NCBI RefSeq assembly: GCF_027941835.1
Contig: NZ_CP116005.1
Coordinates: 186,001 to 250,000, forward strand
DNA from: Sphingosinicella microcystinivorans
GTDB taxonomy: Bacteria; Pseudomonadota; Alphaproteobacteria; Sphingomonadales; Sphingomonadaceae
Direction of reading: 5' to 3'
Length of the DNA: 64,000 nt
In this document: positions 1 to 64,000 of the stretch, piece by piece
Layout of the letters: each line of letters opens with the position of its first letter
Position numbering within the stretch: position 1 is the first letter of the stretch
The notes under the pieces: model-generated
Told to the model about the DNA's origin: nothing
The model's input: the letters and a program-made list of their open reading frames with translations, nothing else
Databases searched by the model: none
Translations under genes and position numbers: made by a program

Positions 1-334
1 GGCGGTTCTGCACCTCCATCTGCGCTTCGTTGATGTCGGTGCCGGTGCGGAAGGTGACGTGGATTTCCGCCGTGCCGTTCGAGAGGCTGGTCGACGACAT
101 GTAGAGGAAGCCCTCGACGCCGTTCAGCTGCTGCTCGATGACCTGCGTGACGTTCTGCTCGAGCACCGCGGCATCGGCGCCGGGATAGGTGAGCTGGATC
201 GTCAGCGAGGGCGGCGCGACCGACGGATACTGCTCGACCGGAAGCCCGCGCAGCGCCAGCACGCCCGCAAGCGTGATGCAGAGCGCGAGCACCCACGAGA
301 AGACCGGGCGGTCGATGAAGAAACGCGGGGTCAT
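1..334 (-). CDS. RND efflux pump inner-membrane transporter, N-terminal part (cut by window edge)
   Basis: The first 111 codons of an AcrB/MexB-type (HAE1) RND transporter are present; the rest lies beyond base 1. The start reads MTPRFFIDRPVFSWVLAL, the classic first transmembrane helix of this family. It continues into the porter domain, with the expected LRGLPVEQYPSVAPPSL and PGADAAVLEQNVTQVIEQ stretches. The pump would export drugs or solvents by proton motive force, together with the adaptor just upstream on the same strand. The adaptor stop and this start overlap as ATGA, so the two are translationally coupled. The outer-membrane channel is not in the window. Confidence 0.93.
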   Translation of the reverse strand, partial: MTPRFFIDRPVFSWVLALCITLAGVLALRGLPVEQYPSVAPPSLTIQLTYPGADAAVLEQNVTQVIEQQLNGVEGFLYMSSTSLSNGTAEIHVTFRTGTDINEAQMEVQNR

Positions 335-1488
335 TGGGAGCCGGCAGCCTTCCGGGCGGCCTCTTTCGGCGGGGCGCCCGCGATGCGGACCGGCTGGCCG
401 GGGCGAACGCCCTGAAGGCCGCTCACCACGACGCGGTCGCCCGCGCGCAGCCCGTCCTCGATCACCCAGCTTCCGCCCTGAATCCCGCCGAGCTTCACGA
501 TGCGCGCCTCGGCGACATCCTTGGCGCCGATCACAAACACGCTGCCCCCGGCTTCGGTGACGCTGACCGCGCGCTGCGGCACGAGGATGCCGTTCGCCCG
601 CGTCCCGGCGCCGATCTGCGCGCGCACGAACTGGCCGGGCAGCAGCAGCTGCCTCGGGTTCGGGAACTCGGCGCGCAGCGCGGCCGTGCCCGTCGCCTCG
701 TCGATCGAGAGGTCGAGGAAGTCGATATGGCCGATCTGGTCGTAGGTCGTGCCGTCCTCGAGGATCAGCTTCACGTCCCAGCGGCCGAGCTCCGGGATGT
801 GCAGCTTGCCGCCCGCGATGTCGCGGCGGATCGCCAGCAGGTCGGAGCTCGACTGGGAGAAATTCACGTAGATCGAAGCGATCTGCTCGATCGTGGTGAG
901 CAGCGTGCCCTGCGAGGCGCTGACCAGCGCGCCTTCGGTCACTTGCGCGCGGCCCGCGCGGCCCGCGATCGGCGCGCGCACGGTCGCGTAGCCGAGGCTG
1001 AGCCGCGCCGATTCGACCTGCGCGCGCGCCTGATCGACATCGGCCTGCGCCGTGCCCAGCCGCGCCACGGCCGCGTCGTATTCCTGCTTGCTGATCGCCT
1101 GGTCCGCGATCAGCCCTTCGTAGCGCTGAAGGTCCTGCGCCGCGTTCGCCGAGGTCGCCTGCGCGCGGGCGAGCGCCGCCTGCGCGGCGTTCAGCGCCGC
1201 CGTCATCTCGCGCGGGTCGATGGCGAACAGCGCCTGCCCCGCCTTCACGTCCGTGCCCTCGTCGAACAGGCGGCGCTCGATGATGCCGTCCACGCGCGCG
1301 CGCACCTCCGCCGTGCGGATCGCCTGCACGCGCCCCGGCAGCTCGATCACGTTCGCGATCGGCTGCGGCCGGACCGTGACGACCTCGACCTCGGGCGGCG
1401 GCGGCGCAGGGGGCGCATCGTCCGCGCAGGCTGCAAGCCACACGCAGGCGGCCAGTGCCGCTGCCGCCAGCCATCGGTTGTTACGCAT
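331..1488 (-). CDS. RND efflux periplasmic adaptor lipoprotein (AcrA/MexA family)
   Basis: 385 residues. The N-terminus is a lipoprotein signal ending in a WLAAC lipobox, so the mature protein should be anchored to the inner membrane. The biotinyl-lipoyl half motifs (RVDGIIERRLFDEGTDVKAG near residues 67-86, and the YATVRAPIAGRAGRAQVTEG region) flank an Ala/Gln-rich alpha-hairpin. Beta-barrel and membrane-proximal domains follow. It links the RND pump downstream to an outer-membrane channel. A TetR gene diverges from it across a 126-bp gap that holds a palindromic operator, so repression by that protein is likely. Confidence 0.93.
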   Translation of the reverse strand: MRNNRWLAAAALAACVWLAACADDAPPAPPPPEVEVVTVRPQPIANVIELPGRVQAIRTAEVRARVDGIIERRLFDEGTDVKAGQALFAIDPREMTAALNAAQAALARAQATSANAAQDLQRYEGLIADQAISKQEYDAAVARLGTAQADVDQARAQVESARLSLGYATVRAPIAGRAGRAQVTEGALVSASQGTLLTTIEQIASIYVNFSQSSSDLLAIRRDIAGGKLHIPELGRWDVKLILEDGTTYDQIGHIDFLDLSIDEATGTAALRAEFPNPRQLLLPGQFVRAQIGAGTRANGILVPQRAVSVTEAGGSVFVIGAKDVAEARIVKLGGIQGGSWVIEDGLRAGDRVVVSGLQGVRPGQPVRIAGAPPKEAARKAAGSQ

Positions 1489-1552
1489 GAGAACTCCGTC
1501 GCGGGGAATGGAATCGGGACGCCGTCGGCGCCGATCTTGTCAAGGCGTGTAG

Positions 1553-1568
1553 TGTAACGTACATTACA
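1553..1568. promoter_or_regulatory. Palindromic operator, probable TetR-family binding site
   Basis: The 16-bp inverted repeat TGTAACGTACATTACA has only one mismatched symmetric pair. It lies between the divergent adaptor and TetR genes, 65 bp upstream of the adaptor start. Palindromes of this kind in this position are the usual sites for AcrR/TtgR-type repressors. Binding is inferred. Confidence 0.6.
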
Positions 1569-1614
1569 GGTCAACCACCAAAGACAAGATCAGCATGGGG
1601 AACGCCAGAATAGC

Positions 1615-2268
1615 ATGAACGCAGAGGCAGATCAGCCAGATACGCCGCGCATGACACAGGACGAGCGCCGCACCGTCCGCCGCCAGGCGATCCTCGACGC
1701 CGCGGAGGTGCTGTTCCTCGAACACGGCTACCCGTGCGTCAGCCTCAGCGCGATCGTGCAGCGCTCAGGCGGCTCGCTCGCCACGATCTACCAGATGTTC
1801 GGCAACAAGCAGGGGCTGCTGCGCGCGGTGGTGGACCGCAACACCGACGAAAGCCTCAAAGACCTGGATACGCTGCTGGCAAACGGATTGCCGCCGCGGC
1901 GCATTCTGGAAGAGTTCGCCATAAGCTATCTCGCCTTTGCAACAACGCCGCGCAAGATCGCCTTCATGCGCCTCGTCATCACGGAAAGCCTCACCGATCC
2001 CGACTTCGGCGAGGCCTTCGACCGCGACATGCAGATGAAGTACGTTGCCCGTATCGCAAGCCTCTTCGAGCATTGGAACGCGAACGGCCTTGCACGCATC
2101 GACCGCCCGCGCCAGGCGGCGGAGCTTTATCTCGCCATACTGCTCTGCAATCTGCCGATCCGGTTCATGCTCGGCAGACCGCCGGAGAACACCTCACGCG
2201 AGGACACCATCTGGCGCCTCGCCTGCTTCCTCGATCGCTTCGGCATGGAGGCCGAGGCCTGCGCCTAA
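1615..2268 (+). CDS. TetR/AcrR-family transcriptional regulator of the RND pump
   Basis: 217 residues. The N-terminal helix-turn-helix is clear: RRQAILDAAEVLFLEHGY, then SLSAIVQRSGGSLATIYQMF near residues 42-61. The C-terminal ligand domain resembles the AcrR-type TetR_C_7 group. It is divergent from the RND adaptor and most likely represses the pump and itself through the palindrome at 1553-1568. Starting at the second Met (1651) is possible. The gene overlaps the convergent hydrolase gene by 4 bp. Confidence 0.88.
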   Translation: MNAEADQPDTPRMTQDERRTVRRQAILDAAEVLFLEHGYPCVSLSAIVQRSGGSLATIYQMFGNKQGLLRAVVDRNTDESLKDLDTLLANGLPPRRILEEFAISYLAFATTPRKIAFMRLVITESLTDPDFGEAFDRDMQMKYVARIASLFEHWNANGLARIDRPRQAAELYLAILLCNLPIRFMLGRPPENTSREDTIWRLACFLDRFGMEAEACA

Positions 2269-3308
2269 CGCGCCGGCCCCATCCAGCGGTTGAACCACGC
2301 GACGATGCGCTTCAGCGCGTCGTCGCGCTCGGGTGTCGCGCCCTTCATGAAGACATGGCCGCCGGGGGCCTCGTCGTAGATCTTGGCCTCGTAGGTCTTG
2401 CCGTTCGCCTTCAGCGCGTCGATGAGCCTGCCGGTATGGATCGTGTGCGGCACGATCTTGTCGCCGCTCGTGGCGAGCACCAGCACCGGCGCCTCGATCC
2501 TGTCGACGAAGTTGATCGGCGACACGTTGATGTAGGCGGGCAGGTTCTCGTGCGGGAGCTTGCCCTTGAAGCCGGGGTTGGTCTCGGCGATCTCCTTGCG
2601 GCGATAGTCGGGCTTGTAGGACATGTAGGCCACGAAGTCGGTGAGGCCCACGATGTCCACCGCCGCCTTGAACTGCTTGGGCGCGCGCTCGATGGCGAGC
2701 AGCGTCACCATGCCGCCGCGGCTCTGGCCGAGGATGCCGATGCGGCCGCCGTCGATGTCAGGACGAGTCGCCGCGTAGCGCGCCGCCGCCAGCACGTCGG
2801 CGACATCGGTGTTGCCGTAGTCGTTCTGGTAGATCGCGTCGCCGTAGCCGCGGCTGCCCCGGTATTCCGGGAACAGCACGACATAGCCCGCCTCCACCAC
2901 CGCCTCGATGAGCGGGAACCACGACGGCTCCAGCCGTTCGTGGAAGCCGCCGTGCACCATCACCACGGCAGGGCGGCGCGCGGTCGATGCCTTGACCGGC
3001 GTGAACACGTGCGTCGGGATCAGCTCGCCGTCGCTGTTCACGTACTCCGTCGACAGCCGGATGCGGTCCGAATAGTCGAGCCGGAACTGGGTGAGGATCG
3101 CGAGCTGCTGGTTGACGTAGATCTCCTGCTGGAGATGCTTCAGCAGCGCGGCAGGGTCGTCCGTGCCCGTGTTGGTGAAGCTGTCGAGCGCGCCTTCGCG
3201 CTCATCCGCCGTGCGCGCGAAGCTGTTCGCAGCCCCCTTTCCGGCAGCAGGCGTTTCCGGAGCCGCCGAAGCAGCAAGCGATGCGATGAGAGCAGTAACG
3301 AGCAGCAT
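2265..3308 (-). CDS. Secreted alpha/beta hydrolase, prolyl-oligopeptidase (S9)/dienelactone-hydrolase type
   Basis: 347 residues with an N-terminal signal peptide (MLLVTALIASLAASAAPETP), so it is probably periplasmic. The alpha/beta-hydrolase core shows the oxyanion region MVHGGFHE, the nucleophile elbow GILGQSRGGM, an acid in TSGDKIV and a C-terminal His in GGHVFM. It should cleave an ester or short peptide; the substrate cannot be told. A good Shine-Dalgarno (GGGGG) precedes the ATG. It stands alone between the TetR and dioxygenase genes with no obvious functional link to either. Confidence 0.8.
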   Translation of the reverse strand: MLLVTALIASLAASAAPETPAAGKGAANSFARTADEREGALDSFTNTGTDDPAALLKHLQQEIYVNQQLAILTQFRLDYSDRIRLSTEYVNSDGELIPTHVFTPVKASTARRPAVVMVHGGFHERLEPSWFPLIEAVVEAGYVVLFPEYRGSRGYGDAIYQNDYGNTDVADVLAAARYAATRPDIDGGRIGILGQSRGGMVTLLAIERAPKQFKAAVDIVGLTDFVAYMSYKPDYRRKEIAETNPGFKGKLPHENLPAYINVSPINFVDRIEAPVLVLATSGDKIVPHTIHTGRLIDALKANGKTYEAKIYDEAPGGHVFMKGATPERDDALKRIVAWFNRWMGPAR

Positions 3309-3395
3309 ATTTTCCCCCTTATGCCCCCTATGCCCGCCATAGCTGACGCCACGCTGTCGCGATCCGGATGCCCCAGACCGCGATCGGTTCAGGCT

Positions 3396-4160
3396 CTAGT
3401 GCCGCGTGACCTGCTTGCCGCCGCGCAGGATCGGGATGGCATTGCGGCGCAGATGCCGCGTGCCGGGGTTGAGGATGACCTCGGGCGAATATTGCGCGAG
3501 GTAGATGCGGCGCATGTCAGGCGTCGTGTTGGGACCCGTCGCGTGCAGCACGAGGCTCGAAAAGGCCACGACGCTTCCCGCCGGGACCTCGACCGTGATG
3601 CCTTCCGCACCGCCCGTATCGGCAACGAGATCGTTCGTGCCGGGCTGGCGCACATGCGGAACGATGCCCGCGCGTGCCTCCGGCTTCTGCGAAAAGGGCA
3701 GCAGGCGGACCGTGCCGTTCGCAACCGTCGTATCGTCGAGCGTGCACCAGCAGGTGAGGTAAGGCTTGTGATCCGCCGGGCCGCCGTTCCCCACGACATA
3801 GCCGGAATCCTGATGCCAGCTGAACGCGAGGCCCTTGTCCGGCCCCTTCACGACGAACTGGTCGTAGAAGAAATAGGCCTCGTCGCCGAGCGTCGCCCGG
3901 CAGATTTCCGCCATCGTGTCGCTGAACAGCATGTCGCGCAGCTCCGGCTGCTGGCGCTGGCACTCGCCGGCGAAATAGCGCGTGCCGCGATGCGTGATGC
4001 CGTCGACGTCGACGCCGAGCGCGTCGAGTCGCGCATCTTCCTTTTCGATGATCCTGCCGCATTGCTCGCGGAGCATGTCGAGCATCGGACCTTCGAGGAC
4101 CCGCTCGAAAACCGCGTAGCCTTCCCTCGCGAACTGCTCCCGCTGCGCCGAGAAATCCAT
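3396..4160 (-). CDS. PhyH-type Fe(II)/2-oxoglutarate dioxygenase
   Basis: 254 residues, of the phytanoyl-CoA dioxygenase family. The facial triad is visible: H116 and D118 in SWHQDSGY, H206 in LVLHATGP, and a downstream Arg (R217) fitting 2-oxoglutarate binding. Start 4160 (MDFSAQREQF) is chosen because family members begin just before the FxxxGY segment; an upstream Met at 4217 is less likely. It is divergent from a LysR gene across a 107-bp gap with an inverted repeat, so it is the natural LysR target. Substrate unknown. Given the sulfonate genes on the other side of the regulator, an oxidative step on a sulfonate or side-chain substrate is possible but unproven. Confidence 0.85.
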   Translation of the reverse strand: MDFSAQREQFAREGYAVFERVLEGPMLDMLREQCGRIIEKEDARLDALGVDVDGITHRGTRYFAGECQRQQPELRDMLFSDTMAEICRATLGDEAYFFYDQFVVKGPDKGLAFSWHQDSGYVVGNGGPADHKPYLTCWCTLDDTTVANGTVRLLPFSQKPEARAGIVPHVRQPGTNDLVADTGGAEGITVEVPAGSVVAFSSLVLHATGPNTTPDMRRIYLAQYSPEVILNPGTRHLRRNAIPILRGGKQVTRH

Positions 4161-4222
4161 CACCCACTCTCCCAAGGCCTTGATTCGTTTGAAACGAGAA
4201 TCGCGCGTTTCGCCCATCGTAT

Positions 4223-4239
4223 CCAATCGAATTGATTGG
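4223..4239. promoter_or_regulatory. Inverted repeat in the dioxygenase/LysR divergent region
   Basis: CCAATC and GATTGG are separated by 5 bp, in the 107-bp gap between the divergent PhyH and LysR genes. The position and dyad symmetry suit a LysR-type recognition site. The spacing is shorter than the usual T-N11-A pattern, so this is tentative. Confidence 0.4.
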
Positions 4240-4267
4240 GGAGTCCATACGTGCATACTATGGCCTT

Positions 4268-5188
4268 ATGCGGATGCGTCAGGTCGAGGCCTTCAGGGCG
4301 GTGATGCTGAGCGGCGGGGTGACGGCCGCCTCGGCGATGCTCAACATCAGCCAACCCTCGGTGAGCCGCCTGATCGCCGACCTCGAGCACGCCGTCGGGT
4401 TCAGCCTGTTCGAACGGCGCGCCGGGCGCATATACCCGACCGCGCAGGCGCACATGCTGTTCGACACCGTGCGGCGCAGCTTCGTGGGGCTGGACCTGCT
4501 CGATCAGGCGGCGCGGCGGATTCGCGCGCATCCCGTCGGCACCGTCCGCATCGCGGCGCTGACCGCGATCGCGGCGACCGTGCTGCCGCCGGTGATCGCG
4601 CGCTTCCGGGAACGCCACCCGGACGTGCGCCTCACGGTCGAGGCGCTCGGCCAGCGCGCCATCGAGGACCGCGTGTTCCTGAGCCAGGCCGACCTCGGCA
4701 TCGGCGTCGCCGCACCGCCGCGCGACGGCATTCGCGTGACGCCGCTGGTCTCCGCCGACTATCTCTGCCTGCTGCCCGCAGGCCACCGGCTCGCCGCGAA
4801 GGACAGCATCGCGCTCGCCGATCTGGACGGCGAGGAATTCATCGGCCCGATGCACGAGGCCGACGCGCTCTGGGACGGGATCGACGCGGCGCTCGCGGCC
4901 GCGGGCGTGTCGGTGCGGCGGCGGCTCGAAACGCAGCAGTCGCAGGCGCTCTATGCGTTCGTGGAAGCCGGGCTCGGCGTCGCCATCGCCGAGCCGTTTT
5001 CGGCGCGGCTGTTCACGCGTCTCGGCCTCGTCGTGCGGCCCATCGCGCCGCCAATCGCCTACAGTTTCGTGATGCTGGAACCCGACATCGGCCCGACGCC
5101 GGACATCGTCGCGGGACTGGCCGAAGACATCAGGGCCGCGGCCCGCGCCTGTCTCGATCAGGCCGAGCCTTCCCAAGCCCGCGCATAA
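4268..5188 (+). CDS. LysR-family transcriptional regulator
   Basis: 306 residues. The N-terminal winged helix-turn-helix reads MRQVEAFRAVMLSGGVTAAS, then LNISQPSVSRLIADLE; a periplasmic-binding-protein-like effector domain follows. Start 4268 or 4274 (Met1 or Met3) puts the HTH at the normal place. It diverges from the PhyH dioxygenase and converges on the last gene of the sulfolactate operon, overlapping its 3' end by 31 bp. It could control the dioxygenase, the sulfolactate operon or both. The effector is unknown. Confidence 0.88.
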   Translation: MRMRQVEAFRAVMLSGGVTAASAMLNISQPSVSRLIADLEHAVGFSLFERRAGRIYPTAQAHMLFDTVRRSFVGLDLLDQAARRIRAHPVGTVRIAALTAIAATVLPPVIARFRERHPDVRLTVEALGQRAIEDRVFLSQADLGIGVAAPPRDGIRVTPLVSADYLCLLPAGHRLAAKDSIALADLDGEEFIGPMHEADALWDGIDAALAAAGVSVRRRLETQQSQALYAFVEAGLGVAIAEPFSARLFTRLGLVVRPIAPPIAYSFVMLEPDIGPTPDIVAGLAEDIRAAARACLDQAEPSQARA

Positions 5189-6330
5189 AGCACCGCCATC
5201 TCCGCCTCGCCGGGCACGCGGGGATTGTTCGCGGGGGAACCCGAGGCCAGCGCCTGCGTACACATCAAGGGCACGAGATCGTTCCAGCGCGCTGCGTCGA
5301 TGCCCCATGCGGCCGGTGACGGCACGTCGAGATCGCGGTTGAGCGCGGACAGTTCCCCGAGCAGGCGCGCGACCGCCGACTGGTCCCCCTCCCCGTCCTC
5401 CGCAACGCCCATCGCCCGCGCGCAATCGGCGTAACGGGTCATGGCGGCGGGCGCCGTCCATGCCGTGACGGCGGGCAGCAGCATGGCGTTCGAAAGCCCG
5501 TGCGGCACGTGGAAATGCGCGCCGATCGGGCGGCTCATGCCGTGGACGAGCGCGACCGAGCTGTTCGAGAAGGCGATGCCGCCCTGCATCGCGCCGAGCA
5601 TCATCGCCTCGCGCGCCGGGCGGTCGCCGGGATCGGCGCAGACGCGGCGGATGTTGGGCGCGAGCAGGCGCATCGCCGACAGCGCCATGCCGTCGCTGAA
5701 CGGATTGGCCTTGCGCGACACATAGGCCTCGATCGCGTGGGTGAGCAGATCGATGCCCGTGTCGGCGGTGAGCCGCCGCGGCTTGCCGAGCGTGAGTTCA
5801 TAATCGACGAGCGCCGCGACCGGCAGATAGGCAAGGCCCGCGCAGAGCATCTTCTCGTCGGTTTCGCCATCGGTGACGATCGTGAAGCGCGTCGCCTCGG
5901 AGCCCGTGCCCGCTGTCGTCGGGATCGCGATCACCGGCAGACCCAGCGCATCCTGCACGTGCGGCACCTTGTAGTCGGCCATCGCGCCGCCGTGGACGGC
6001 GAGCATGGCGATCGCCTTGGCGCTGTCGAGCGGGCTGCCGCCGCCGAAGCCGACGACGCAGTCGTGGTCGCCCTCCTTCAGGAAGGCGAGACCCGCCTCG
6101 ATCGAGGCGACGGTCGGGTCCGGCACCGTTTCCGTGAACACGCGCGCGGCGATCCCCGCCGCGCGCAGCCCGTCCAGCAGCCGCTCGACCATGCCCTGCC
6201 CGGCCAGAAACGCATCGGTGACGACGAGCGGCCGCGAGACGCCGAGCGCGCCCAGCACCTCGGCAAGCTGCTGCGAGGCGCCGCCGCCGATCCTGAGAAT
6301 GCGGGGAAGCGCGATGCCGGCAACCGTCAA
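5158..6330 (-). CDS. Iron-containing alcohol dehydrogenase family protein (candidate C3-sulfonate dehydrogenase)
   Basis: 390 residues, group III (Fe-type) alcohol dehydrogenase/maleylacetate reductase family. Visible are GGGSPLDSAKAIAML for NAD binding, PTTAGTGSEATRF, and the metal ligands: D in TGIDLLTHAIEAYVS, then His residues in SVALVHGMSRPIGAHFHVPHG. The start is a TTG at 6330 overlapping the MFS stop (TTGA); no in-frame ATG lies near. It is the last gene of the suyAB-comC-slcC-yeiH-MFS operon. Members of this family interconvert 3-carbon alcohols and aldehydes, so oxidation of dihydroxypropanesulfonate to sulfolactaldehyde, or the reverse, would fit. That assignment is inference from context only. 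Confidence 0.82.
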   Translation of the reverse strand: MTVAGIALPRILRIGGGASQQLAEVLGALGVSRPLVVTDAFLAGQGMVERLLDGLRAAGIAARVFTETVPDPTVASIEAGLAFLKEGDHDCVVGFGGGSPLDSAKAIAMLAVHGGAMADYKVPHVQDALGLPVIAIPTTAGTGSEATRFTIVTDGETDEKMLCAGLAYLPVAALVDYELTLGKPRRLTADTGIDLLTHAIEAYVSRKANPFSDGMALSAMRLLAPNIRRVCADPGDRPAREAMMLGAMQGGIAFSNSSVALVHGMSRPIGAHFHVPHGLSNAMLLPAVTAWTAPAAMTRYADCARAMGVAEDGEGDQSAVARLLGELSALNRDLDVPSPAAWGIDAARWNDLVPLMCTQALASGSPANNPRVPGEAEMAVLYARAWEGSA

Positions 6331-7652
6331 CTGACCATCTCCTCCCGGATCGTGCGCCGGGCCAGCCAGAACAGGCCGGAAGCCACCGCGCCGAACAACG
6401 TGAATATCATCAGCGACCAGCGTACCCCTTCCGCCGCGCCGAGGCCAAGAGGCCCGCTGATGAAATCGCTGATCGCGCCGACGCCGAGCGGGCCGAGGCC
6501 GAGCCCAATGAGATTGATGACGAACAGCAGCACCGCGGTCGCCGTCGCGCGCGTCTGCGGCCGCACGAGCCCTTGCACGGCAGCATAGCCCGGCCCGTAC
6601 CAGAGCGTGTTGAGCGCCGGCGGAAACGCGAGCAGCACGAGCGCAAGCACGGCGGAATCGACCGAGAGGCCGACGATGTAGAAGGGAATCCCCATCAGCG
6701 TCGAGATCGCCGGTATGCCGACATAGTGGCGAAGATCGCGCGCGCCGTAATGGTCCGCGAGCTGGCCGCCGAGCCACGTGCCGATCGCGCCCGTGACGCC
6801 GAGCACGAGGCCGAGCGCGAGGCCGAGGAACCCGGCGACGCCGAGGCCGAATCCCGTGGCGATGGTTTCCAGTTCCGCCGCGTGGTTCCGAAAGAAGAAC
6901 GGCGCGAGGAACGCCGCCGCGCCGTAGCCGATGAACGCCTTGATCGCCGCGCCGAACGCGATCAGCCAGAAGGCGCGCTTGCTGCGGATCTCCGCCATAG
7001 CCTCGGAAAAACTCGGTCCCGCCGCGCGCTTTGCGGCGAGATCGGCGGCGAGCTTCTTTCGCGGCTCCGTGAGCGTCGTCGCCGCAACGATCGCCATCAG
7101 GACGCCGGGCGCGCCCGCGACCAGAAAGGCCGCGCGCCAGCCCCACGCATCGGCGATGAGCCCGCCCATCGCCATGCCGATGAGGCCGCCGATCGGTGTG
7201 CCGAGCGCATAGAAGGCGAGCGCCGAGGCGCGCTTCTCGTGCGGCGTGTAATCGGTGATCAGCGAATGCGCGGGCGGCGTGCAGCCCGCCTCCCCGACGC
7301 CGACGCCGACACGCGCCAGCACGAGCTGCACGAAGTTCTGCGCGAAACCGCAGAGTACGGTGAAACCGCTCCACGCCCCGACCGCACAGGCAATGATGAG
7401 CGGCCGGTTGCCGCGCTCGGCGAGCCGCGCGATCGGGATGCCGAGCACCGTGTAGAACAGCGCGAAGGCAAGGCCGGTCATCACGCCGAGCTGCCAGTCG
7501 GCAAGGCCGAGATCGTGCTTTATCGGCTCGGCGAGAATGGCGATGATCTGCCGGTCGAGGAAATTCAGGATATAGATGACGAGCAGCACCGACAGCGCAT
7601 AGCGCCGATAGCCGGGGGTGACGGCGGGCGCTGCGGTGTTGGCGTCGTTCAT
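6327..7652 (-). CDS. MFS transporter, possible C3-sulfonate transporter
   Basis: 441 residues with about 12 membrane segments. It opens with YALSVLLVIYILNFLDRQII, then GLADWQLGVMTGLAFALFYTVLGIPIARLAERGNR, the loop motif of sphingomonad 'Spinster-like' MFS proteins. Start 7652 is chosen over 7691 because AGGGGAGG lies just upstream. It lies in the sulfolactate operon between the sulfite-exporter-like gene and the Fe-ADH gene, so uptake or export of sulfolactate, dihydroxypropanesulfonate or a related acid is likely. The direction of transport and substrate are not shown by the sequence. Confidence 0.85.
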   Translation of the reverse strand: MNDANTAAPAVTPGYRRYALSVLLVIYILNFLDRQIIAILAEPIKHDLGLADWQLGVMTGLAFALFYTVLGIPIARLAERGNRPLIIACAVGAWSGFTVLCGFAQNFVQLVLARVGVGVGEAGCTPPAHSLITDYTPHEKRASALAFYALGTPIGGLIGMAMGGLIADAWGWRAAFLVAGAPGVLMAIVAATTLTEPRKKLAADLAAKRAAGPSFSEAMAEIRSKRAFWLIAFGAAIKAFIGYGAAAFLAPFFFRNHAAELETIATGFGLGVAGFLGLALGLVLGVTGAIGTWLGGQLADHYGARDLRHYVGIPAISTLMGIPFYIVGLSVDSAVLALVLLAFPPALNTLWYGPGYAAVQGLVRPQTRATATAVLLFVINLIGLGLGPLGVGAISDFISGPLGLGAAEGVRWSLMIFTLFGAVASGLFWLARRTIREEMVS

Positions 7653-7713
7653 TCCATCCTCCCCTGCGGGACGTCGCATGTTCTGCCGCACGCGCTGCCC
7701 GGTATCCCGAAAG

Positions 7714-8736
7714 CTAGCCGCCGAGTTCGATCCACGCGAGCACGAAGACCGCGATGAACAGCGTTTCGGCCGCGACCATCACGACCGCCGTGCGCCCCGC
7801 CGCGATCAGGTCGCGCGCCGAGGTCTTGATGCCGAGCGCGGCCACCGACATCACCAGCAGCCAGCGCGACGCCTCGCCGAGCGCAGTCGCCATCCATGCC
7901 GGAACGATGCCCATGCCGTTCGCACCCGCGAGGATGACGAAGACGGCGAGAAAAGCGGGAAGCGGCGTGACGCGGGCGGCGCCGTCCATGTCACCGCGCG
8001 CGAAACGCGCGGCGCCCATGCTGATCAGCAGCACCACGGGCAGCAGCAGGGCGACGCGCATCAGCTTGACGATCGTGGCGGTGTCCCCGGTTTCCGGCGA
8101 GACCGTGAACCCCGCGCCCACCACCTGCGCGACATCGTGGATGGAGCCGCCGAGGAAGCGGCCGATCTCCTGATGGTCGAGGCCCGCCGCGACCGCGAGC
8201 GCGGGATAGGCGAGCATCGCGATCGTGCTGAGCGAGGTGATGCAGGCGATGACGATCACCGTATCGCGCTCGCTGTCGCGGCGCGGCCACGCGCACGCGA
8301 TCGCCATCGCCGCCGACGCGCCGCAGATGCCGACCGCGCCGCCCGAGAGAACGCCGAAGCGGGAATCGGTCTTCATCGCGCGCGCGAGGCACCAGCCGAA
8401 GCCGATCGTCCCGGCAACGGCGAACAGCACCATCGCGGCGGTCGACCAGCCGAGCGCGCCGATCTGCTGGAAGGTGATCCTGAGGCCGAGCAGCGCGACG
8501 CTGATCCTGAGCAGCGTGCGCGCCGAGAAGGCGATGCCCGGCGTGTAGCGCGCCTCCGCCGAGAGCGTGTTGAGCGCCATGCCGAGCAGCAGCGCGAACA
8601 CGATGGCGGGCGCCCCGTAATGATCGGACAGATAGGTCGCGGCGAGCGTCACGATCGCGACGGCGAGGAGGCCGGGCATCAGCGACTGGCCGGCCGCGAG
8701 CCAGCGGCGCGGCGCTTCGCCCGCCGCCGCGATCAC
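7714..8736 (-). CDS. YeiH/UPF0324-family membrane protein, putative sulfite/sulfate exporter
   Basis: 340 residues, hydrophobic throughout, about 10 membrane segments. It carries family hallmarks: GLLLAV-like first helix, GAPAIVFALLLGMALN, GGAVGICGASAAMAIA and GRFLGGSIHDVAQVVGAG. The family (PF03601) is annotated as putative sulfate exporters, and relatives recur beside desulfonation genes. The start is a GTG at 8736 overlapping the slcC stop. In this operon its natural job is removal of the toxic sulfite released by SuyAB. No sulfite dehydrogenase is encoded in the window, which makes an exporter the only visible outlet. Confidence 0.85.
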   Translation of the reverse strand: MIAAAGEAPRRWLAAGQSLMPGLLAVAIVTLAATYLSDHYGAPAIVFALLLGMALNTLSAEARYTPGIAFSARTLLRISVALLGLRITFQQIGALGWSTAAMVLFAVAGTIGFGWCLARAMKTDSRFGVLSGGAVGICGASAAMAIACAWPRRDSERDTVIVIACITSLSTIAMLAYPALAVAAGLDHQEIGRFLGGSIHDVAQVVGAGFTVSPETGDTATIVKLMRVALLLPVVLLISMGAARFARGDMDGAARVTPLPAFLAVFVILAGANGMGIVPAWMATALGEASRWLLVMSVAALGIKTSARDLIAAGRTAVVMVAAETLFIAVFVLAWIELGG

Positions 8737-9656
8737 GCGTCCAGCGCCGCCGCCACGGCCTCCGCGATGACGAAGCTGACGCGCGCGTTCGACTCCTCCG
8801 TCACCCCCGCGATATGCGGCGTGAGGACGAGGTTCGGCACACTTGCGAACGCCGCGCCGTCCGCCGCGGCGAGCGGCTCCGTCTCGAACACGTCGAACGC
8901 CGCGCCGCCGAGTTTCCCCTCGCGCAGCGCGGCCACGAGCGCGGCCTCGTCCACCACGCCGCCGCGCGCCGCGTTGACGAGGATCGCGCCCGGCTTCATC
9001 GCTTCGATCGCCGCCGCGTCGATCATCCGCCGCGTGTCGGCGGTGAGCGGGACATGCAGGCTGACGACATCGCTCGCCGCGAGGAGTGACGGTAGATCAA
9101 GGCGTCTCACGCCCGCCCATGCGGGATGGTCGGCGGCCAGCAGCGGATCATGGGCAACGACCTTAAAGCCGAGCGCGCGCGCTTTCGCCGCCGTCAGCCG
9201 GGCAATGGCGCCGAAGCCGACGAGGCCGAGCGTCTTGCCCTCCGCCTCCTGCCCGATCAGCGCCATGCGCGGCCATTCGCCCGCGGCCACGGCGGCGCTG
9301 GCGAACCATGCGCGGCGCAGCAGCATCAGCGCGGCGGTGATCACATATTCGGCGACCGCGAGATCGTTGGCGCCCGTCGCCGGACGCACCGCGACGCCGC
9401 GCGCCGCGCAGGCGGCGACGTCGATGTTGTCGAGCCCGACCCCGAGGCGGCCGACGATCCTGAGGCGCGACGCGGCAGCCAGAAGATCGCCGCGCACCTG
9501 CGTGCGATTGCGGACGACGAGCGCACGGCAATCCGCGAGCGCGGCAAGCAGATCGTCAGGCCGATCGACGAGCGTCGGATCATAGAGCACGTCGCGCCCG
9601 GCAAGCGACGCGACGGCCGCCTCGTCCATGAATTCGGTGATGACGATATCGCTCAT
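8733..9656 (-). CDS. slcC: (S)-sulfolactate dehydrogenase-like D-2-hydroxyacid dehydrogenase
   Basis: 307 residues, D-3-phosphoglycerate-dehydrogenase family. The substrate half has GRLGVGLDNIDVAAC; the NAD-binding Rossmann core begins LGLVGFGAIARLTAAKARALG. Catalytic Arg (NAARGGVVDE), Glu (VFETEPL) and His (TPHIAG) are in place. It lacks the long C-terminal ACT extension of biosynthetic SerA. Start ATG 9656 overlaps the comC-like stop. Together with ComC this enzyme would take (S)-sulfolactate to sulfopyruvate, the first half of the inversion known from sulfolactate-degrading bacteria. The name rests on operon context (suyAB, comC) plus family. Confidence 0.82.
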   Translation of the reverse strand: MSDIVITEFMDEAAVASLAGRDVLYDPTLVDRPDDLLAALADCRALVVRNRTQVRGDLLAAASRLRIVGRLGVGLDNIDVAACAARGVAVRPATGANDLAVAEYVITAALMLLRRAWFASAAVAAGEWPRMALIGQEAEGKTLGLVGFGAIARLTAAKARALGFKVVAHDPLLAADHPAWAGVRRLDLPSLLAASDVVSLHVPLTADTRRMIDAAAIEAMKPGAILVNAARGGVVDEAALVAALREGKLGGAAFDVFETEPLAAADGAAFASVPNLVLTPHIAGVTEESNARVSFVIAEAVAAALDA

Positions 9657-10672
9657 GCCGCCGCCGTCGTGCCCGAGAGCTCGCAAAGCTCGGCATAGAG
9701 GGACGCCGGGATTTCGATCCCCGCCGTCGCGGCACGCATCCGTCCCTCCAGCCGCTTGTCGCCGGGAAGCCGCGCGGGCGCTTCGCCCGCCACCGCCGCC
9801 AGCAGCGCATCCATACGCGCGGCGAAGCCCGTGTGGCCGAACGCCTCCGGCGAGATCGCGATCAGCAGATGCCCCAGCCGCGGCGGACCGCCGTTGCCGT
9901 CGAACAGCGAACTCGCCTCCCACCCGTAGGCCCCGCCCGCAAGCGCGCCCACCAGAATCTCGACCATCAGCGCGAGCGCGCTGCCCTTCGCGCCGCCGAC
10001 AGGGAGCAGGGCGCCATCGAGCGCCGCCGCCGCATCGGTCGTCGGCTGCCCGTAGGCATCGACCGCCCAACCCGGCGGGATCGGCTGGCCCGACGTCTTC
10101 GCCGCGATGATGCGCGCGCGGGCGCCCGCCGAAAGCGCCATGTCGACGACGAGCGGCGGGCGGCCCGCGACCGGCGCGGCAAAGGCGATGGGGTTGGTGC
10201 CGAGCATGGGCCTGCGGCCGCCGTGGAAGGCCATGGCGCGCGGCGAGTTGGCGCAGGCGATGGCGATCAGCCCTTCGTCGGCCAACCGCTCGACGTGGCG
10301 CCCGGCCTGCCCGAAATGATGCGAGCCCCGGATGCCCGCCGCCGCGATGCCCGACGCCCGCGCCATCGGCACGAGCCGGGCGATGGCAAGCTCGATCGCG
10401 GGATAAGCGAAGCCGTTCCGCGCGTCGATGCCGAGCGCGGCGGGCGCGGTCGCGGTGACGACCGGATGCGCCTTGCCGTCGACCTTGCCCGCGCGCAGCT
10501 GCAGCGCATAGCTCGCCACACGCGAGAGGCCATGACCGGGCTGGCCGTCGACCTCCGCGGCGACGAGCGCCCGCGCCGTGACCGCAGCGCTTTCGGAGGA
10601 CGCCCCGGCGGCGACCAGCGCGGCCTCGGCGAGCCGCCGCGCCTCCCGGACCTCGATACGCTTGCCGCTCAT
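9653..10672 (-). CDS. comC: (R)-sulfolactate dehydrogenase-like Ldh2/MDH2-family oxidoreductase
   Basis: 339 residues of the malate/L-lactate dehydrogenase family that contains ComC. Family features are [13 protein letters not shown] near residue 40, [12 protein letters not shown] (catalytic His) and [12 protein letters not shown] (NAD-binding loop). It lies immediately downstream of suyB with an overlapping ATG. In the inversion route it would reduce sulfopyruvate to (R)-sulfolactate, the isomer that SuyAB accepts. The pairing with an SlcC-like enzyme and SuyAB is what distinguishes it from ureidoglycolate, malate or lactate dehydrogenases of the same family. Confidence 0.84.
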
Positions 10673-11844
10673 GCGCTTCGGTAGAGCTTCGTCATCACGA
10701 ACTCACGGTGACCCAGCGCCTCCGCCGCCGTCAACCGGCCGTTCGCCGTGCGCTGGATCATGTCGATGAGCACGTCGCCCGCCTGGTCGATCGTCATGTC
10801 GCGGCGCACGATGCCGGAGACGTCCACGTCGATGTGCTCGCTCATCAGCCGGACGGTACGCGGATTTCCCGTCACCTTGATGACGGGCATGATCGGATTG
10901 CCGATGACGTTGCCCTGCCCGGTCGGGAAGATGTGGACGACATAGCCGGCCGCGGCCTGCAGCGTGCAGCATTCGGCCGCCGCGGACGAGGTGTCCATGA
11001 AGTAGAGGCCTGCCCCCTTCGCGGGCGCCTCGGCGGGTTCGAGGACGTCGATATACTTCGTCTTCTTGCCGATCTTCTCGAGATTGCCGAGCGCCTTTTC
11101 CTCGATCGTCGTGAGGCCGCCCGCGATATTGCCCTTGGTGGGCTGGCTGTCCGAAAGGTCGGAGGTCTTGTGCGCCTCGATCACGTCCGTCTGGTAGGCC
11201 GTCCATGTCTTCATGAACTTGCCGGCGATCTCGGGCGATGCCGCGCGTGCCGCCGCGAGATGCTCGGCGCCGGTGAGCTCGGAGGTTTCGCCGAAGCAGC
11301 CGTAGAGCCCGAGCGGGATCAGCTTGTCGTACATGTTGCCGACCGTGGGACACGAGGCGAGGCCGGTCGTCGTATCGGATTCGCCGCATTTCGCCGCGAC
11401 CCAGAGATCGGCGAGCGGGCATTCGACGCGCACCTGCCCGGAGGCCCAGTGCACGAATTCCTTCGCCTTGCGCGAGGCGGCGGCGACGGTGGCGATATCA
11501 CCGTTGCCCTCGATCCAGAAACCGGCGACCGGCTTCCCGGTGGCGGCGATGCCGTCGACGATCTTCTGCGTCCAGCCTTCCTCGATGCCGATGACGATGC
11601 AGGCGGCGACATTGGGATTGGAGCCGGTGCCGATCATCGTGCGGAAATGCAGCTCGAGATCCTCGCCGAATTGCAGGCGGCCATAGGCGTGCGGCAGTGC
11701 GATCGTACCCTGAATGTGCGCGGCGACCGCTTCGCAGGCGGCGTTGGAAATATCGTCGAGCGGCAGGATGGCGACGTGGTTGCGCACGCCGACGCGGCCG
11801 TTCTCGCGCCGATAGCCCCAGATCGTTTTTTCGGACAGAGTCAT
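10669..11844 (-). CDS. suyB: (R)-sulfolactate sulfo-lyase, large (beta) subunit, UxaA family
   Basis: 391 residues of the altronate-dehydratase/galactarate-dehydratase superfamily, with no N-terminal SAF domain; the SAF part is the separate suyA gene just upstream, the organisation known for SuyAB. Visible conserved segments are [40 protein letters not shown] (Cys residues for the metal centre) and [20 protein letters not shown]. SuyAB splits (R)-sulfolactate into pyruvate and sulfite in the cytoplasm. Altronate dehydratase is the main alternative, but the window has no uronate isomerase or mannonate/altronate oxidoreductase, and the neighbours fit sulfolactate. Confidence 0.88.
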
Positions 11845-11858
11845 GGTGTTGCCTTTAC

Positions 11859-12146
11859 CTACCAGCGCTTCGTCTTGAGGTTGTGCGTGTGGACGTGCTC
11901 GCCCTTCGCGACCGGCGCAACGATGCGGCCGATATCCTCACCGTACTTGATGACCGTGTCGCCGACATCGAGATCGGCGAGCGCGATCTTGTGGCCGATC
12001 GGCACGTCCTGCTTCGCCGCCGCCCTGAAATCGCTGTTGTCCTCCGTGACGACGCACAGCATGTCGGTCCCCGCCGTCAGCCCTTCGACGACGACCACGC
12101 CGACATTATCCTTTTTGTGATGCACAAGCAGGTGGGGCGCACCCAT
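11859..12146 (-). CDS. suyA: (R)-sulfolactate sulfo-lyase, small (alpha) subunit, SAF domain
   Basis: 95 residues, a stand-alone SAF domain ending in the [12 protein letters not shown] tail typical of SuyA and UxaA N-terminal domains. The core includes [17 protein letters not shown] and [10 protein letters not shown]. Start 12146 (second ATG) is preferred because GAGAGG then lies about 8 bp away; the ATG at 12152 abuts the Shine-Dalgarno. It is the first gene of the operon suyAB-comC-slcC-yeiH-MFS-Fe-ADH. A 20-bp operator shared with the sulfoquinovose genes sits only about 20 bp upstream. Confidence 0.9.
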
Positions 12147-12164
12147 ATCCATCCCCTCTCGATT

Positions 12165-12184
12165 GACTCTTATATAAGACATAA
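12165..12184. promoter_or_regulatory. GntR-regulon operator, site 1 (upstream of suyA)
   Basis: The 20-mer GACTCTTATATAAGACATAA contains the perfect 12-bp palindrome TCTTATATAAGA. It differs at two positions from the site at 19596-19615 and at two from the site at 23678-23697. It lies between the divergent suyA and sulfogluconate dehydratase genes, tight against suyA, where a bound repressor would block the promoter. Confidence 0.8.
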
Positions 12185-12286
12185 CAATACAGATTGAATG
12201 ACTCCTTGCAAGGGGGTATCGACGGGACAAGCGGAACGGGCGGAAGAACGGCGTTGACAGAAGGCCGCGCCCCCGGTCTGCTCCGG

Positions 12287-12298
12287 TCCTATACAAGA
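12287..12298. promoter_or_regulatory. Degenerate operator-like sequence before the dehydratase gene
   Basis: TCCTATACAAGA matches the operator core TCTTATATAAGA at 10 of 12 positions and lies 15 bp before the start of the sulfo-ED operon. The flanks do not match the longer 20-bp consensus, so it may be chance. The rest of the 166-bp suyA/dehydratase gap shows nothing else recognisable. Confidence 0.3.
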
Positions 12299-12312
12299 GT
12301 TGGACGAGACGA

Positions 12313-14040
12313 ATGACCGAGGGGAGACCGCTTCGCAGCGCGCGCTGGTTCGCATCGGCGGACATGCGCGGCTTCGCGCACCGGCAGCGCACGCAGCAGA
12401 TGGGATTACGGCGCGAGGAGTTCATGGGGCGGCCGGTCATCGCCATCGTGAACACGTGGAGCGAGATGAGCCCGTGCCACATCCACCTGCGCGACGTCGC
12501 CGAAGCCGTGAAGCGCGGCGTGCTGCGCGCCGGCGGCTATCCGGTCGAGCTTCCCGCGCTCTCCGTGGGCGAGGTGATGGTGAAACCGTCCACCATGCTT
12601 TACCGCAACTTCCTCGCCATGGAGACGGAGGAACTGCTCCGTTCCCACCCGATCGACGGGACGGTGCTGCTCGGCGGCTGCGACAAGTCCACGCCCGGCC
12701 TGCTGATGGGCGCGATCAGCATGGACCTGCCGACGATCTTCTGCCCGGCGGGACCGATGGCGAGCGGGCGCTGGCGCGGCGTGAAGACGGGCGCGGGCAC
12801 GCACACGAAGACATACTGGGACGAGCTTCGCGCGGGCACGATCAGCGAGGACGACTGGGTCGATCTCGAATCGCGGATGACGCGCTCGATCGGCACCTGC
12901 AACACGATGGGCACAGCCTCCACGATGACCGGGATCGTCGATGCGATGGGGCTGACCCTGCCCGGCGCGTCGAGCATTCCGGCGATCGATTCCGGGCACA
13001 AGCGCATGGCGTCGCTGGCGGGCGAGCGGATCGTCGCCATGGTGGACGAGGACCTGCGCCCGTCGCGCATCCTGACACGCGCATCGTTCCTGAACGGGGC
13101 GGTCGCCTACATGGCGCTCGGCGGATCGACCAACGCGGCGATCCACATGATCGCCATGGCCGGGCGCGCGGGCGTGGCGCTGACACTCGACGATCTCGCC
13201 GCGGTTTCGGCGCGGATTCCCGTGTGCGCGAACCTGTTTCCGTCGGGCAATGCGCTGATGGAGGATTTCTTCTTCGCAGGCGGGCTTCCGGCGCTGCTCG
13301 CGAAGCTGGCCGGGGAACTCGACCTCTCCGCCATCACCGTCACCGGCCGCACGCTCGGCGAGGCCATCGAAGGCGCCCCCTGCTACGACGACGATGTGAT
13401 CCGGAGGCCGGACACCCCCGTGGTGCCGCTCTCGCGCGGGCGCACGCTGGCGCTGCTGAAGGGAAACCTGTGCCCGGACGGCGCGGTGATGAAATCGAGC
13501 GCCGCCGACCCGCGCCTGTTGAAGCACACGGGCCGCGCCATCGTGTTCGATTCGAATGCGGACATGCTGGCGCGCATCGACGATCCGGCGCTGGACGTGG
13601 ATGCGGACAGCGTGCTGATCCTGCGCGGCGGCGGGCCGGTTGGCGCACCCGGGATGCCGGAGTGGGGCAACCTGCCGATTCCGAAGAAACTGCTCGCCGC
13701 GGGCGTGCGCGACATGGTGCGGATTTCCGACACGCGCATGTCCGGCACGCATTACGGCGCCTGCATCGTCCATGCCGCGCCGGAGGCCGCCGTGGGCGGA
13801 CCGCTCGCGCTGGTGCGGACGGGCGACATGATCCGGCTCGACGCCGACGCGGGCACGCTCGACATGCTGGTGGCGGAGGACGAGATCGCGCGCCGCCGCG
13901 CGGCATGGACGCCGCCGCCCTCCCCCTACGAACGCTCCTACGCCGCGCTCTACCGCGCGCACGTGATGCAGGCGCCGCAGGGCTGCGATTTCGATTTCCT
14001 CGCCGGGACCGCACCGACGCCGGAACCGCCGATCTTCTGA
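12313..14040 (+). CDS. Sulfogluconate dehydratase candidate (IlvD/Edd family, sulfo-ED)
   Basis: 575 residues, IlvD/Edd Fe-S dehydratase family. Cluster cysteines are C55 (EMSPCH), C123 (GGCDKSTPG, with K125) and C196 (GTCNTMGTAS); the ALGGSTNAAIH and DTRMSGTHYGACIVH segments are intact. It is closest in look to the sugar-acid (arabonate/xylonate/galactonate) branch, not to 6-phosphogluconate dehydratase, a copy of which is at 52.7 kb. It heads an operon with aldolase, mutarotase, lactonase and SDR genes. The inferred reaction is 6-deoxy-6-sulfogluconate to 2-keto-3,6-dideoxy-6-sulfogluconate. A non-sulfonated aldonate is the alternative, judged less likely because of the sulfoquinovosidase and SuyAB nearby. 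Confidence 0.85.
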   Translation: MTEGRPLRSARWFASADMRGFAHRQRTQQMGLRREEFMGRPVIAIVNTWSEMSPCHIHLRDVAEAVKRGVLRAGGYPVELPALSVGEVMVKPSTMLYRNFLAMETEELLRSHPIDGTVLLGGCDKSTPGLLMGAISMDLPTIFCPAGPMASGRWRGVKTGAGTHTKTYWDELRAGTISEDDWVDLESRMTRSIGTCNTMGTASTMTGIVDAMGLTLPGASSIPAIDSGHKRMASLAGERIVAMVDEDLRPSRILTRASFLNGAVAYMALGGSTNAAIHMIAMAGRAGVALTLDDLAAVSARIPVCANLFPSGNALMEDFFFAGGLPALLAKLAGELDLSAITVTGRTLGEAIEGAPCYDDDVIRRPDTPVVPLSRGRTLALLKGNLCPDGAVMKSSAADPRLLKHTGRAIVFDSNADMLARIDDPALDVDADSVLILRGGGPVGAPGMPEWGNLPIPKKLLAAGVRDMVRISDTRMSGTHYGACIVHAAPEAAVGGPLALVRTGDMIRLDADAGTLDMLVAEDEIARRRAAWTPPPSPYERSYAALYRAHVMQAPQGCDFDFLAGTAPTPEPPIF

Positions 14041-14050
14041 AGGACCGCAC

Positions 14051-14848
14051 ATGGAACCGCTCAATCCCTTCAAGCGCACGCTTGCCGACACGGCGCAGAC
14101 GCCGATCGGCACGTGGCTGATGTCCGGCGCGCCTTCGACCGCGGAGGCGCTCGGCTTCTGCGGATTCGATTTCCTCGTCGTCGACATGGAGCACGTGCCG
14201 ATCGGCGTGCCCGGGACGGCGGACATATTGCGCGCGATCTCGGGCACGCCGGCGCAGCCGGTCGTCCGCATCGCGTGGAACGATCAGGTTCTGGTGAAGC
14301 GCGTGATGGATGCCGGCGCGCGGACGCTGATGGTGCCGTTCGTGGAGACGGCGGACGAAGCGCTGAAAGCGGTTTCGTACACGCGCTATCCGCCGGAGGG
14401 CGTGCGCGGCGTCGCCGCGGTTCACCGGGGGTCGCGCTACGGCCGCGTGCCGGACTATCTGCGCCGGGCGAACGACGAGGTGGCGGTGATCGTGCAGCTG
14501 GAAACGCCGGGCGCGGTTTCCCGCCTCGCCGAGATCGCGGCCGTGCCGGGCGTCGATGCGCTGTTCGTGGGGCCGGGCGATCTGTCCGCCGCGATGGGCC
14601 ATCTCGGCGACATCGCGCACGGCGACGTGCAGGCAGCGATCGCGGACGCCGCCAGGGCCGCGCGCGCGGCGGGCAAGCCCATCGGCATCGTGGGGCCGAA
14701 CCCGGACATGGTGCGGCGCTTCATCGGCTACGGCTACACGTTCGCGGCGGTCGCGTCCGACATGGCGATGATGACCGGCCGCGCCGCCGAATGGCAGGCG
14801 GCGCTGCGCGGCGAAACGCCCGCCCCCACCGGCGAGGCCGCATATTGA
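14051..14848 (+). CDS. KDSG aldolase candidate (HpcH/HpaI class II family)
   Basis: 265 residues, a TIM-barrel pyruvate aldolase. Catalytic and metal positions are visible: E47/H48 in VVDMEHVP, R73 in PVVRIAW, E151 in IVQLETPGAV and D177 in FVGPGDLSAAMG. These match HpaI-type enzymes that cleave 2-keto-3-deoxy acids into pyruvate and an aldehyde. In the inferred sulfo-ED route it would yield pyruvate and (S)-sulfolactaldehyde. It sits 10 bp after the dehydratase with GAAGGA before its ATG, and its stop overlaps the next start. Confidence 0.87.
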   Translation: MEPLNPFKRTLADTAQTPIGTWLMSGAPSTAEALGFCGFDFLVVDMEHVPIGVPGTADILRAISGTPAQPVVRIAWNDQVLVKRVMDAGARTLMVPFVETADEALKAVSYTRYPPEGVRGVAAVHRGSRYGRVPDYLRRANDEVAVIVQLETPGAVSRLAEIAAVPGVDALFVGPGDLSAAMGHLGDIAHGDVQAAIADAARAARAAGKPIGIVGPNPDMVRRFIGYGYTFAAVASDMAMMTGRAAEWQAALRGETPAPTGEAAY

Positions 14849-15657
14849 GCGTCATCGCCCTTCGGGCCGGCGCGTGGGCGGCGACGGTCGTGCCGGGCGC
14901 GGGCGGCGCGATTGCATCGCTGCGCCGCGGCAGCGCCCCCGTGCTGCGCGAGACGCCGGACGATGCGGTGCTGAGCGGCGACGTGCGCCGCATGGCCTGC
15001 TACGCGATGCTTCCCTACGCCAACCGCATTGCCGATGCGGCCTTCGAATTCGGCGGTCGGCGCTGGCAGCTCAGGCGCAACTTCGGCGACCATCCGCATT
15101 CGCTCCACGGTGTCGGCTGGCAGCGCGCGTGGCAGGTGGAAGCGGCATCGCCGACGCGCGTCAGGCTCGCGCTTCGGCACGCGGGCGACGCGGACTGGCC
15201 GTTCCCGTTCCGCGCCGTTCAGGAGATCGCGCTGGAAGACGGGCTTTCCATCCGCATCGCGCTGACCAATACGGACGCAGTTGCCGCGCCCGCCGGGTTC
15301 GGCTTCCATCCGTTCTTTCCGCGCGCACCCGCAAGCCGTGCCGATTTCAACGCCGCGAGAGGCTGGCGGAACGGACCGGACATGTTGCCGGCGCGCGGCG
15401 ATCTCGCGCCCGTCTACGCCGTCGGTGTCGACAATGATTTCGAAGGGTGGGACGGGATTGTCCGCATCGGCGATACGGTGCTGCGCGCCGATCCGGTGTT
15501 CCGCTGGTTGCGCCTGTTCGCACCCGAAGACCGTCCCTTCATCGCGGCGGAGCCGGTGACACACGCCGCCAACGCCATCAACCGCAGCGATACGGGAATG
15601 ACGGTGCTCGCGCCCGGCGAAACGCTCGCGGGAGAAATGAGGATCGGAATCGCATGA
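14845..15657 (+). CDS. Aldose 1-epimerase family protein, probable sulfoquinovose mutarotase
   Basis: 270 residues, GalM-like fold. Catalytic His residues appear in HSLHGVGWQR and GFGFHPFFPR, and the general base Glu in LAPGETLAGEM near the C-terminus. The start is a TTG at 14845 overlapping the aldolase stop; no ATG lies close by. Mutarotases of this family accompany sulfo-ED gene sets and speed anomer exchange of SQ so that the dehydrogenase can use the sugar released by the alpha-glycosidase. The specific substrate is inferred from the operon. Confidence 0.85.
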   Translation: MSVIALRAGAWAATVVPGAGGAIASLRRGSAPVLRETPDDAVLSGDVRRMACYAMLPYANRIADAAFEFGGRRWQLRRNFGDHPHSLHGVGWQRAWQVEAASPTRVRLALRHAGDADWPFPFRAVQEIALEDGLSIRIALTNTDAVAAPAGFGFHPFFPRAPASRADFNAARGWRNGPDMLPARGDLAPVYAVGVDNDFEGWDGIVRIGDTVLRADPVFRWLRLFAPEDRPFIAAEPVTHAANAINRSDTGMTVLAPGETLAGEMRIGIA

Positions 15658-16511
15658 CACGTTTCGAACCCGTGCTCGAGATCGGAGCGGAACTCGGCGA
15701 AAGCCCGGTCTGGTCGGCGGAACGGCAGATGCTGTTCTTCGTCGACATCCTCGGCCGGACACTGCACCGGTACGATCCCGTGACGGGCGCGCACCGCGCG
15801 GACGCGGTGGATGAGCATATCGGCTGCGTCCAGCCCGCCGAAGGCGGCGGCTTCGTCGCCGGGATGCGCTCGGGCATCTGGCTGCTCGATGACGACGGCC
15901 GGAAGCGCGAATGTCTCGCGGAGAATCCGGAGGATCAGCGGACGAGCCGCTTCAACGACGGGTGCGTCGATCCGAGGGGGCGTCTGCTTGTCGGCACCGT
16001 CGACGAGACGCGCGCGAACGGCGCGGCGACGCTCTACCGCTGTGACGCACGCGGCCTCGTGCCGCTGGTGGGCGGCCTGCTCACCTCGAACGGCCTCGCC
16101 TTCTCGCCGGACGGGTGCACGCTCTATCATTCGGACACGCCGCGGTTCACCGTGTGGCGACACGACTACGACCCCGAGACCGGCGAGATCGCGAACCGGC
16201 GCGTGTTCGCGAGGCTCGACCCCGATGCGCCCGACCGCGGCCGCCCCGACGGCGCGGCAGTGGACGCGGAGGGATGCTACTGGACCGCGCTCTATGCCGG
16301 GGGCCGCGTGCAGCGCTACGACCCGGACGGGCGGCTGATGGCCGAGTACCCGGCCAGCGTGCGCGGCACGACGATGCCCGCGTTCGGCGGTCCCGACATG
16401 AAGACGCTGTTCCTCACCACCGTGGGCGGCGAGAGCGGCGGCGCGCTGCACGCCATGCCCGTCGACGTCGCAGGCCTTCCCGCCACCCCCTTCAAACGGA
16501 CCGCCGCATGA
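15654..16511 (+). CDS. SMP-30/gluconolactonase family, probable 6-deoxy-6-sulfogluconolactonase
   Basis: 285 residues, six-bladed beta-propeller of the SMP-30/regucalcin family. All four metal ligands can be placed: E16 (LGESPVW), N101 (SRFNDG), N146 (TSNGLAF) and D199 (GRPDGAAVD). The start overlaps the mutarotase stop (ATGA) and the stop overlaps the SDR start, so it is embedded in the operon. It would hydrolyse the lactone produced by the SDR dehydrogenase downstream. Confidence 0.88.
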   Translation: MTRFEPVLEIGAELGESPVWSAERQMLFFVDILGRTLHRYDPVTGAHRADAVDEHIGCVQPAEGGGFVAGMRSGIWLLDDDGRKRECLAENPEDQRTSRFNDGCVDPRGRLLVGTVDETRANGAATLYRCDARGLVPLVGGLLTSNGLAFSPDGCTLYHSDTPRFTVWRHDYDPETGEIANRRVFARLDPDAPDRGRPDGAAVDAEGCYWTALYAGGRVQRYDPDGRLMAEYPASVRGTTMPAFGGPDMKTLFLTTVGGESGGALHAMPVDVAGLPATPFKRTAA

Positions 16512-17272
16512 CCGCAGACTATGCCTCCGCCCGCTATGCCTCGCTTCAAGGCCGCTCCGTGCTCGTCACCGGCGGCGCCTCGGGGATCGGCGAAGCGATC
16601 GTCGAGGCGTTCGCGGCGCAGGGCGCGCGCGTCGCCTTCATCGACATCGACAAGGCGGGAGGGCACGCGGTCGCCGAACGCACGGGCGCACGCTTCCATG
16701 CCTGCGACCTGACGGACATCGCCGCGCTTCGCGAAACCGTGGCAATCATCGAGGCCGAGCAGGACGGCATCGGTGTGCTCGTCAACAACGCCGGCAAGGA
16801 CGACCGGCAGGCGCTCGGCGAGATCGAGCCGGAGGACTGGCGGCGGATGCTGGCATTCAACCTCGACCACCAGTTCTTCGCCGTGCAGGCCGTGGTGCCG
16901 GGCATGACGGCGCGCGGCGGCGGGTCGATCGTGATGATGGGCTCCGTATCATGGATGCGCGGGCGGCCGGGCATGGCCGGCTATTCGACCGCGAAAGCGG
17001 CGATCAACGGCCTCACCCGCACGCTGGCGCGCGAGGTCGGGAGCGCGGGCATCCGCGTGAACTGCATCGTGCCCGGCGCGATCCTCACCGAGCGCCAGAA
17101 AGCGCTGTGGCTGACGCCCGAACTCGACAGGCAATTCATTGAACTGCAGGGCCTGAAATTCCGGCTGACCGGCGAGCACGTCGCGCGCATGGCGCTGTTC
17201 CTCGGCTCCGACGAGAGCGCGGGCTGCACCGGCGCCAACTTCATCGTCGACGGGGGGCTGACGCAGAATTGA
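16508..17272 (+). CDS. SDR-family dehydrogenase, probable sulfoquinovose 1-dehydrogenase
   Basis: 254 residues, classical short-chain dehydrogenase. The NAD-binding motif TGGASGIG is at 21-28, NNAG at 93-96, and the catalytic S146, Y159 and K163 are present. NNAGKDDR resembles sugar dehydrogenases that oxidise C1 of aldoses to lactones. It is the last gene of the five-gene sulfo-ED operon and converges on the GntR gene 12 bp away. Oxidation of SQ to sulfogluconolactone is inferred from the pathway set. Confidence 0.87.
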   Translation: MTADYASARYASLQGRSVLVTGGASGIGEAIVEAFAAQGARVAFIDIDKAGGHAVAERTGARFHACDLTDIAALRETVAIIEAEQDGIGVLVNNAGKDDRQALGEIEPEDWRRMLAFNLDHQFFAVQAVVPGMTARGGGSIVMMGSVSWMRGRPGMAGYSTAKAAINGLTRTLAREVGSAGIRVNCIVPGAILTERQKALWLTPELDRQFIELQGLKFRLTGEHVARMALFLGSDESAGCTGANFIVDGGLTQN

Positions 17273-17284
17273 CCGGGTGCCGAC

Positions 17285-18001
17285 CTAGCTGAGCGTGATC
17301 GCGTAGGCGAGATGCGGCGCGTAGACGCGGCTGAGACGCCATTCCACCTTGCGGTCCTGAAGCGACAGTGCGATCCGGTCAATGGTGAGCAGCGGCGCGC
17401 CCACGGGCGCACCGAGCAGCTTGTGATCCTCCGCGTCCGCGATTTCGGCGCCAAGCCTCTCGTTGGCGGCGACGATGTTGACCCCGAAATCGGTCTGGTA
17501 GAGCGAATAGAGCGTGTTCGGCAGCGGCTGGCGTGCCTCGATACCGGGGAAGAGCGCCGCCGGAAGAACGATCGTCTCGCGGATTGCCGGCTTTCCTTCG
17601 AGCAGGCGAATCCTGCGGATCTCGACAACCCGGTCGCCCTTTTCGAGATCGAGCTTCTGCTGCTCGACCGCGCGCGAGGCCCGCACCTTCACGGTCTCGG
17701 CGCCGCAATCGGGCGTGACGCGGGAACCGTCCGCGCGCACCATGCGGAAGAACCGGAACAGTGCCCGCTCCTGCGTGTTTTCCGCGATGAACGTGCCCTT
17801 GCCCTGATGCCGCTCCAGCACCTTTTCCGCAGTCAGCGCATCGAGCACCTTTCGCATCGTGCCTTGGCTGACGCCGAGTTCACGCGCCAGCGCCTGCTCG
17901 CTCGGCAAGGCTTCGCCCGGCTTCCAGACCCCCTGCGCCACCTTGCCGACGACGATATCGTAAACCTGTCGGTAGAGCGGGCGATAGCCGGGAAGTTCCA
18001 T
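17285..18001 (-). CDS. GntR-family (HutC/UTRA type) regulator of the sulfoquinovose regulon
   Basis: 238 residues. The winged HTH (LYRQVYDIVVGKVAQGVWKP, then SEQALARELGVSQGTMRKVL) is followed by a UTRA ligand-binding domain. Start 18001 (MELPGYRPLY) is preferred to the upstream GTG at 18025 because AGG lies at the right distance. It sits between the sulfo-ED operon and the aldehyde dehydrogenase gene. An operator copy lies 46-65 bp upstream of its own start, so it probably regulates itself and the other sites at 12.17, 19.60 and 23.68 kb. Likely inducers are SQ, its glycoside or a pathway intermediate. Confidence 0.9.
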   Translation of the reverse strand: MELPGYRPLYRQVYDIVVGKVAQGVWKPGEALPSEQALARELGVSQGTMRKVLDALTAEKVLERHQGKGTFIAENTQERALFRFFRMVRADGSRVTPDCGAETVKVRASRAVEQQKLDLEKGDRVVEIRRIRLLEGKPAIRETIVLPAALFPGIEARQPLPNTLYSLYQTDFGVNIVAANERLGAEIADAEDHKLLGAPVGAPLLTIDRIALSLQDRKVEWRLSRVYAPHLAYAITLS

Positions 18002-18046
18002 CAAGACCTCATTCTCGCGATCCACCCGGAAACGTCCGCCCGGAGG

Positions 18047-18066
18047 AACACTTCTATAAGACAGAG
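18047..18066. promoter_or_regulatory. GntR-regulon operator, site 2 (upstream of the regulator gene)
   Basis: AACACTTCTATAAGACAGAG matches AACTCTTATATAAGACATAA at 16 of 20 positions, including the whole TATAAGACA half. It is the weakest clear copy and lies just upstream of the GntR start, as expected for autoregulation. Confidence 0.65.
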
Positions 18067-18106
18067 CATATAGAACCTCCTTCGCGGCAAAGGCAATGCC
18101 GGCACA

Positions 18107-19546
18107 TCAGGCAAGTCCGCCCACGCAGGCGTACTTGAACTGCGTGTAGTCATCAATGCCGTGGCGCGAGCCTTCGACACCGATCCCCGAGTCCTTGTGC
18201 CCGCCGAACGGAGCGACCTCCGTGGTGATAAGCCCTTCGTTGACGCCGACAAGCCCGTAGTCGAGCCCCTGCATCATCCGGAAGGCACGGCCGAGATCGC
18301 GCGTGTAGACATAGGCCGCGAGCCCGTATTCGGTTGCATTGGCGAGACGCAGCGCCTCGGCTTCATCCGCGAAACGGAACAGCGGCGCGAGCGGACCGAA
18401 GGTTTCCTCGCACGCGACCAGCATCTCCCCGGTGACGCCGAGCAGAAGCGTGGGCTCGAAGAACGTGCCGCCGAGCGCATGGCGCCGCCCGCCGAGCGCG
18501 ACGCGGGCGCCGTGTTCGACGGCGTCGGCGATATGGTCTTCCACCTTTGCGACGCCGGCCGCGTCGATGAGCGGACCCTGCGTGATGCCAGGCTGCAACC
18601 CGTTGCCGACATGAAGCCCGCGCATCGCCTCAGCGAGTTTCGCGGCAAACGCATCGTAGATCCCGGACTGGACGAGGAGGCGATTGGCGCAGACGCAGGT
18701 TTGCCCCGCGTTGCGGAACTTCGCGACCATCGCGCCTTCGACGGCCCGATCGAGATCGGCATCGTCGAACACGATGAACGGCGCGTTGCCGCCCAATTCC
18801 ATCGACACGCGTTTCATGTGCGCCATCGCCCGTGACGCCAGCCGCTTGCCGACCTCCGTGGAGCCTGTGAACGTGATCTTCCGGAGCTGCGGATTCTCGC
18901 ACATCTCCGCGGCGATCTCCGATGCGGAGCCGGTGACGATATTGAGGATGCCCGGCGGAAGCCCCGCCTCTTCGGCGAGCGCGCCGAGCGCGAGCGCCGA
19001 ATAGGGCGTCTGGCTGGCGGGCTTGGCGACCATTGTGCAGCCGGCGCCGAGCGCAGCGCCCAGCTTGCGCCCGATCATGCTGCTGGGAAAATTCCACGGG
19101 GTGATCGCACCCACTACGCCGACCGGTTCCCGCGTGACGAGGAGTTGCCGCCCTCGCCACGGCGAGGGAATGATCTCGCCGTAAACACGGCGCGCTTCTT
19201 CCGCGAACCAGCGCAGATAGGCGGCGCCGAGCGTGATCTCGCCCACGGCCTCGGCGAGCGGCTTGCCCATCTCCGCGGTGAGCAGGCGGCCGAGCGCCTC
19301 GCGATTCGCAAGGATGAGATCGTGCAGCTTCATCATCAGCGCGGCCCGCTCCTGCGCGGGCGTATCGCGCCATCCGGGAAATGCCTCATGAGCGGCCGCG
19401 ATCGCCTGCGCCGTTTCGCTGCGCCCGCAGCGCGGCACGGTTCCGATGCGTTCACCGGTCGCGGGGTTCAGCACCTCCATGCGCTCGCCTGAAGCAGAGC
19501 CGACCCACGCCCCGCCGATGAGGCACGATTCCTTCATATACTGCAT
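18107..19546 (-). CDS. Aldehyde dehydrogenase, probable (S)-sulfolactaldehyde dehydrogenase
   Basis: 479 residues, GabD-like NAD(P)-dependent aldehyde dehydrogenase. The catalytic Glu is E250 (SMELGGNAP), the nucleophile C284 (GQTCVCANR), and the NAD-binding ITPWNFPSS and FTGSTEVGK motifs are intact. GGAGG precedes the ATG at 19546. It diverges from the TonB receptor and shares its operator region. In sulfo-ED the enzyme at this step is a GabD-like sulfolactaldehyde dehydrogenase, producing (S)-sulfolactate for the SlcC/ComC/SuyAB operon. Succinate-semialdehyde dehydrogenase is the family alternative. Confidence 0.87.
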   Translation of the reverse strand: MQYMKESCLIGGAWVGSASGERMEVLNPATGERIGTVPRCGRSETAQAIAAAHEAFPGWRDTPAQERAALMMKLHDLILANREALGRLLTAEMGKPLAEAVGEITLGAAYLRWFAEEARRVYGEIIPSPWRGRQLLVTREPVGVVGAITPWNFPSSMIGRKLGAALGAGCTMVAKPASQTPYSALALGALAEEAGLPPGILNIVTGSASEIAAEMCENPQLRKITFTGSTEVGKRLASRAMAHMKRVSMELGGNAPFIVFDDADLDRAVEGAMVAKFRNAGQTCVCANRLLVQSGIYDAFAAKLAEAMRGLHVGNGLQPGITQGPLIDAAGVAKVEDHIADAVEHGARVALGGRRHALGGTFFEPTLLLGVTGEMLVACEETFGPLAPLFRFADEAEALRLANATEYGLAAYVYTRDLGRAFRMMQGLDYGLVGVNEGLITTEVAPFGGHKDSGIGVEGSRHGIDDYTQFKYACVGGLA

Positions 19547-19595
19547 GTTGCCTCCACCCCTTGCGCCGAGCGCGCAGCCATCGTCACGCCACCTT

Positions 19596-19615
19596 AACTC
19601 TTATATAATACATAA
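19596..19615. promoter_or_regulatory. GntR-regulon operator, site 3 (aldehyde dehydrogenase/TonB receptor region)
   Basis: AACTCTTATATAATACATAA differs from the suyA site at two positions. It lies 50 bp upstream of the aldehyde dehydrogenase start. Confidence 0.78.
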
Positions 19616-19633
19616 CTGTTGTCTTATGCCATA

Positions 19634-19650
19634 GGATGTATTAGACAAGA
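19634..19650. promoter_or_regulatory. Inverted second operator copy, on the TonB-receptor side
   Basis: Read on the minus strand this is TCTTGTCTAATACATCC, matching the site-3 sequence TCTTATATAATACATAA at 13 of 17 positions. With site 3 it gives one operator per divergent promoter; the TonB receptor starts 51 bp further on. Confidence 0.5.
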
Positions 19651-19700
19651 TGGGAATCCGCACGGAGACGGATCGACAGAACGTGCACGGGAGGAAAAGC

Positions 19701-21971
<2,271 letters not shown>

Positions 21972-21996
21972 ACGGAAACGAAAACCCCGGGTCGCG

Positions 21997-22022
21997 GGAG
22001 GCCGGCAGCGATGCCGGCCTCC
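21997..22022. terminator. Bidirectional hairpin terminator
   Basis: A perfect 10-bp stem, GGAGGCCGGC with GCCGGCCTCC, and a 6-nt loop lie between the convergent TonB receptor and acyl-CoA synthetase genes. T-rich sequence follows on the plus side and an A-rich stretch lies on the other. Confidence 0.75.
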
Positions 22023-22029
22023 TTCCGTT

Positions 22030-23643
22030 TCAGAAGGCTGCGGGGAAGCGCTCGCGGAGCCGCTTCTTGTCGATCTTGCCGGTCGCGCCGAGCGGCATTT
22101 CGGGAACGAACACGACACCCTCCGGCATCCACCACTTGGCGATCCGCCCCTCGAGCGTTCCGAGCATTTCGGACGCCGTCGCGGTTTCGCCGTCGCGGAG
22201 CTGGACGACGAGCAGCGGCCGCTCGTCCCATTTCGGATCGGGGATCGCGATCACCGCGCACAGCGCCACCTTGGGATGGCCGAGCGCGATGTTCTCGATT
22301 TCGATCGAGCTGATCCACTCGCCGCCCGACTTGATCACGTCCTTCGCGCGGTCGGCGATCCGCATATAGCCCTCGGCGTCGATGTCGGCGATGTCGCCCG
22401 TGTCGAAGAACCCTTCCCGGTCGAGGATGTCCCCCGGCGTTCCACCGAGATAGGCGGACGCCACCGTCGGTCCCTTCACGTGCAGGCGCCCGAGCGCCGC
22501 GCCGTCGTGCGGTTGCCGGTTGCCGGTGTCGTCCACGATCTTGAGATCGACGCCGAACGGAGGCCGCCCCTGCTTCAGCCGCCACGGCACCTGGTCGTCG
22601 AACGGAAGCGCGGCGATTTCGGGGAGCAGCTTCGAATGGCTGCCGATCGGCGAGGTTTCGGTCATCCCCCAACCCTGTTTCGATTCGACACCGTGATCGC
22701 GCAGCCGCCGGATGATCGATTCCGGGCACGCCGCGCCGCCGACGAGAACGCGGCGCAGCGTGGTCAGCCGTCCCCCCGTATCGTCGAGGTGTTGCAGCAG
22801 CGCCTGCCAGACCGTAGGCACGGCGGCGGCGAAGGTGACGTCCTCCCGCTCGCAGAGGTCATGCAGCGATGCGCCGTCGAGGCGGCTTCCCGGCAGCACC
22901 AGCTTGCAGCCGACGGCGGGCGCGGACAGCGGCAGACCCCAGCCGTTGGCGTGATACATGGGTACGATCGGCATGACGACGTCGGCGATCGACAAGCCGA
23001 ACACGTCCGGCTGCAACGTCATCAGCGTGTGGATGACGTTGGAACGGTGCGTGTAGAGCACGCCCTTGGGATTGCCGGTGGTGCCCGACGTGTAGCAGAG
23101 CGCGCAGGCCGTTTCCTCGTCGAAGCCGCCCCACGCGGCCTCGGGATGGTTTTCGGCGATGACCGATTCGTAATCGACCGCGCCGGGCAGCCGGTCGCGC
23201 GCGACCTCCGACGCCTCGCCCATGACGATGATCGCGCCGAGGCGCGGAAGCGCGGGCAGCATGTCGGCGAGCAAATCCTGAAAACAGGGATCGACGATGA
23301 TCGCGTGGTCCTCCGCATGATTGGCGATGTAGACGATCTGTTCGCGGAACAGGCGCGGGTTCAGCGTGTGGCAGACGGCGCCCATGCCCATGATCGCGAA
23401 CCACGCCTCGACATGACGGAAGCTGTTCCAGCCCATCGTCGCCACGCGATCGCCCCGGCCGATGCCGCGCGCGGCGAGCGCCGCGGAAAGCCGCCGCGCC
23501 CGTTCCCGCATCGCGGCATAGTCGGTCCGCACGATCTCGCCGGAAAGCGCGCGCGTCACCACCTCCCGCTTCCCGTCCCAGCGCGCCGCATGGTCGATGA
23601 TCCTGTCCACCGTCAGCGACCATTCCTGCATCAGCCCGCGCAT
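22030..23643 (-). CDS. AlkK-like fatty-acyl-CoA synthetase
   Basis: 537 residues of the adenylate-forming family. The AMP-binding P-loop YTSGTTGNPKGVLYTHR is intact, with WGMTETSP (A5), FFDTGDIADIDAEGYM (A7) and DRAKDVIKSGGEW (A8). The C-terminal catalytic Lys lies in GATGKIDKK. The N-terminal pattern (CHTLNPRLF, YIANHAED) resembles medium- and long-chain AlkK enzymes. It diverges from the sulfoquinovosidase with a regulon operator between, so it is probably induced with the pathway. Activation of fatty acids freed from sulfoquinovosyl diacylglycerol is the inferred role. No lipase for the lipid is in the immediate cluster. Confidence 0.86.
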   Translation of the reverse strand: MRGLMQEWSLTVDRIIDHAARWDGKREVVTRALSGEIVRTDYAAMRERARRLSAALAARGIGRGDRVATMGWNSFRHVEAWFAIMGMGAVCHTLNPRLFREQIVYIANHAEDHAIIVDPCFQDLLADMLPALPRLGAIIVMGEASEVARDRLPGAVDYESVIAENHPEAAWGGFDEETACALCYTSGTTGNPKGVLYTHRSNVIHTLMTLQPDVFGLSIADVVMPIVPMYHANGWGLPLSAPAVGCKLVLPGSRLDGASLHDLCEREDVTFAAAVPTVWQALLQHLDDTGGRLTTLRRVLVGGAACPESIIRRLRDHGVESKQGWGMTETSPIGSHSKLLPEIAALPFDDQVPWRLKQGRPPFGVDLKIVDDTGNRQPHDGAALGRLHVKGPTVASAYLGGTPGDILDREGFFDTGDIADIDAEGYMRIADRAKDVIKSGGEWISSIEIENIALGHPKVALCAVIAIPDPKWDERPLLVVQLRDGETATASEMLGTLEGRIAKWWMPEGVVFVPEMPLGATGKIDKKRLRERFPAAF

Positions 23644-23677
23644 CGTTCCCTCCCCGGTTCATATCGTTGCCTTGACC

Positions 23678-23697
23678 AACTCTTATATTAGACATAA
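23678..23697. promoter_or_regulatory. GntR-regulon operator, site 4 (acyl-CoA synthetase/sulfoquinovosidase region)
   Basis: AACTCTTATATTAGACATAA differs from the suyA copy at two positions. It also forms part of a wider dyad, TCTTAT at 23681 and ATAAGA ending at 23699. It lies about 52 bp before the sulfoquinovosidase start and 35 bp before the acyl-CoA synthetase start. Confidence 0.8.
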
Positions 23698-23749
23698 GAC
23701 TCGAATTGAAAAGTGCGAGGCGGTAAAAGACTGCCCGGGGAGGAACGGC

Positions 23750-25759
23750 ATGGCGTTTGAGGTGCAGGAGGGCGGTTTCACGCTGAACTTGGGCGGGAGA
23801 ACGATTCTCCGCCATGCGCCGGAGACGCCCGTCCTCTTCATCGGGCGCGGCGACGCCTCGATTGCCATGCACCACGGCCATTTCGACATCGAGGACTATG
23901 TCATCGAGCGCGTCGCGCTGCGGCACGCGGAGATTCGCGGAGACAAAGTATATCTCTCCACGTCCCCCGCGTCGCCGGCCGTTCTCGCGCTCCGCATCGA
24001 CGGCAACGAAACCGACGCCGCCATTGCATTCGAAGCCCTCGATCCGGCGATCAACCGGATATGGATTCGCGTCGTCGCCGAACCGGGTGAGCATGTGTGG
24101 GGCGGCGGCGAGCAGCTTTCGTACTTCGACATGGCGGGCAGACGGTTTCCGCTGTGGACCTCCGAACCCGGCGTCGGGCGCGACAAGTCGACGCTCATCA
24201 CGTGGCAGGCCGACCGCCGCAGCAATTCGGGTGGAGACTATTACCGGACCAACTATCCGCAGCCGACCTATGTGAGTTCGCGGCGCTACGCGCTGCACGT
24301 GGAGACCACGGCGTGGTCGGCCTTCGATTTCCGCCGCGAAGGATTCCACGAGATCGAGGTGTGGGACGTGCCCGCGCGCATCGAGCTGTGGGCGCGGCCG
24401 CATTTCAGCGACCTCGTGATGGCGCTCTCGGACCGCTTCGGCAAGCAGCCGCCGCTTCCCGAGTGGGTTTATGACGGGGCGATCATCGGCCTCAAGGACG
24501 GCGAGAACAGCTTCGACCGACTCGAAAAATACGGCGACGCCGGCGTCGCCGTTTCGGGTCTGTGGTGCGAAGACTGGGCAGGCCTACGTGAGACGTCGTT
24601 CGGACGGCGGCTGTTCTGGGACTGGCAGTACAACGCCGCCCGCTATCCCGATCTTCCGAAGCGCATCGCAGCGCTTGCGGCGCGCGGCATCCGCTTCCTC
24701 GCCTATGTGAACCCCTATCTCTGCGTGGACGGGTCGCTGTATCCCGAAGCGGAGAAGGCAGGTTATTTCGCCAAAAAGCTCGAAAGTGACGAAACCTATC
24801 TCGTCGACTTCGGTGAATTCGATTGCGGCGTCGTCGATTTCACGAACCCGGAAGCGTCGCAGTGGTTCGCCGAACATGTCATCGCGCGCAACATGCTCGA
24901 TCTCGGCATCATGGGATGGATGGCCGATTTCGGCGAATACCTTCCCACCGACATCCGTCTCGCCAGCGGCAAGGAGGCAACGCTCGCGCACAACGAATGG
25001 CCGGTGCTGTGGGCGGAGGTGAATGCCCGCGCCGTTGCCAGTCGGGGCAAGACGGGCGATGCGATCTTCTTCATGCGCGCGGGCTACAGCGGCGTGCAGC
25101 GCTATTGCCCGCTGCTGTGGGCGGGCGACCAGTCGGTCGATTTCTCGCGCCACGACGGCATCGGCACGGTGATCTGCGCGGCGCTCTCCTCGGGCCTCGT
25201 CGGCAATGCGTTCCATCACAGCGACGTCGGCGGCTATACGAGCCTGTTCGACAACGTCCGGACGCCGGAACTGCTGATGCGCTGGGCGGAGATGGCCGCG
25301 TTCACGCCGGTGATGCGCGGCCATGAAGGCAACCGGCCGCTCCAGAACCTCCAGATCGACCAGGACCCCGAGGTGCTCGCACACTTCGCGCGGATGACGC
25401 GCATCTACGTGCATCTCGCGCCCTACCTGCGGATGCTGTCCCGCGAAGCCGCCGAGACCGGCCTTCCCGTCCAGCGCCCGCTGTTCCTGCATTTCGAAGA
25501 CGATGCGCGCACCTATGGAATCCAGACCGCCTATCTTTACGGCCCCGACCTTCTCGTCGCACCGGTGATCGAGGCGGATCGCAGCGACTGGACGGCATAC
25601 CTGCCCGCAGGCGCCGAGTGGGTGCACGTGTGGAGCGGCAAACGCCATGCCGGCGGGCAAGATGTCACCGTTCCGGCGCCCTTCGGCGAACCGCCGGTTT
25701 TCTACCGCGCGGACTCCGCCCACGCCGATCTCTTCGAACGCATCGCCTCGGTACGCTGA
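23750..25759 (+). CDS. Sulfoquinovosidase, GH31 (KERWY-type)
   Basis: 669 residues, close to YihQ in length. The catalytic nucleophile is D393 in GWMADFGEYLPTD and the acid/base D460 in WAGDQSVDFS. The five residues that recognise the sulfonate in known sulfoquinovosidases can all be placed: K249, E274, R287, W290 and Y496. This is the KERWY set of the Agrobacterium enzyme, in contrast to QQRWY in E. coli YihQ. GGGGAGGAA precedes the ATG. No signal peptide is seen, so hydrolysis of sulfoquinovosylglycerol to SQ and glycerol is probably cytoplasmic. It starts the five-gene operon with MFS, glpD, AGPS-like and glycerol-kinase-like genes. Plain alpha-glucosidase or xylosidase is unlikely given these residues. 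Confidence 0.93.
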   Translation: MAFEVQEGGFTLNLGGRTILRHAPETPVLFIGRGDASIAMHHGHFDIEDYVIERVALRHAEIRGDKVYLSTSPASPAVLALRIDGNETDAAIAFEALDPAINRIWIRVVAEPGEHVWGGGEQLSYFDMAGRRFPLWTSEPGVGRDKSTLITWQADRRSNSGGDYYRTNYPQPTYVSSRRYALHVETTAWSAFDFRREGFHEIEVWDVPARIELWARPHFSDLVMALSDRFGKQPPLPEWVYDGAIIGLKDGENSFDRLEKYGDAGVAVSGLWCEDWAGLRETSFGRRLFWDWQYNAARYPDLPKRIAALAARGIRFLAYVNPYLCVDGSLYPEAEKAGYFAKKLESDETYLVDFGEFDCGVVDFTNPEASQWFAEHVIARNMLDLGIMGWMADFGEYLPTDIRLASGKEATLAHNEWPVLWAEVNARAVASRGKTGDAIFFMRAGYSGVQRYCPLLWAGDQSVDFSRHDGIGTVICAALSSGLVGNAFHHSDVGGYTSLFDNVRTPELLMRWAEMAAFTPVMRGHEGNRPLQNLQIDQDPEVLAHFARMTRIYVHLAPYLRMLSREAAETGLPVQRPLFLHFEDDARTYGIQTAYLYGPDLLVAPVIEADRSDWTAYLPAGAEWVHVWSGKRHAGGQDVTVPAPFGEPPVFYRADSAHADLFERIASVR

Positions 25760-27019
25760 ATGCTCGGTGCGCGCGGCATCCTTCTCCTCCTCGTGATCTT
25801 CGGCGGCGTCCTCAACTACGCCGACCGGCAGATGATCGCCGTGCTGAAGCCGATGCTGGAAAAGGAACTCGGCTGGAGCGATTCCGATTACGGCTATCTC
25901 GTCGCCGTGTTCCAGTTCGCCGCCGCCGCGAGCTTCGTGTTCGCGGGCTGGATCGTCGATCGGGTCGGCTGGCGTGCGGCCAATCCGCTCGCGGTCGGAT
26001 CGTGGAGCCTCGCCGCCGTCGCACACGGCTTCGCGCGCACGATGGGCGAATTCACGGTGGTCCGCATCGCGCTCGGCGCGACGGAAGCGCTGGGAACCCC
26101 GGCGGCGATCAAGACCATCGCGGTATGGTTCACCGCGAAGGAACGCTCGCTCGCGCTCGGCATCAACAATGCGGCGAACACCTGCGGCGCGATCATCGCG
26201 CCGCTCGCGATTCCCGCCATCGCGCTGGCGCTGAGCTGGCAGGCGGCGTTCTGGATCGTCGGCGGGCTCGGCTTCGTCTGGGTCGCGGCGTGGTTCGTGC
26301 TGCTGCGCCTGCCGGTGTTTCGGGCGCCGCCGCCGGGCGAAGGGGCTTCCGACGCCGCGGCGAGCGGCGCGCGCGTGCCGTGGCGGATCGTGCTGCGCGA
26401 TCGCAGGACATGGGCCATCGCGGGTGCGAAGGTGATGTCCGATCAGGTGTGGTGGTTCCTGCTGTTCTGGATGCCGGACCTGTTCAGCCGCGTGTTCGGG
26501 CTCGACATGCGCGGATTCGGCCTGCCGCTCGCCACGGTCTACACGATGTCTGCGATCGGGTCGCTGATCGGCGGCTACGCCTCCACGCGGATGCTCGCGA
26601 CCGGCATGTCGCTCAACCGCGCGCGCAAGCTGACGCTGCTCGTCTGTGCGCTGCTCGTTCTGCCCGTTCCACTCGTGCTGCACGTCGACAACTACTGGGC
26701 GGCCGTCGCGCTGCTCGGCCTCACGCTCGCCGCGCATCAGGGCTTTTCGGTGAACCTGTTCGCGACCGCCACGGACATCGTTCCGACCGAACGCATCGGC
26801 ACGGTCATCAGCATCGGCGCGCTTTGCGGCAACCTCGCCGGGATGCTCGTACTCCAGATCGCGGGCTGGGTGCTCGACGCGACCGGCAGCTATGGTCCGA
26901 TGTTCGCGCTCGTTTCGGTGTCCTATCTGATCGGGCTGCTCTGGCTGCACCTGCTGCTGCCCATCATCGAAGTGTCGGGCTCCGGCCCCGTCCCGCAGCA
27001 AATCCGGATGGCCCACTGA
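25760..27019 (+). CDS. MFS transporter of the ExuT/anion:cation symporter type, probable sulfoquinovoside importer
   Basis: 419 residues, about 12 membrane helices. Its N-terminus (VLNYADRQMIAVLKPMLEKE) and EALGTPAAIKTIAVWFTAKER are typical of the ACS group that carries hexuronates and other sugar acids. The ATG immediately follows the sulfoquinovosidase stop. An anion-type sugar carrier beside an intracellular sulfoquinovosidase suggests uptake of SQ or sulfoquinovosylglycerol across the inner membrane. No ABC importer for SQ is present. Confidence 0.87.
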   Translation: MLGARGILLLLVIFGGVLNYADRQMIAVLKPMLEKELGWSDSDYGYLVAVFQFAAAASFVFAGWIVDRVGWRAANPLAVGSWSLAAVAHGFARTMGEFTVVRIALGATEALGTPAAIKTIAVWFTAKERSLALGINNAANTCGAIIAPLAIPAIALALSWQAAFWIVGGLGFVWVAAWFVLLRLPVFRAPPPGEGASDAAASGARVPWRIVLRDRRTWAIAGAKVMSDQVWWFLLFWMPDLFSRVFGLDMRGFGLPLATVYTMSAIGSLIGGYASTRMLATGMSLNRARKLTLLVCALLVLPVPLVLHVDNYWAAVALLGLTLAAHQGFSVNLFATATDIVPTERIGTVISIGALCGNLAGMLVLQIAGWVLDATGSYGPMFALVSVSYLIGLLWLHLLLPIIEVSGSGPVPQQIRMAH

Positions 27020-27020
27020 C

Positions 27021-28598
27021 ATGACAGGAAGCAGCCTCGACGCATGGTCCCGCGCATCTGTCTTCGATACGCTCGACAGCACGCGTTTCGACCTGCTGGT
27101 GATCGGTGGCGGCGTGACGGGTGCCGGCATCGCGCGCGATGCCGCGATGCGCGGGCTCTCGGTGGCGCTTGTCGAAGCCGCCGACTATGCGAGCGGCACC
27201 AGCAGCCGCTCGTCCAAGATGATCCACGGCGGGCTGCGCTATCTCGCGCAGGGCGACGTCGCGCTCGTGCGCGAGGCCGCGTCCGAACGGCAGATATTGC
27301 GGCGGATCGCGCCGCATCTGGCGCGGATCACACCCTTCATCGTGCCCACGAACTCGCTGGCGACCGCAACCAAGCTGCGCGCGGCGCTGTGGACGTTCGA
27401 GAAGCTGGGCGGTGTCCCCGAAGGCGAGCGCCACGAGGTGCTGGACGCCGCCGCATTCGCGCAGCGCGAGCCCTTGATGCGGATGGACGGGCTGAACGGC
27501 GCGGTCGTCTACCCCGAATTCCTCACCGACGACGCGCGGCTGGTGCTGGCGAACGTGCGGGCGGCGCAGGATGCGGGCGCCGTCGTCCTCAATCACGCCG
27601 CCGCAACCGGACTGGTGATCGAAAGCGGCAAGGCGACCGGCGCCGTGGTTCGCTCGACGCTTGCCGGCGAGGATGCCGGTGCGCGCGTCTGCGCGAGGCT
27701 GATCGTGAATGCCGCCGGGCCGTGGGTGGACGCGGTGCGGACGCTCGATCCCGCCGAGGGCGGCGCGCGCCTCTCGCTCAGCCGCGGCATCCACCTCGTG
27801 CTGCGGCGCGAGCGCCTGCCGGTGAACGCCACCATCGTCCTGCGCGCGCCGGACAAGCGCAGCATCTTCGCCGTGCCGCGCGGACGCTTCACCTACGTCG
27901 GCACCACTGACGTGTTCCACGGCCAGGTCGGCTACTGGCCGGAATTCACGCGCGCCGATGTCGACTATCTGCTGGATACGCTCGCGCTGCGCATGAAGAC
28001 CGAACGGCCTGCCGACGCGGAGATCGTCGCGCTCTGGTCCGGCGTCCGGCCGCTGATCGCGGAGCCCGGCAAATCGGCGAGCGAAGTCTCCCGCAAGGAC
28101 GAGGTGTGGACCGCGCCCTCCGGCATGATCTCGATCGCCGGCGGCAAGCTCAGCGCTTACCGCGCGATGGCGGCACGCGTCGTCGACCTTGTCGTCGAGC
28201 GGCTCGGCATCAGCGCCCACCCCTGTGCGACGGCGGAGATCCCGCTGCCCGGCGGCGAGGCGATCCATCTTCCTGCCAGCGAGGACAATGCGCGCCTCGT
28301 CGGCCTCTATGGCAACGAAGCGCAGGCGGTGCTCGACGCAGGCGGCGATGTGGCGGCCGAAGCCGCGCGCGCCGTGCTGCACGAAGGTGCGGCAACGCTG
28401 GAGGACTATTGGGTGCGGCGCAGCGCGCGCGCGTGGTTCGACGACAACGCGGGGCTTGCCGCGCTCGCACCGGCGGCAGCGACGATGGCGCCCCTCCTCG
28501 GCTGGAGCGATGTGCGCCGTGCCGCGGAGATCGCGCATTGCGAGGAGTTGAACCGGAAGAGCCGGACGGCTCTCCGCAGCGGAACGGGAGAAGGTTGA
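27021..28598 (+). CDS. glpD: Glycerol-3-phosphate dehydrogenase, FAD-dependent
   Basis: 525 residues. It has the dinucleotide-binding start FDLLVIGGGVTGAGIARDAA, the GlpD signature SGTSSRSSKMIHGGLRYLAQ, and the C-terminal GlpD domain (about residues 390-510). It oxidises glycerol 3-phosphate to dihydroxyacetone phosphate at the membrane. It lies 1 bp after the MFS gene, and its stop overlaps the next start (TGATG). Next to a sulfoquinovosidase it explains how the glycerol half of sulfoquinovosylglycerol enters glycolysis. Confidence 0.92.
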   Translation: MTGSSLDAWSRASVFDTLDSTRFDLLVIGGGVTGAGIARDAAMRGLSVALVEAADYASGTSSRSSKMIHGGLRYLAQGDVALVREAASERQILRRIAPHLARITPFIVPTNSLATATKLRAALWTFEKLGGVPEGERHEVLDAAAFAQREPLMRMDGLNGAVVYPEFLTDDARLVLANVRAAQDAGAVVLNHAAATGLVIESGKATGAVVRSTLAGEDAGARVCARLIVNAAGPWVDAVRTLDPAEGGARLSLSRGIHLVLRRERLPVNATIVLRAPDKRSIFAVPRGRFTYVGTTDVFHGQVGYWPEFTRADVDYLLDTLALRMKTERPADAEIVALWSGVRPLIAEPGKSASEVSRKDEVWTAPSGMISIAGGKLSAYRAMAARVVDLVVERLGISAHPCATAEIPLPGGEAIHLPASEDNARLVGLYGNEAQAVLDAGGDVAAEAARAVLHEGAATLEDYWVRRSARAWFDDNAGLAALAPAAATMAPLLGWSDVRRAAEIAHCEELNRKSRTALRSGTGEG

Positions 28599-30004
28599 TG
28601 GAAACGATCACCGAAGCGCTGGCGAGCGCGATCGGCGCGGCGCGCGTATTCACGGACACGGCGACGCTGGATGCGCGCCGCTACGACCAGTGGGCGGTGA
28701 AGCACCTGCGCGACTGGGAAGGACGGGCGCCTGCGCGACCGGGCGTCGTCGTGCGCCCCGCCAGCGTGGAGGACGTGCAGAAGATCGTGCGCCTCGCCGC
28801 CGGGCGGCGCGTGCCGCTGGTGCCGTTCGGACTCGGCAGCGGCGTGTGCGGCGGCATCGAGCCGGACGCAGACAGCATCCTTCTCGACCTGAGCGCGATG
28901 GACCGGGTGCGCAGCATCGACGAGCACAATTTGCTCGCGAGCTTCGACGCCGGTCTCAACGGCATGAAGGCCGAGGAGGCGGTGGCGGCGCGCGGCCTCA
29001 CCATCGGGCACTGGCCGCAATCCATCGCGATCAGCAGCGTCGGCGGCTGGGTCGCGACACGCGCCTCGGGCCAGTTCTCCACCGCCTACGGCAATATCGA
29101 GGACATCATCCATTCGATCGAGGCGGTGCTGCCGAACGGCGATCTCGTCACGCTCGGCAAGGCGCCGCGGGCGGCCGCGGGGCCCGACCTGCGCCATATC
29201 CTGATGGGCGCGGAAGGCACGATGGGCGTCATCACCGGCGTCACGTTCTCGCTGCGCCGCAAGCCCGCGCATCGCGGCTTCAGCACGTTCTACGCGGACA
29301 CGATGGACCAGGGCCTCGAGGCGCAGCGCCGCATCGTGCAGGCGGACTGGCTGCCGCCCGTGATGCGCCAGTACGACGCGCGCGAGGGCAAGCGCCTGTT
29401 CCGCGACCATTACCGCGAGGGCAAGGCGATGCTGATCTTCGTGCACGAAGGGCCGGAAGCGCGCGTCGAGGCCGAGCTGGCGGGCGTCGTCGCCATCGCC
29501 GCCGAAGCCGGGCTGTCGCCGGGGGACGGGAACGCCGGCAAGGAATGGATCGAGCGCCGCAACCACGTGCCCTCGTGGCGCGACATGTTCGACCGCGGCA
29601 TCGTTGCCGACACGGTCGAGATCTCGGCCGACTGGAGCCGCATCGGCGCGATCTACAAGGACGCGATCGCGGGGCTGAACGGCGTGCCGGGCATCATCAA
29701 CGCCTCCGCACACAGCTCCCACGTCTATCGCAGCGGCATCAATCTCTACTTCAGCTTCGCCGCACGCTTCGAGGGCGACACGGCGCCGATGGAGCCGACC
29801 TATTTCGAATGCTGGCGGCAGATCATGGAAGCGACCGTGCGCCACGGCGGCGGCGTCGCCCACCATCACGGCGCCGGGCGGGTGCGCAAGGACTACCTCC
29901 TCAGCGATCTCGGGCCTGCGGGCATCGCCCTGCTGCGCCGCATCAAGGCCGCCGTCGACCCCGAAGGCATCATGAATCCGGGCAACCTCATTCCCGATGC
30001 CTGA
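28598..30004 (+). CDS. FAD-linked oxidase of the VAO family, alkylglycerone-phosphate-synthase-like
   Basis: 468 residues. The N-terminal FAD-binding (PCMH) domain shows VVVRPASVEDVQKIVRLAA, PFGLGSGVCGG and LMGAEGTMGVITG. The C-terminal domain ends with AHHHGAGRVRKDYL and DPEGIMNPGNL, close to the His-rich motif of AGPS. The equivalent trio with a glycerol kinase and GlpD occurs in other bacteria, but its substrate is not established. Candidates here are oxidation of a glycerol-derived hydroxy acid or a glyceryl lipid intermediate. A D-lactate/glycolate dehydrogenase role is the conventional alternative. Only the family is certain. Confidence 0.82.
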   Translation: METITEALASAIGAARVFTDTATLDARRYDQWAVKHLRDWEGRAPARPGVVVRPASVEDVQKIVRLAAGRRVPLVPFGLGSGVCGGIEPDADSILLDLSAMDRVRSIDEHNLLASFDAGLNGMKAEEAVAARGLTIGHWPQSIAISSVGGWVATRASGQFSTAYGNIEDIIHSIEAVLPNGDLVTLGKAPRAAAGPDLRHILMGAEGTMGVITGVTFSLRRKPAHRGFSTFYADTMDQGLEAQRRIVQADWLPPVMRQYDAREGKRLFRDHYREGKAMLIFVHEGPEARVEAELAGVVAIAAEAGLSPGDGNAGKEWIERRNHVPSWRDMFDRGIVADTVEISADWSRIGAIYKDAIAGLNGVPGIINASAHSSHVYRSGINLYFSFAARFEGDTAPMEPTYFECWRQIMEATVRHGGGVAHHHGAGRVRKDYLLSDLGPAGIALLRRIKAAVDPEGIMNPGNLIPDA

Positions 30005-31412
30005 GCTGCTGCTCGCCCTCGACGCCGGTACAACCGGCGTGCGTGCGATGGTGACGGACGCCGGGGGCATCGTGCTCGGCGTGTGTAAGCAGGGGATCGA
30101 ATCGCATTTCCCGGCGCCGGGCCGTGTCGAGCAGGATGCCGATGCGGTGTGGGAGGCTTGCCGCGCCGTGATCGACGGAGCACTCGCGGGCGCGGGCCGC
30201 ACGCCGGCGGATATCGCCGCGATCGGCCTCACGACGCAGCGCGCCAGCGTCGTGGTGTGGGACCGGCGCACCGGGCGCGCCGCCGCGCCGATGATCGTGT
30301 GGAGCGATCTGCGCGGCATGGCGCGCTACCGCGAGCTGCGCGCAGCGGGCTTCCTGTCGTGGCCGCAGGTGCCCGCCGCCAAGCTCGAAGCCGCGCTCGC
30401 CGCGGCAGAGGGCAGCGATCTCGCATGGGGCACGCTCGACAGCTGGCTGCTCTGGAAGCTCTCGGGCGGCAGCGTGCACGCCACCGACCTCTCCGCGGCA
30501 TGGATCAGCGGCTACGTCGACCCCGGCGACCTCACGCGCTGGAATGCCGGCCTGCTCGCTTTCCAGGGCCTCTCCGAGCGCATGTTTCCCAAAATCGTGG
30601 ACAGTTGGGGCGAGATCGCGACAGCGGACGCGCTCGGCGGCATCCCGGTGACGGCGCTGCTCGCCGACCAGCAGGCGAGCATGGTCGCGCACGGCGCGCT
30701 CGCCGAGGGGGCGTGGAAGATGACCTACGGCACCTCGGGCGTGCTGATGATGTCGACGGGCGCGCGGCCGGTTTCGCCCCATCGCACCATGCCGGTGGCG
30801 GCGATGACGCGCGTGGGCGGCGGCACGCGTTTCTGCATCGAAGGTATGGTCGTCAGCATCGGCAGTTTCGTGGAATGGCTCTGCGGCCTCGGCCTGTTCG
30901 CGTCCGGCGCCGATCTCGAGGTCGCAGCCGCATCGGTCGAGGACGCGAAAGGCGTGACCATACGCCCCTCGCTGCAAGGGCTCGGCGCGCCGCACGGGCG
31001 TTTCGACGTGCAGGCGCTGATCGCCGGGCTCAGCCTCGGCGCAGGCCGCGCCCACATCGCCCGCGCGGCGCTCACCGGCATCGCCTGCCGCGTGCGCGAG
31101 ATCGTCGACGTGCTCGCGGCCTCGGAGTTCGGCGTGCCCGAAACGCTGCCCGTCGACGGCGGGCTTTCCGCGAGCGGCACGCTGCTACAATTGCAGGCCG
31201 ACCTCATCGGACGCCCGGTTCGCCGCCACGCAGTCGCCGAAGGCTCGGCATTCGGGGCAGCGATGGCCGCCGGAATCGGCGCAGGCCTTTTCGGCGAGGC
31301 GGATCTCACCGCGCGCATCCGCTACGACCGCGACTATCAGCCCGCGATCAGCGCCGACGCGGCAAATGCCCTCTTCACGGATTGGCAGACAGCGGCGCTG
31401 GGCTCTCTGTAG
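29997..31412 (+). CDS. FGGY-family kinase, glycerol-kinase-like
   Basis: 471 residues. It has LALDAGTTGVRAMV (phosphate loop), IAAIGLTTQRASVVVWDRRTG, the actin-like GTLDSWLLWKLSGG and the C-terminal VDGGLSASGTLLQLQADLIG signature. The pattern is nearest to glycerol kinase. It is somewhat short, and the segment after IVWSDLR diverges from E. coli GlpK. It overlaps the FAD oxidase by 8 bp and is last in the operon, with glpD two genes earlier, so phosphorylation of glycerol from sulfoquinovosylglycerol is the straightforward role. The 3' end overlaps the convergent TIM-barrel gene by 38 bp. Confidence 0.84.
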   Translation: MPELLLALDAGTTGVRAMVTDAGGIVLGVCKQGIESHFPAPGRVEQDADAVWEACRAVIDGALAGAGRTPADIAAIGLTTQRASVVVWDRRTGRAAAPMIVWSDLRGMARYRELRAAGFLSWPQVPAAKLEAALAAAEGSDLAWGTLDSWLLWKLSGGSVHATDLSAAWISGYVDPGDLTRWNAGLLAFQGLSERMFPKIVDSWGEIATADALGGIPVTALLADQQASMVAHGALAEGAWKMTYGTSGVLMMSTGARPVSPHRTMPVAAMTRVGGGTRFCIEGMVVSIGSFVEWLCGLGLFASGADLEVAAASVEDAKGVTIRPSLQGLGAPHGRFDVQALIAGLSLGAGRAHIARAALTGIACRVREIVDVLAASEFGVPETLPVDGGLSASGTLLQLQADLIGRPVRRHAVAEGSAFGAAMAAGIGAGLFGEADLTARIRYDRDYQPAISADAANALFTDWQTAALGSL

Positions 31413-32235
31413 CGGCCTCGTCCCACAAGCCGCGCGCGATTTCCCGCATCCGCTGCGCCTCCTGCCAGCGGTCGGTGAGTTCGCGCCCGTCCGGCGCGGT
31501 GATCGCGTAGGGCGGCGGACCGAGCTCGCACATGAAGGGAAGCGCATCGTTTTCCCCTGCCGAGGCTCGCCACAGCGAAAAACCCCGCCTCCACCATGCC
31601 ATGTGCTGATCGCGCCAGCCGCGATGCTGCGGCGCCTCCATGGCGACCTGCACCTGATGCGTCGTGGAGATGCGCCCATGGAAGTTCCGGGCGTTACGCA
31701 GCAACCGCTCAATCGCAGCGAGCTGGTCCTCGCGCAGCGGCAATTCCATCTCGCCCGCGACCGGATAATGCGAAAGATCGCAGGTGAGCGGCAGGTCCGG
31801 CATTTCATCGAGAATGCCGAGCGTGAACAGCAGGTCGTTGGTGAGGCGCCCGCGGTGCGTCTCGTAGAACACCGGCAGCGGCGCGGTATCCGAAACGCGG
31901 CGCAGACTTTCGAGCAGCCGCATCGCATCCGCGAGGTGCCGCACGGGGCCCGCGACCTGCACGTTGACGTGACCGGCGCCGAGACGCACGGCTTCGTCGA
32001 TGTAGCCGGCGAGCTGCCCGGCATCGTGCACGAGCACCTGCCCTTCCCAATAGAGCCCATGCGCCCCCATCACGCGCGACACGCCCGCGGCGCGGGCGAC
32101 GCGCGCGATATTCACGCCGACGCCGTCGAATCCGGCCGCGACGACGCGTTCGAGCGCTTCATCGAGCCGCGCCTCGATGTCGAAGCCGGGACACTTGTCG
32201 AGGCCCCAGACGGATTGCAGAACGCGAAAGTGCAC
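31375..32235 (-). CDS. Xylose-isomerase-like TIM-barrel protein
   Basis: 286 residues of the AP-endonuclease-2/xylose-isomerase-like fold. Likely metal ligands are in FYETHRGRLTND, LTCDLSHYP, ISTTHQVQ and CELGPPPY. The start is taken as GTG 32235, because GGGGAGA lies six bases upstream; ATGs at 32256 and 32268 lack one. It may act as a sugar or keto-acid isomerase/epimerase, but the substrate is unknown. It is 141 bp downstream of the amidohydrolase on the same strand and may be the last gene of that operon. Confidence 0.75.
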   Translation of the reverse strand: MHFRVLQSVWGLDKCPGFDIEARLDEALERVVAAGFDGVGVNIARVARAAGVSRVMGAHGLYWEGQVLVHDAGQLAGYIDEAVRLGAGHVNVQVAGPVRHLADAMRLLESLRRVSDTAPLPVFYETHRGRLTNDLLFTLGILDEMPDLPLTCDLSHYPVAGEMELPLREDQLAAIERLLRNARNFHGRISTTHQVQVAMEAPQHRGWRDQHMAWWRRGFSLWRASAGENDALPFMCELGPPPYAITAPDGRELTDRWQEAQRMREIARGLWDEAATESPAPLSANP

Positions 32236-32376
32236 GGCCGATCTCCCCGTACCCATAGACGCCGCCACACGCGGCGATGTCCAATCGTATCCGCGAATGG
32301 CCTCATCCCACGATGCGATGCGGCGCGCTCAGGCGAGCGCGCCACCTGCATCATCCCCACCTCGGGATGGTGCGGT

Positions 32377-33714
32377 TCAGTCCGCCGGGAACCCCTGCCG
32401 CTTGCCGCCCGCCTTGTGGACGACGCCGTGACGCATCACGAAGTCGACGCTTTCCATGCGGGTCACGTCCTCGAGCGGGCTGCCCGCCACCGCGATGATG
32501 TCGGCGTCCTTGCCGGACGTGATCGTGCCGATGGCCGCCGAGCGGCCGAGCGCCTCGGCGGCGTTCACGGTCGCGGCCTGAAGCGCGGCGGCGGGCGACA
32601 TGCCCGCCTTCACCATCAGGGCGAACTCGCGGGCGTTGTCGCCGTGCTTCGAAACGCCGCTGTCGGTGCCGAAGGCGACCTTCACGCCCGCCGCGAACGC
32701 CTTCTTGTGGCTGTTGAACGCATTGGCGGCGGCTTCTTCCGCCTTCGGGATCACGGCGGGCGGCAGAGCGCCGCCACGCGCCTGTTCGACGGCGGTGTTG
32801 GCCGCAAGCATGGTCGGCACGAGCCATGTGCCGTGCGTCTTCAGCAGCCTGATCGCCTCGTCGTCGAGGAACGAGCCGTGGTCGACGGTATCGACGCCCG
32901 CCGGGATCGCCGCTTTCGTGCCTGCCGCGTGGTGGCTGTGGGTGGCGACCTTGCGGCCGAGGCCGTGCGCCGTGTCGATCACGGCCTTGATCTCCGCATC
33001 GGTCATCGAACGGCCGAGACCGCCCGAGACGTTGGAGAGCACGCCGCCCGTCGACATGAACTTGATGACCTGCGCGCCGAGCGCGACCTGCTGACGCACC
33101 GCGCGGCGGCAATCGTCGGGTCCGTCGCAGGTGTTGATCTGGTGCTGGTGGACGGCGTTGAAGAACGTCTCCGCAAGGCCGTTCGAAGGATCGCCGTGCC
33201 CGCCCGAAACGGAAATCGGCGCGCCTGCGTTCACGATCGTCGGCCCGGCGATGTTGCCGCGATCAATGCCGTCGCGCAGCGCGCGGATGCCACGCGGATT
33301 GCCGCCGAGGTCGCGCACCGTGGTGAAACCGGCATCGAGCGTGACCCGCGCGTTCGAGACCGCGTACATCATGTCGTCGGCATCATCGCTCGTCATGGCG
33401 GTGAGCCGGGCGCGCAGCGGATCGCCGCCGATCCCCCAGAAGTGGACATGCAGGTCGATGAGCCCCGGCATCACGAAGCGGTCCTTGAGGTCCACCACCT
33501 TCACGCCCGCCTGCGGCTCGGCATAGCCGTCGCGCACCTCGGCGATCTTGCCGTCCCGGATGACGATCGTGCTCGGCCCGCGCGGCGCCTTGCCCGGCTC
33601 GGCGAGCAGCGTTCCGGCGTAAACGAGGGTCACGGCCTCGCCCACGGGCGCGGGCTGCGCGGCGAGCAGCGAGGTGGACATGAGCGCAAGGGTGACGGCA
33701 GCAACACGACGCAT
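32377..33714 (-). CDS. Secreted amidohydrolase, imidazolonepropionase/prolidase-like
   Basis: 445 residues with a signal peptide (MRRVAAVTLALMSTSLLAAQ). Metal-site motifs are the HxH in DLHVHFWG, the carboxylated Lys in IKFMSTGG, His in VATHSHHAAG and Asp in FGTDSGV, so the binuclear site is complete. Start 33714 has AGGGGA in front. Relatives hydrolyse Xaa-Pro dipeptides, N-acyl amino acids or cyclic amides in the periplasm. It is downstream of the FMN oxidase and an MFS gene in one operon. Confidence 0.85.
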   Translation of the reverse strand: MRRVAAVTLALMSTSLLAAQPAPVGEAVTLVYAGTLLAEPGKAPRGPSTIVIRDGKIAEVRDGYAEPQAGVKVVDLKDRFVMPGLIDLHVHFWGIGGDPLRARLTAMTSDDADDMMYAVSNARVTLDAGFTTVRDLGGNPRGIRALRDGIDRGNIAGPTIVNAGAPISVSGGHGDPSNGLAETFFNAVHQHQINTCDGPDDCRRAVRQQVALGAQVIKFMSTGGVLSNVSGGLGRSMTDAEIKAVIDTAHGLGRKVATHSHHAAGTKAAIPAGVDTVDHGSFLDDEAIRLLKTHGTWLVPTMLAANTAVEQARGGALPPAVIPKAEEAAANAFNSHKKAFAAGVKVAFGTDSGVSKHGDNAREFALMVKAGMSPAAALQAATVNAAEALGRSAAIGTITSGKDADIIAVAGSPLEDVTRMESVDFVMRHGVVHKAGGKRQGFPAD

Positions 33715-33783
33715 ATGGAAAATCCCCTGATTCTTCAGAATAATCGAGTCATAGTCCCGCTTCTTCAGGAGGATCAAGGCTGG

Positions 33784-34923
33784 CTAAACGAGCAGCGGCC
33801 TCGCGCGGATGTCAACGATGGAAGCGGCCCCGCACAGCTGCATCGCGCGGACGAGCTCGCTCACCAGCAGGTCGATACAGCGCGCGACGCCCGCTTCGCC
33901 GCCAGCCGCAAGCCCGTAGAGATAGGGACGGCCGATCGAGCAGGCGTCCGCACCGAGCGCGAGCGCCCGCACTATGTCCCCGCCCCGGCGGACGCCGCCG
34001 TCGACGACCAGCGTCAGGTCCGAACCGACCGCCTGCCTTATGGGGCGGACAGCATCGACGGGCGCGACCGTGTTGTCGAGCTGGCGCCCGCCGTGGTTGG
34101 AGAGGATGAGGCCGTTGACGCCCCGTTTCGCAGCTTCCACGGCATCGTCGATGGCGAGCACGCCCTTGAGAACGATCGGCCCGTCCCAGAGCGTTTGCAG
34201 CCATTCGACGTCGCGCCAGCTTATGGCCGGGTCGATTTCCCGGTTGGCGTAGGCGAGGAACGCTTCCGTCCCGCCCGCAGGCACGCGGCTGCCGACGTTG
34301 ACCAGCCGGAAATCGCGGTCCCTGAGGAGACCGGCGACCCAGCCGGGCCGCAGGGCGAAGTCGAGGGCCGACCGCAGCCCCAATCGCGGCGGGACCGTGA
34401 AGCCGTGACGCTTGTCCCTGAGCCGGTTGCCCGGTGTCGTGGTGTCGACGGTGAGGCAGAGCACGTGATAACCGGCAGCCTTGCAGCGGGCGAGAAGCTC
34501 CGCGGTGAGCCCGCGGTCGCGGAACATGTAGAGCTGGAACAGCTTCGGCGCGCCGGGCACCGACGCGTCCTCGATGGAGGTCGTGCCGAAGGTGGAAAGG
34601 CCGTAGAACACGCCCGCACGGGCGGCGGCGCGTGCGGCGGCGATCTCCTTGCCGGGATGGAACAGGCGCGACATGCCGGTCGGCGAAAGCATGAGCGGCG
34701 CGGCCACCCGCTGACCGAAAAGGCTGGTCGACGCGTCGGGCCGGGCCGCGCCCGCGAGAACCCGGGGCACGAGCGGATAGGCATCGAAGGCGGCAGCGTT
34801 GCGGACGATCGAGACTTCCCCGTCCGCGCCGCCTTCCAGATAGTCCCACACCGGCCTCGGCAGGCGGGCGTGTGCGGCCTTGCGCAGGTCCGCTACGGCG
34901 TAGGCGCGATCAAGCCGGTTCAC
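33784..34923 (-). CDS. FMN-dependent alpha-hydroxy-acid dehydrogenase/oxidase
   Basis: 379 residues, (S)-2-hydroxy-acid oxidase family (LldD, glycolate oxidase, mandelate dehydrogenase). The active-site signature is LSNHGGRQLD, with PTGMSRLFHP for FMN binding and VDGGVRRGGDIVRALALGA near the C-terminus. It oxidises an L-2-hydroxy acid to the 2-keto acid; which one is not clear. It overlaps the AAHS-type transporter gene by 14 bp, suggesting that the transported acid is its substrate. Confidence 0.87.
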   Translation of the reverse strand: MNRLDRAYAVADLRKAAHARLPRPVWDYLEGGADGEVSIVRNAAAFDAYPLVPRVLAGAARPDASTSLFGQRVAAPLMLSPTGMSRLFHPGKEIAAARAAARAGVFYGLSTFGTTSIEDASVPGAPKLFQLYMFRDRGLTAELLARCKAAGYHVLCLTVDTTTPGNRLRDKRHGFTVPPRLGLRSALDFALRPGWVAGLLRDRDFRLVNVGSRVPAGGTEAFLAYANREIDPAISWRDVEWLQTLWDGPIVLKGVLAIDDAVEAAKRGVNGLILSNHGGRQLDNTVAPVDAVRPIRQAVGSDLTLVVDGGVRRGGDIVRALALGADACSIGRPYLYGLAAGGEAGVARCIDLLVSELVRAMQLCGAASIVDIRARPLLV

Positions 34924-36133
34924 GATGCCGCTCGATATGCCTGCGCAGCACCATCAGCGAGACGGCGAGCATCGCCATCAGCAGCGCCGAGACGAGGAAA
35001 TAGCCGCCGCCCTGCCAGCCGATGAGGACGCCCCCCGCGAGCGCGCTGATCATCGCGCCCGTGCGCCCGAACCCGACGGCGACGCCGATCGCGGTCGCAC
35101 GCGTCTCGACGGGGTAGAGCTGCGTGGCCACCGCGAAGAGGATCGACTGGATGCCCGCGCTGAACACGCCGAGCAGGGCGATGAGCGAAACGCTGAGCGC
35201 GAACGCCGCGGGATTCGGCGGATAGGCAGCCAGCAACGCGCTGACCGCGCCCCCGCCCAGCGCCATCGCGACGAGGACGACGCGCGAGCCGAGCGGGCGG
35301 ATCAGCGACGCGCCGAGGAGCGCGCCGACGATGCCCCCGCAATTGAAAAGCGCCGCGCCGATGCTCGCGTCGCCGAGATCGAACCCCGCGCCCGCGAGCA
35401 GGCTCGGCAGCCAGTTGAGCGAGAGATAGACGGCCATCATCGACCAGAAATAGGCCGCCCACATCGCCAGCGTGTCGCGCCGCGCGCCCGTGCCGAGCAG
35501 CACGGCCACGGTCTCGCCGAAACCCGGCGACGGCAGCGGCCGGAAATCGGGCGAGACGGATACGGGGCCGCGCTTCTCCAGGAACAGGAGCGCGCCGAGC
35601 AGCATCGAGAACAGCCCGCAGCCGATGAACAGCGGCCGCCACCCGTAGGCGGGCAGCACCCAGGACGCGAGGATGCCGCCCATCATGCCGCCGAGCGGAA
35701 TACAGAGGATCGTGGCCGTGACCGCGACGGCCCGCCAGCGGGGCGCTATGGTTTCGGACATCAGGGCCGCCGCGTTCGGAATGGCGCCGCCCATGCCGAG
35801 CCCGGCGATGAAGCGGAGGAGGAGGATTTCGTTCACGCTGCCGGCGAGCGCGCAAAGGCCGGTGAACAGGCCGAACAGAACGACGCTGATGCCGAGCGCG
35901 GCGGGCCTGCCGATGCGGTCCCCGGCGTAGCCCAGAAGGATCGTGCCGACCGACATGCCGACGAGCCCGGCCATGAAGACGATTCCGAAGGCGCTCTTCT
36001 CCGCGCCCCATTCGGACGCGATCGCAGGCAGCGCAAAGCTCAGCGCCTGCCCGTCGAGCCCGTCGAGCAGGATGGCGAGAACGGTAAGTATACCAAGTTG
36101 TCGGCGGGCGGGCCGAACGAAGATCGCATTCAC
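34910..36133 (-). CDS. MFS transporter of the aromatic-acid/H+ symporter (AAHS) type
   Basis: 407 residues with about 12 membrane helices. DGLDGQALSFALPAIASEW and GMSVGTILLGYAGDRIGRP are the helix-1 and loop motifs of the PcaK/BenK group. Start GTG 36133 is chosen because GGAGGGG sits six bases upstream; a TTG at 36157 lacks a site. First gene of the operon AAHS-FMN oxidase-amidohydrolase. An AT-rich dyad 27 bp upstream is shared with two other promoters of this region. It should import an organic acid anion. Confidence 0.85.
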   Translation of the reverse strand: MNAIFVRPARRQLGILTVLAILLDGLDGQALSFALPAIASEWGAEKSAFGIVFMAGLVGMSVGTILLGYAGDRIGRPAALGISVVLFGLFTGLCALAGSVNEILLLRFIAGLGMGGAIPNAAALMSETIAPRWRAVAVTATILCIPLGGMMGGILASWVLPAYGWRPLFIGCGLFSMLLGALLFLEKRGPVSVSPDFRPLPSPGFGETVAVLLGTGARRDTLAMWAAYFWSMMAVYLSLNWLPSLLAGAGFDLGDASIGAALFNCGGIVGALLGASLIRPLGSRVVLVAMALGGGAVSALLAAYPPNPAAFALSVSLIALLGVFSAGIQSILFAVATQLYPVETRATAIGVAVGFGRTGAMISALAGGVLIGWQGGGYFLVSALLMAMLAVSLMVLRRHIERHREPA

Positions 36134-36159
36134 ATCAGTCCCCTCCGCTGTGGACAAAT

Positions 36160-36176
36160 ATTATATTTTATATAAT
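36160..36176. promoter_or_regulatory. AT-rich dyad, second-regulon site 1
   Basis: ATTATAT and ATATAAT are separated by TTT, a perfect 7-bp inverted repeat between the divergent AAHS transporter and M23 genes. Similar TTTTATAAAA palindromes occur at 43.50 and 49.39 kb and nowhere else that I noticed in this GC-rich window. Confidence 0.6.
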
Positions 36177-36189
36177 CTAGAGAAAAGCA

Positions 36190-38373
36190 ATGGGAGCAGA
36201 GGGCGTGGGCGCTTTTCCGATGACATCCATTATGATGAAATCCGCTTCGAGGGCATCCGCTCCGGGAGCAGCCGTTTCAGGGGCGTCCGTTTCAGGGGCA
36301 ACCGCTTCGACAGCATCCGCCGGGGCGGAAACCGCCGTCAACGCCGTCCTCGGCACGGACCGACGAAACGGTGGCGCTCCATCGGCAGCGACGGAAACCG
36401 CGATGAAAGCCATCCCGAGCAGAACCGGCGTCGTCGGCCTTGCGCCGGGGAAGACCACGGTGAGGACCGGCCGCTCCGGCCTCGCAGGGAGGAAAGCCAT
36501 CCCGAGCAGAACCGGTCTCTCCGGCCTCCCGACGTGGAAAACCATCCCGATGAGGAACTGCCTCTCCAGCCTCGCGGCGTGGAAAGCCGTACCGAGCAGG
36601 ACCGGCCTTGCCGGTCTTGCGGCGTGGATGCTGCTGGCCGGGGCCGCCAATGCCGGTGTCACCGCCGACCATGTCCTCGAACGGATGCGCAAGGCGCTCG
36701 GGACCCCCTCCGCCGAACTCGCGGCCGGGTGGGCGCTGGAAGGCACCGGCGAGGCGTTTCGGATGCCTGCGCAGTTCCGCGTGAGCCGCGAAGGCGGCGA
36801 CCGGCTCAGCGTCTCCATCTCGACCGCCGTCTATCAGGTGGCGCGCGACGTGGATGCGCGCGGCGGCACGGAGCGCAACGGCTGGGACGGGATGCAGCCG
36901 GAAGCGCCCGGCCGCACCCGCGAGCTGGCGCCCGATGCGCTCGCGCGCACGCGCGCAGCATCGCTGTTCCTGCCTTTCATGGGGCCGCTTCAGCCGCGCG
37001 CCGACGCGAAGCTGGAACAGGAGGACGTGGACGGCCGCAAGGCCTATCGCGTCGCGATAAAGGACGGCTCCAGCCTGTTCGTCGACGCGAAGACGTTCCT
37101 GCCGTTCCGGCGCGACTACCCGACGCGCTGGGACGAGGGGGCGGCGGTCAGCACGTCGCGCTTCGAGGACTATCGCGCGGTGGGCGGCGCGCTGCTGCCG
37201 TTCCGTATCCGCGACGCCGCGCCGGACAACAGCAGGCAAAGCATCTCCATCACGGTAGCGTCCTACCGGCCGCTGACGGAAAAACTGCCGCCGGTCGCGC
37301 GCGCGGCCGCCGCGGCGGCGCTCGCGATCAGCCTCGACGTTGCGCCGTCGCGGCTTTTCAAGGAGCACGATTTTCTCGTCAGCGACTCGGATTGGGAAAT
37401 CAACCCGGCGTGGGCGATCTCCTACCCGGCAACGGAAACCTTCACGCTCGACCTCATTCTCGACGAAGCGGACGGGCGATGGGTGGAGCCGGTCTCGGGC
37501 ACGGCGTTCCTCGAAGCGAAAGGCACGGCGTTCCGCACAGTCACATTCTCCGCCGCCGAACTGAAGACGACCCGCCGCACGGTGCTGTCGCGCTATTCGG
37601 GACGCGCGCCGGTGTCGGTGTTCCGCCATCATTTCACGACGCCCATTCCGGCGGCGGTGGACGCCATCCGCTACGAGATGACTGTGCGCGACGACGAAGG
37701 ACGAACGGCAACGGTCTCGCGCACCTTCCCCGTGACCGTCTACGACCAGAAGACGCCGCTGATCTTCCCGATCAAGGGGAACTTCATGGCGATCTCGGCG
37801 CACGATTACGACGACCCCTCGCACAAGGACGATTTCGGCCAGTGGGGCGCCTACGACATCGTCGCGCTCGGCGAGCGGTTCGAGTTGCTCAACAACCCGG
37901 CGGCCGTGCCGAGGAACGAGGATGTCTACACCTTCGAGAAGGAGATCATCGCGCCCGGAGACGGCACCATCGTGGCGACGCGCGACGGCGTTCCCGACGA
38001 CACGCCCGCCGACCTGCTGATGCAGGGCATGTCCGATCCCGTCCACGCCATGCCGGGCAACTGGATCATGCTCGACCACGGCAACGGCGAGGTCAGCTTC
38101 TTCTGCCACCTGCGGCAGGGCTCGCTGCGCGTAAAGACGGGGCAGACGGTGCGGCAGGGCGAGGTCATCGCGCTGCTCGGCGGATCGCAGACGACGGGCT
38201 ATCCGCATCTCCACTACCAGTTGCAGACGAGCGCCGACCTGATGCGGACCGACGGCATACCGGCGCGCTTCGACAATATCGAGTTCGCCTTCCCGGTGCC
38301 GGGCGCCAAGGTGAGCATCCCGAAATACGGCTATTACCTGCGCACGACGGACGTGGGAAAGGACGCGAAGTGA
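36190..38373 (+). CDS. Secreted M23 (LytM-type) peptidase-domain protein with a repeat-expanded N-terminus
   Basis: Up to 727 residues. The C-terminal part (about residues 520-700) is an M23 domain: GQWGAYDIVAL, then NWIMLDHGNGEVSFFCHL and YPHLHYQLQ (HxH zinc motif). A probable beta-rich region precedes it. The true start is uncertain: 36190 (ATG, weak ribosome site) gives a low-complexity Ala/Ser/Thr leader plus five 15-residue repeats. Starts at 36550 (MRNCLSSLAAW) or 36628 give a normal signal peptide ending LLAGAANA. If 36550 is right, 36177-36549 is a 5' region holding mostly the 45-bp repeat. It overlaps the amidase start (GTGA). The domain may cleave a peptide or peptidoglycan fragment. 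Confidence 0.78.
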   Translation: MGAEGVGAFPMTSIMMKSASRASAPGAAVSGASVSGATASTASAGAETAVNAVLGTDRRNGGAPSAATETAMKAIPSRTGVVGLAPGKTTVRTGRSGLAGRKAIPSRTGLSGLPTWKTIPMRNCLSSLAAWKAVPSRTGLAGLAAWMLLAGAANAGVTADHVLERMRKALGTPSAELAAGWALEGTGEAFRMPAQFRVSREGGDRLSVSISTAVYQVARDVDARGGTERNGWDGMQPEAPGRTRELAPDALARTRAASLFLPFMGPLQPRADAKLEQEDVDGRKAYRVAIKDGSSLFVDAKTFLPFRRDYPTRWDEGAAVSTSRFEDYRAVGGALLPFRIRDAAPDNSRQSISITVASYRPLTEKLPPVARAAAAAALAISLDVAPSRLFKEHDFLVSDSDWEINPAWAISYPATETFTLDLILDEADGRWVEPVSGTAFLEAKGTAFRTVTFSAAELKTTRRTVLSRYSGRAPVSVFRHHFTTPIPAAVDAIRYEMTVRDDEGRTATVSRTFPVTVYDQKTPLIFPIKGNFMAISAHDYDDPSHKDDFGQWGAYDIVALGERFELLNNPAAVPRNEDVYTFEKEIIAPGDGTIVATRDGVPDDTPADLLMQGMSDPVHAMPGNWIMLDHGNGEVSFFCHLRQGSLRVKTGQTVRQGEVIALLGGSQTTGYPHLHYQLQTSADLMRTDGIPARFDNIEFAFPVPGAKVSIPKYGYYLRTTDVGKDAK
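36406..36627. repeat. Imperfect 45-bp tandem repeat, five copies
   Basis: Units lie at 36406-36450, 36451-36492 (3 bp shorter), 36493-36537, 36538-36582 and 36583-36627. Each begins AAAGCCATCCCGAGCAGAAC or a variant and encodes 15 residues like AIPSRTGLSGLPTWK. The last unit runs straight into the signal-peptide core of the M23 protein. All three forward frames stay open through the array. Confidence 0.85.
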
Positions 38374-39788
38374 CGGGCCTGCGCCGACGCGAGATCCTCG
38401 CCGCGCTCGGCCTCGCGCCGCTGGCGGCGAAGGCGAACGCCGCGCCCGCCGCCGATACGGGTGACGGCATGGCGCTCGCCGCGCGGATTCGCGAGGGCGG
38501 CCTGACGGCCGAACACGCCGCCGCCGACGCCGTCGCCGCGCGCGACCGGATGCAGCCGCACCTCAACTTCCTCACCGCGCCGGGGTTCGTGCCGTCGCTG
38601 TCCGGGCGGACGTTCTCCGGCGTGCCGATCCTCGTCAAGGATCTTCTCGACGTCGAGGGGCTGCCGACGCGCTACGGGTCGCGGGCCTATGACGGCGGGG
38701 CCGCATCCGGCCAGTCGCCCTATATCGACGCGCTGAGGAACGCGGGCTTCGCGATCATCGGGAAATGCACGACCTCGGAATTCGGCTTCCTGCCGACATC
38801 CGAGGCGCTTGGCCCCGGCCCCACTCGCAATCCGTGGGACCCGGACCGGTCGACGGGCGGCTCTTCTGGCGGCGCGGCAGCGGCGGTCGCGGCGGGCGTC
38901 GTGCCGATCGCGCACGGCGGCGACGGCGGCGGCTCCATCCGGATTCCGGCGGCGTGCTGCGGGCTGTTCGGGCTGAAGCCCTCGCGCGGACGCCTGATCC
39001 GCGTGGCGCCGCCCCCGCCCCGCCCGGTCGAACTCGGCGTGCAGCACGTCCTCACCCGTTCGGTGCGGGATAGCGCGATGGTGTTCGCGCTCACCGAGGA
39101 CGCAAGCGCCAACACGCCCATCGGCTTCGTATCGGGCGCCAGCGCGCGGCCGCTGCGCATCGGCTTCGTCGAGGAAAGCATGGAGAACATCATGCCTTCG
39201 GACGCGGTTCGCGCGGCGTTCGACGCCAGCCTCCAGTTGCTCGCGTCGCTCGGCCTGAAACCCCTTCAGACCCGCTGGCCAGTGAAGCGCGGCGTCATGC
39301 ACGACTTCCTGACCTATTGGGCGGAAGGCGCGATGATGCAGGCCAAGGCGACGCCGCAGCCCGACCTGCTCGAACCCTTCACGCTCGCGCTCGCCGAGCA
39401 CGCGCGGCGCATGTCTCCGGCGAAACGGCAGGACGCTGCCGACGGCCTGATCGCCGCCTCGGCGGCGTACAATGGCTGGTTCGACGACTTCGACATCATC
39501 GCGACGCCGGTGCTGCGCACCGCGGCGCCGCCGCTCGGCCACCTCGCGCCGACGGTTCCGTTCGATACGCTCTACGAACGGCTGATCGAATTCGCGGGCT
39601 ACACGCCGATCCACAATGCGGCCGGCGCACCCGCGATGAGCGTGCCGCTCGGCCGGTCGCCGGATGGGCTTCCGATCGGCATCCAGTTCGCCGCAGCGCC
39701 GGGCCGCGACGACCTGCTGTTCGACCTCGCCTACCGGCTGGAAGCGAAGCAGCCATGGGCGGGATGCAGACCGCCCGTCCACGCCTGA
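38370..39788 (+). CDS. Amidase signature family enzyme with Tat-like signal
   Basis: 472 residues. The N-terminus LRRREILAALGLAPLAAKANA looks like a twin-arginine signal. The Ser-Ser-Lys triad is visible: Lys in GVPILVKDLLDVEG, and STGGSSGGAAAAVAAG with the catalytic serines. The start is a GTG at 38370 overlapping the M23 stop. It should hydrolyse an amide (peptide end, aryl or acyl amide) in the periplasm. Function as GatA is unlikely: it is secreted and has no gatB or gatC beside it. Confidence 0.88.
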   Translation: MTGLRRREILAALGLAPLAAKANAAPAADTGDGMALAARIREGGLTAEHAAADAVAARDRMQPHLNFLTAPGFVPSLSGRTFSGVPILVKDLLDVEGLPTRYGSRAYDGGAASGQSPYIDALRNAGFAIIGKCTTSEFGFLPTSEALGPGPTRNPWDPDRSTGGSSGGAAAAVAAGVVPIAHGGDGGGSIRIPAACCGLFGLKPSRGRLIRVAPPPPRPVELGVQHVLTRSVRDSAMVFALTEDASANTPIGFVSGASARPLRIGFVEESMENIMPSDAVRAAFDASLQLLASLGLKPLQTRWPVKRGVMHDFLTYWAEGAMMQAKATPQPDLLEPFTLALAEHARRMSPAKRQDAADGLIAASAAYNGWFDDFDIIATPVLRTAAPPLGHLAPTVPFDTLYERLIEFAGYTPIHNAAGAPAMSVPLGRSPDGLPIGIQFAAAPGRDDLLFDLAYRLEAKQPWAGCRPPVHA

Positions 39789-39825
39789 CGTCCGTTCACC
39801 GGCCGGGCGGCCGCGGCGTCAGGCG
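39782..39825. terminator. Possible bidirectional terminator
   Basis: CGCCTGACG and CGTCAGGCG form a 9-bp inverted repeat around a 26-nt GC-rich loop, spanning the two stop codons of the convergent amidase and GntR genes. No T-run follows. Both genes end GCCTGA, so part of the symmetry may be coincidence. Confidence 0.35.
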
Positions 39826-40520
39826 GCGAGGAGGTTCGCGGCGTGGCGCTCGTACCACGACAGCGACTTTTCGAGCAGCGACAGCATGATCTCCTTCGCG
39901 TGCGCCGGATCGTGCGCGCGCAGCGCATTCACCAGCTCCACGTGCTGCGGCTGCACGGCGAGGAAGTCCTCGCGGTCCGCGGGCGCGGAGTTGAACACGC
40001 TGATGTGCAGCGGCCCGATACGCAGCCAGAGCCGCTCGATCATCTCGACGATGTAGGAGGAGCCGCAGGCCGCGTAGATCTGGAAATGGAAATCGTAGTT
40101 GGCCTTCAGCTTGTCGCGCGCCTCGGTGTCCGCGGGCCGCGTGAACATCTCCTGCAGGCCCTCGTTGAGCGCCGCGACCTGCTCGGCGGTGATGTATTTC
40201 GCCGCCTGCTCGACGGCGTAGCACTCGATGAGGATGCGCGCCTCGTAGATCTTGCGGACCTCCTCGAGCGTATAGACCGGCACGCGGACGGAGCGGTTCG
40301 GCAGGAACTCGAGCGCGCCCTGCGAGGCGAGCTGCTGCACGCCCTCGCGCACGGGCATGAAGCCGAGGTGCATCATCTCAGCAAGCTCGCGGACCGTGAT
40401 GGCCTCGCCCGGCGCGAAACGCCCGGAAAGCAGCGCCGCGCGAAGCTCGCCGTAGGCCAGCTCGCGCAGCGTGTAACCCTTGACCCGCCCCACCTTCGGG
40501 GCAACCCACCTGTCGACCAT
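39819..40520 (-). CDS. GntR-family regulator, FCD type
   Basis: 233 residues. The winged HTH (TLRELAYGELRAALLSGRF, then TVRELAEMMHLGFMPVREGV) is followed by an all-helical FCD domain with likely metal ligands in DFHFQIYAAC and the late His residues. Start 40520 (MVDRWVAPK) is preferred to 40613, which adds 31 unrelated residues. It lies in the centre of the second island and is the obvious candidate to bind the AT-rich dyads at 36.16, 43.50 and 49.39 kb. Inducers of this subfamily are usually small organic acids. Confidence 0.86.
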   Translation of the reverse strand: MVDRWVAPKVGRVKGYTLRELAYGELRAALLSGRFAPGEAITVRELAEMMHLGFMPVREGVQQLASQGALEFLPNRSVRVPVYTLEEVRKIYEARILIECYAVEQAAKYITAEQVAALNEGLQEMFTRPADTEARDKLKANYDFHFQIYAACGSSYIVEMIERLWLRIGPLHISVFNSAPADREDFLAVQPQHVELVNALRAHDPAHAKEIMLSLLEKSLSWYERHAANLLAA

Positions 40521-40622
40521 AGATCCCGACACTCCTCGATCAGAACCTAGGCGATTGTCGGGCGGGACGCCAGCGGCCGCGGGCCGCCGGCGTCCCTTCC
40601 CGATCACGAACATACCAAGGCC

Positions 40623-43385
40623 CTAGAACGCCGCGCGCACACCCGCGAAGAAGGACCTGCCGATCACGTCGTAGAAGATCGGGTTCGTCGCCAGCGCGCT
40701 CAGGAAGTTGAGCGGCACGGCGGGCGGGTTATTGTCGAAAACGTTGTTGACGCCAGCGAAGAACTGGACCGACTTGTTGTCGGCGACCTCGACGTTGAGC
40801 CGCGCGCCGATATTGAAATACCACTGTGCGCCGATCTTGTTGTCGTTGATGTCTTCGATGGTGAAGCTGTTATCGTACTTCGCGGAGCCGACGTAGCGGG
40901 TCTGCAGGAAGCCCGAGAAGGCATCGCGATCGTAGTTCAGGCTCGCGGTTCCGCGCCAGTGCGGAACGCTGAGCGAGATGTTCGCGTTGGGGTTCACCTC
41001 GCCGGCGCGCTCGAACACCACGGCGCCGTTGGGGGAGAACTCCTTGTCCATCACGTGCGTCGCCAGTACCCGCGCGGTCATGCGGCCGCCGAGCGACAGG
41101 AACGACGATTCCGGCACGCGGTAGCTGGCTTCGAAGTCGAGGCCTTTCGTGCGCAGGCTGGCGACGTTGATGAGCTGTGCGCTGATGCGCGTGATCGTTC
41201 CCGAACCGTCGCGCGTGATCGTGCTGCAAACGTCGGTGTAGCCCTGCGCGCAGAGGTTCACGGCCTCCTGCGCGGCGAGCGAATTGATCGCGTCCTTGAT
41301 CTTGATGTCGTAGTAGTCGACCGAGAGCTTGAGGCCCTCCGCCCAGCCCGGCTGGAAGACGACGCCGAAGGTCTTGTTGTCGGCCTTCTCGACATCGAGG
41401 TCGGGGTTGCCGCCGGTGATGATCGGCGTGAACGTGTTCGTCTCCGTGACCGGATCGAGCACGTTCGCGAACGAGAGGCGCGTCGTCGCGAACAGCTCGC
41501 CGATGTTGGGCGCGCGGATGTCGCGCGAGATCGTGCCGCGGAAGCGGAGATCGGGGATCGGGCTCCAGTTCGCGCCGAGCTTCCACGTCACGACCGAACC
41601 CATCGTGGAATAGTCGGTGACGCGGATCGCGCCGTTCACCTCGAGAAGCTCGATCCCCGGCTTTCCGGCGATGAGCGGCGCGGCGACTTCCGCGAAGCCT
41701 TCGACCACGTGATAGCCGCCATCGAACGGCTGGGCGTTCACGATCAGGAAGCCGTTGTTGATCGACGTCTCGTCGGCCGACGAGCGCACCTTTTCCTTGC
41801 GGTACTCTGCGCCGGCGGCGAACCCCACCGGCCCGGCACCGAGATCGAATAGCACGCCGTTGATCGAGCCCGCGACGACCTGCTGCGTCAGGCGGGACTG
41901 GAGAAGCCCGGTGCCGTTCACGTAGTCGATCGCCGCCTGGCTCGGCGAACCGTGGCCGAACGGGTTGAGCGGCTGGCAGCCCGGCGCCCCGCCCGTCAGC
42001 GTCGCCCGGCAGACCGGGTTGCCGGTCAGCGGGTCTTCGACGACGTCGACGGCATTGCGGAAATTGGCGACGATAAGGTTGTTGAGCTGACGGGAATCGA
42101 ACTTGGTCTGCCCGTATTCGTAATAGGTTTCCCACGACCACGCGTCGCTGAAATTGCCTTTCAGGCCGAGAAGGCCGCGGAACGTCTCCGTCGTCGTGTC
42201 CGCCGTGATGAAGCCGATGTCCGTATTCAGGCGGAACAGGTTGAAGCCCGCGACGCCGTTGTCTTCAAGGAGCGTGCGGAAAGCCGCCGGTATGAAGGGA
42301 TTCTGCGCTGAAATCGCCGCCGGGAAGGCGAAGCTCTGCACGGTTTCGGTCACCGCGTGCGTGCGTGCCCATCCGGCTTCGAAGAACAGCGAGATGTCGT
42401 CGGTGACGTCATAATCGCCCTGCGCGAAGACGTTCGTGCGCGAATAGGGCACCGAGAGGGTGGAGTACTGGCCCATGTTGCCGCCGTCGCCGCCGACCTG
42501 CGAATTGCCGTCGTTGAATTCGCCGAAGTCGTTCGGCACCAGCGTGCCGCCCGGACCGAAGCGGATGCCGTGAATCGCCGGATGGCCGCCGAGCACGAGA
42601 CCGCCTTCGTTCGCGAAGAACAGGTTGACGTCCTGCGCGATGAGCTGCGCGGGGATGCCGTCGTTCGGCCCCGTATCCGCCGGGTTGCCGATCAGGCCCC
42701 ACCGCTTGCGGCCCCAGCTGCGATCGCTCTGCGCGCCGACGCCCTTGTCGCGCTGGTATTCGGCGGCGAGCATCAGGTAGCCGCGCCCGCCCGCGAGCTC
42801 CGAGCCGACCGCACCGCCGATACGGAAGTTCTGCGCGTCGCCGCGCTGGCTGATGCCCTGCTGGACCTCGATGCGCGCGCCGTCCAGCTTCTTGTCGGCA
42901 ATGAGGTTGACGACACCGGCGACGGCGTCCGAGCCCCACGAGGCCGAAGCGCCGCCCGTCACCACCTCGACGCGGCTGAGCGCGATCGAGGGCACGACGT
43001 TGAGGTTGACCGTGCCGTTGCTCGCGGTCGGCACATGACGGCGGCCGTTGATGAGAACCAGCGTGCGGTTCGCGCCGATGCCGCGCAGATCGAGCGTGTT
43101 GTTGCCGTTCTCGCGCGAGCTGAGCGACGTCGTCGCGGGCGTCATCGTCGGCGTGAACGACGGAATCTCGTTGAGGAAATCCGCGACGTTGACGGTACCG
43201 CGCGCCTGAAGGTCCTCGACGCTGATCGCCGTCACCGGCGTCGGCGCCTCGAAGCCCGTCTTCACGCGCGTCGCGGTGACGGTGATCTCATCCGCGTCGA
43301 CCGATTCCTGCGCGGCGGCCGACCATGACGACAGCAGCGATCCGGCCAGAAGCGCGGCGGCGCAAGCCGACAATCGCGTGGACAT
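40623..43385 (-). CDS. TonB-dependent outer-membrane receptor
   Basis: 920 residues. It has a signal peptide (MSTRLSACAAALLAGSLLSSWSAAAQ region), a TonB box (DEITVTATRV), a plug with LDLRGIGANRTLVLINGRRH and VEVVTGGASASWGSDAVAGV, and a barrel ending FFAGVRAAF. NGRRH and ASASWGSDAVAGV place it in the large oar-like/peptide-and-glycan receptor group common in sphingomonads. Start 43385 follows an AGAGG. It diverges from the beta-lactamase-like operon with an AT-rich palindrome between, so it probably imports the substrate of the second island. Confidence 0.9.
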   Translation of the reverse strand: MSTRLSACAAALLAGSLLSSWSAAAQESVDADEITVTATRVKTGFEAPTPVTAISVEDLQARGTVNVADFLNEIPSFTPTMTPATTSLSSRENGNNTLDLRGIGANRTLVLINGRRHVPTASNGTVNLNVVPSIALSRVEVVTGGASASWGSDAVAGVVNLIADKKLDGARIEVQQGISQRGDAQNFRIGGAVGSELAGGRGYLMLAAEYQRDKGVGAQSDRSWGRKRWGLIGNPADTGPNDGIPAQLIAQDVNLFFANEGGLVLGGHPAIHGIRFGPGGTLVPNDFGEFNDGNSQVGGDGGNMGQYSTLSVPYSRTNVFAQGDYDVTDDISLFFEAGWARTHAVTETVQSFAFPAAISAQNPFIPAAFRTLLEDNGVAGFNLFRLNTDIGFITADTTTETFRGLLGLKGNFSDAWSWETYYEYGQTKFDSRQLNNLIVANFRNAVDVVEDPLTGNPVCRATLTGGAPGCQPLNPFGHGSPSQAAIDYVNGTGLLQSRLTQQVVAGSINGVLFDLGAGPVGFAAGAEYRKEKVRSSADETSINNGFLIVNAQPFDGGYHVVEGFAEVAAPLIAGKPGIELLEVNGAIRVTDYSTMGSVVTWKLGANWSPIPDLRFRGTISRDIRAPNIGELFATTRLSFANVLDPVTETNTFTPIITGGNPDLDVEKADNKTFGVVFQPGWAEGLKLSVDYYDIKIKDAINSLAAQEAVNLCAQGYTDVCSTITRDGSGTITRISAQLINVASLRTKGLDFEASYRVPESSFLSLGGRMTARVLATHVMDKEFSPNGAVVFERAGEVNPNANISLSVPHWRGTASLNYDRDAFSGFLQTRYVGSAKYDNSFTIEDINDNKIGAQWYFNIGARLNVEVADNKSVQFFAGVNNVFDNNPPAVPLNFLSALATNPIFYDVIGRSFFAGVRAAF

Positions 43386-43500
43386 GGCAGCCTCTCGGCG
43401 CATCACGATACCCGGAATCTCAATCCGCATGTTTTCCCCCTCCGGCGTGGAAGGACACCCCTTCCCGCTCCATTTCGACGTTGCGATGCTTGAATATATC

Positions 43501-43510
43501 TTTTATAAAA
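43501..43510. promoter_or_regulatory. AT-rich palindrome, second-regulon site 2
   Basis: TTTTATAAAA is a perfect 10-bp palindrome within a longer AT stretch (43491-43518), in the 153-bp gap between the divergent TonB receptor and beta-lactamase-like genes, about 29 bp before the latter. Confidence 0.6.
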
Positions 43511-43538
43511 TATTATTGTCAATCGGGATGGTGGGGGC

Positions 43539-45389
43539 ATGAAGCGATACAGGTGGCTGCTGGCGTTGCTGGGCGCCGTGCTGGCGCCGGCGTCGGGCGC
43601 TTCCGCGCCCCTCCTAGACGCCGCCGACACCGTCGCCGGAATTCCGCGCGCGGCGCTGGACAGCTTCGCCGAAACCGAGGTCTACGGCCGCCTCGCCGGG
43701 TCCCGCGCCCCCGGTGCGATGATCGTGGTGGTCGACCGGCAGGGGAACCGCTACGAACGCGCGTTCGGCACGCTCGGGCCGAAGGACGGGACGCCGCTCG
43801 ACACGCGCCGCCACCTGTTCCACATCGCCTCCGAGACCAAGGTGATCACCGCGCTCGGGATTCTCCAGCTTGCGGAAGCGGGACGGCTGTCGCTGGACGA
43901 CGACATCGAAACCCGTCTCGGCGGCCTGCGCCTGAAGCCCGAAGGCGGCGCACCGATCACGATCCGGCACCTGCTTCAGCACCGCGCCGGGATCGGCAAT
44001 ATCCCGATGGTGGGCAGCGGCCTTCGCGATACCCGCGACCACCCGCCACTCGAAACGTATCTCGCGGAACACGCGCCGAAACGTCTGCGCCCACCGGGCC
44101 GCGAGATCGCATACACGAACGGCGCCTACACGCTCCTGGGGCGCATCATCGAAACGGCGTCCGGCGAGCCCTACGAACACTATATCGCATCGCGAATCTT
44201 CGAACCGCTCGGGATGACGTTCGCGCGTTTCCCCGGCACCGCCGCAGCGCCTGCGCCGATCGCACAGGGCCTGTTCGTGTCGCCGGGCGGCACCACGGCG
44301 TTCCCCGCCGTGGACACCACTACGCGGCCCTCCGGCGACGCCATGATGACGGCGCACGAGATAGGAAGCTTTCTCGTGATGATGCTGAACGGGGGTCGGT
44401 ATCAGGGCAGGCAGGTGATCGGCGGCAAGGCGCTCGATACCCTCTACAACGATTGCTGGTCGGCCGATCCGGTCTTCGGCGGACGCTGCCTCGGCCCGAC
44501 GCGAATCCTCCGCGGCGGCACGCCGATCTACCTGCACGGCGGCGACTACATCACTTCGCTGAGCGGCTGGTACATCCTGCCCGAGCAGGGCGTCGCCCTC
44601 TGGGTCGGCAACACCTCCAGCGTGCCGATCGACGACGGCGTATTCGAGGCCTTCCTGAAGCGCTTCCATCCCGCGCTCGCCGCAGTCCATGCGCCGAAAG
44701 GAACCGGGCCGGTCGAAAGCGATCTCGGCGGCACCTACCGGATCAACAGCCAGACCATGAGCGCCTCCGGGCGGTTCTTCGAACTGCTGATGCCCGGCAG
44801 CGAATACAGTGTCGAAACCCGCGCGGACGGCATTTCCGTGAACGGGCGGCGCTATGTGCGGATCGGCCCGGACCTGTTCCGGGCGCCGGGCCCGCCCGCG
44901 ATCGACGGCGATACGCTGCGGTTCCGCCGCGACGGGGACGGACGGGTCTTCGCGTTCCATTCCAACGCACGCTCGGCGACGAAGATCGACGCCGCCGGTT
45001 CGGCGCACGTCGCGCGCGCGGTTTTCGGAATCACGATCGCAGCGCTGGCGGCCCTGTTCCTCTTCGCCGCAGTCCGCACGGCCCTCGCGTTCAGACGCGA
45101 CACGCCAAAGGCCCTGCCCGCGCTTGCGGCGATCACCGGGCTGTTGTTTGTCGCGGGCACGCTTGCGGCGCTCAGCCTGCCGGCGGCCGGGCCTTTCGTG
45201 ATGTTCGGCTTTCCGACGCTGTTCCGCGCCGCGCAAGCGCTTTGGGCGCTCGGCGGCGTTGCGGCGGTCGCCATGTGCATCACGCTCGTGCGCGTTTTGG
45301 CACGCCCGATGGACCGCGCCGCAGGCATCGCTGTCGTCGTCTCCGCAGCGCTTTTCATGGCCATGCTTGTCAGATGGGAGTTCCTGTGA
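43539..45389 (+). CDS. Beta-lactamase-family serine hydrolase with C-terminal membrane segments
   Basis: 616 residues. A signal peptide precedes a class C beta-lactamase/DD-peptidase fold: SxxK in IASETKVITALGIL, YxN in EIAYTNGAYTLLGR, and HGGDYITSLSGWY as the third motif. The last 140 residues hold three or four hydrophobic helices, so the protein is anchored with its catalytic domain in the periplasm. Such enzymes act as esterases, amidases or D-aminopeptidases. It is first in the operon with the racemase-like and BKACE genes. The membrane extension is unusual compared with simple EstB-type enzymes. Confidence 0.85.
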   Translation: MKRYRWLLALLGAVLAPASGASAPLLDAADTVAGIPRAALDSFAETEVYGRLAGSRAPGAMIVVVDRQGNRYERAFGTLGPKDGTPLDTRRHLFHIASETKVITALGILQLAEAGRLSLDDDIETRLGGLRLKPEGGAPITIRHLLQHRAGIGNIPMVGSGLRDTRDHPPLETYLAEHAPKRLRPPGREIAYTNGAYTLLGRIIETASGEPYEHYIASRIFEPLGMTFARFPGTAAAPAPIAQGLFVSPGGTTAFPAVDTTTRPSGDAMMTAHEIGSFLVMMLNGGRYQGRQVIGGKALDTLYNDCWSADPVFGGRCLGPTRILRGGTPIYLHGGDYITSLSGWYILPEQGVALWVGNTSSVPIDDGVFEAFLKRFHPALAAVHAPKGTGPVESDLGGTYRINSQTMSASGRFFELLMPGSEYSVETRADGISVNGRRYVRIGPDLFRAPGPPAIDGDTLRFRRDGDGRVFAFHSNARSATKIDAAGSAHVARAVFGITIAALAALFLFAAVRTALAFRRDTPKALPALAAITGLLFVAGTLAALSLPAAGPFVMFGFPTLFRAAQALWALGGVAAVAMCITLVRVLARPMDRAAGIAVVVSAALFMAMLVRWEFL

Positions 45390-46141
45390 GCCAGAAGAAC
45401 CCGATGCCGGTCGAAGGCGGCGTCACCGTTGCAGGCTATACGGTGGGCATATTGTGCCTGCGCAGCGCGCACCCGCTGCTGCCCGGCAATGTCCAGCACG
45501 CGCAGAGCTTCAACGCGCCGGTGCTGTACCATGTGATCGACCTCGATGACCCGTGGCCGATGATGCGCGGCGAGCCGCATGTCGCGGACATGCTCGCCGA
45601 AGGCGTCGCCGCGCTTGCGCGTCAGGGGGTCCGCGCGGTCGCGGGCGCGTGCGGCTCGTTCGGCTATTACCAGAAGGCGGTGGCGGCCGCCGCGCCGGTG
45701 CCGGTGTTCCTCTCCATCCTCACGCAGCTTCCGTTCCTGCTGCAAGCCATGCCGCGCGCGGCGCGCATCGCGGTGATCCCCGCCGTGGGCGAATCCATGA
45801 ACGCGCGCATCTACGAACAGTGCGGGATCGACGACCCGTCGCGGCTCCACATCGCGCCGATGCGCGGCCGCCCCGTGTTCGACGCGCTGCTCGACGACGG
45901 CACCATGCGCGATGTCGAGGCGCTCAGGCGCGAGACGGTCGAATGCGCCGTCGCTGCGGCGCGCGAGCCCGGCGTCGCCGCGATCCTCATCCAGTGCTCG
46001 GAGCTGCCGCCGTTCGCGGCGGACATACAGGCTGCGACGGGCCTTCCCGTCTTCGACATGACGACGCTGATCCGGTGGCTCGCGCTCGCGACGAACTGCC
46101 AGCCCTATCCCGGCCTGATCCGCCGGACCCCGCTTGTCTGA
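45386..46141 (+). CDS. Asp/Glu/hydantoin racemase-superfamily protein
   Basis: 251 residues. It has the two-cysteine pattern of the superfamily, in AGACGSFGYY and LIQCSELPPF, separated by the usual distance. The start is a GTG at 45386 overlapping the hydrolase stop. Members are amino-acid or hydantoin racemases, maleate isomerases and arylmalonate decarboxylases; the sequence does not settle which. With a periplasmic hydrolase before it and a beta-keto-acid cleavage enzyme after it, it likely processes an acid released from the imported substrate. Confidence 0.8.
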   Translation: MSQKNPMPVEGGVTVAGYTVGILCLRSAHPLLPGNVQHAQSFNAPVLYHVIDLDDPWPMMRGEPHVADMLAEGVAALARQGVRAVAGACGSFGYYQKAVAAAAPVPVFLSILTQLPFLLQAMPRAARIAVIPAVGESMNARIYEQCGIDDPSRLHIAPMRGRPVFDALLDDGTMRDVEALRRETVECAVAAAREPGVAAILIQCSELPPFAADIQAATGLPVFDMTTLIRWLALATNCQPYPGLIRRTPLV

Positions 46142-46157
46142 AATCAGGAGAGAAGAT

Positions 46158-47090
46158 GTGATTCCAGGTTATTCGCGTCCATCGGCGAAACGCAAGGTCG
46201 TGCTGACCTGCGCGGTCAGCGGCAATGCGCCGGTCAATCCGCGCTACCCCTACACCTATCCGGTCACGCCCGCGCAGATCGCCGACGCGGTGGCGGAAGC
46301 CGCGGCCGCGGGCGCGACCATCGCGCACATCCATGTCCGCGATCCCGAGACCGGCCACGGCAGCCGGGACCCGAAGCTGTTCCGGGAGACGGTGGACCGC
46401 ATCCGGCAGCGCGGCACCAACATCCTCATCAATCTGACGGCGGGCGCGGGCGCGCTGTTCCTGCCCGACCCCGAGGACGAAGCCCGCGGCCTTCCGGAAA
46501 GCGACATGCTCTCCGCCGAGGGCCGCACCGAGCACCTGAAGGATTGCCTGCCCGACATCGCCTCCATCGACGTGACCACCGGCAATCAGGTGGAGGGCGA
46601 TCTCGACTACGTCTACCTCAACACGCCGCGCACGCTGCGCCGCATGGCGGAGCTGTTCCGGCTGTACGGCGTGAAGCCGGAGATGGAGGTGTTTCAGGCG
46701 GGCGACGTGCTGTTCGCCAACCAGATGTACGCCGAAGGCCTCATCAACGATCCGCCGCTCTACCAGTTCGTGCTCGGCGTGAAATGGGCGTCTCCGGCGG
46801 AAACCTCGACGATGATGTACCTGCGCGACCTGCTGCCGACGGGCGCGCACTGGGCGGGGTTCGGCCTTGCCCACCGGCAGATGCCAATGGCGGCGCAGGC
46901 GGTTCTGCTCGGCGGCAACGTGCGCGTGGGGCTCGAGGACAACCTCTATCTCGATCGCGGCGTCTTCGCGACCAACGGCCAGCTCGTCGAGCGCGCGCGC
47001 CGGATCATCGAGGACTTGGGCGAAGCCATCGCGACGCCTGAAGAGGCGCGCGAAATCCTCGGTCTCAAGGGGGCAGAGACCACGGCCTGA
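46158..47090 (+). CDS. Beta-keto acid cleavage enzyme (BKACE, DUF849)
   Basis: 310 residues, zinc TIM barrel. Metal-site features are HIHVRDPETG (HxH), the substrate-binding NLTAGAGA and the conserved GGNVRVGLEDNLYL near the end. The start is GTG 46158, with AGGAG seven bases upstream; a TTG at 46134 and the out-of-frame ATG at 46156 are rejected. BKACE enzymes condense a beta-keto acid with acetyl-CoA and cleave it into acetoacetate and a new acyl-CoA. The specificity of this copy is unknown. The nearby SDR (48.6 kb) could provide the beta-keto acid. Confidence 0.88.
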   Translation: MIPGYSRPSAKRKVVLTCAVSGNAPVNPRYPYTYPVTPAQIADAVAEAAAAGATIAHIHVRDPETGHGSRDPKLFRETVDRIRQRGTNILINLTAGAGALFLPDPEDEARGLPESDMLSAEGRTEHLKDCLPDIASIDVTTGNQVEGDLDYVYLNTPRTLRRMAELFRLYGVKPEMEVFQAGDVLFANQMYAEGLINDPPLYQFVLGVKWASPAETSTMMYLRDLLPTGAHWAGFGLAHRQMPMAAQAVLLGGNVRVGLEDNLYLDRGVFATNGQLVERARRIIEDLGEAIATPEEAREILGLKGAETTA

Positions 47091-47101
47091 TGCCCGGCCC
47101 G

Positions 47102-47144
47102 GACCGATCCGTTCAGGCCGATTCAGCCTGAACGGGTCGGTCCA
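47102..47144. terminator. Strong bidirectional hairpin terminator
   Basis: An 18-bp stem, GGACCGATCCGTTCAGGC with GCCTGAACGGGTCGGTCC (one G-T pair), and a 7-nt loop lie between the convergent BKACE and permease genes. Confidence 0.75.
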
Positions 47145-47167
47145 AACCATGAAACAGGGCGGGCGCG

Positions 47168-48577
47168 TCAGCCGCGGTTGCGCGCCCCGCGAGACAATCG
47201 CAGCAGCACGAAGCCGAGCGCCGCCCATCCGGCCATCATGAACCATTCGATCGGCATCCCGTCCGCCCTGAACAGCGGCAGGACGGCCGCCGCCGAGCCC
47301 ATCGCCAGCACCAGCAGCAACGCCACCACGATCGGCAGCGCGTTGCCGGGCACCTTGAATTCGGGTTCGGGCGCGCCGGACGCCCGCTCCTTCAGCAGCA
47401 CCACGAGCAGCAACACGAACGTGACCGCGAGGCACATCGCGCAGAGGTTCAGGATCGAAACGATCGCGCCCGGCCCGAGCAGCACGGCGAAACCGGCGAC
47501 GACCGAGAACGCGGCGACCGCACGCGACGGCGCGCCGCGCGAATTCAGCCGGGCCAGCGACGGCGGCAGGAAATTGTCCCGCGCCAGCGCCACGACCAGC
47601 CGCGCGCCGATGATGACGATGACGTTCCACGTCTTGGTGAGCGAGGCGACGGCGATCACGATGACGACATCGGCAAGCCACGGCGCGGACGGAATCAGCG
47701 CGCCGAAGGCGTGCGCGGTGGGGAGCCCCGCCGCGACGGTCTCGTTCCACGGCGTCGAGCCCGCCACGGCGAAGATGATCAGGATATAGAACAGCGTGGC
47801 CGCCGCGACGGCGGCGACCATCGTGCCCGCGACGGCACGCAGGCTGACGCCGTGCGCGCGCTCCTCGGCGACCTGCGCCGCGCCCTGAAAGCCGTTCAGG
47901 AACAATATCCCGAGGGAAAACACCCAGAACATGCCGGACCACGGCAGGCCGCCGTCATCCATCCTGAACAGGGGTTTCGCGTTGGACAGATCGCCGAGGC
48001 CGAGGCCAAGCACGATGAGCATCAGGGCAAAGGCCAGAAAGCCGTAGGTCATCACCTTCTGGAACATGACCGTGGCGCTGCTGCCGCGACCGTTCAGCCA
48101 TGCGAACAGCACGATTCCGCCGAGGCTGACGGCGAGGCCGCCGACATGGACGGGCTCGCCCAGAACCGCGTAGAGGGCAGGCCCTTCGATGGACGGCAGC
48201 AGGGCCGAAAGCAGCCATACCAGCGCCGTGCCTTCGAACGCGGCAAGGCCGATGAAATTGAGCAGCAGGAACCAGCCGACGAGGAATCCCGGTATCGGCC
48301 CCAGCGACGTGCGCACGTAGACGAATTCCGCACCCGTGCGCGGCATCCGCGCGGTGAGTTCGGCATAGCACGCGCAGATGAGCGCCATCGCGAGGCCGCC
48401 CGCCGCGAAGGCCAGCGCCGCGCCGCCGGGACCCGCCGCGCCCAGCCACTCGCCGAGCACGACCACCCAGCCGGAGCCGACGATCCCGCCGAACGCCAGC
48501 GCGAAATACCCGAGCCGCCCGATGTGGCGCCGGAACTGCGTCGCGTCGCCCTCGCCTGCGGAAGGCGGTACGCTCAC
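47168..48577 (-). CDS. APC-superfamily amino acid/amine permease
   Basis: 469 residues, about 12 membrane helices. The start of helix 1, FALAFGGIVGSGWVVVLGEWL, is the unwound-helix GxG motif of the APC fold; ELTARMPRTGAEFVYVRTSLG follows. Start GTG 48577 lies 2 bp after the SDR stop. It probably imports an amino acid, amine or similar zwitterion. With the SDR it forms a two-gene operon under the palindrome at 49386. Confidence 0.85.
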   Translation of the reverse strand: MSVPPSAGEGDATQFRRHIGRLGYFALAFGGIVGSGWVVVLGEWLGAAGPGGAALAFAAGGLAMALICACYAELTARMPRTGAEFVYVRTSLGPIPGFLVGWFLLLNFIGLAAFEGTALVWLLSALLPSIEGPALYAVLGEPVHVGGLAVSLGGIVLFAWLNGRGSSATVMFQKVMTYGFLAFALMLIVLGLGLGDLSNAKPLFRMDDGGLPWSGMFWVFSLGILFLNGFQGAAQVAEERAHGVSLRAVAGTMVAAVAAATLFYILIIFAVAGSTPWNETVAAGLPTAHAFGALIPSAPWLADVVIVIAVASLTKTWNVIVIIGARLVVALARDNFLPPSLARLNSRGAPSRAVAAFSVVAGFAVLLGPGAIVSILNLCAMCLAVTFVLLLVVLLKERASGAPEPEFKVPGNALPIVVALLLVLAMGSAAAVLPLFRADGMPIEWFMMAGWAALGFVLLRLSRGARNRG

Positions 48578-48579
48578 GC

Positions 48580-49356
48580 TCAGCTTTCCCACTCGACGTT
48601 CCCGTCGACCGACAGCAATTGCCCGGTGACATGCCGCGCGGCCGGAGACACGAGATAGAGCACCGCGCCGACGATCTCCTCGATCGCGATCTTGGTCCGC
48701 ATGGAGACGAACGCCAGAAGCTCCCCCTCGACGTCGCGCTCGCTGCGCCCCGCGTGCTGCGCCCGCGATGTCACGATGGAGCGGAAGCGGTCGTTGTCGA
48801 TCGCGCCGGGAAGGATCGCGTTCACGCGGATGCCGTGCGGGCCGAGTTCGCGCGCGAGGTTCCGGGTCAGCCCCTCGAGCGCGTATTTCGCGGCGATGTA
48901 AGGAGTCCGCAGGGGCAATCCGACCTTGGTCGAGCAGCTCGAGAAATTGATGATGCACCCCCCGCCCCGCGCCTTCATGCCCGGCACGACCTGCCGGATC
49001 GCATAAAAGGCCGCGCCCGCGGAACCCGCGATGATCCGGTCCCACTCCGCGACGGTGGTGTCCTCGATCGGTCGGGGCGCACCGCCGATGCCGACCGTGT
49101 TGACGAGGACGTCGACGGGGCCGGCGGTCCGCGCGATCTCCTGAAGCCAGGCCTCGACCGCGGCCGGATCGACCGCATCCACATTCCCGCAGACAATGTC
49201 GGGACGCGCGGCGGCCAGGTCGTCGAGATCCGCCTGAACGATGTCGGCCGCATGGACCTTGAGGCCGAGATCCGCCAGCGCGACCGCGATGCCGCGCCCG
49301 ACACTCGATCCCCCGCCCATGACAACCGCGACCTTCCGAACCGGATCGTGCCCCAC
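48580..49356 (-). CDS. SDR-family oxidoreductase
   Basis: 258 residues. It has VVMGGGSSVGRGIA (variant of TGxxxGxG), LVNTVG, the catalytic Ser in NFSSCSTK, YIAAK, and a C-terminal VTGQLLSVDGNVEWES. The start is a GTG at 49356. Members oxidise secondary alcohols, often 3-hydroxy acids. Within this island it may turn a beta-hydroxy acid into the keto acid used by BKACE. That is inference. Confidence 0.83.
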   Translation of the reverse strand: MGHDPVRKVAVVMGGGSSVGRGIAVALADLGLKVHAADIVQADLDDLAAARPDIVCGNVDAVDPAAVEAWLQEIARTAGPVDVLVNTVGIGGAPRPIEDTTVAEWDRIIAGSAGAAFYAIRQVVPGMKARGGGCIINFSSCSTKVGLPLRTPYIAAKYALEGLTRNLARELGPHGIRVNAILPGAIDNDRFRSIVTSRAQHAGRSERDVEGELLAFVSMRTKIAIEEIVGAVLYLVSPAARHVTGQLLSVDGNVEWES

Positions 49357-49385
49357 AACGCCTCGCGCAAAACTCAGATTTATAA

Positions 49386-49399
49386 TATTTTATAAAATA
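49386..49399. promoter_or_regulatory. AT-rich palindrome, second-regulon site 3
   Basis: TATTTTATAAAATA is a perfect 14-bp palindrome 30 bp upstream of the SDR start. It shares the TTTTATAAAA core with the site at 43501. The rest of the 284-bp gap up to the DUF6356-like gene shows nothing else recognisable. Confidence 0.6.
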
Positions 49400-49640
49400 A
49401 TGCCTGATTGGCAAGCCAATTCGCCGATGCCGCCAACCGGGAGGCCATCGGCGACGTTCCGGCGCCATGCCGAGGGGGCGGAAGCTCGCCTTTCGGCATC
49501 TTGGGACCGGATTCCATAAAAAGCCTGTTCATTGGGAGATTCATCCTGAAAACACGGAAAACAGCAGTATGTTTGGGACCACCTTTCCAGGCTGCATCCC
49601 TATCTTCACCGACCACGAGACGGGCAGCGGCGGAGGACAT

Positions 49641-49895
49641 ATGCGATCCCTTTTCGGACTCTTCACCAATCATCCCGCCACGGTGGGCGAAACCTATCTC
49701 GAACACATGGCGATGTCGTTCGGCTTTTCGATGCGGATGCTGGGCGGATGCCTCGCCTGCCTCGTCCACGGATTGCTCCCGTTCCTCTTCGTGCGCACGG
49801 GCAGCGACCAGATTCGCGTCCTCCACGACCGGATGGTCGCCCACCGCGACCGCCGGCCTTCCCGTATCGACGGCCGTTCCGGCGGAAACGCCTGA
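49641..49895 (+). CDS. Small DUF6356-like membrane-associated protein
   Basis: 84 residues: MRSLFGLFTNHPATVGETYL, an EHMAMSFGFSMRMLGG helix, then the hydrophobic CLACLVHGLLPFLFVRTGSD and a basic tail. The HPxxVGETYxEHM and CxxHGLxPFLFxxTGS patterns recall the DUF6356 proteins of sphingomonads. Function unknown. GGAGG lies before the ATG at 49641; an upstream in-frame start at 49467 or 49569 would add an unrelated stretch. It converges on the LacI gene. Confidence 0.72.
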   Translation: MRSLFGLFTNHPATVGETYLEHMAMSFGFSMRMLGGCLACLVHGLLPFLFVRTGSDQIRVLHDRMVAHRDRRPSRIDGRSGGNA

Positions 49896-49951
49896 CGGCG
49901 GATCGGTGCGCCGGAACGACCGGCTCCGTTCACGGATGCCGGAATACGCCG

Positions 49952-50992
49952 TCAGGACTTCCCTCTCTGGCGCACGATGTCTCGGCTCGGCCCTGTCGAA
50001 CCCCGCGCGATCAGCATCACGGGGAACGGCGCAACGGAAATCGTTTTCGGCGCGCCCTTCTCGATCAGCATTCGCGCCGCCGCGGCGCTCATGTCGGCGA
50101 TGGGTTGCCGCGCGGTCGTGATCTGGGGCCATGTGAACGTGGCGGCGGGGCTGTCGTCGAAACCGGCGACCGAAACGTCTTCCGGCACGGAGATCTTGAG
50201 CCTCGCCGCAGCGGCCAGCACGCCCGCAGCCATGTCGTCGTTGGCGGCGAAAACGGCCGTGAGCTGCGGATGGCCCCCCAGGAGCTCCATTCCTGCGGCC
50301 ATGCCGGAATCGAACGAGAAGTCGCCTTCCACGACCACCAACGAGGAAACCGATACCCCGCGCCTTTCAAGTTCGGTATAAAACCCTGCCCTGCGGCGGG
50401 CGGAGGCCCCGTGATCGGGCGGCCCGGCCACAAAGCCGATATGCCGGTGCCCGAGCTCGCACAGATGCCGCGCGATCGCCGATGCCCCGGCCTCGTCGTC
50501 GGCCCAGAGCGCAGGCGAACGCTCCGGCTCCGTCAGCGGCGCGAGCCGGACGCAGGGAATGCCCCGGGTCTCCAGCAGCGCCAGCACCCGCGGGTTGTCG
50601 GTGACGGGCGGCGACAGGATCGCGCCGTCGAGTCTTACGGTGCGAAGCGTCTGTTCGAATCTGCCGAGAGCGGCCTCGTCTTTCAGGTCGAGCTGCTCGA
50701 TGATGAGGTGATACCCCGCCGCGCGGCAGGCCTGCATGGCGCCGGCCTGCAAGGTGGCAAGGTAGAAAGGCGAAGGGTTGTCGAAAAACGCGCCGATCAC
50801 GAACGAACGCGTGCCGGCCAGGGAACGCGCGGCGGAATTGGGAACGAAACCGAGACTGGCGATCGCCGCCTCGACCTTGGCGACCAGCTTCTCCCGCACG
50901 TGCGGTTCGCGATTGATCACGCGCGAAACCGTTTTCACAGACACGCCCGCTGCCTGCGCGACGTCCACGATCGTGGCTCTTTGACCCGCCAT
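49952..50992 (-). CDS. LacI-family regulator of the glucose operon
   Basis: 346 residues. The N-terminal HTH (TIVDVAQAAGVSVKTVSRVI) with hinge helix (SAARSLAGTRS) is followed by a periplasmic-binding-protein fold. Start 50992 (MAGQRATIVD) is chosen over 51001 because LacI proteins begin about 6 residues before the HTH. It is divergent from zwf. Two palindromes in the gap, GACAACGTTGTC and GATAACGCTATC, are typical LacI operators, so it probably represses zwf-edd-glk-eda and itself. Confidence 0.87.
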   Translation of the reverse strand: MAGQRATIVDVAQAAGVSVKTVSRVINREPHVREKLVAKVEAAIASLGFVPNSAARSLAGTRSFVIGAFFDNPSPFYLATLQAGAMQACRAAGYHLIIEQLDLKDEAALGRFEQTLRTVRLDGAILSPPVTDNPRVLALLETRGIPCVRLAPLTEPERSPALWADDEAGASAIARHLCELGHRHIGFVAGPPDHGASARRRAGFYTELERRGVSVSSLVVVEGDFSFDSGMAAGMELLGGHPQLTAVFAANDDMAAGVLAAAARLKISVPEDVSVAGFDDSPAATFTWPQITTARQPIADMSAAAARMLIEKGAPKTISVAPFPVMLIARGSTGPSRDIVRQRGKS

Positions 50993-51006
50993 GACCGCCA
51001 TCTAGA

Positions 51007-51018
51007 GATAACGCTATC
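51007..51018. promoter_or_regulatory. LacI-type operator near the regulator start
   Basis: GATAACGCTATC is a dyad with GATA/TATC arms and a central CG, 15 bp upstream of the LacI start. Probable autoregulatory site. Confidence 0.5.
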
Positions 51019-51071
51019 AATACACAATAGGTAGCATTCCACGCATTATGCCTCGCCATCAACGCAAAATT

Positions 51072-51083
51072 GACAACGTTGTC
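51072..51083. promoter_or_regulatory. LacI-type operator upstream of zwf
   Basis: GACAACGTTGTC is a perfect 12-bp palindrome with the central CG typical of LacI-family sites. It lies between the divergent regulator and zwf. Its position shows that an in-frame ATG at 51070 cannot be the zwf start. Confidence 0.65.
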
Positions 51084-51126
51084 TTTTTTTGTCACGAGTG
51101 ATGCACCAGAAAGAGGAAAACAACTG

Positions 51127-52656
51127 GTGCGGGACATATCCTTGCGGGAATTGGAGAGGGCTTCGTGCCGTCCGGCGCAGCGGCAATGCCCGGCTGCCCC
51201 GCGTGGCGGCATCGACCGAACGCCGGCGCTCGTCCTTTTCGGGGCGACCGGCGACCTTTCGCGGCGGATGCTGCTGCCTTCGCTGTTCGGGCTCGATGCC
51301 GACGATCTTTTGCCGCCCGCGCTTCGCATCGTGGGTACGGCGCGACGTTCTCTGGACGCGAGCGGATTTCGCGCGCTCGCCGGAGAGGCGCTGTCGCGTT
51401 TCGCCGGGTCCGAACCGCGCACGGAGACGGCGCAGCGTTTCCTCGACCGGCTCGACTACGTGCCGCTCGATGCCGGCGACCCCGATCATTTCCAGCATCT
51501 GGCGGACAGGGTGGGCGGTTCGGACACGGGGCTTTCGGTGTTTCTGTCGACCGCGCCTTCGCTGTTCGGGCCGACCATCGCGGGGCTCGCAGCGTCGGGC
51601 CTTGCCGGGAACCGGACGCGGCTTGCGCTCGAAAAGCCGCTCGGCGGCGACCTCGCCTCGTCGCGCGCCATCAACGACGCCGTCCAGACCGCGTTTCCGG
51701 AAGAGCGGATTTTCCGGATCGACCATTATCTCGGCAAGGAGACGGTGCAGAACCTGCTCGCGCTGAGGTTCGGCAACATGCTGTTCGAGCCGCTGTGGAC
51801 CGCCGCCGCCATCGACCACGTGCAGATCACGGTGTCGGAGACGGTCGGTCTCGAAGGCCGCGTATCCTACTATGAGGACTCTGGCGCGCTTCGCGACATG
51901 GTGCAGAACCATATGCTGCAGCTTCTGGCGCTGGTGGCGATGGAGCCGCCCGCCCGCTACGACGCCGTCGCCGTGCGCGACGAAAAGGTGAAGGTGCTTC
52001 ATTCGCTCCGCCCGATCGACCGCTCCAACGCGACGATGCACAGCGTGATCGGGCAATACACGTCGGGCGCGGTGGGCGGTCTTCCGGTGCAGGGCTATGC
52101 GGAGGAACTGGGCCGCGCATCCGACACCGAGACCTTCGTCGCGCTGAAGGCGCATATCGACAACTGGCGCTGGAAAGGCGTTCCCTTCTATTTGAGAACG
52201 GGCAAACGCCTGCCGACACGGCATTCGGAAATCATCATCCAGTTCAGGGCCGTGCCGCATTCGATCTTCGGCGCAGCCGGGCTCAATCCCAACAAGCTCG
52301 TCATCCGCCTGCAACCGGAAGAGAACATCCGCCTGCTGATGATGGCGAAGCAGCCCGGCCTCGACCGGGAGGGCGTGCGCCTGCGCGAGGTGCCGCTCGA
52401 CATCGGCATGGCGAACGCCTTCGCCGACACGCGCCGGCGCATCGCCTATGAACGGCTGCTGCTGGACCTGATCGAGGGCGATCCCACGCTGTTCGTCCGC
52501 CGTGACGAAGTCGAGGCGCAGTGGGCGTGGATAGATACGATTCGGGACGGATGGCGGGCGGCAGGTATGCGCGCGAAACCTTACGGCGCGGGGACATGGG
52601 GACCGGCCGCCGCCATCGCCCTTACGGAACGCGACGGGGTGAGCTGGCATGACTGA
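51127..52656 (+). CDS. zwf: Glucose-6-phosphate 1-dehydrogenase
   Basis: 509 residues with the chosen start. It has LVLFGATGDLSRRMLLPSL for NADP binding and the active-site RIDHYLGKETVQNLLALRF. The C-terminus (FVRRDEVEAQWAWIDTIRDG, ending GVSWHD) is very like Zymomonas Zwf. First enzyme of the Entner-Doudoroff operon. The start is uncertain: GTG 51127 has AGAGGA nine bases before it but gives about 30 extra residues; TTGs at 51142 and 51151 are alternatives. The next gene starts inside the stop (ATGACTGA). Confidence 0.92.
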   Translation: MRDISLRELERASCRPAQRQCPAAPRGGIDRTPALVLFGATGDLSRRMLLPSLFGLDADDLLPPALRIVGTARRSLDASGFRALAGEALSRFAGSEPRTETAQRFLDRLDYVPLDAGDPDHFQHLADRVGGSDTGLSVFLSTAPSLFGPTIAGLAASGLAGNRTRLALEKPLGGDLASSRAINDAVQTAFPEERIFRIDHYLGKETVQNLLALRFGNMLFEPLWTAAAIDHVQITVSETVGLEGRVSYYEDSGALRDMVQNHMLQLLALVAMEPPARYDAVAVRDEKVKVLHSLRPIDRSNATMHSVIGQYTSGAVGGLPVQGYAEELGRASDTETFVALKAHIDNWRWKGVPFYLRTGKRLPTRHSEIIIQFRAVPHSIFGAAGLNPNKLVIRLQPEENIRLLMMAKQPGLDREGVRLREVPLDIGMANAFADTRRRIAYERLLLDLIEGDPTLFVRRDEVEAQWAWIDTIRDGWRAAGMRAKPYGAGTWGPAAAIALTERDGVSWHD

Positions 52657-52738
52657 TCGCCCGGATTTCATGACACGCGCGGGCGCGGCTGCGGACACGG
52701 CCATGATCGACACCGACATCTCCCGGAGCCCGGCATGA
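52649..52738 (+). CDS. 29-codon ORF bridging zwf and edd
   Basis: ATG overlaps the end of zwf, and the stop overlaps the edd ATG (ATGA), so translation could pass unbroken from zwf to edd. The product ([20 protein letters not shown] and nine more residues) resembles nothing I recognise. It sits where many sphingomonads carry pgl (6-phosphogluconolactonase), so it may be a deletion remnant or a coupling peptide. It may also not be a real gene. Confidence 0.35.
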
Positions 52739-54555
52739 GCCTGCATCCCGTCGTCGCGTCCGTGACGGAACGCATCACCGAACGCAGCGCGCCGTCCCGC
52801 GCCGCCTATCTCGATCTCATTGCAGGGCAGCGGGACAGCGGCGTGCGCCGGTCCGCGCTCGCCTGCGGGAACCTCGCGCACGGCTTCGCGGCAGCGGAAG
52901 CCGACAAGGACGCGATCCAGGCGGCGCGCGGTATGAACATCGGCATCGTCACCGCCTACAACGACATGTTGTCCGCGCATCAGCCCTACGGCCGCTATCC
53001 CGAACAGATCAAGCTGTTCGCGCGCGAGGCAGGCGCAACCGCTCAGGTCGCGGGCGGCGTTCCCGCCATGTGCGACGGCGTCACGCAGGGCCAGAGCGGC
53101 ATGGAACTGTCGCTGTTCTCGCGCGACACCATCGCGCTCTCCACAGCCGTCGCGCTTAGCCACGGCATGTTCGAGGGCGCGGCGCTGCTGGGCATCTGCG
53201 ACAAGATCGTCCCCGGCCTGCTGATGGGTGCGCTGCGCTTCGGCCACCTGCCGATGATCCTGATCCCATCGGGGCCGATGCCATCGGGCATTCCCAACCG
53301 CCAGAAGCAGCAGGTCCGCCAGCGCCACGCGGAAGGCAAGGCGACGCGCGACGAGCTGCTCGCATCCGAGAGCGCCAGCTACCATTCACCCGGCACCTGC
53401 ACCTTCTACGGCACAGCCAATTCCAACCAGATGATGATGGAGGTGATGGGGCTGCACATCCCCGGCAGCGCCTTCGTGCCGCCCGGCACAAAGCTGCGGC
53501 AGGAACTGACGCGCGCCGCCGTCCACCGGCTCGCGGCGATCAGCGCGGAAGGAAACGACTATCGGCCGCTCGGCCTGTGCATCGACGAGAAGGCCATCGT
53601 GAACGCGGCGGTCGGTCTGCTGGCGACGGGCGGCTCCACCAATCACGCCATCCACCTGCCCGCCATCGCGCGCGCGGCGGGCATCGTGATCGACTGGGAG
53701 GACCTCGACCGGCTTTCGGAGGCCATTCCGCTGATCTGCCGCATCTATCCGAACGGCGAGGGCGACGTGAACCGGTTCGAGGCGGCCGGGGGCATGGCGT
53801 TCACGATCGCGGCACTGCTTGGCGCCAGGCTTCTGCACCGCGACATCCTGACGGTCGCCGGGCGCGATCTCGGCGACTACGCGCGGCAGCCGGTGCTGGA
53901 AGGCGACGCGCTCGCCTGGCAGGCGGCGCCCGCCGCCTCCCGCGACGAAACCGTCCTGCGCCCGGCGTCCGCGCCCTTTCAGCCGAACGGCGGGATGCGG
54001 CTCGTTTCCGGCAACCTCGGACGGGCGACGTTCAAGACCAGCGCCGTGGACCCGGCACGCTGGACGATCGAGGCGCCAGTGCGGGTTTTCCCGGATCAGG
54101 ATGCCGTGCTTGCCGCGTTCCGGGCGGGCGAACTCGACCGCGACGTGATCGTCGTCGTCCGCTTCCAGGGACCGCGCGCAAACGGGATGCCGGAACTCCA
54201 CAAGCTGACCCCGCCGCTCGGCGTGCTTCAGGACCGGGGCTTCCGCGTCGCGCTCGTCACCGATGGCCGCATGTCGGGCGCATCCGGCAAGGTGCCCGCC
54301 GCGATCCACGTGAGCCCGGAGGCCGAAGACGGCGGTCCGCTCGCGCGGCTGAGGGACGGCGACATCGTTCGCCTGTGCGCCGCGCGCGGAGGCCTCGAAG
54401 CGCTTGTCGATTCCGCCGAATGGGATGCCCGCCCCGCCGCGACGCCGCCACCGCCGGCCTTCGGCACGGGCCGCGAACTGTTCGCCCTGTTCCGTGCCGC
54501 CGCAGACGGTGCGGAACAGGGCGCCAGCCCCCTGCTCGCGGGGGCGGGACTATGA
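52735..54555 (+). CDS. edd: 6-Phosphogluconate dehydratase
   Basis: 606 residues, the length of true Edd. Fe-S and active-site segments are visible: [53 protein letters not shown] and [20 protein letters not shown]. It makes KDPG from 6-phosphogluconate. Clearly distinct from the IlvD-like dehydratase at 12.3 kb, which is shorter and has a different N-terminus. The stop overlaps the glk start. Confidence 0.95.
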
Positions 54556-55523
54556 GCAGGATCGTCGTGGCCGACATCGGCGGCACTCATGCCCGCTTCG
54601 CCATCGCCGACACGGACAGGGGCCGCCCGATTTCCCTTGGCCCCGCACACACCTTCAAGACGGCCGAGCACGCTAGCGTCCTTTCGGCATGGAAGGCGTT
54701 CAGCGCGGCCGCAGGCGAGCCCCTGCCCCGCGCAGCGGCCATCTGCGTCGCCTGCCCGGTCTCCGGCGATATGCTGAAGCTCACCAACAATCCGTGGGTG
54801 ATCCGCCCCGCGCAGATCGCCGGGACGCTCGGGCTCGATCATCTCACGCTGGTCAACGACTTCGCCGCCGTCGCGCACGCCGTCGCCCATCTGGACAGCA
54901 GCCATCTGCGTCATCTCTGCGGCCCCGACCTGCCGCTGCCCGCCGCAGGTGTCATCGGCATCGTCGGCCCCGGCACGGGACTCGGCGTCGCCACGCTGCT
55001 GCGAACGGGCGAGACCTACCATGTCCTGCCAGGCGAAGGCGGCCATATCGACTTCGCGCCCCTCGATTCCATCGAGGATACGATCCTGCAGCGCCTGCGC
55101 CAACGCTACCGGCGCGTCTCCGTGGAACGCATCGTTTCCGGCCCCGGCCTTGTGAGCATCTATGAAGCGCTTGCCGCAATCGAAGGCCGCGCCATCACGG
55201 TGCCCGACGACGCGGCGCTGTGGTCGGCGGCCATCGCGGGCACCGACGACCTCGCCGTCACCGCGCTGGACCGCTTCTGCGCGAGCCTCGGCGCGGTAGC
55301 GGGCGACATGGCGCTCGTGCAGGGCGCGGCGGCCGTGGTGATCGCGGGCGGCGTCGGGCTCCGGCTTGCCGATCATCTCCCCCGTTCCGGGTTTCGGGAG
55401 CGCTTCATCGCGAAGGGCCGCTTCGAAAATCGCATGAGCGGTCTGCCGGTGAAACTCGCGGCGCATCCGCAACCGGGTCTGTTCGGCGCAGCGGCGGCCT
55501 TTCTGCAGGAGCACGCCCGATGA
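54552..55523 (+). CDS. glk: Glucokinase
   Basis: 323 residues, proteobacterial Glk family. [17 protein letters not shown] forms the ATP-phosphate loop. [29 protein letters not shown] (catalytic Asp) and [16 protein letters not shown] are in order, followed by [12 protein letters not shown]. It phosphorylates glucose taken up by the facilitator, feeding Zwf. Starts in the edd stop and ends in the eda start. Confidence 0.95.
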
Positions 55524-56161
55524 CCATCGAAACCGTCATGCGCCTCGCTCCCGTCATCCCGGTGGTGGTGATCGACGACCCCGCCCATGCCCGGCCGATC
55601 GCCGAGGCGCTGGTCGCGGGCGGTCTGCCCGCGATCGAAGTGACGCTCCGCACGCCTGCCGCGCTGGAGGCGATCGCCGAAATAAGCACCGTGGCGGGCG
55701 CCGTCGTCGGCGCGGGCACCGTGCTCGACGACAGGCAACTCGATCAGGCGATCGGGGCCGGTGCGACGTTCGCCGTCTCGCCGGGGCTCACCGAACGGCT
55801 GGGCCGGGCGGCGATCGAGCGGGACGTGCCCTTCCTGCCCGGCATCGCCAACGCGTCCGACCTGATGCGCGGCCTCGATCTCGGGCTGCGCCATTTCAAG
55901 TTCTTTCCCGCCGTCGCGAACGGCGGTCTGCCCGCGCTGAGGGCGCTTGCCGGGCCGTTCGGCGACGCCCGCTTCTGCTCCACCGGCGGAATCACGCCCG
56001 ACAATGCCGCGGACTGGCTCGCCGACCCCGTCGTGCTCTGCGTGGGCGGAACATGGATCGTGCCGCGAGGTACGCCCGACCCGGAACAGATCAGATCGGC
56101 TGCTGCGCGCGCTGCGGACCTCAGGCGGGCCGTCTCGCGAAAAAGCCGAAACCGGCAATGA
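55520..56161 (+). CDS. eda: KDPG/KHG aldolase
   Basis: 213 residues. The catalytic Glu is in LPAIEVTLRTP, the Schiff-base Lys in LRHFKFFPAVANGG, and the phosphate-binding CSTGGITPDN is intact. It splits KDPG into pyruvate and glyceraldehyde 3-phosphate. It is last in zwf-edd-glk-eda and overlaps the convergent transporter gene by 41 bp. Confidence 0.95.
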   Translation: MTIETVMRLAPVIPVVVIDDPAHARPIAEALVAGGLPAIEVTLRTPAALEAIAEISTVAGAVVGAGTVLDDRQLDQAIGAGATFAVSPGLTERLGRAAIERDVPFLPGIANASDLMRGLDLGLRHFKFFPAVANGGLPALRALAGPFGDARFCSTGGITPDNAADWLADPVVLCVGGTWIVPRGTPDPEQIRSAAARAADLRRAVSRKSRNRQ

Positions 56162-57407
56162 CGAGGTAGCACGCGGCGGGCAGGGCCAGCGCGATCGCGA
56201 GGCTGCCCGCGAGATCGGCAAGCGCGCCCGTCGCCAGCGGCACGACCGCGCCGCCGAAGATCGCGACGTTGATGATACCGGACCCGTCCGCCGTGCGGGC
56301 GCCGAGATTTTCGCAGGCCAATGAGAAGATCGTCGGGAACATGATCGAATTCATGAGGCCGATCGCAAGCAGGCTGTAGCCGGACACGAATCCCGTCGTC
56401 GTCGTGGAAACGAGAATCAGCGTTGCCGCGCCGCAAGCGACAAAAACCAGCACCTTGCCGGGGCTGATGACCCTCAAGACGGCCGAACCGATGAAGCGCC
56501 CCACCATCGCACCGCCCCAGTAGAGGCCGATCAGCTTTCCGGCCGACTGCTCCGCGAGGGCCATCACGCCCGGCTGCATCAGGTAGTTGACGATCAGCGA
56601 CCCGATCGAAACCTCTGCCCCGACATAGAGGAAGATCGAGAGCGCGCCGAAACCGAAGCGCGGACGCTTCAGCAGATCGAATCCCGCGAGCCCGGCGCTC
56701 TCCTCGTGCCTTTCGCCTTTCAGGCGATCGCGGAACAGCCAGACGGCGGCGGCGACGAGCGCAAGCACGACGGCAAGCCCGAGATAGCCGTGAACGATCG
56801 CGCGGCTTTCGGCCGTGCGATAGGCCGCGAGATCGGCGCCGGAAAGCTGATCGGCACTGACACCCGCAAGGCTGCCGAGGATGAGGATGGCGCCGCCGAT
56901 CGGGAAGATCGTCGTGCCGAGCGAATTGAACGCCTGCGCGAACGTCAGGCGGCTGTGCGCCGTTCGTGGCGGCCCCAGGAGGACGATCAGCGGGTTCGCC
57001 ACGACCTGAACGATCACGACACCGCTGGCGAGAACGAAAAGCGCGAACAGGAAGAGTGCATAGAGGGCCGCCTGGCTCGCCGGGATGAACAGCAGGCATC
57101 CGAGCATCATGAGGAGCAGGCCGCAAACGGCGCCGCGCATGTACCCGATCCGCTTGACGAGCTTCGCGCCCGGAATCCCGATCAGGAGATAGGCGGTGAA
57201 GAAGCAGAACTGAACGAGCATCGCCTGCGTGTAATTGAGCGTGAACAGCTCCTTCAGCTTGGGGATGATGACATCGTTCAGGGAGGTGATGCCGCCGAAG
57301 ATGAAGAACAGCGCGAAGACGTGGACCTGAAGGCCCTGCATGTCCGCCGCGTCGCGCTCGGCGGTGGGGGCGTCTGCCCGGTTTGTTCCCAATGAAAAAA
57401 ATGCCAT
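56121..57407 (-). CDS. FHS-family MFS sugar transporter (GluP-like)
   Basis: 428 residues, 12 helices. FALFFIFGGITSLNDVIIPKLKELF and YTQAMLVQFCFFTAYLL are the hallmark of the fucose/glucose/galactose-H+ symporters. The start ATG 57407 overlaps the stop of the upstream esterase (ATGA); a longer reading to 57599 is only antisense-compatible sequence inside that esterase. Glucose or a related hexose is the likely cargo, fitting both the glucose operon it faces and the esterase operon it belongs to. Confidence 0.88.
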   Translation of the reverse strand: MAFFSLGTNRADAPTAERDAADMQGLQVHVFALFFIFGGITSLNDVIIPKLKELFTLNYTQAMLVQFCFFTAYLLIGIPGAKLVKRIGYMRGAVCGLLLMMLGCLLFIPASQAALYALFLFALFVLASGVVIVQVVANPLIVLLGPPRTAHSRLTFAQAFNSLGTTIFPIGGAILILGSLAGVSADQLSGADLAAYRTAESRAIVHGYLGLAVVLALVAAAVWLFRDRLKGERHEESAGLAGFDLLKRPRFGFGALSIFLYVGAEVSIGSLIVNYLMQPGVMALAEQSAGKLIGLYWGGAMVGRFIGSAVLRVISPGKVLVFVACGAATLILVSTTTTGFVSGYSLLAIGLMNSIMFPTIFSLACENLGARTADGSGIINVAIFGGAVVPLATGALADLAGSLAIALALPAACYLVIAGFGFFARRPA

Positions 57408-59050
57408 CACCGCGCCCCCGGTTCGGGAATCCCGTCGGACGCACCGCCCGGTTCCGGCGCCATGCCGAAGATCGAGCGGTCGAGCCCTCCGGAGATCCGG
57501 TTCAGAACGATATCCAGCGTTTCCGCATCCGTCCGATAGGGCGCGAAGTGCGTGCCCAGTTCCATGACGGTAGACGTATCGTGCCGGTACGCCGGCCATG
57601 ACGGCACGCCCTCGCCGTTGGGATTCCCGGTTTTAACGAAATTGACCCAGTATGCCGACATGACGCGCGCGATCTCCCGGTCCGCGTCCGTGAAGTTCCG
57701 CCACGGGGAAACGTCCAGCGTGTCGAAGACATAGGGCAGCTCCGCCGAATGGAAGGCCCCGAACACATCCGGCGCATTCCCCGGCTCGGCGTGCGTGAAA
57801 TAATAGGCGAACAATCGACCGCCCCTCGCCGCAGGCGCGCTTCGCGACCAGTCGACCAGCGATGCGAGCCCGTAGAGGCGGGTGAGCACCTTGTTGCCCG
57901 CCGTGGCTCCGGCCTCGGTATCGACGCCGCCTTCGGGAAGGAAGAGCGCGGCCTTCTCCGGTCCGGCGAGACGTGAGACTTTTGATGCGAACATTTGCGG
58001 CGACATGCGGAAATAATCCGGGCTGAGGACGCCTTCGTCCGCATTCAACCCGACCATAACCGGCACGGATGCCAGATCACCGTGCGCCTGGAGCGCCCTC
58101 ACCTGATCCGGCAGAACCCGGCCGTCGACGACAGGGCCGACGAGCGGCACGCCGCCGATGTCGGCAGCACCGGCAAGCGGACCCGCAGAAAGAATGGCCA
58201 TGATCCTTTCGGCGGACACGGCGCGGAGTTCCGAAAGCGTGCCGACACCGGCCTTCGCTTTCAGGTCCTCGCCCCGGCGCCAAGCGTCATCGAGCGTCGG
58301 CAGGGCCGTTTCGATGATGCCGCTCTGAGCGATGGCCTGCGAGAACAGGCCGCGCGCCTGCGGCGATACCATCAGCATGTGCACGGCCATCGCGCCTGCG
58401 GATTGACCCGCGATCGTGATCCTTTCGGGATCGCCGCCGAACGCCCGGACGTTGCGCCGAACCCACCCGAGCGATGCGATGATGTCCTGCAGGCCGAAGT
58501 TAGCGGACCCTTGCGGATCGTCGGCCAATTCCCGGAATCCGGCATAGCCGAATACGCTGAGGCGGTAGTTGATCGCAACCACGACGATCCCCTGCCCGGC
58601 AAGCGCGGCACCGTCGTAGATCGGCACGGAATTCGATCCGCTCATGAACGCGCCGCCGTGGATCCACACGAGAACGGGACGGGCTTCGCTTCCTTTCGAT
58701 GCGGGCGCCCAGACGTTGAGATGCAGGCAATCCTCGGACACGGGAGGCGGCGCGACGTACTCCTTCGTCCACGGGCCGAAACCTTCGGGCGTGATCGCCT
58801 GCATACAGGACGGCGCATGGGTCGTCGCATCGCGTACCCCGCTCCACGCCTCCGCCGGACGCGGCGGCGCCCAGCGCAGCGTGCCGACGGGAGGCGCCGC
58901 ATAGGGCACGCCGAGGAAACGGGACACGCCGTCCACGATCTCGCCGCGCAAAGCGCCGCTTTCGACCGTCACCGTTGCGGGCTGCGCTACCGCCGGTGCC
59001 ACAAACGCGCAAACGGCCAATCCAGCCGCGAACAGACGTGTCCAGATCAC
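57407..59050 (-). CDS. Secreted type-B carboxylesterase (1)
   Basis: 547 residues with a signal peptide (MIWTRLFAAGLAVCAFVAPAVAQ region). The nucleophile Ser is in ITIAGQSAGAMAVHML, the acid Glu follows in LNADEGVLS, and His in FGAFHSAELPYVF. The start is a GTG at 59050 overlapping the next esterase's stop. Acts on esters in the periplasm; the substrate is unknown. About 45% of its visible motifs are shared with the following esterase in the same order, suggesting an old tandem duplication. Confidence 0.88.
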   Translation of the reverse strand: MIWTRLFAAGLAVCAFVAPAVAQPATVTVESGALRGEIVDGVSRFLGVPYAAPPVGTLRWAPPRPAEAWSGVRDATTHAPSCMQAITPEGFGPWTKEYVAPPPVSEDCLHLNVWAPASKGSEARPVLVWIHGGAFMSGSNSVPIYDGAALAGQGIVVVAINYRLSVFGYAGFRELADDPQGSANFGLQDIIASLGWVRRNVRAFGGDPERITIAGQSAGAMAVHMLMVSPQARGLFSQAIAQSGIIETALPTLDDAWRRGEDLKAKAGVGTLSELRAVSAERIMAILSAGPLAGAADIGGVPLVGPVVDGRVLPDQVRALQAHGDLASVPVMVGLNADEGVLSPDYFRMSPQMFASKVSRLAGPEKAALFLPEGGVDTEAGATAGNKVLTRLYGLASLVDWSRSAPAARGGRLFAYYFTHAEPGNAPDVFGAFHSAELPYVFDTLDVSPWRNFTDADREIARVMSAYWVNFVKTGNPNGEGVPSWPAYRHDTSTVMELGTHFAPYRTDAETLDIVLNRISGGLDRSIFGMAPEPGGASDGIPEPGAR

Positions 59051-60600
59051 CGTCCCGATGCTCCCGTCACGAAAGCCTCGATGAAATCCAGCCGCGCGCG
59101 GATCGGGTCCGCTTCCTGTCGCGCGCCGTCTTCATCGAAGATCATGATGTTGTCGGCAGCCGGATCGTAAGGCGACCATGCTCCTCCGCCGGTCGACGAC
59201 GGAATGCCGCTCTTCGCGAAATTAACCCAATAGTCGTGGATCAGGCGGGCCGCGGCCCTGTCGCCCTCGGACGTCTTCTCGCCGTGACGCGCCTCGACCG
59301 TATCGAAAACGAACGGAAGCTCCGAGGCGTGGAACGCGCCCGGCTGCGCAGCGCGCAGATAATCGGGCACGTAGCCGAAGCGGTACGTATAGACCGGCCG
59401 GCCCTTGCGCGAAATGATGCGCGTCACATGCCGCGCCGGTTCAAGGAACAGCAAGTCCGCCGAAACCGCGACGCCGATTTGCATGGCGTCGCGCTTGCCG
59501 TCCGGATCGTAGACCTTTTCCGCACCGGCCTGCACGGGGCCGAGAGGCGCATAGGCCTCGTCGATGCTACCGCCGAAGAAAAATCCGTCCGCGCTGTTCG
59601 CGCCGATGATCATGGGTATCGGGGCGCCGTCTCCGTTCTCGTAAGCCTTGTCGACAGACTTGCGAACGACTGCACCGTCCGCGAACAAGGCGGTGAAGTT
59701 CGTTGTCGAGAAAAGGCTCATCAGGTTGAGGCCGTCCATGACGCTCTCCGCCGGAAGCGCCCTGAGTGCCTTCAGCGAAGCGCCATCGGTTCCGGTCACG
59801 CCTTTCCCGCGCGCGAATTCGAGGCCCGTTGCTTCCGCCTCCGCCGCCGTGCGAAGCGGCCCCATGAGATCGCGCCCGCCGCCGGAAAGAACGATGGCCT
59901 TGTGGAAGAGCCCCTTGGCGAGCGGCGTGGTGGCAAGCGCATGGACCGACATGCCGCCCGCGGATTCGCCGAATATGGTGACATTACCGGGATCGCCCCC
60001 GAAGGCCGCGATATTCGCCTTCACCCACTCAAGCGCCGCGATCTGGTCGAGAATGGCGTAGTTGCCATGCGGCGTGCCGTTCGCCTCCCGCGTCAGCGCC
60101 GGGTGCGCGAAGAAGCCGAAGCGCCCGAGGCGGTAATTGAAGCTGACGAAGACGACGCCGGATTCCGCGAACTTCGTGCCGGCATAGACGGGCGGCGAAC
60201 TGCCGCCGTTCACGAACCCGCCGCCGTAAATCCAGACCATGACGGGCCGTTTTTCCGAAGACGGCTCCGCCGGTGTCCAGACATTCAGGTAGAGACAATC
60301 CTCCGACGGTTTCACACCGAGAGGGGCAGCATCGGCCTTATAGGGAATCTGCATACAGTCCGGCCCGTATCGGTCCGCACGCCGCACGCCCTTCCACGGT
60401 GCGGGGGCCTGCGGCGTGCGCCAGCGCAGATCACCGACCGGAGGCTTTGCGAACGCTATTCCCTTGTAGGCGAGCACGTCCCCTTCAGGCACACCCTGAA
60501 CGCTCCCCGACTGTGTGCGGACCGGCGCCGGGGTCGATGCACCCGCGCCTTGCGCCGCGCCGAGGAGCGCGGCCACGATAAACATACCGGCGGTCTTCAT
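59047..60600 (-). CDS. Secreted type-B carboxylesterase (2)
   Basis: 517 residues with a signal peptide (MKTAGMFIVAALLGAAQGAGA). It has the EDCLYLNVWTP signature, the nucleophile in VTIFGESAGGMSVHAL, an acid in GANSADGFFFGG and His in GAFHASELPFVF. ATG 60600 overlaps the phosphatase stop. It sits between a PafA-like phosphatase and esterase 1 in one operon under a TonB receptor, which points to scavenging of an esterified or acylated sugar compound. Confidence 0.88.
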   Translation of the reverse strand: MKTAGMFIVAALLGAAQGAGASTPAPVRTQSGSVQGVPEGDVLAYKGIAFAKPPVGDLRWRTPQAPAPWKGVRRADRYGPDCMQIPYKADAAPLGVKPSEDCLYLNVWTPAEPSSEKRPVMVWIYGGGFVNGGSSPPVYAGTKFAESGVVFVSFNYRLGRFGFFAHPALTREANGTPHGNYAILDQIAALEWVKANIAAFGGDPGNVTIFGESAGGMSVHALATTPLAKGLFHKAIVLSGGGRDLMGPLRTAAEAEATGLEFARGKGVTGTDGASLKALRALPAESVMDGLNLMSLFSTTNFTALFADGAVVRKSVDKAYENGDGAPIPMIIGANSADGFFFGGSIDEAYAPLGPVQAGAEKVYDPDGKRDAMQIGVAVSADLLFLEPARHVTRIISRKGRPVYTYRFGYVPDYLRAAQPGAFHASELPFVFDTVEARHGEKTSEGDRAAARLIHDYWVNFAKSGIPSSTGGGAWSPYDPAADNIMIFDEDGARQEADPIRARLDFIEAFVTGASGR

Positions 60601-62336
60601 CACCTTCCGTCTCCCTCGCCCGCAGCCACTGTTTCTCTCTGCGGCGTACATCTCACGCCAAATTCCGCAATGTCGATGCAGCGTCCATCCACATCGCCAG
60701 ACGGCGATACCCCTGCCAGCGCGGCAAGCGTCGGCGCGAGATCGACCACGCTGATCGGCAGGGCGCGTTCCTGATGGGCGATGCCCGGCCGCCAGAGCAG
60801 GATGGGAACCCGGCGATTGAAATCGCTGGGGCCGGAATGGCCGGTCATGAACAGCCCCGGAAACGGCGGCGCCGGGACCTTCAACGGGTCCGTCGCCAGC
60901 AGAACGTCGCCGCTGCGCTGCGCGTAGAACGACAATGCCATGCGATCGGCAAACGAAAGCTGGTCCGGGAGAAAGCGCGGGTCCGGCTTGCGACCCTGAA
61001 GCTGCTTCCCGGTCCATGCGCCCGCGATCCCCGGATGGTCCAGCGCATACTGGGCAGCGGCATCGGCAATGCGCTGCTTGAGCGCCGCATCGCCAAGGGC
61101 CTTTCCGCCTGCGTCCACGATGACGAGCTGGGTCGGATCGAAGAAGGCCGGCTTCAACGTGTTCCAGTCCACGCCGACAGCCCCGCGAACCGCGACATTC
61201 AGCGTGCCGAGCAGGTCGGCGGCGTCGATCCGGCCGGCCCCCGTATAGCCGCGGCGCTTCAGGCGTTCCGGTATGTCCGAGCCGCCGTGATCCGCCGTCA
61301 CCGCCACGGCAACGGGAATACGCAGCGCTTCCAGCCGCCTGAGCAGCCGCCCGATCCCTTCATCCAGACGGACCAGATGGTCGCACATTTCCGGCCCCTG
61401 CGTTCCATAGGCATGTCCGACCATGTCGGTGCCGGAAAGCCCGACCGCCAGCAGGTCCGTTGCGGACGCGCGGCCGAGCCGCTCCGTTTCGATCAGGCTG
61501 AGCGCGGCATCAATCGTAACGCTGTCGTAGAACCACGGCGGCAGGGCCGGTCCCGACGCCTCCGGCCGTCCTGACACCGGCGCGGGCGGATCGGGCGGCA
61601 GATGCGCATGGAACACGCCGCCGCCATCCAATGGAAACGACGCCTCCAGCGTGCGGCAGGCCTTGCGATGATAGAGCCACCGAATCTCGCGGCCGGCGAT
61701 CCGGCGGAAGACCGCTTCGTTGACCTTCTCCAATGACCGGAGCCGCTGCCTCGCGGCCTCGACGCTCGTGCCCCAGCTGTCGAATCCCTGTTTCCCGTCG
61801 AACCAGAAGGCACCGTCCGGCTGATGGCCGCCCATCATGATCGCGGACCGGTCCTTTCCGGCAACCGAATAGACGCGGCTTGCAGGCGACGCGGCCTTCA
61901 GCCAGTCGCCCAGCGTGGCAACCTCCAGCAGGCCCGGCCCCGTTCCCGACTTGCGGATCGTGCGGGCAGCGACATGGACGCCGTCATCGGTGCAGTACCG
62001 GTCCACCGAGTCTTTCTGGTCGAACCACTGGTTCGCGACGATGCCCGTCGCATTGGGATGACGGCCGGTCGCGATCACGGCATGTCCCGCGCATGTTTCG
62101 GTTATGCCGTGGGTATGGAAGGCATTCGCATAGACGATTCCGTGCGCGAGCGTTTTCAGCCCGCCACGGAATTGGTCGCGATAGCCGTTGAAGAGATCGG
62201 CGGAAAACTGGTCTATGGAGATGAGGACGATCAGCCTTGGCTGCACTCCGTCCTTCGGCGGACCCGCCTGCGACGGCGGGATGAATCCCGCCCCCGCCAG
62301 CATCACGACGAGCATCGCCACCAACCGAAACGCCAT
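60600..62336 (-). CDS. Secreted alkaline-phosphatase-superfamily enzyme (PafA/NPP-like)
   Basis: 578 residues with a signal peptide (MAFRLVAMLVVMLAGAGFIP). The metal Asp is in LISIDQFSADLF and the likely Thr nucleophile in HGITETCAGHAVIATGRHPN. More ligands lie in LSGTDMVGHAYG and VTADHGGSD, and in FMTGHSGPSDF near the end. GGAGG precedes ATG 62336. It should remove phosphate from monoesters or diesters in the periplasm. Confidence 0.87.
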   Translation of the reverse strand: MAFRLVAMLVVMLAGAGFIPPSQAGPPKDGVQPRLIVLISIDQFSADLFNGYRDQFRGGLKTLAHGIVYANAFHTHGITETCAGHAVIATGRHPNATGIVANQWFDQKDSVDRYCTDDGVHVAARTIRKSGTGPGLLEVATLGDWLKAASPASRVYSVAGKDRSAIMMGGHQPDGAFWFDGKQGFDSWGTSVEAARQRLRSLEKVNEAVFRRIAGREIRWLYHRKACRTLEASFPLDGGGVFHAHLPPDPPAPVSGRPEASGPALPPWFYDSVTIDAALSLIETERLGRASATDLLAVGLSGTDMVGHAYGTQGPEMCDHLVRLDEGIGRLLRRLEALRIPVAVAVTADHGGSDIPERLKRRGYTGAGRIDAADLLGTLNVAVRGAVGVDWNTLKPAFFDPTQLVIVDAGGKALGDAALKQRIADAAAQYALDHPGIAGAWTGKQLQGRKPDPRFLPDQLSFADRMALSFYAQRSGDVLLATDPLKVPAPPFPGLFMTGHSGPSDFNRRVPILLWRPGIAHQERALPISVVDLAPTLAALAGVSPSGDVDGRCIDIAEFGVRCTPQRETVAAGEGDGR

Positions 62337-62396
62337 CGCCACCTCCGCGCGTATCGGGGCGGGGTTCACCATACCCGGCTCCCCCGCCCCATGATC

Positions 62397-64000
62397 CTAG
62401 AAGCGGCCTTCCAGCGACAGCCCGATCGTGCGGAACGAGTTCAGACCGAACATGTGGTAATAGTCGCCGCGGGACTGGGAGTTCGAGTTGATGAAGGTCG
62501 GCTGACGTTCATCGAAACAGTTCCGACAGAACAGCGTGACCTTGTACCGGTCGTCGATCTGCTTGAGCCCGATGCTGGCGTCGAGCTGCGAGTAGCCCGG
62601 CAGCACAGTATTCGGATCCTCCGTCGAGCTGAAGTTCGATTTCGTCCGGCTGTACAGCGCGCCCTGCAGGAACACGGCGAGGTTCTCGCTCACCGGCGTC
62701 TCGTAGCGTCCGGTGAAGCTGATCGTCCACTTGGGAACGTTCGGAAGATTGTTTCCTGACGAATCCGTCGTCCCGTTCGCGCGGCAATCCGGCTGGAACG
62801 GATAGCAGCGATCGAACTGGAAGTCGGAGAAAAACGCGTCGACGTAGCTGACGCCGAGATTGAGGGTCAACCCCTCGGCCGGGAGCGCCGAGGCCTCGAT
62901 TTCAAAGCCCCGGGATTTGAGCGCGCCGGCATTGAGAAGCACATATCCGTTGGATGCGGCGTCGAACGCCTGCGCCTGGAAATCCTTGAACTTCGAGGTG
63001 TAGGCTGAAATGTTGAAGATCAGGCGCCGATCCAGCAGCATGGACTTGAGGCCCGCCTCATACGAGGTGGGTATTTCCGGCTTGATCAGCGGCGCATTCG
63101 GATCGATGGACAGGTTGAAACCGGGGCCCTTGTAGCCGCGCGCAACCGAGGCATAGACCATGGCGTCGTCGGCGACATCGTACTGGCCGCCTATACGCCA
63201 GGAGAAATTCTCCTCGGAAACCGATTGCGCCCGCTCGCCGGGCACGCCCAGCGGGAACACGAAGCCGGTGTCATCACTGATCGAATTCAGTTTGAGCTTG
63301 TCGTAGGTGTAGCGCCCGCCGAACGTCAGCCGCGCCCGATCGGTGAGGTTGAGCGTCGCCTGACCGAAACCGGCATAGCTCTTCGACGTCATCTCGCCGA
63401 TCGAGATGATGCCGAGCCAGGCGTCGTATCCGGGGGGCGGCGCTTCGGTTTCCCCGAAGGCTCCGCTCGCCGTGATGCTGCTGTCGCTGCCGGACCAGTA
63501 ATAATAGAGGCCGAGCTGGTATTCGAGGAAACCGCCCGTCGGCGACGCGAGGCGCAGCTCCTCGGTGAACTGGCGGACGTCGGTGAGCTGGTGGTTGGTA
63601 TCGAGAATGTCGACCCGGTGCTTGTCCGAATCGAACAAATTGTCCGCCTTGAACTTCCGCCATGCGGTTATGCTCGTCAGCGTGTGGCCGCCCGCGAATT
63701 CGTAGTCGATATTCGCCTGCAGGCCGCCGACATCGAAACTCGCCACGGTCGGGGCACCATAGCTCGAGTACGCGTTTTTCGGCCCTGCCACGATACCGAG
63801 TTCCGCGTTCTCGGCGGCGAACAGGCTCGTCGGCCGAACGATCCGATCCGCGCTGCCGCCCGAGCCGACCCCCTTGGAGTGAGCGTAATCGCCGGCGATG
63901 AAGATGCTGAGTTCGGGCGTGGGCTCCCAGAGCAGCTTGGCACGAAGACTGGTCTGGTCCTGCCCGTAATCGCTGCCCGGGACATCCACCAGATTCTTCA
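62397..64000 (-). CDS. TonB-dependent receptor, C-terminal barrel (cut by window edge)
   Basis: The coding frame is open to base 64000, so the N-terminus (signal, TonB box, most of the plug) lies outside. About 535 residues of the barrel are seen, with ELRLASPTGGFLEYQLGLYY, ARGYKGPGFNLSIDPNAP and a C-terminal Phe (SLEGRF). It resembles the FecA/CirA-like receptors common in sphingomonads. It is 61 bp upstream of the phosphatase and probably heads that operon. Confidence 0.9.
   Translation of the reverse strand, partial: KNLVDVPGSDYGQDQTSLRAKLLWEPTPELSIFIAGDYAHSKGVGSGGSADRIVRPTSLFAAENAELGIVAGPKNAYSSYGAPTVASFDVGGLQANIDYEFAGGHTLTSITAWRKFKADNLFDSDKHRVDILDTNHQLTDVRQFTEELRLASPTGGFLEYQLGLYYYWSGSDSSITASGAFGETEAPPPGYDAWLGIISIGEMTSKSYAGFGQATLNLTDRARLTFGGRYTYDKLKLNSISDDTGFVFPLGVPGERAQSVSEENFSWRIGGQYDVADDAMVYASVARGYKGPGFNLSIDPNAPLIKPEIPTSYEAGLKSMLLDRRLIFNISAYTSKFKDFQAQAFDAASNGYVLLNAGALKSRGFEIEASALPAEGLTLNLGVSYVDAFFSDFQFDRCYPFQPDCRANGTTDSSGNNLPNVPKWTISFTGRYETPVSENLAVFLQGALYSRTKSNFSSTEDPNTVLPGYSQLDASIGLKQIDDRYKVTLFCRNCFDERQPTFINSNSQSRGDYYHMFGLNSFRTIGLSLEGRF

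What the first reader, a model, noticed from the sequence alone, without database searches (positions are those of the whole stretch)
5158..31412. One island encodes import, sulfo-Entner-Doudoroff breakdown and full desulfonation of sulfoquinovose
Seen: genes for a KERWY sulfoquinovosidase, mutarotase, SDR, SMP-30 lactonase, IlvD-type dehydratase, HpcH/HpaI aldolase, GabD-like aldehyde dehydrogenase, SlcC-like, ComC-like, SuyA, SuyB, a YeiH-type exporter and a TonB receptor, all within 26 kb. Known: the sulfo-ED pathway as described yields pyruvate plus sulfolactate, which is excreted and mineralised by other bacteria. Inferred: this organism joins the two halves and would turn SQ into two pyruvates and sulfite by itself, via an outer-membrane TonB receptor in place of an ABC importer. 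To my knowledge this combined architecture has not been described for sphingomonads.
Basis: partly seen in the sequence, partly recalled or inferred. Interest (0 to 1): 0.95.

Follow-up and report, generated by a model that had tools for sequence, protein, structure and literature searches.

The report
Gene island for complete sulfosugar breakdown
One gene island of about 26 kb, tied together by a shared DNA switch, appears to let a single bacterium take up the plant sulfolipid sugar sulfoquinovose and break it down all the way to ordinary metabolites and sulfite, a job usually described as split between two species.

Summary
The window carries a KERWY-type sulfoquinovosidase, a sulfo-ED set, a GabD-type dehydrogenase, SlcC/ComC, SuyAB, a YeiH-type exporter and a TonB receptor. 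The SDR's best solved match is P. putida SQ dehydrogenase, sulfonate arginines kept. Precedents for complete or 'extended' sulfoglycolysis exist (sulfo-TAL+SuyAB, Ensifer, Paracoccus sulfofucose), so it is a new variant, not a new kind. TonB import is common in such loci. No biochemistry is shown.

The parts
3396..4256 (-). PhyH-family dioxygenase; accessory, role unknown
   Evidence: PF05721; 73-80% to the PhyH beside sulfo-SMO loci L036, L041 and Novosphingobium L164; absent at this site in congener G201
4232..5188 (+). LysR regulator, divergent from PhyH; accessory
   Evidence: PF03466/PF00126; 70-72% in L036, L041 and L164
5158..6330 (-). iron-containing alcohol dehydrogenase; resident gene sandwiched by the acquired DNA, probably not part of the pathway
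   Evidence: PF00465; 93% aa in congener G201 at the empty site; no homologue in the G735 stretches; but 80-81% copies lie beside mfs1 in G253/G021
6327..7691 (-). MFS transporter 1
   Evidence: PF07690; 76% in the G735 island, 81% in G253/G021
7714..8736 (-). YeiH-type exporter, predicted sulfite or sulfate export
   Evidence: PF03601; TIGR00698 below cut-off, 123 vs 233 bits; an exporter of this annotation also follows suyAB-slcC-comC in Paracoccus aestuarii
8733..9656 (-). SlcC-like (S)-sulfolactate dehydrogenase
   Evidence: 2-hydroxyacid dehydrogenase Pfams; slcC homologue in 54 of 80 SuyB loci
9653..10672 (-). ComC-like (R)-sulfolactate dehydrogenase
   Evidence: PF02615; NCBIfam sulfolactate dehydrogenase is the top hit but below cut-off, 197 vs 500 bits; comC homologue in 70 of 80 SuyB loci
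10669..11844 (-). SuyB, large subunit of (R)-sulfolactate sulfolyase
   Evidence: PF20629/PF04295; 68% to the protein near hpsN-hpsO in Cupriavidus pinatubonensis; far below the galactarate dehydratase cut-off, 128.5 vs 730.9 bits
11859..12152 (-). SuyA, small subunit
   Evidence: PF08666; suyA homologue in 79 of 80 SuyB loci
12153..12312 (.). divergent promoter region between the desulfonation and sulfo-ED operons, with operator at 12167-12184
12313..14040 (+). IlvD/Edd-type dehydratase, predicted 6-deoxy-6-sulfogluconate dehydratase
   Evidence: PF00920; 74% to the dehydratase of Rhizobium/Shinella sulfo-ED clusters; tree inside a 13-row tandem clade 99/96
14051..14848 (+). HpcH/HpaI aldolase, predicted KDSG aldolase
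   Evidence: PF03328; 68-69% to the rhizobial sulfo-ED aldolase
14851..15657 (+). aldose 1-epimerase, predicted SQ mutarotase (start codon uncertain)
   Evidence: PF01263
15654..16511 (+). SMP-30 lactonase, predicted sulfogluconolactonase
   Evidence: PF08450; 52-57% to the rhizobial sulfo-ED lactonase
16508..17272 (+). SDR, predicted SQ dehydrogenase
   Evidence: best solved match 9gwu SQ 1-dehydrogenase; D99, R101, R152, R154, Q198 and the N-S-Y-K tetrad (PMC12133307 numbering, counted by hand) all kept
17285..18025 (-). GntR/HutC regulator, proposed repressor of the island
   Evidence: PF00392+PF07702; homologue in 59 of 80 SuyB loci
18049..18063 (+). weak operator-like site upstream of gntR
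18107..19546 (-). GabD-type aldehyde dehydrogenase, predicted sulfolactaldehyde dehydrogenase
   Evidence: PF00171; passes the NCBIfam SSADH subfamily cut-off, 664.8 vs 646.4; Arg pair, W-N-F and catalytic Cys of RlGabD kept but shared with SSADH, so not discriminating
19598..19649 (.). operator (19598-19615) and a weaker second site (19637-19649) between gabD and tonB
19650..21971 (+). TonB-dependent outer-membrane receptor, predicted uptake of SQ-glycerol or SQ
   Evidence: PF00593+PF07715; signal-peptide-like start and a DEIVVTA TonB-box-like stretch read from the sequence
22030..23643 (-). acyl-CoA ligase, predicted activation of sulfolipid fatty acids
   Evidence: NF004674 long-chain-fatty-acid--CoA ligase over cut-off, 817 vs 766
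23680..23697 (+). operator between acs and gh31
23750..25759 (+). GH31 sulfoquinovosidase (KERWY type), no signal peptide seen
   Evidence: NF007746 over cut-off, 944 vs 553
25760..27019 (+). MFS transporter 2
   Evidence: PF07690; 74% in the G735 island
27021..28598 (+). glycerol-3-phosphate dehydrogenase/oxidase (GlpD type)
   Evidence: PF01266+PF16901; below NCBIfam cut-offs
28598..30004 (+). FAD-linked oxidase, substrate unknown
   Evidence: PF01565+PF02913
29997..31412 (+). FGGY kinase, glycerol-kinase-like
   Evidence: PF00370+PF02782; TIGR01311 326 vs 590 bits, below cut-off
31375..32268 (-). uncharacterised protein; accessory
   Evidence: no Pfam match; 74-76% in G253/G021; no homologue in the G735 stretches

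Best explanation
The island is a horizontally gained, single-regulon pathway for complete use of sulfoquinovose (SQ) from plant or algal sulfolipid. SQ-glycerol (or SQ) crosses the outer membrane by the TonB receptor and the inner membrane by an MFS carrier. Cytoplasmic GH31 frees SQ and glycerol; glycerol goes through the GlpK-like kinase and GlpD, and fatty acids through the acyl-CoA ligase. SQ is oxidised (SDR), hydrolysed (SMP-30), dehydrated (IlvD type) and split (HpcH) to pyruvate and S-sulfolactaldehyde. GabD oxidises that to S-sulfolactate; SlcC and ComC invert it through sulfopyruvate to R-sulfolactate; SuyAB splits this to a second pyruvate and sulfite, exported by YeiH. A GntR/HutC repressor acting at one palindromic operator is proposed to switch these operons together. 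Shown: gene content, order, conserved residues, shared operator, recurrence, empty site. Inferred: every reaction, substrate, transport direction, and that this GntR binds this operator.
For: SQase-type match and KERWY residues. SDR top solved match is SQ dehydrogenase; its sulfonate-pocket Arg152/Arg154 are kept here but not in the next two solved SDRs, 4lvu and 7wwx (residue roles from passages of PMC12133307). Sulfo-ED enzymes match the rhizobial sulfo-ED clusters: dehydratase 74%, aldolase 68-69%, lactonase 52-57%, SDR 68-70%. SuyAB matches the pair near hpsNO in C. pinatubonensis. SlcC and ComC together in 53 of 80 SuyB loci. Genes within each operon lie 22 bp or less apart. Operator: 18-mer, 3 hits in 64 kb against 0.00 in 100 shuffles; 17-mer, 3 hits in 4.53 Mb, all in the island, reversed control 0. 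Core within 350 bp upstream of SuyA in 55 of 78 loci at <=3 mismatches against 0.25 in mononucleotide shuffles; it goes with a neighbouring gntR, 49 of 59 with and 6 of 19 without, p=5e-5. G735 keeps the pathway, glycerol and acyl genes with operators at the same four promoter regions.
Against: No activity, growth or expression data. GabD passes the NCBIfam succinate-semialdehyde dehydrogenase subfamily cut-off (664.8 vs 646.4) and is closer to E. coli SSADH 3jz4 (633 bits) than to 8c54 (567 bits), which I recall to be the R. leguminosarum SLA dehydrogenase. ComC, YeiH, GlpD and the GlpK-like kinase fall below NCBIfam cut-offs. No Mo-co dimer (PF03404) sulfite oxidase was found in the genome; other sulfite-oxidising enzymes were not tested. 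The 17-mer pattern was drawn from the three island sites, so only its absence elsewhere is informative, and an AT-rich palindrome could partly reflect promoters. Three of the 14 tandem loci lack a good operator upstream of SuyA: L079 and L088 (4 mismatches) and L133 (6). Roles of PhyH, LysR, the FAD oxidase and the 31,375-32,268 protein are unknown.
Confidence: 0.85

Rival explanations
1. Two independent pathways that merely sit side by side: sulfo-ED ending in excreted sulfolactate, and SuyAB serving sulfolactate or cysteate taken up from outside.
For: SuyAB/SlcC/ComC occur without sulfo-ED neighbours elsewhere: 66 of 80 SuyB loci have fewer than two sulfo-ED genes in the stretch held, though many stretches are cut short by contig ends. 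Either MFS of the island could carry sulfolactate.
Against: The divergent operons share one 160-bp gap and the same operator, which also sits at the gabD/tonB and acs/gh31 promoters. The joint set recurs in 14 of 80 loci and in G735. No TTT-type importer lies in the island, whereas the Paracoccus aestuarii suyAB cluster has one.
Confidence: 0.07
2. The substrate is another sulfosugar (for example sulfofucose), or the ED branch serves an unsulfonated sugar such as arabinose or xylose; SQase only supplies part of the flux.
For: NCBIfam's best name for the dehydratase is L-arabinonate dehydratase (880.9 vs cut-off 882) and for the SDR D-xylose 1-dehydrogenase (302 vs 400). Sulfofucose ED plus SuyAB is a real pathway (PMC12421959).
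Against: Sulfofucolysis uses a PF13378/PF02746 dehydratase, not PF00920 (PMC12421959). The dehydratases beside GH31 in rhizobial sulfo-ED clusters are also annotated L-arabinonate dehydratase. KERWY GH31 and SQDH Arg152/Arg154 point to SQ.
Confidence: 0.06
3. The island is present but not functional in this strain (a recent or decaying acquisition).
For: GH31 and SuyB were not found in the four other-species genomes of the genus (G085, G150, G201, and G242 at 83% completeness) nor in the 78%-complete same-species MAG G277, so the island is not a fixed trait of the genus.
Against: The called frames are open, operons tight and operators present.
Confidence: 0.03

Closest known systems
Sulfo-ED pathway of Pseudomonas putida SQ1 and Rhizobium leguminosarum
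   Same: SQase, SQ dehydrogenase, lactonase, dehydratase, aldolase, SLA-dehydrogenase-type enzyme; same families, 52-74% identical to two rhizobial clusters
   Different: The rhizobial clusters seen (L165, L166) have an ABC transporter and a TauE/TSUP exporter and no SuyAB; here SlcC/ComC/SuyAB follow and TonB plus MFS stand where ABC stood
Tandem sulfofucolytic-sulfolyase pathway of Paracoccus wurundjeri (PMC12421959)
   Same: ED-type C6 cleavage joined to SlcC/ComC/SuyAB in one organism and one cluster
   Different: Different sugar, different dehydratase family, ABC import, no sulfo-glycosidase identified, no SlaB/GabD homologue
Extended sulfoglycolysis: sulfo-TAL+SuyAB in Thermotogae/Chloroflexi (PMC9594981) and sulfo-ED plus DHPS clusters in Ensifer sp. 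HO-A22 (PMC10599462)
   Same: Proposed full use of SQ carbon in one genome
   Different: Another upper pathway in the first, a DHPS-degrading cluster in the second; both proposed from genomes
Sulfo-SMO loci of Novosphingobium and kin (PMC13372026; L164, G253, G021 here)
   Same: PhyH-LysR, TonB, acyl-CoA ligase and GH31 in all three loci; in G253/G021 also glpD, FAD oxidase, glpK-like, mfs1 and the 31.4-kb protein
   Different: Desulfonation there by a flavin monooxygenase plus aldo-keto reductase; here that core is absent and sulfo-ED+SuyAB stands in its place
SdhR, a HutC-subfamily regulator with motif TCTTATGTCTTATATAAGACATAAGA (PMC4494728, one passage)
   Same: The 14-bp centre of that motif is the operator core found here
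   Different: The full 26-bp motif has 6, 11, 6 and 7 mismatches at the four window sites; its target genes were not compared

Membership tests
GH31 sulfoquinovosidase | KERWY/QQRWY substrate residues and two catalytic Asp | tested here: met
   All five plus both Asp line up with 5ohy/5ohs; residue numbers recalled, counted by hand
SQ dehydrogenase (PF13561) | N-S-Y-K tetrad and sulfonate Arg152, with Arg154, Asp99, Arg101, Gln198 | tested here: met
   alignment against roles given in PMC12133307
Sulfo-ED pathway | SQ dehydrogenase, lactonase, PF00920 dehydratase and PF03328 aldolase clustered with SQase | tested here: met
Sulfo-ED pathway | conversion of SQ to pyruvate and SLA | not testable with these tools
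   no biochemistry
Sulfo-ED pathway | dedicated SLA dehydrogenase | tested here: inconclusive
   GabD-type enzyme present; over the SSADH subfamily cut-off; key residues shared with SSADH
(R)-sulfolactate sulfolyase SuyAB | split small SAF subunit plus large GD_AH subunit, adjacent, distinct from one-chain galactarate dehydratase | tested here: met
SlcC/ComC racemising pair | dehydrogenases of the two families beside suyAB | tested here: met
   activity untested
SlcC/ComC racemising pair | ComC above the NCBIfam sulfolactate dehydrogenase cut-off | tested here: not met
   197 vs 500 bits; so ComC-like by family and context only
Sulfo-SMO pathway | SQ monooxygenase and 6-dehydroglucose reductase | tested here: not met
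   no smoC/smoB in the window; best smoC relative among the genome's eight luciferase-family loci listed is 31%
Sulfofucolytic ED | PF13378/PF02746 dehydratase | tested here: not met
   the island dehydratase is PF00920; definition from PMC12421959

The most novel reading that the evidence does not exclude
A transferable, single-switch cassette for complete sulfolipid head-group use (uptake, deglycosylation, sulfo-ED, stereo-inversion, C-S cleavage, sulfite export, glycerol and acyl salvage) circulates among uncultured Gamma- and Alphaproteobacteria. In this bacterium it takes the place of the monooxygenase core found behind similar SQ-uptake genes in its family, under a sulfolactate-type GntR regulon. 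It would make the two-species model of sulfo-ED turnover only one of two modes.
Probability: 0.6. Interest if true: 0.72.

Novelty: new variant of a known kind. Interest (0 to 1): 0.6.

Why it matters
SQ is made at about 10 billion tons a year (PMC12890257, abstract; also PMC10755693, search listing), and sulfo-ED turnover is usually drawn as two tiers with sulfolactate passed between species (PMC12890257, sections read). A one-cell route changes who releases sulfite and how much C3 sulfonate reaches the environment. The operator gives a genome-readable test of which clusters are wired for complete use. The contrast with the sulfo-SMO loci of the same family offers a natural comparison of an O2-dependent and an O2-independent desulfonation core behind similar uptake genes.

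Tried and rejected
Rejected: (1) that TonB import is special to this island; loci of the family with sulfo-SMO genes have it too. (2) That the window's GH31 is shown to come from sulfo-SMO loci of its family: a first tree gave 91 support, but with G735 added the placement is unresolved (73/28; grouping with G735 not rejected, p-AU 0.42; 21 of the 42 rows were used there). (3) That PhyH is an SQ dioxygenase: no reference sequence was at hand and PhyH accompanies sulfo-SMO loci, so I leave it unknown. (4) A Mo-co dimer sulfite oxidase: PF03404 not found. (5) A composition anomaly or tRNA at the island: GC 65-72% per 2-kb step against 62-71% in the rest of the window, no tRNA in the window. (6) The SDR tree was too poorly resolved to use. 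L085 and L133 (long branches) and L167 stayed in trees and counts but carry no origin claim.

The same-species MAG G277 cannot decide presence: its contigs break at window positions 3,097 and 32,879, near the island borders. The G085 and G242 contigs end before the island. Only G201 and G150 show the empty site; G150 also lacks the esterase gene at 2,265-3,308.

Full report
WHAT IS THERE. The window is G000:C1:186,001-250,000 of a 4,528,034-bp single-contig genome. Sulfo-SMO loci of genomes in its family match Novosphingobium plasmids (G253: 81% over 95% of 8.1 kb with Novosphingobium sp. EMRT-2; G001: 77-78% in Novosphingobium plasmids over 39-49% of 12 kb), so 'sphingomonad' fits but is an inference. 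Gene calls are, Pfam, NCBIfam, gene gaps. Transcription units read from tight spacing: suyA-suyB-comC-slcC-yeiH-mfs1 (minus strand, running into the resident iron-ADH); ilvD-hpcH-galM-smp30-sdr (plus); gabD (minus) divergent from tonB (plus); acs (minus) divergent from gh31-mfs2-glpD-FADox-glpK-like (plus). A GntR/HutC regulator lies between sdr and gabD.

IDENTITY TESTS. GH31 matches solved chains 5ohy/5ohs over its whole length at 1063 bits, then 8r56 (834) and 6pnr (811), two chains named only by family, then the E. coli-type YihQ/sulfoquinovosidase entry 5aed (727); other GH31 chains score 148 or less. The SDR's best solved match is SQ 1-dehydrogenase 9gwu (282 bits; next 229 and 212). Counting by hand along the printed alignment (chain number minus 13 gives the paper's numbers), Asp99, Arg101, Asn119, Ser147, Arg152, Arg154, Tyr160, Lys164 and Gln198 are all identical in the window protein, while Arg152 and Arg154 are replaced in 4lvu and 7wwx. 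Roles are from passages of PMC12133307. The lactonase, dehydratase, aldolase and SDR match the sulfo-ED clusters of Rhizobium sp. WSM4643 and Shinella sp. WSC3-e at 52-57%, 74%, 68-69% and 68-70%. SuyB is 68% identical to the UxaA-family protein near hpsN and hpsO in Cupriavidus pinatubonensis, the species in which SuyAB is described (PMC9594981, passage; PMC12890257, figure legend). GabD keeps the Arg pair proposed to bind sulfonate in RlGabD (PMC10599462, passages), but so does E. coli SSADH, and it passes the NCBIfam SSADH subfamily cut-off; the rhizobial sulfo-ED copies are annotated as SSADH too. Its role here rests on context.

ONE REGULON. The intergenic gaps hold a common palindrome. 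CTCTTATATAAGACATAA with up to 3 mismatches occurs 3 times in 64 kb, at 12,167, 19,598 and 23,680, against 0.00 in 100 dinucleotide shuffles. A shorter form adds the gntR upstream region at 18,051 and a second tonB site at 19,637 (6 hits against 0.13). In the whole genome TCTTATATWAKACATAA with up to 2 mismatches gives 3 hits, all these; the reversed control gives 0. The pattern was drawn from these sites, so the informative part is that there are no others. The core GTCTTATATAAGAC lies within 350 bp upstream of SuyA in 55 of 78 testable loci at <=3 mismatches (79 of 80 loci have a SuyA match, one had too little upstream sequence; mononucleotide shuffles give 0.25). Among the 14 tandem loci it does so in 11; L079 and L088 have 4 mismatches and L133 has 6. 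It goes with a neighbouring gntR: 49 of 59 with, 6 of 19 without, the latter including cut contigs. In the family's sulfo-SMO loci it is found upstream of GH31 in 0 of 32, and one site at <=2 mismatches occurs in 778 kb of them. A passage of PMC4494728 gives the motif of SdhR (HutC subfamily) as TCTTATGTCTTATATAAGACATAAGA, whose centre is this core. I infer that the island's GntR binds it.

A GAINED ISLAND. In congener G201 the left flank (window 1-3,367) is followed after 14 bp by the iron-ADH (window 5,167-6,367; 93% aa) and after 634 bp by window 32,377 onward. G150 shows the same order, without the 2,265-3,308 esterase. So 3,368-5,166 (PhyH, LysR) and 6,368-32,376 (26 kb) are extra here. 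G085 and G242 contigs end too early, and the same-species MAG G277 breaks near both borders.

DISTRIBUTION. In 298 genomes of the family, GH31 SQase (E<=1e-120) is in 47 and SuyB (E<=1e-60) in 1, this one. Of the 46 other GH31 genomes I fetched 32; all 32 have a homologue of the sulfo-SMO monooxygenase and/or reductase in the stretch held (both 27, reductase only 4, monooxygenase only 1), and none a sulfo-ED set. In the order, SuyB (E<=1e-100) is in 2 of 396: this genome and G323, whose contig has the length of the Alpha proteobacterium Q-1 record behind L096 and which has no sulfo-ED set beside SuyAB. In the class, SuyB is in 34 of 385, GH31 (E<=1e-150) in 4 of 385 and both in 2, this genome and G735. 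G735, of another family, holds glpD, FAD oxidase, glpK-like, mfs2, gh31, acs, tonB, gabD, gntR, mfs1, yeiH, slcC, comC, suyBA, ilvD, hpcH, galM, smp30 and sdr in one stretch, with operator-like sites at the acs/gh31, tonB/gabD, gntR and suyA/ilvD promoters; it has no PhyH, LysR, iron-ADH or 31.4-kb protein match there. Among 80 named SuyB loci (the best 80 of at least 590), 14 have two or more sulfo-ED genes at >=35% identity in the stretch held, and 8 of those also a GH31 of 59-68%. Thirteen of the 14 lie in one 21-row SuyB clade with the window (SH-aLRT 98) that also holds truncated L091 and six loci without the joined set; L133, a Rhodobacteraceae MAG, lies apart and looks like a separate joining. 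The window's dehydratase falls inside a 13-row tandem clade (99/96). Where its GH31 belongs is unresolved.

MECHANISM. Sulfo-ED yields S-sulfolactaldehyde and hence S-sulfolactate (PMC12421959), whereas SuyAB acts on (R)-sulfolactate (PMC9594981). The SlcC/ComC pair supplies the needed inversion, so the gene set is stereochemically complete. Net inferred: SQ to two pyruvate and sulfite with two NAD(P)H gained. GH31 shows no signal peptide by eye, so SQ-glycerol is probably hydrolysed inside the cell; its operon continues with an MFS carrier, GlpD, a FAD oxidase and a glycerol-kinase-like enzyme, which fits release of glycerol. The acyl-CoA ligase fits fatty acids of the sulfolipid. YeiH would export sulfite.

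AGAINST KNOWN SYSTEMS. Complete SQ use by one cell has been proposed for Ensifer sp. HO-A22 (PMC10599462, section read) and for sulfo-TAL clusters with SuyAB (PMC9594981, section read). For the related sugar sulfofucose it was studied in Paracoccus, whose authors call such coexistence unusual (PMC12421959, results and discussion read in part). A 2026 review ends sulfo-ED at exported sulfolactate, while noting that some C-C cleavers carry genes for further breakdown (PMC12890257, two sections read). The 2026 aquatic survey assigns the Novosphingobium relatives it names to sulfo-SMO and screened selected genomes for SuyAB, SlcC and ComC; its supplements were not available to me (PMC13372026, passages and one section). 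My searches of open papers did not turn up a sulfo-ED+SuyAB island in a sphingomonad; sulfoquinovosidase with TonB gave 0 papers. Searches showed only 12 of 2,392 and 8 of 228 papers and so say little, and subscription papers are not held. Absence from print is therefore not shown.

VERDICT. New variant of a known kind.

Noticed in passing
window 53047-54543: A second IlvD/Edd-family dehydratase, 36% to the island dehydratase, lies in the same window, probably the ordinary Edd.
   Followed up: no
L168 (Sinorhizobium mexicanum plasmid) 4594, 11992, 14655: The same operator core (1-3 mismatches) occurs three times in a locus of a strain that PMC12421959 lists for sulfofucose plus SuyAB, suggesting a similar regulon design there.
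   Followed up: partly
L133 12.3-18.5 kb: A Rhodobacteraceae MAG joins sulfo-ED genes to suyAB apparently independently, with SuyB in a different clade and no good copy of this operator.
   Followed up: partly
window 3396-5188; L036, L041, L164: A divergent PhyH dioxygenase/LysR pair accompanies SQ loci of both the sulfo-SMO and the present type; its role is unknown.
   Followed up: no
window 28598-30004: A FAD-linked oxidase of unknown substrate sits in the glycerol operon and is kept in G735, G253 and G021.
   Followed up: no
L199/L200 (G735): G735 carries a second, more distant glpD/glpK pair inside its island, between gntR and mfs1.
   Followed up: no
L049 15275: The one operator-like site (2 mismatches) in 778 kb of sulfo-SMO loci of the family, about 15 kb from GH31; probably chance.
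   Followed up: no
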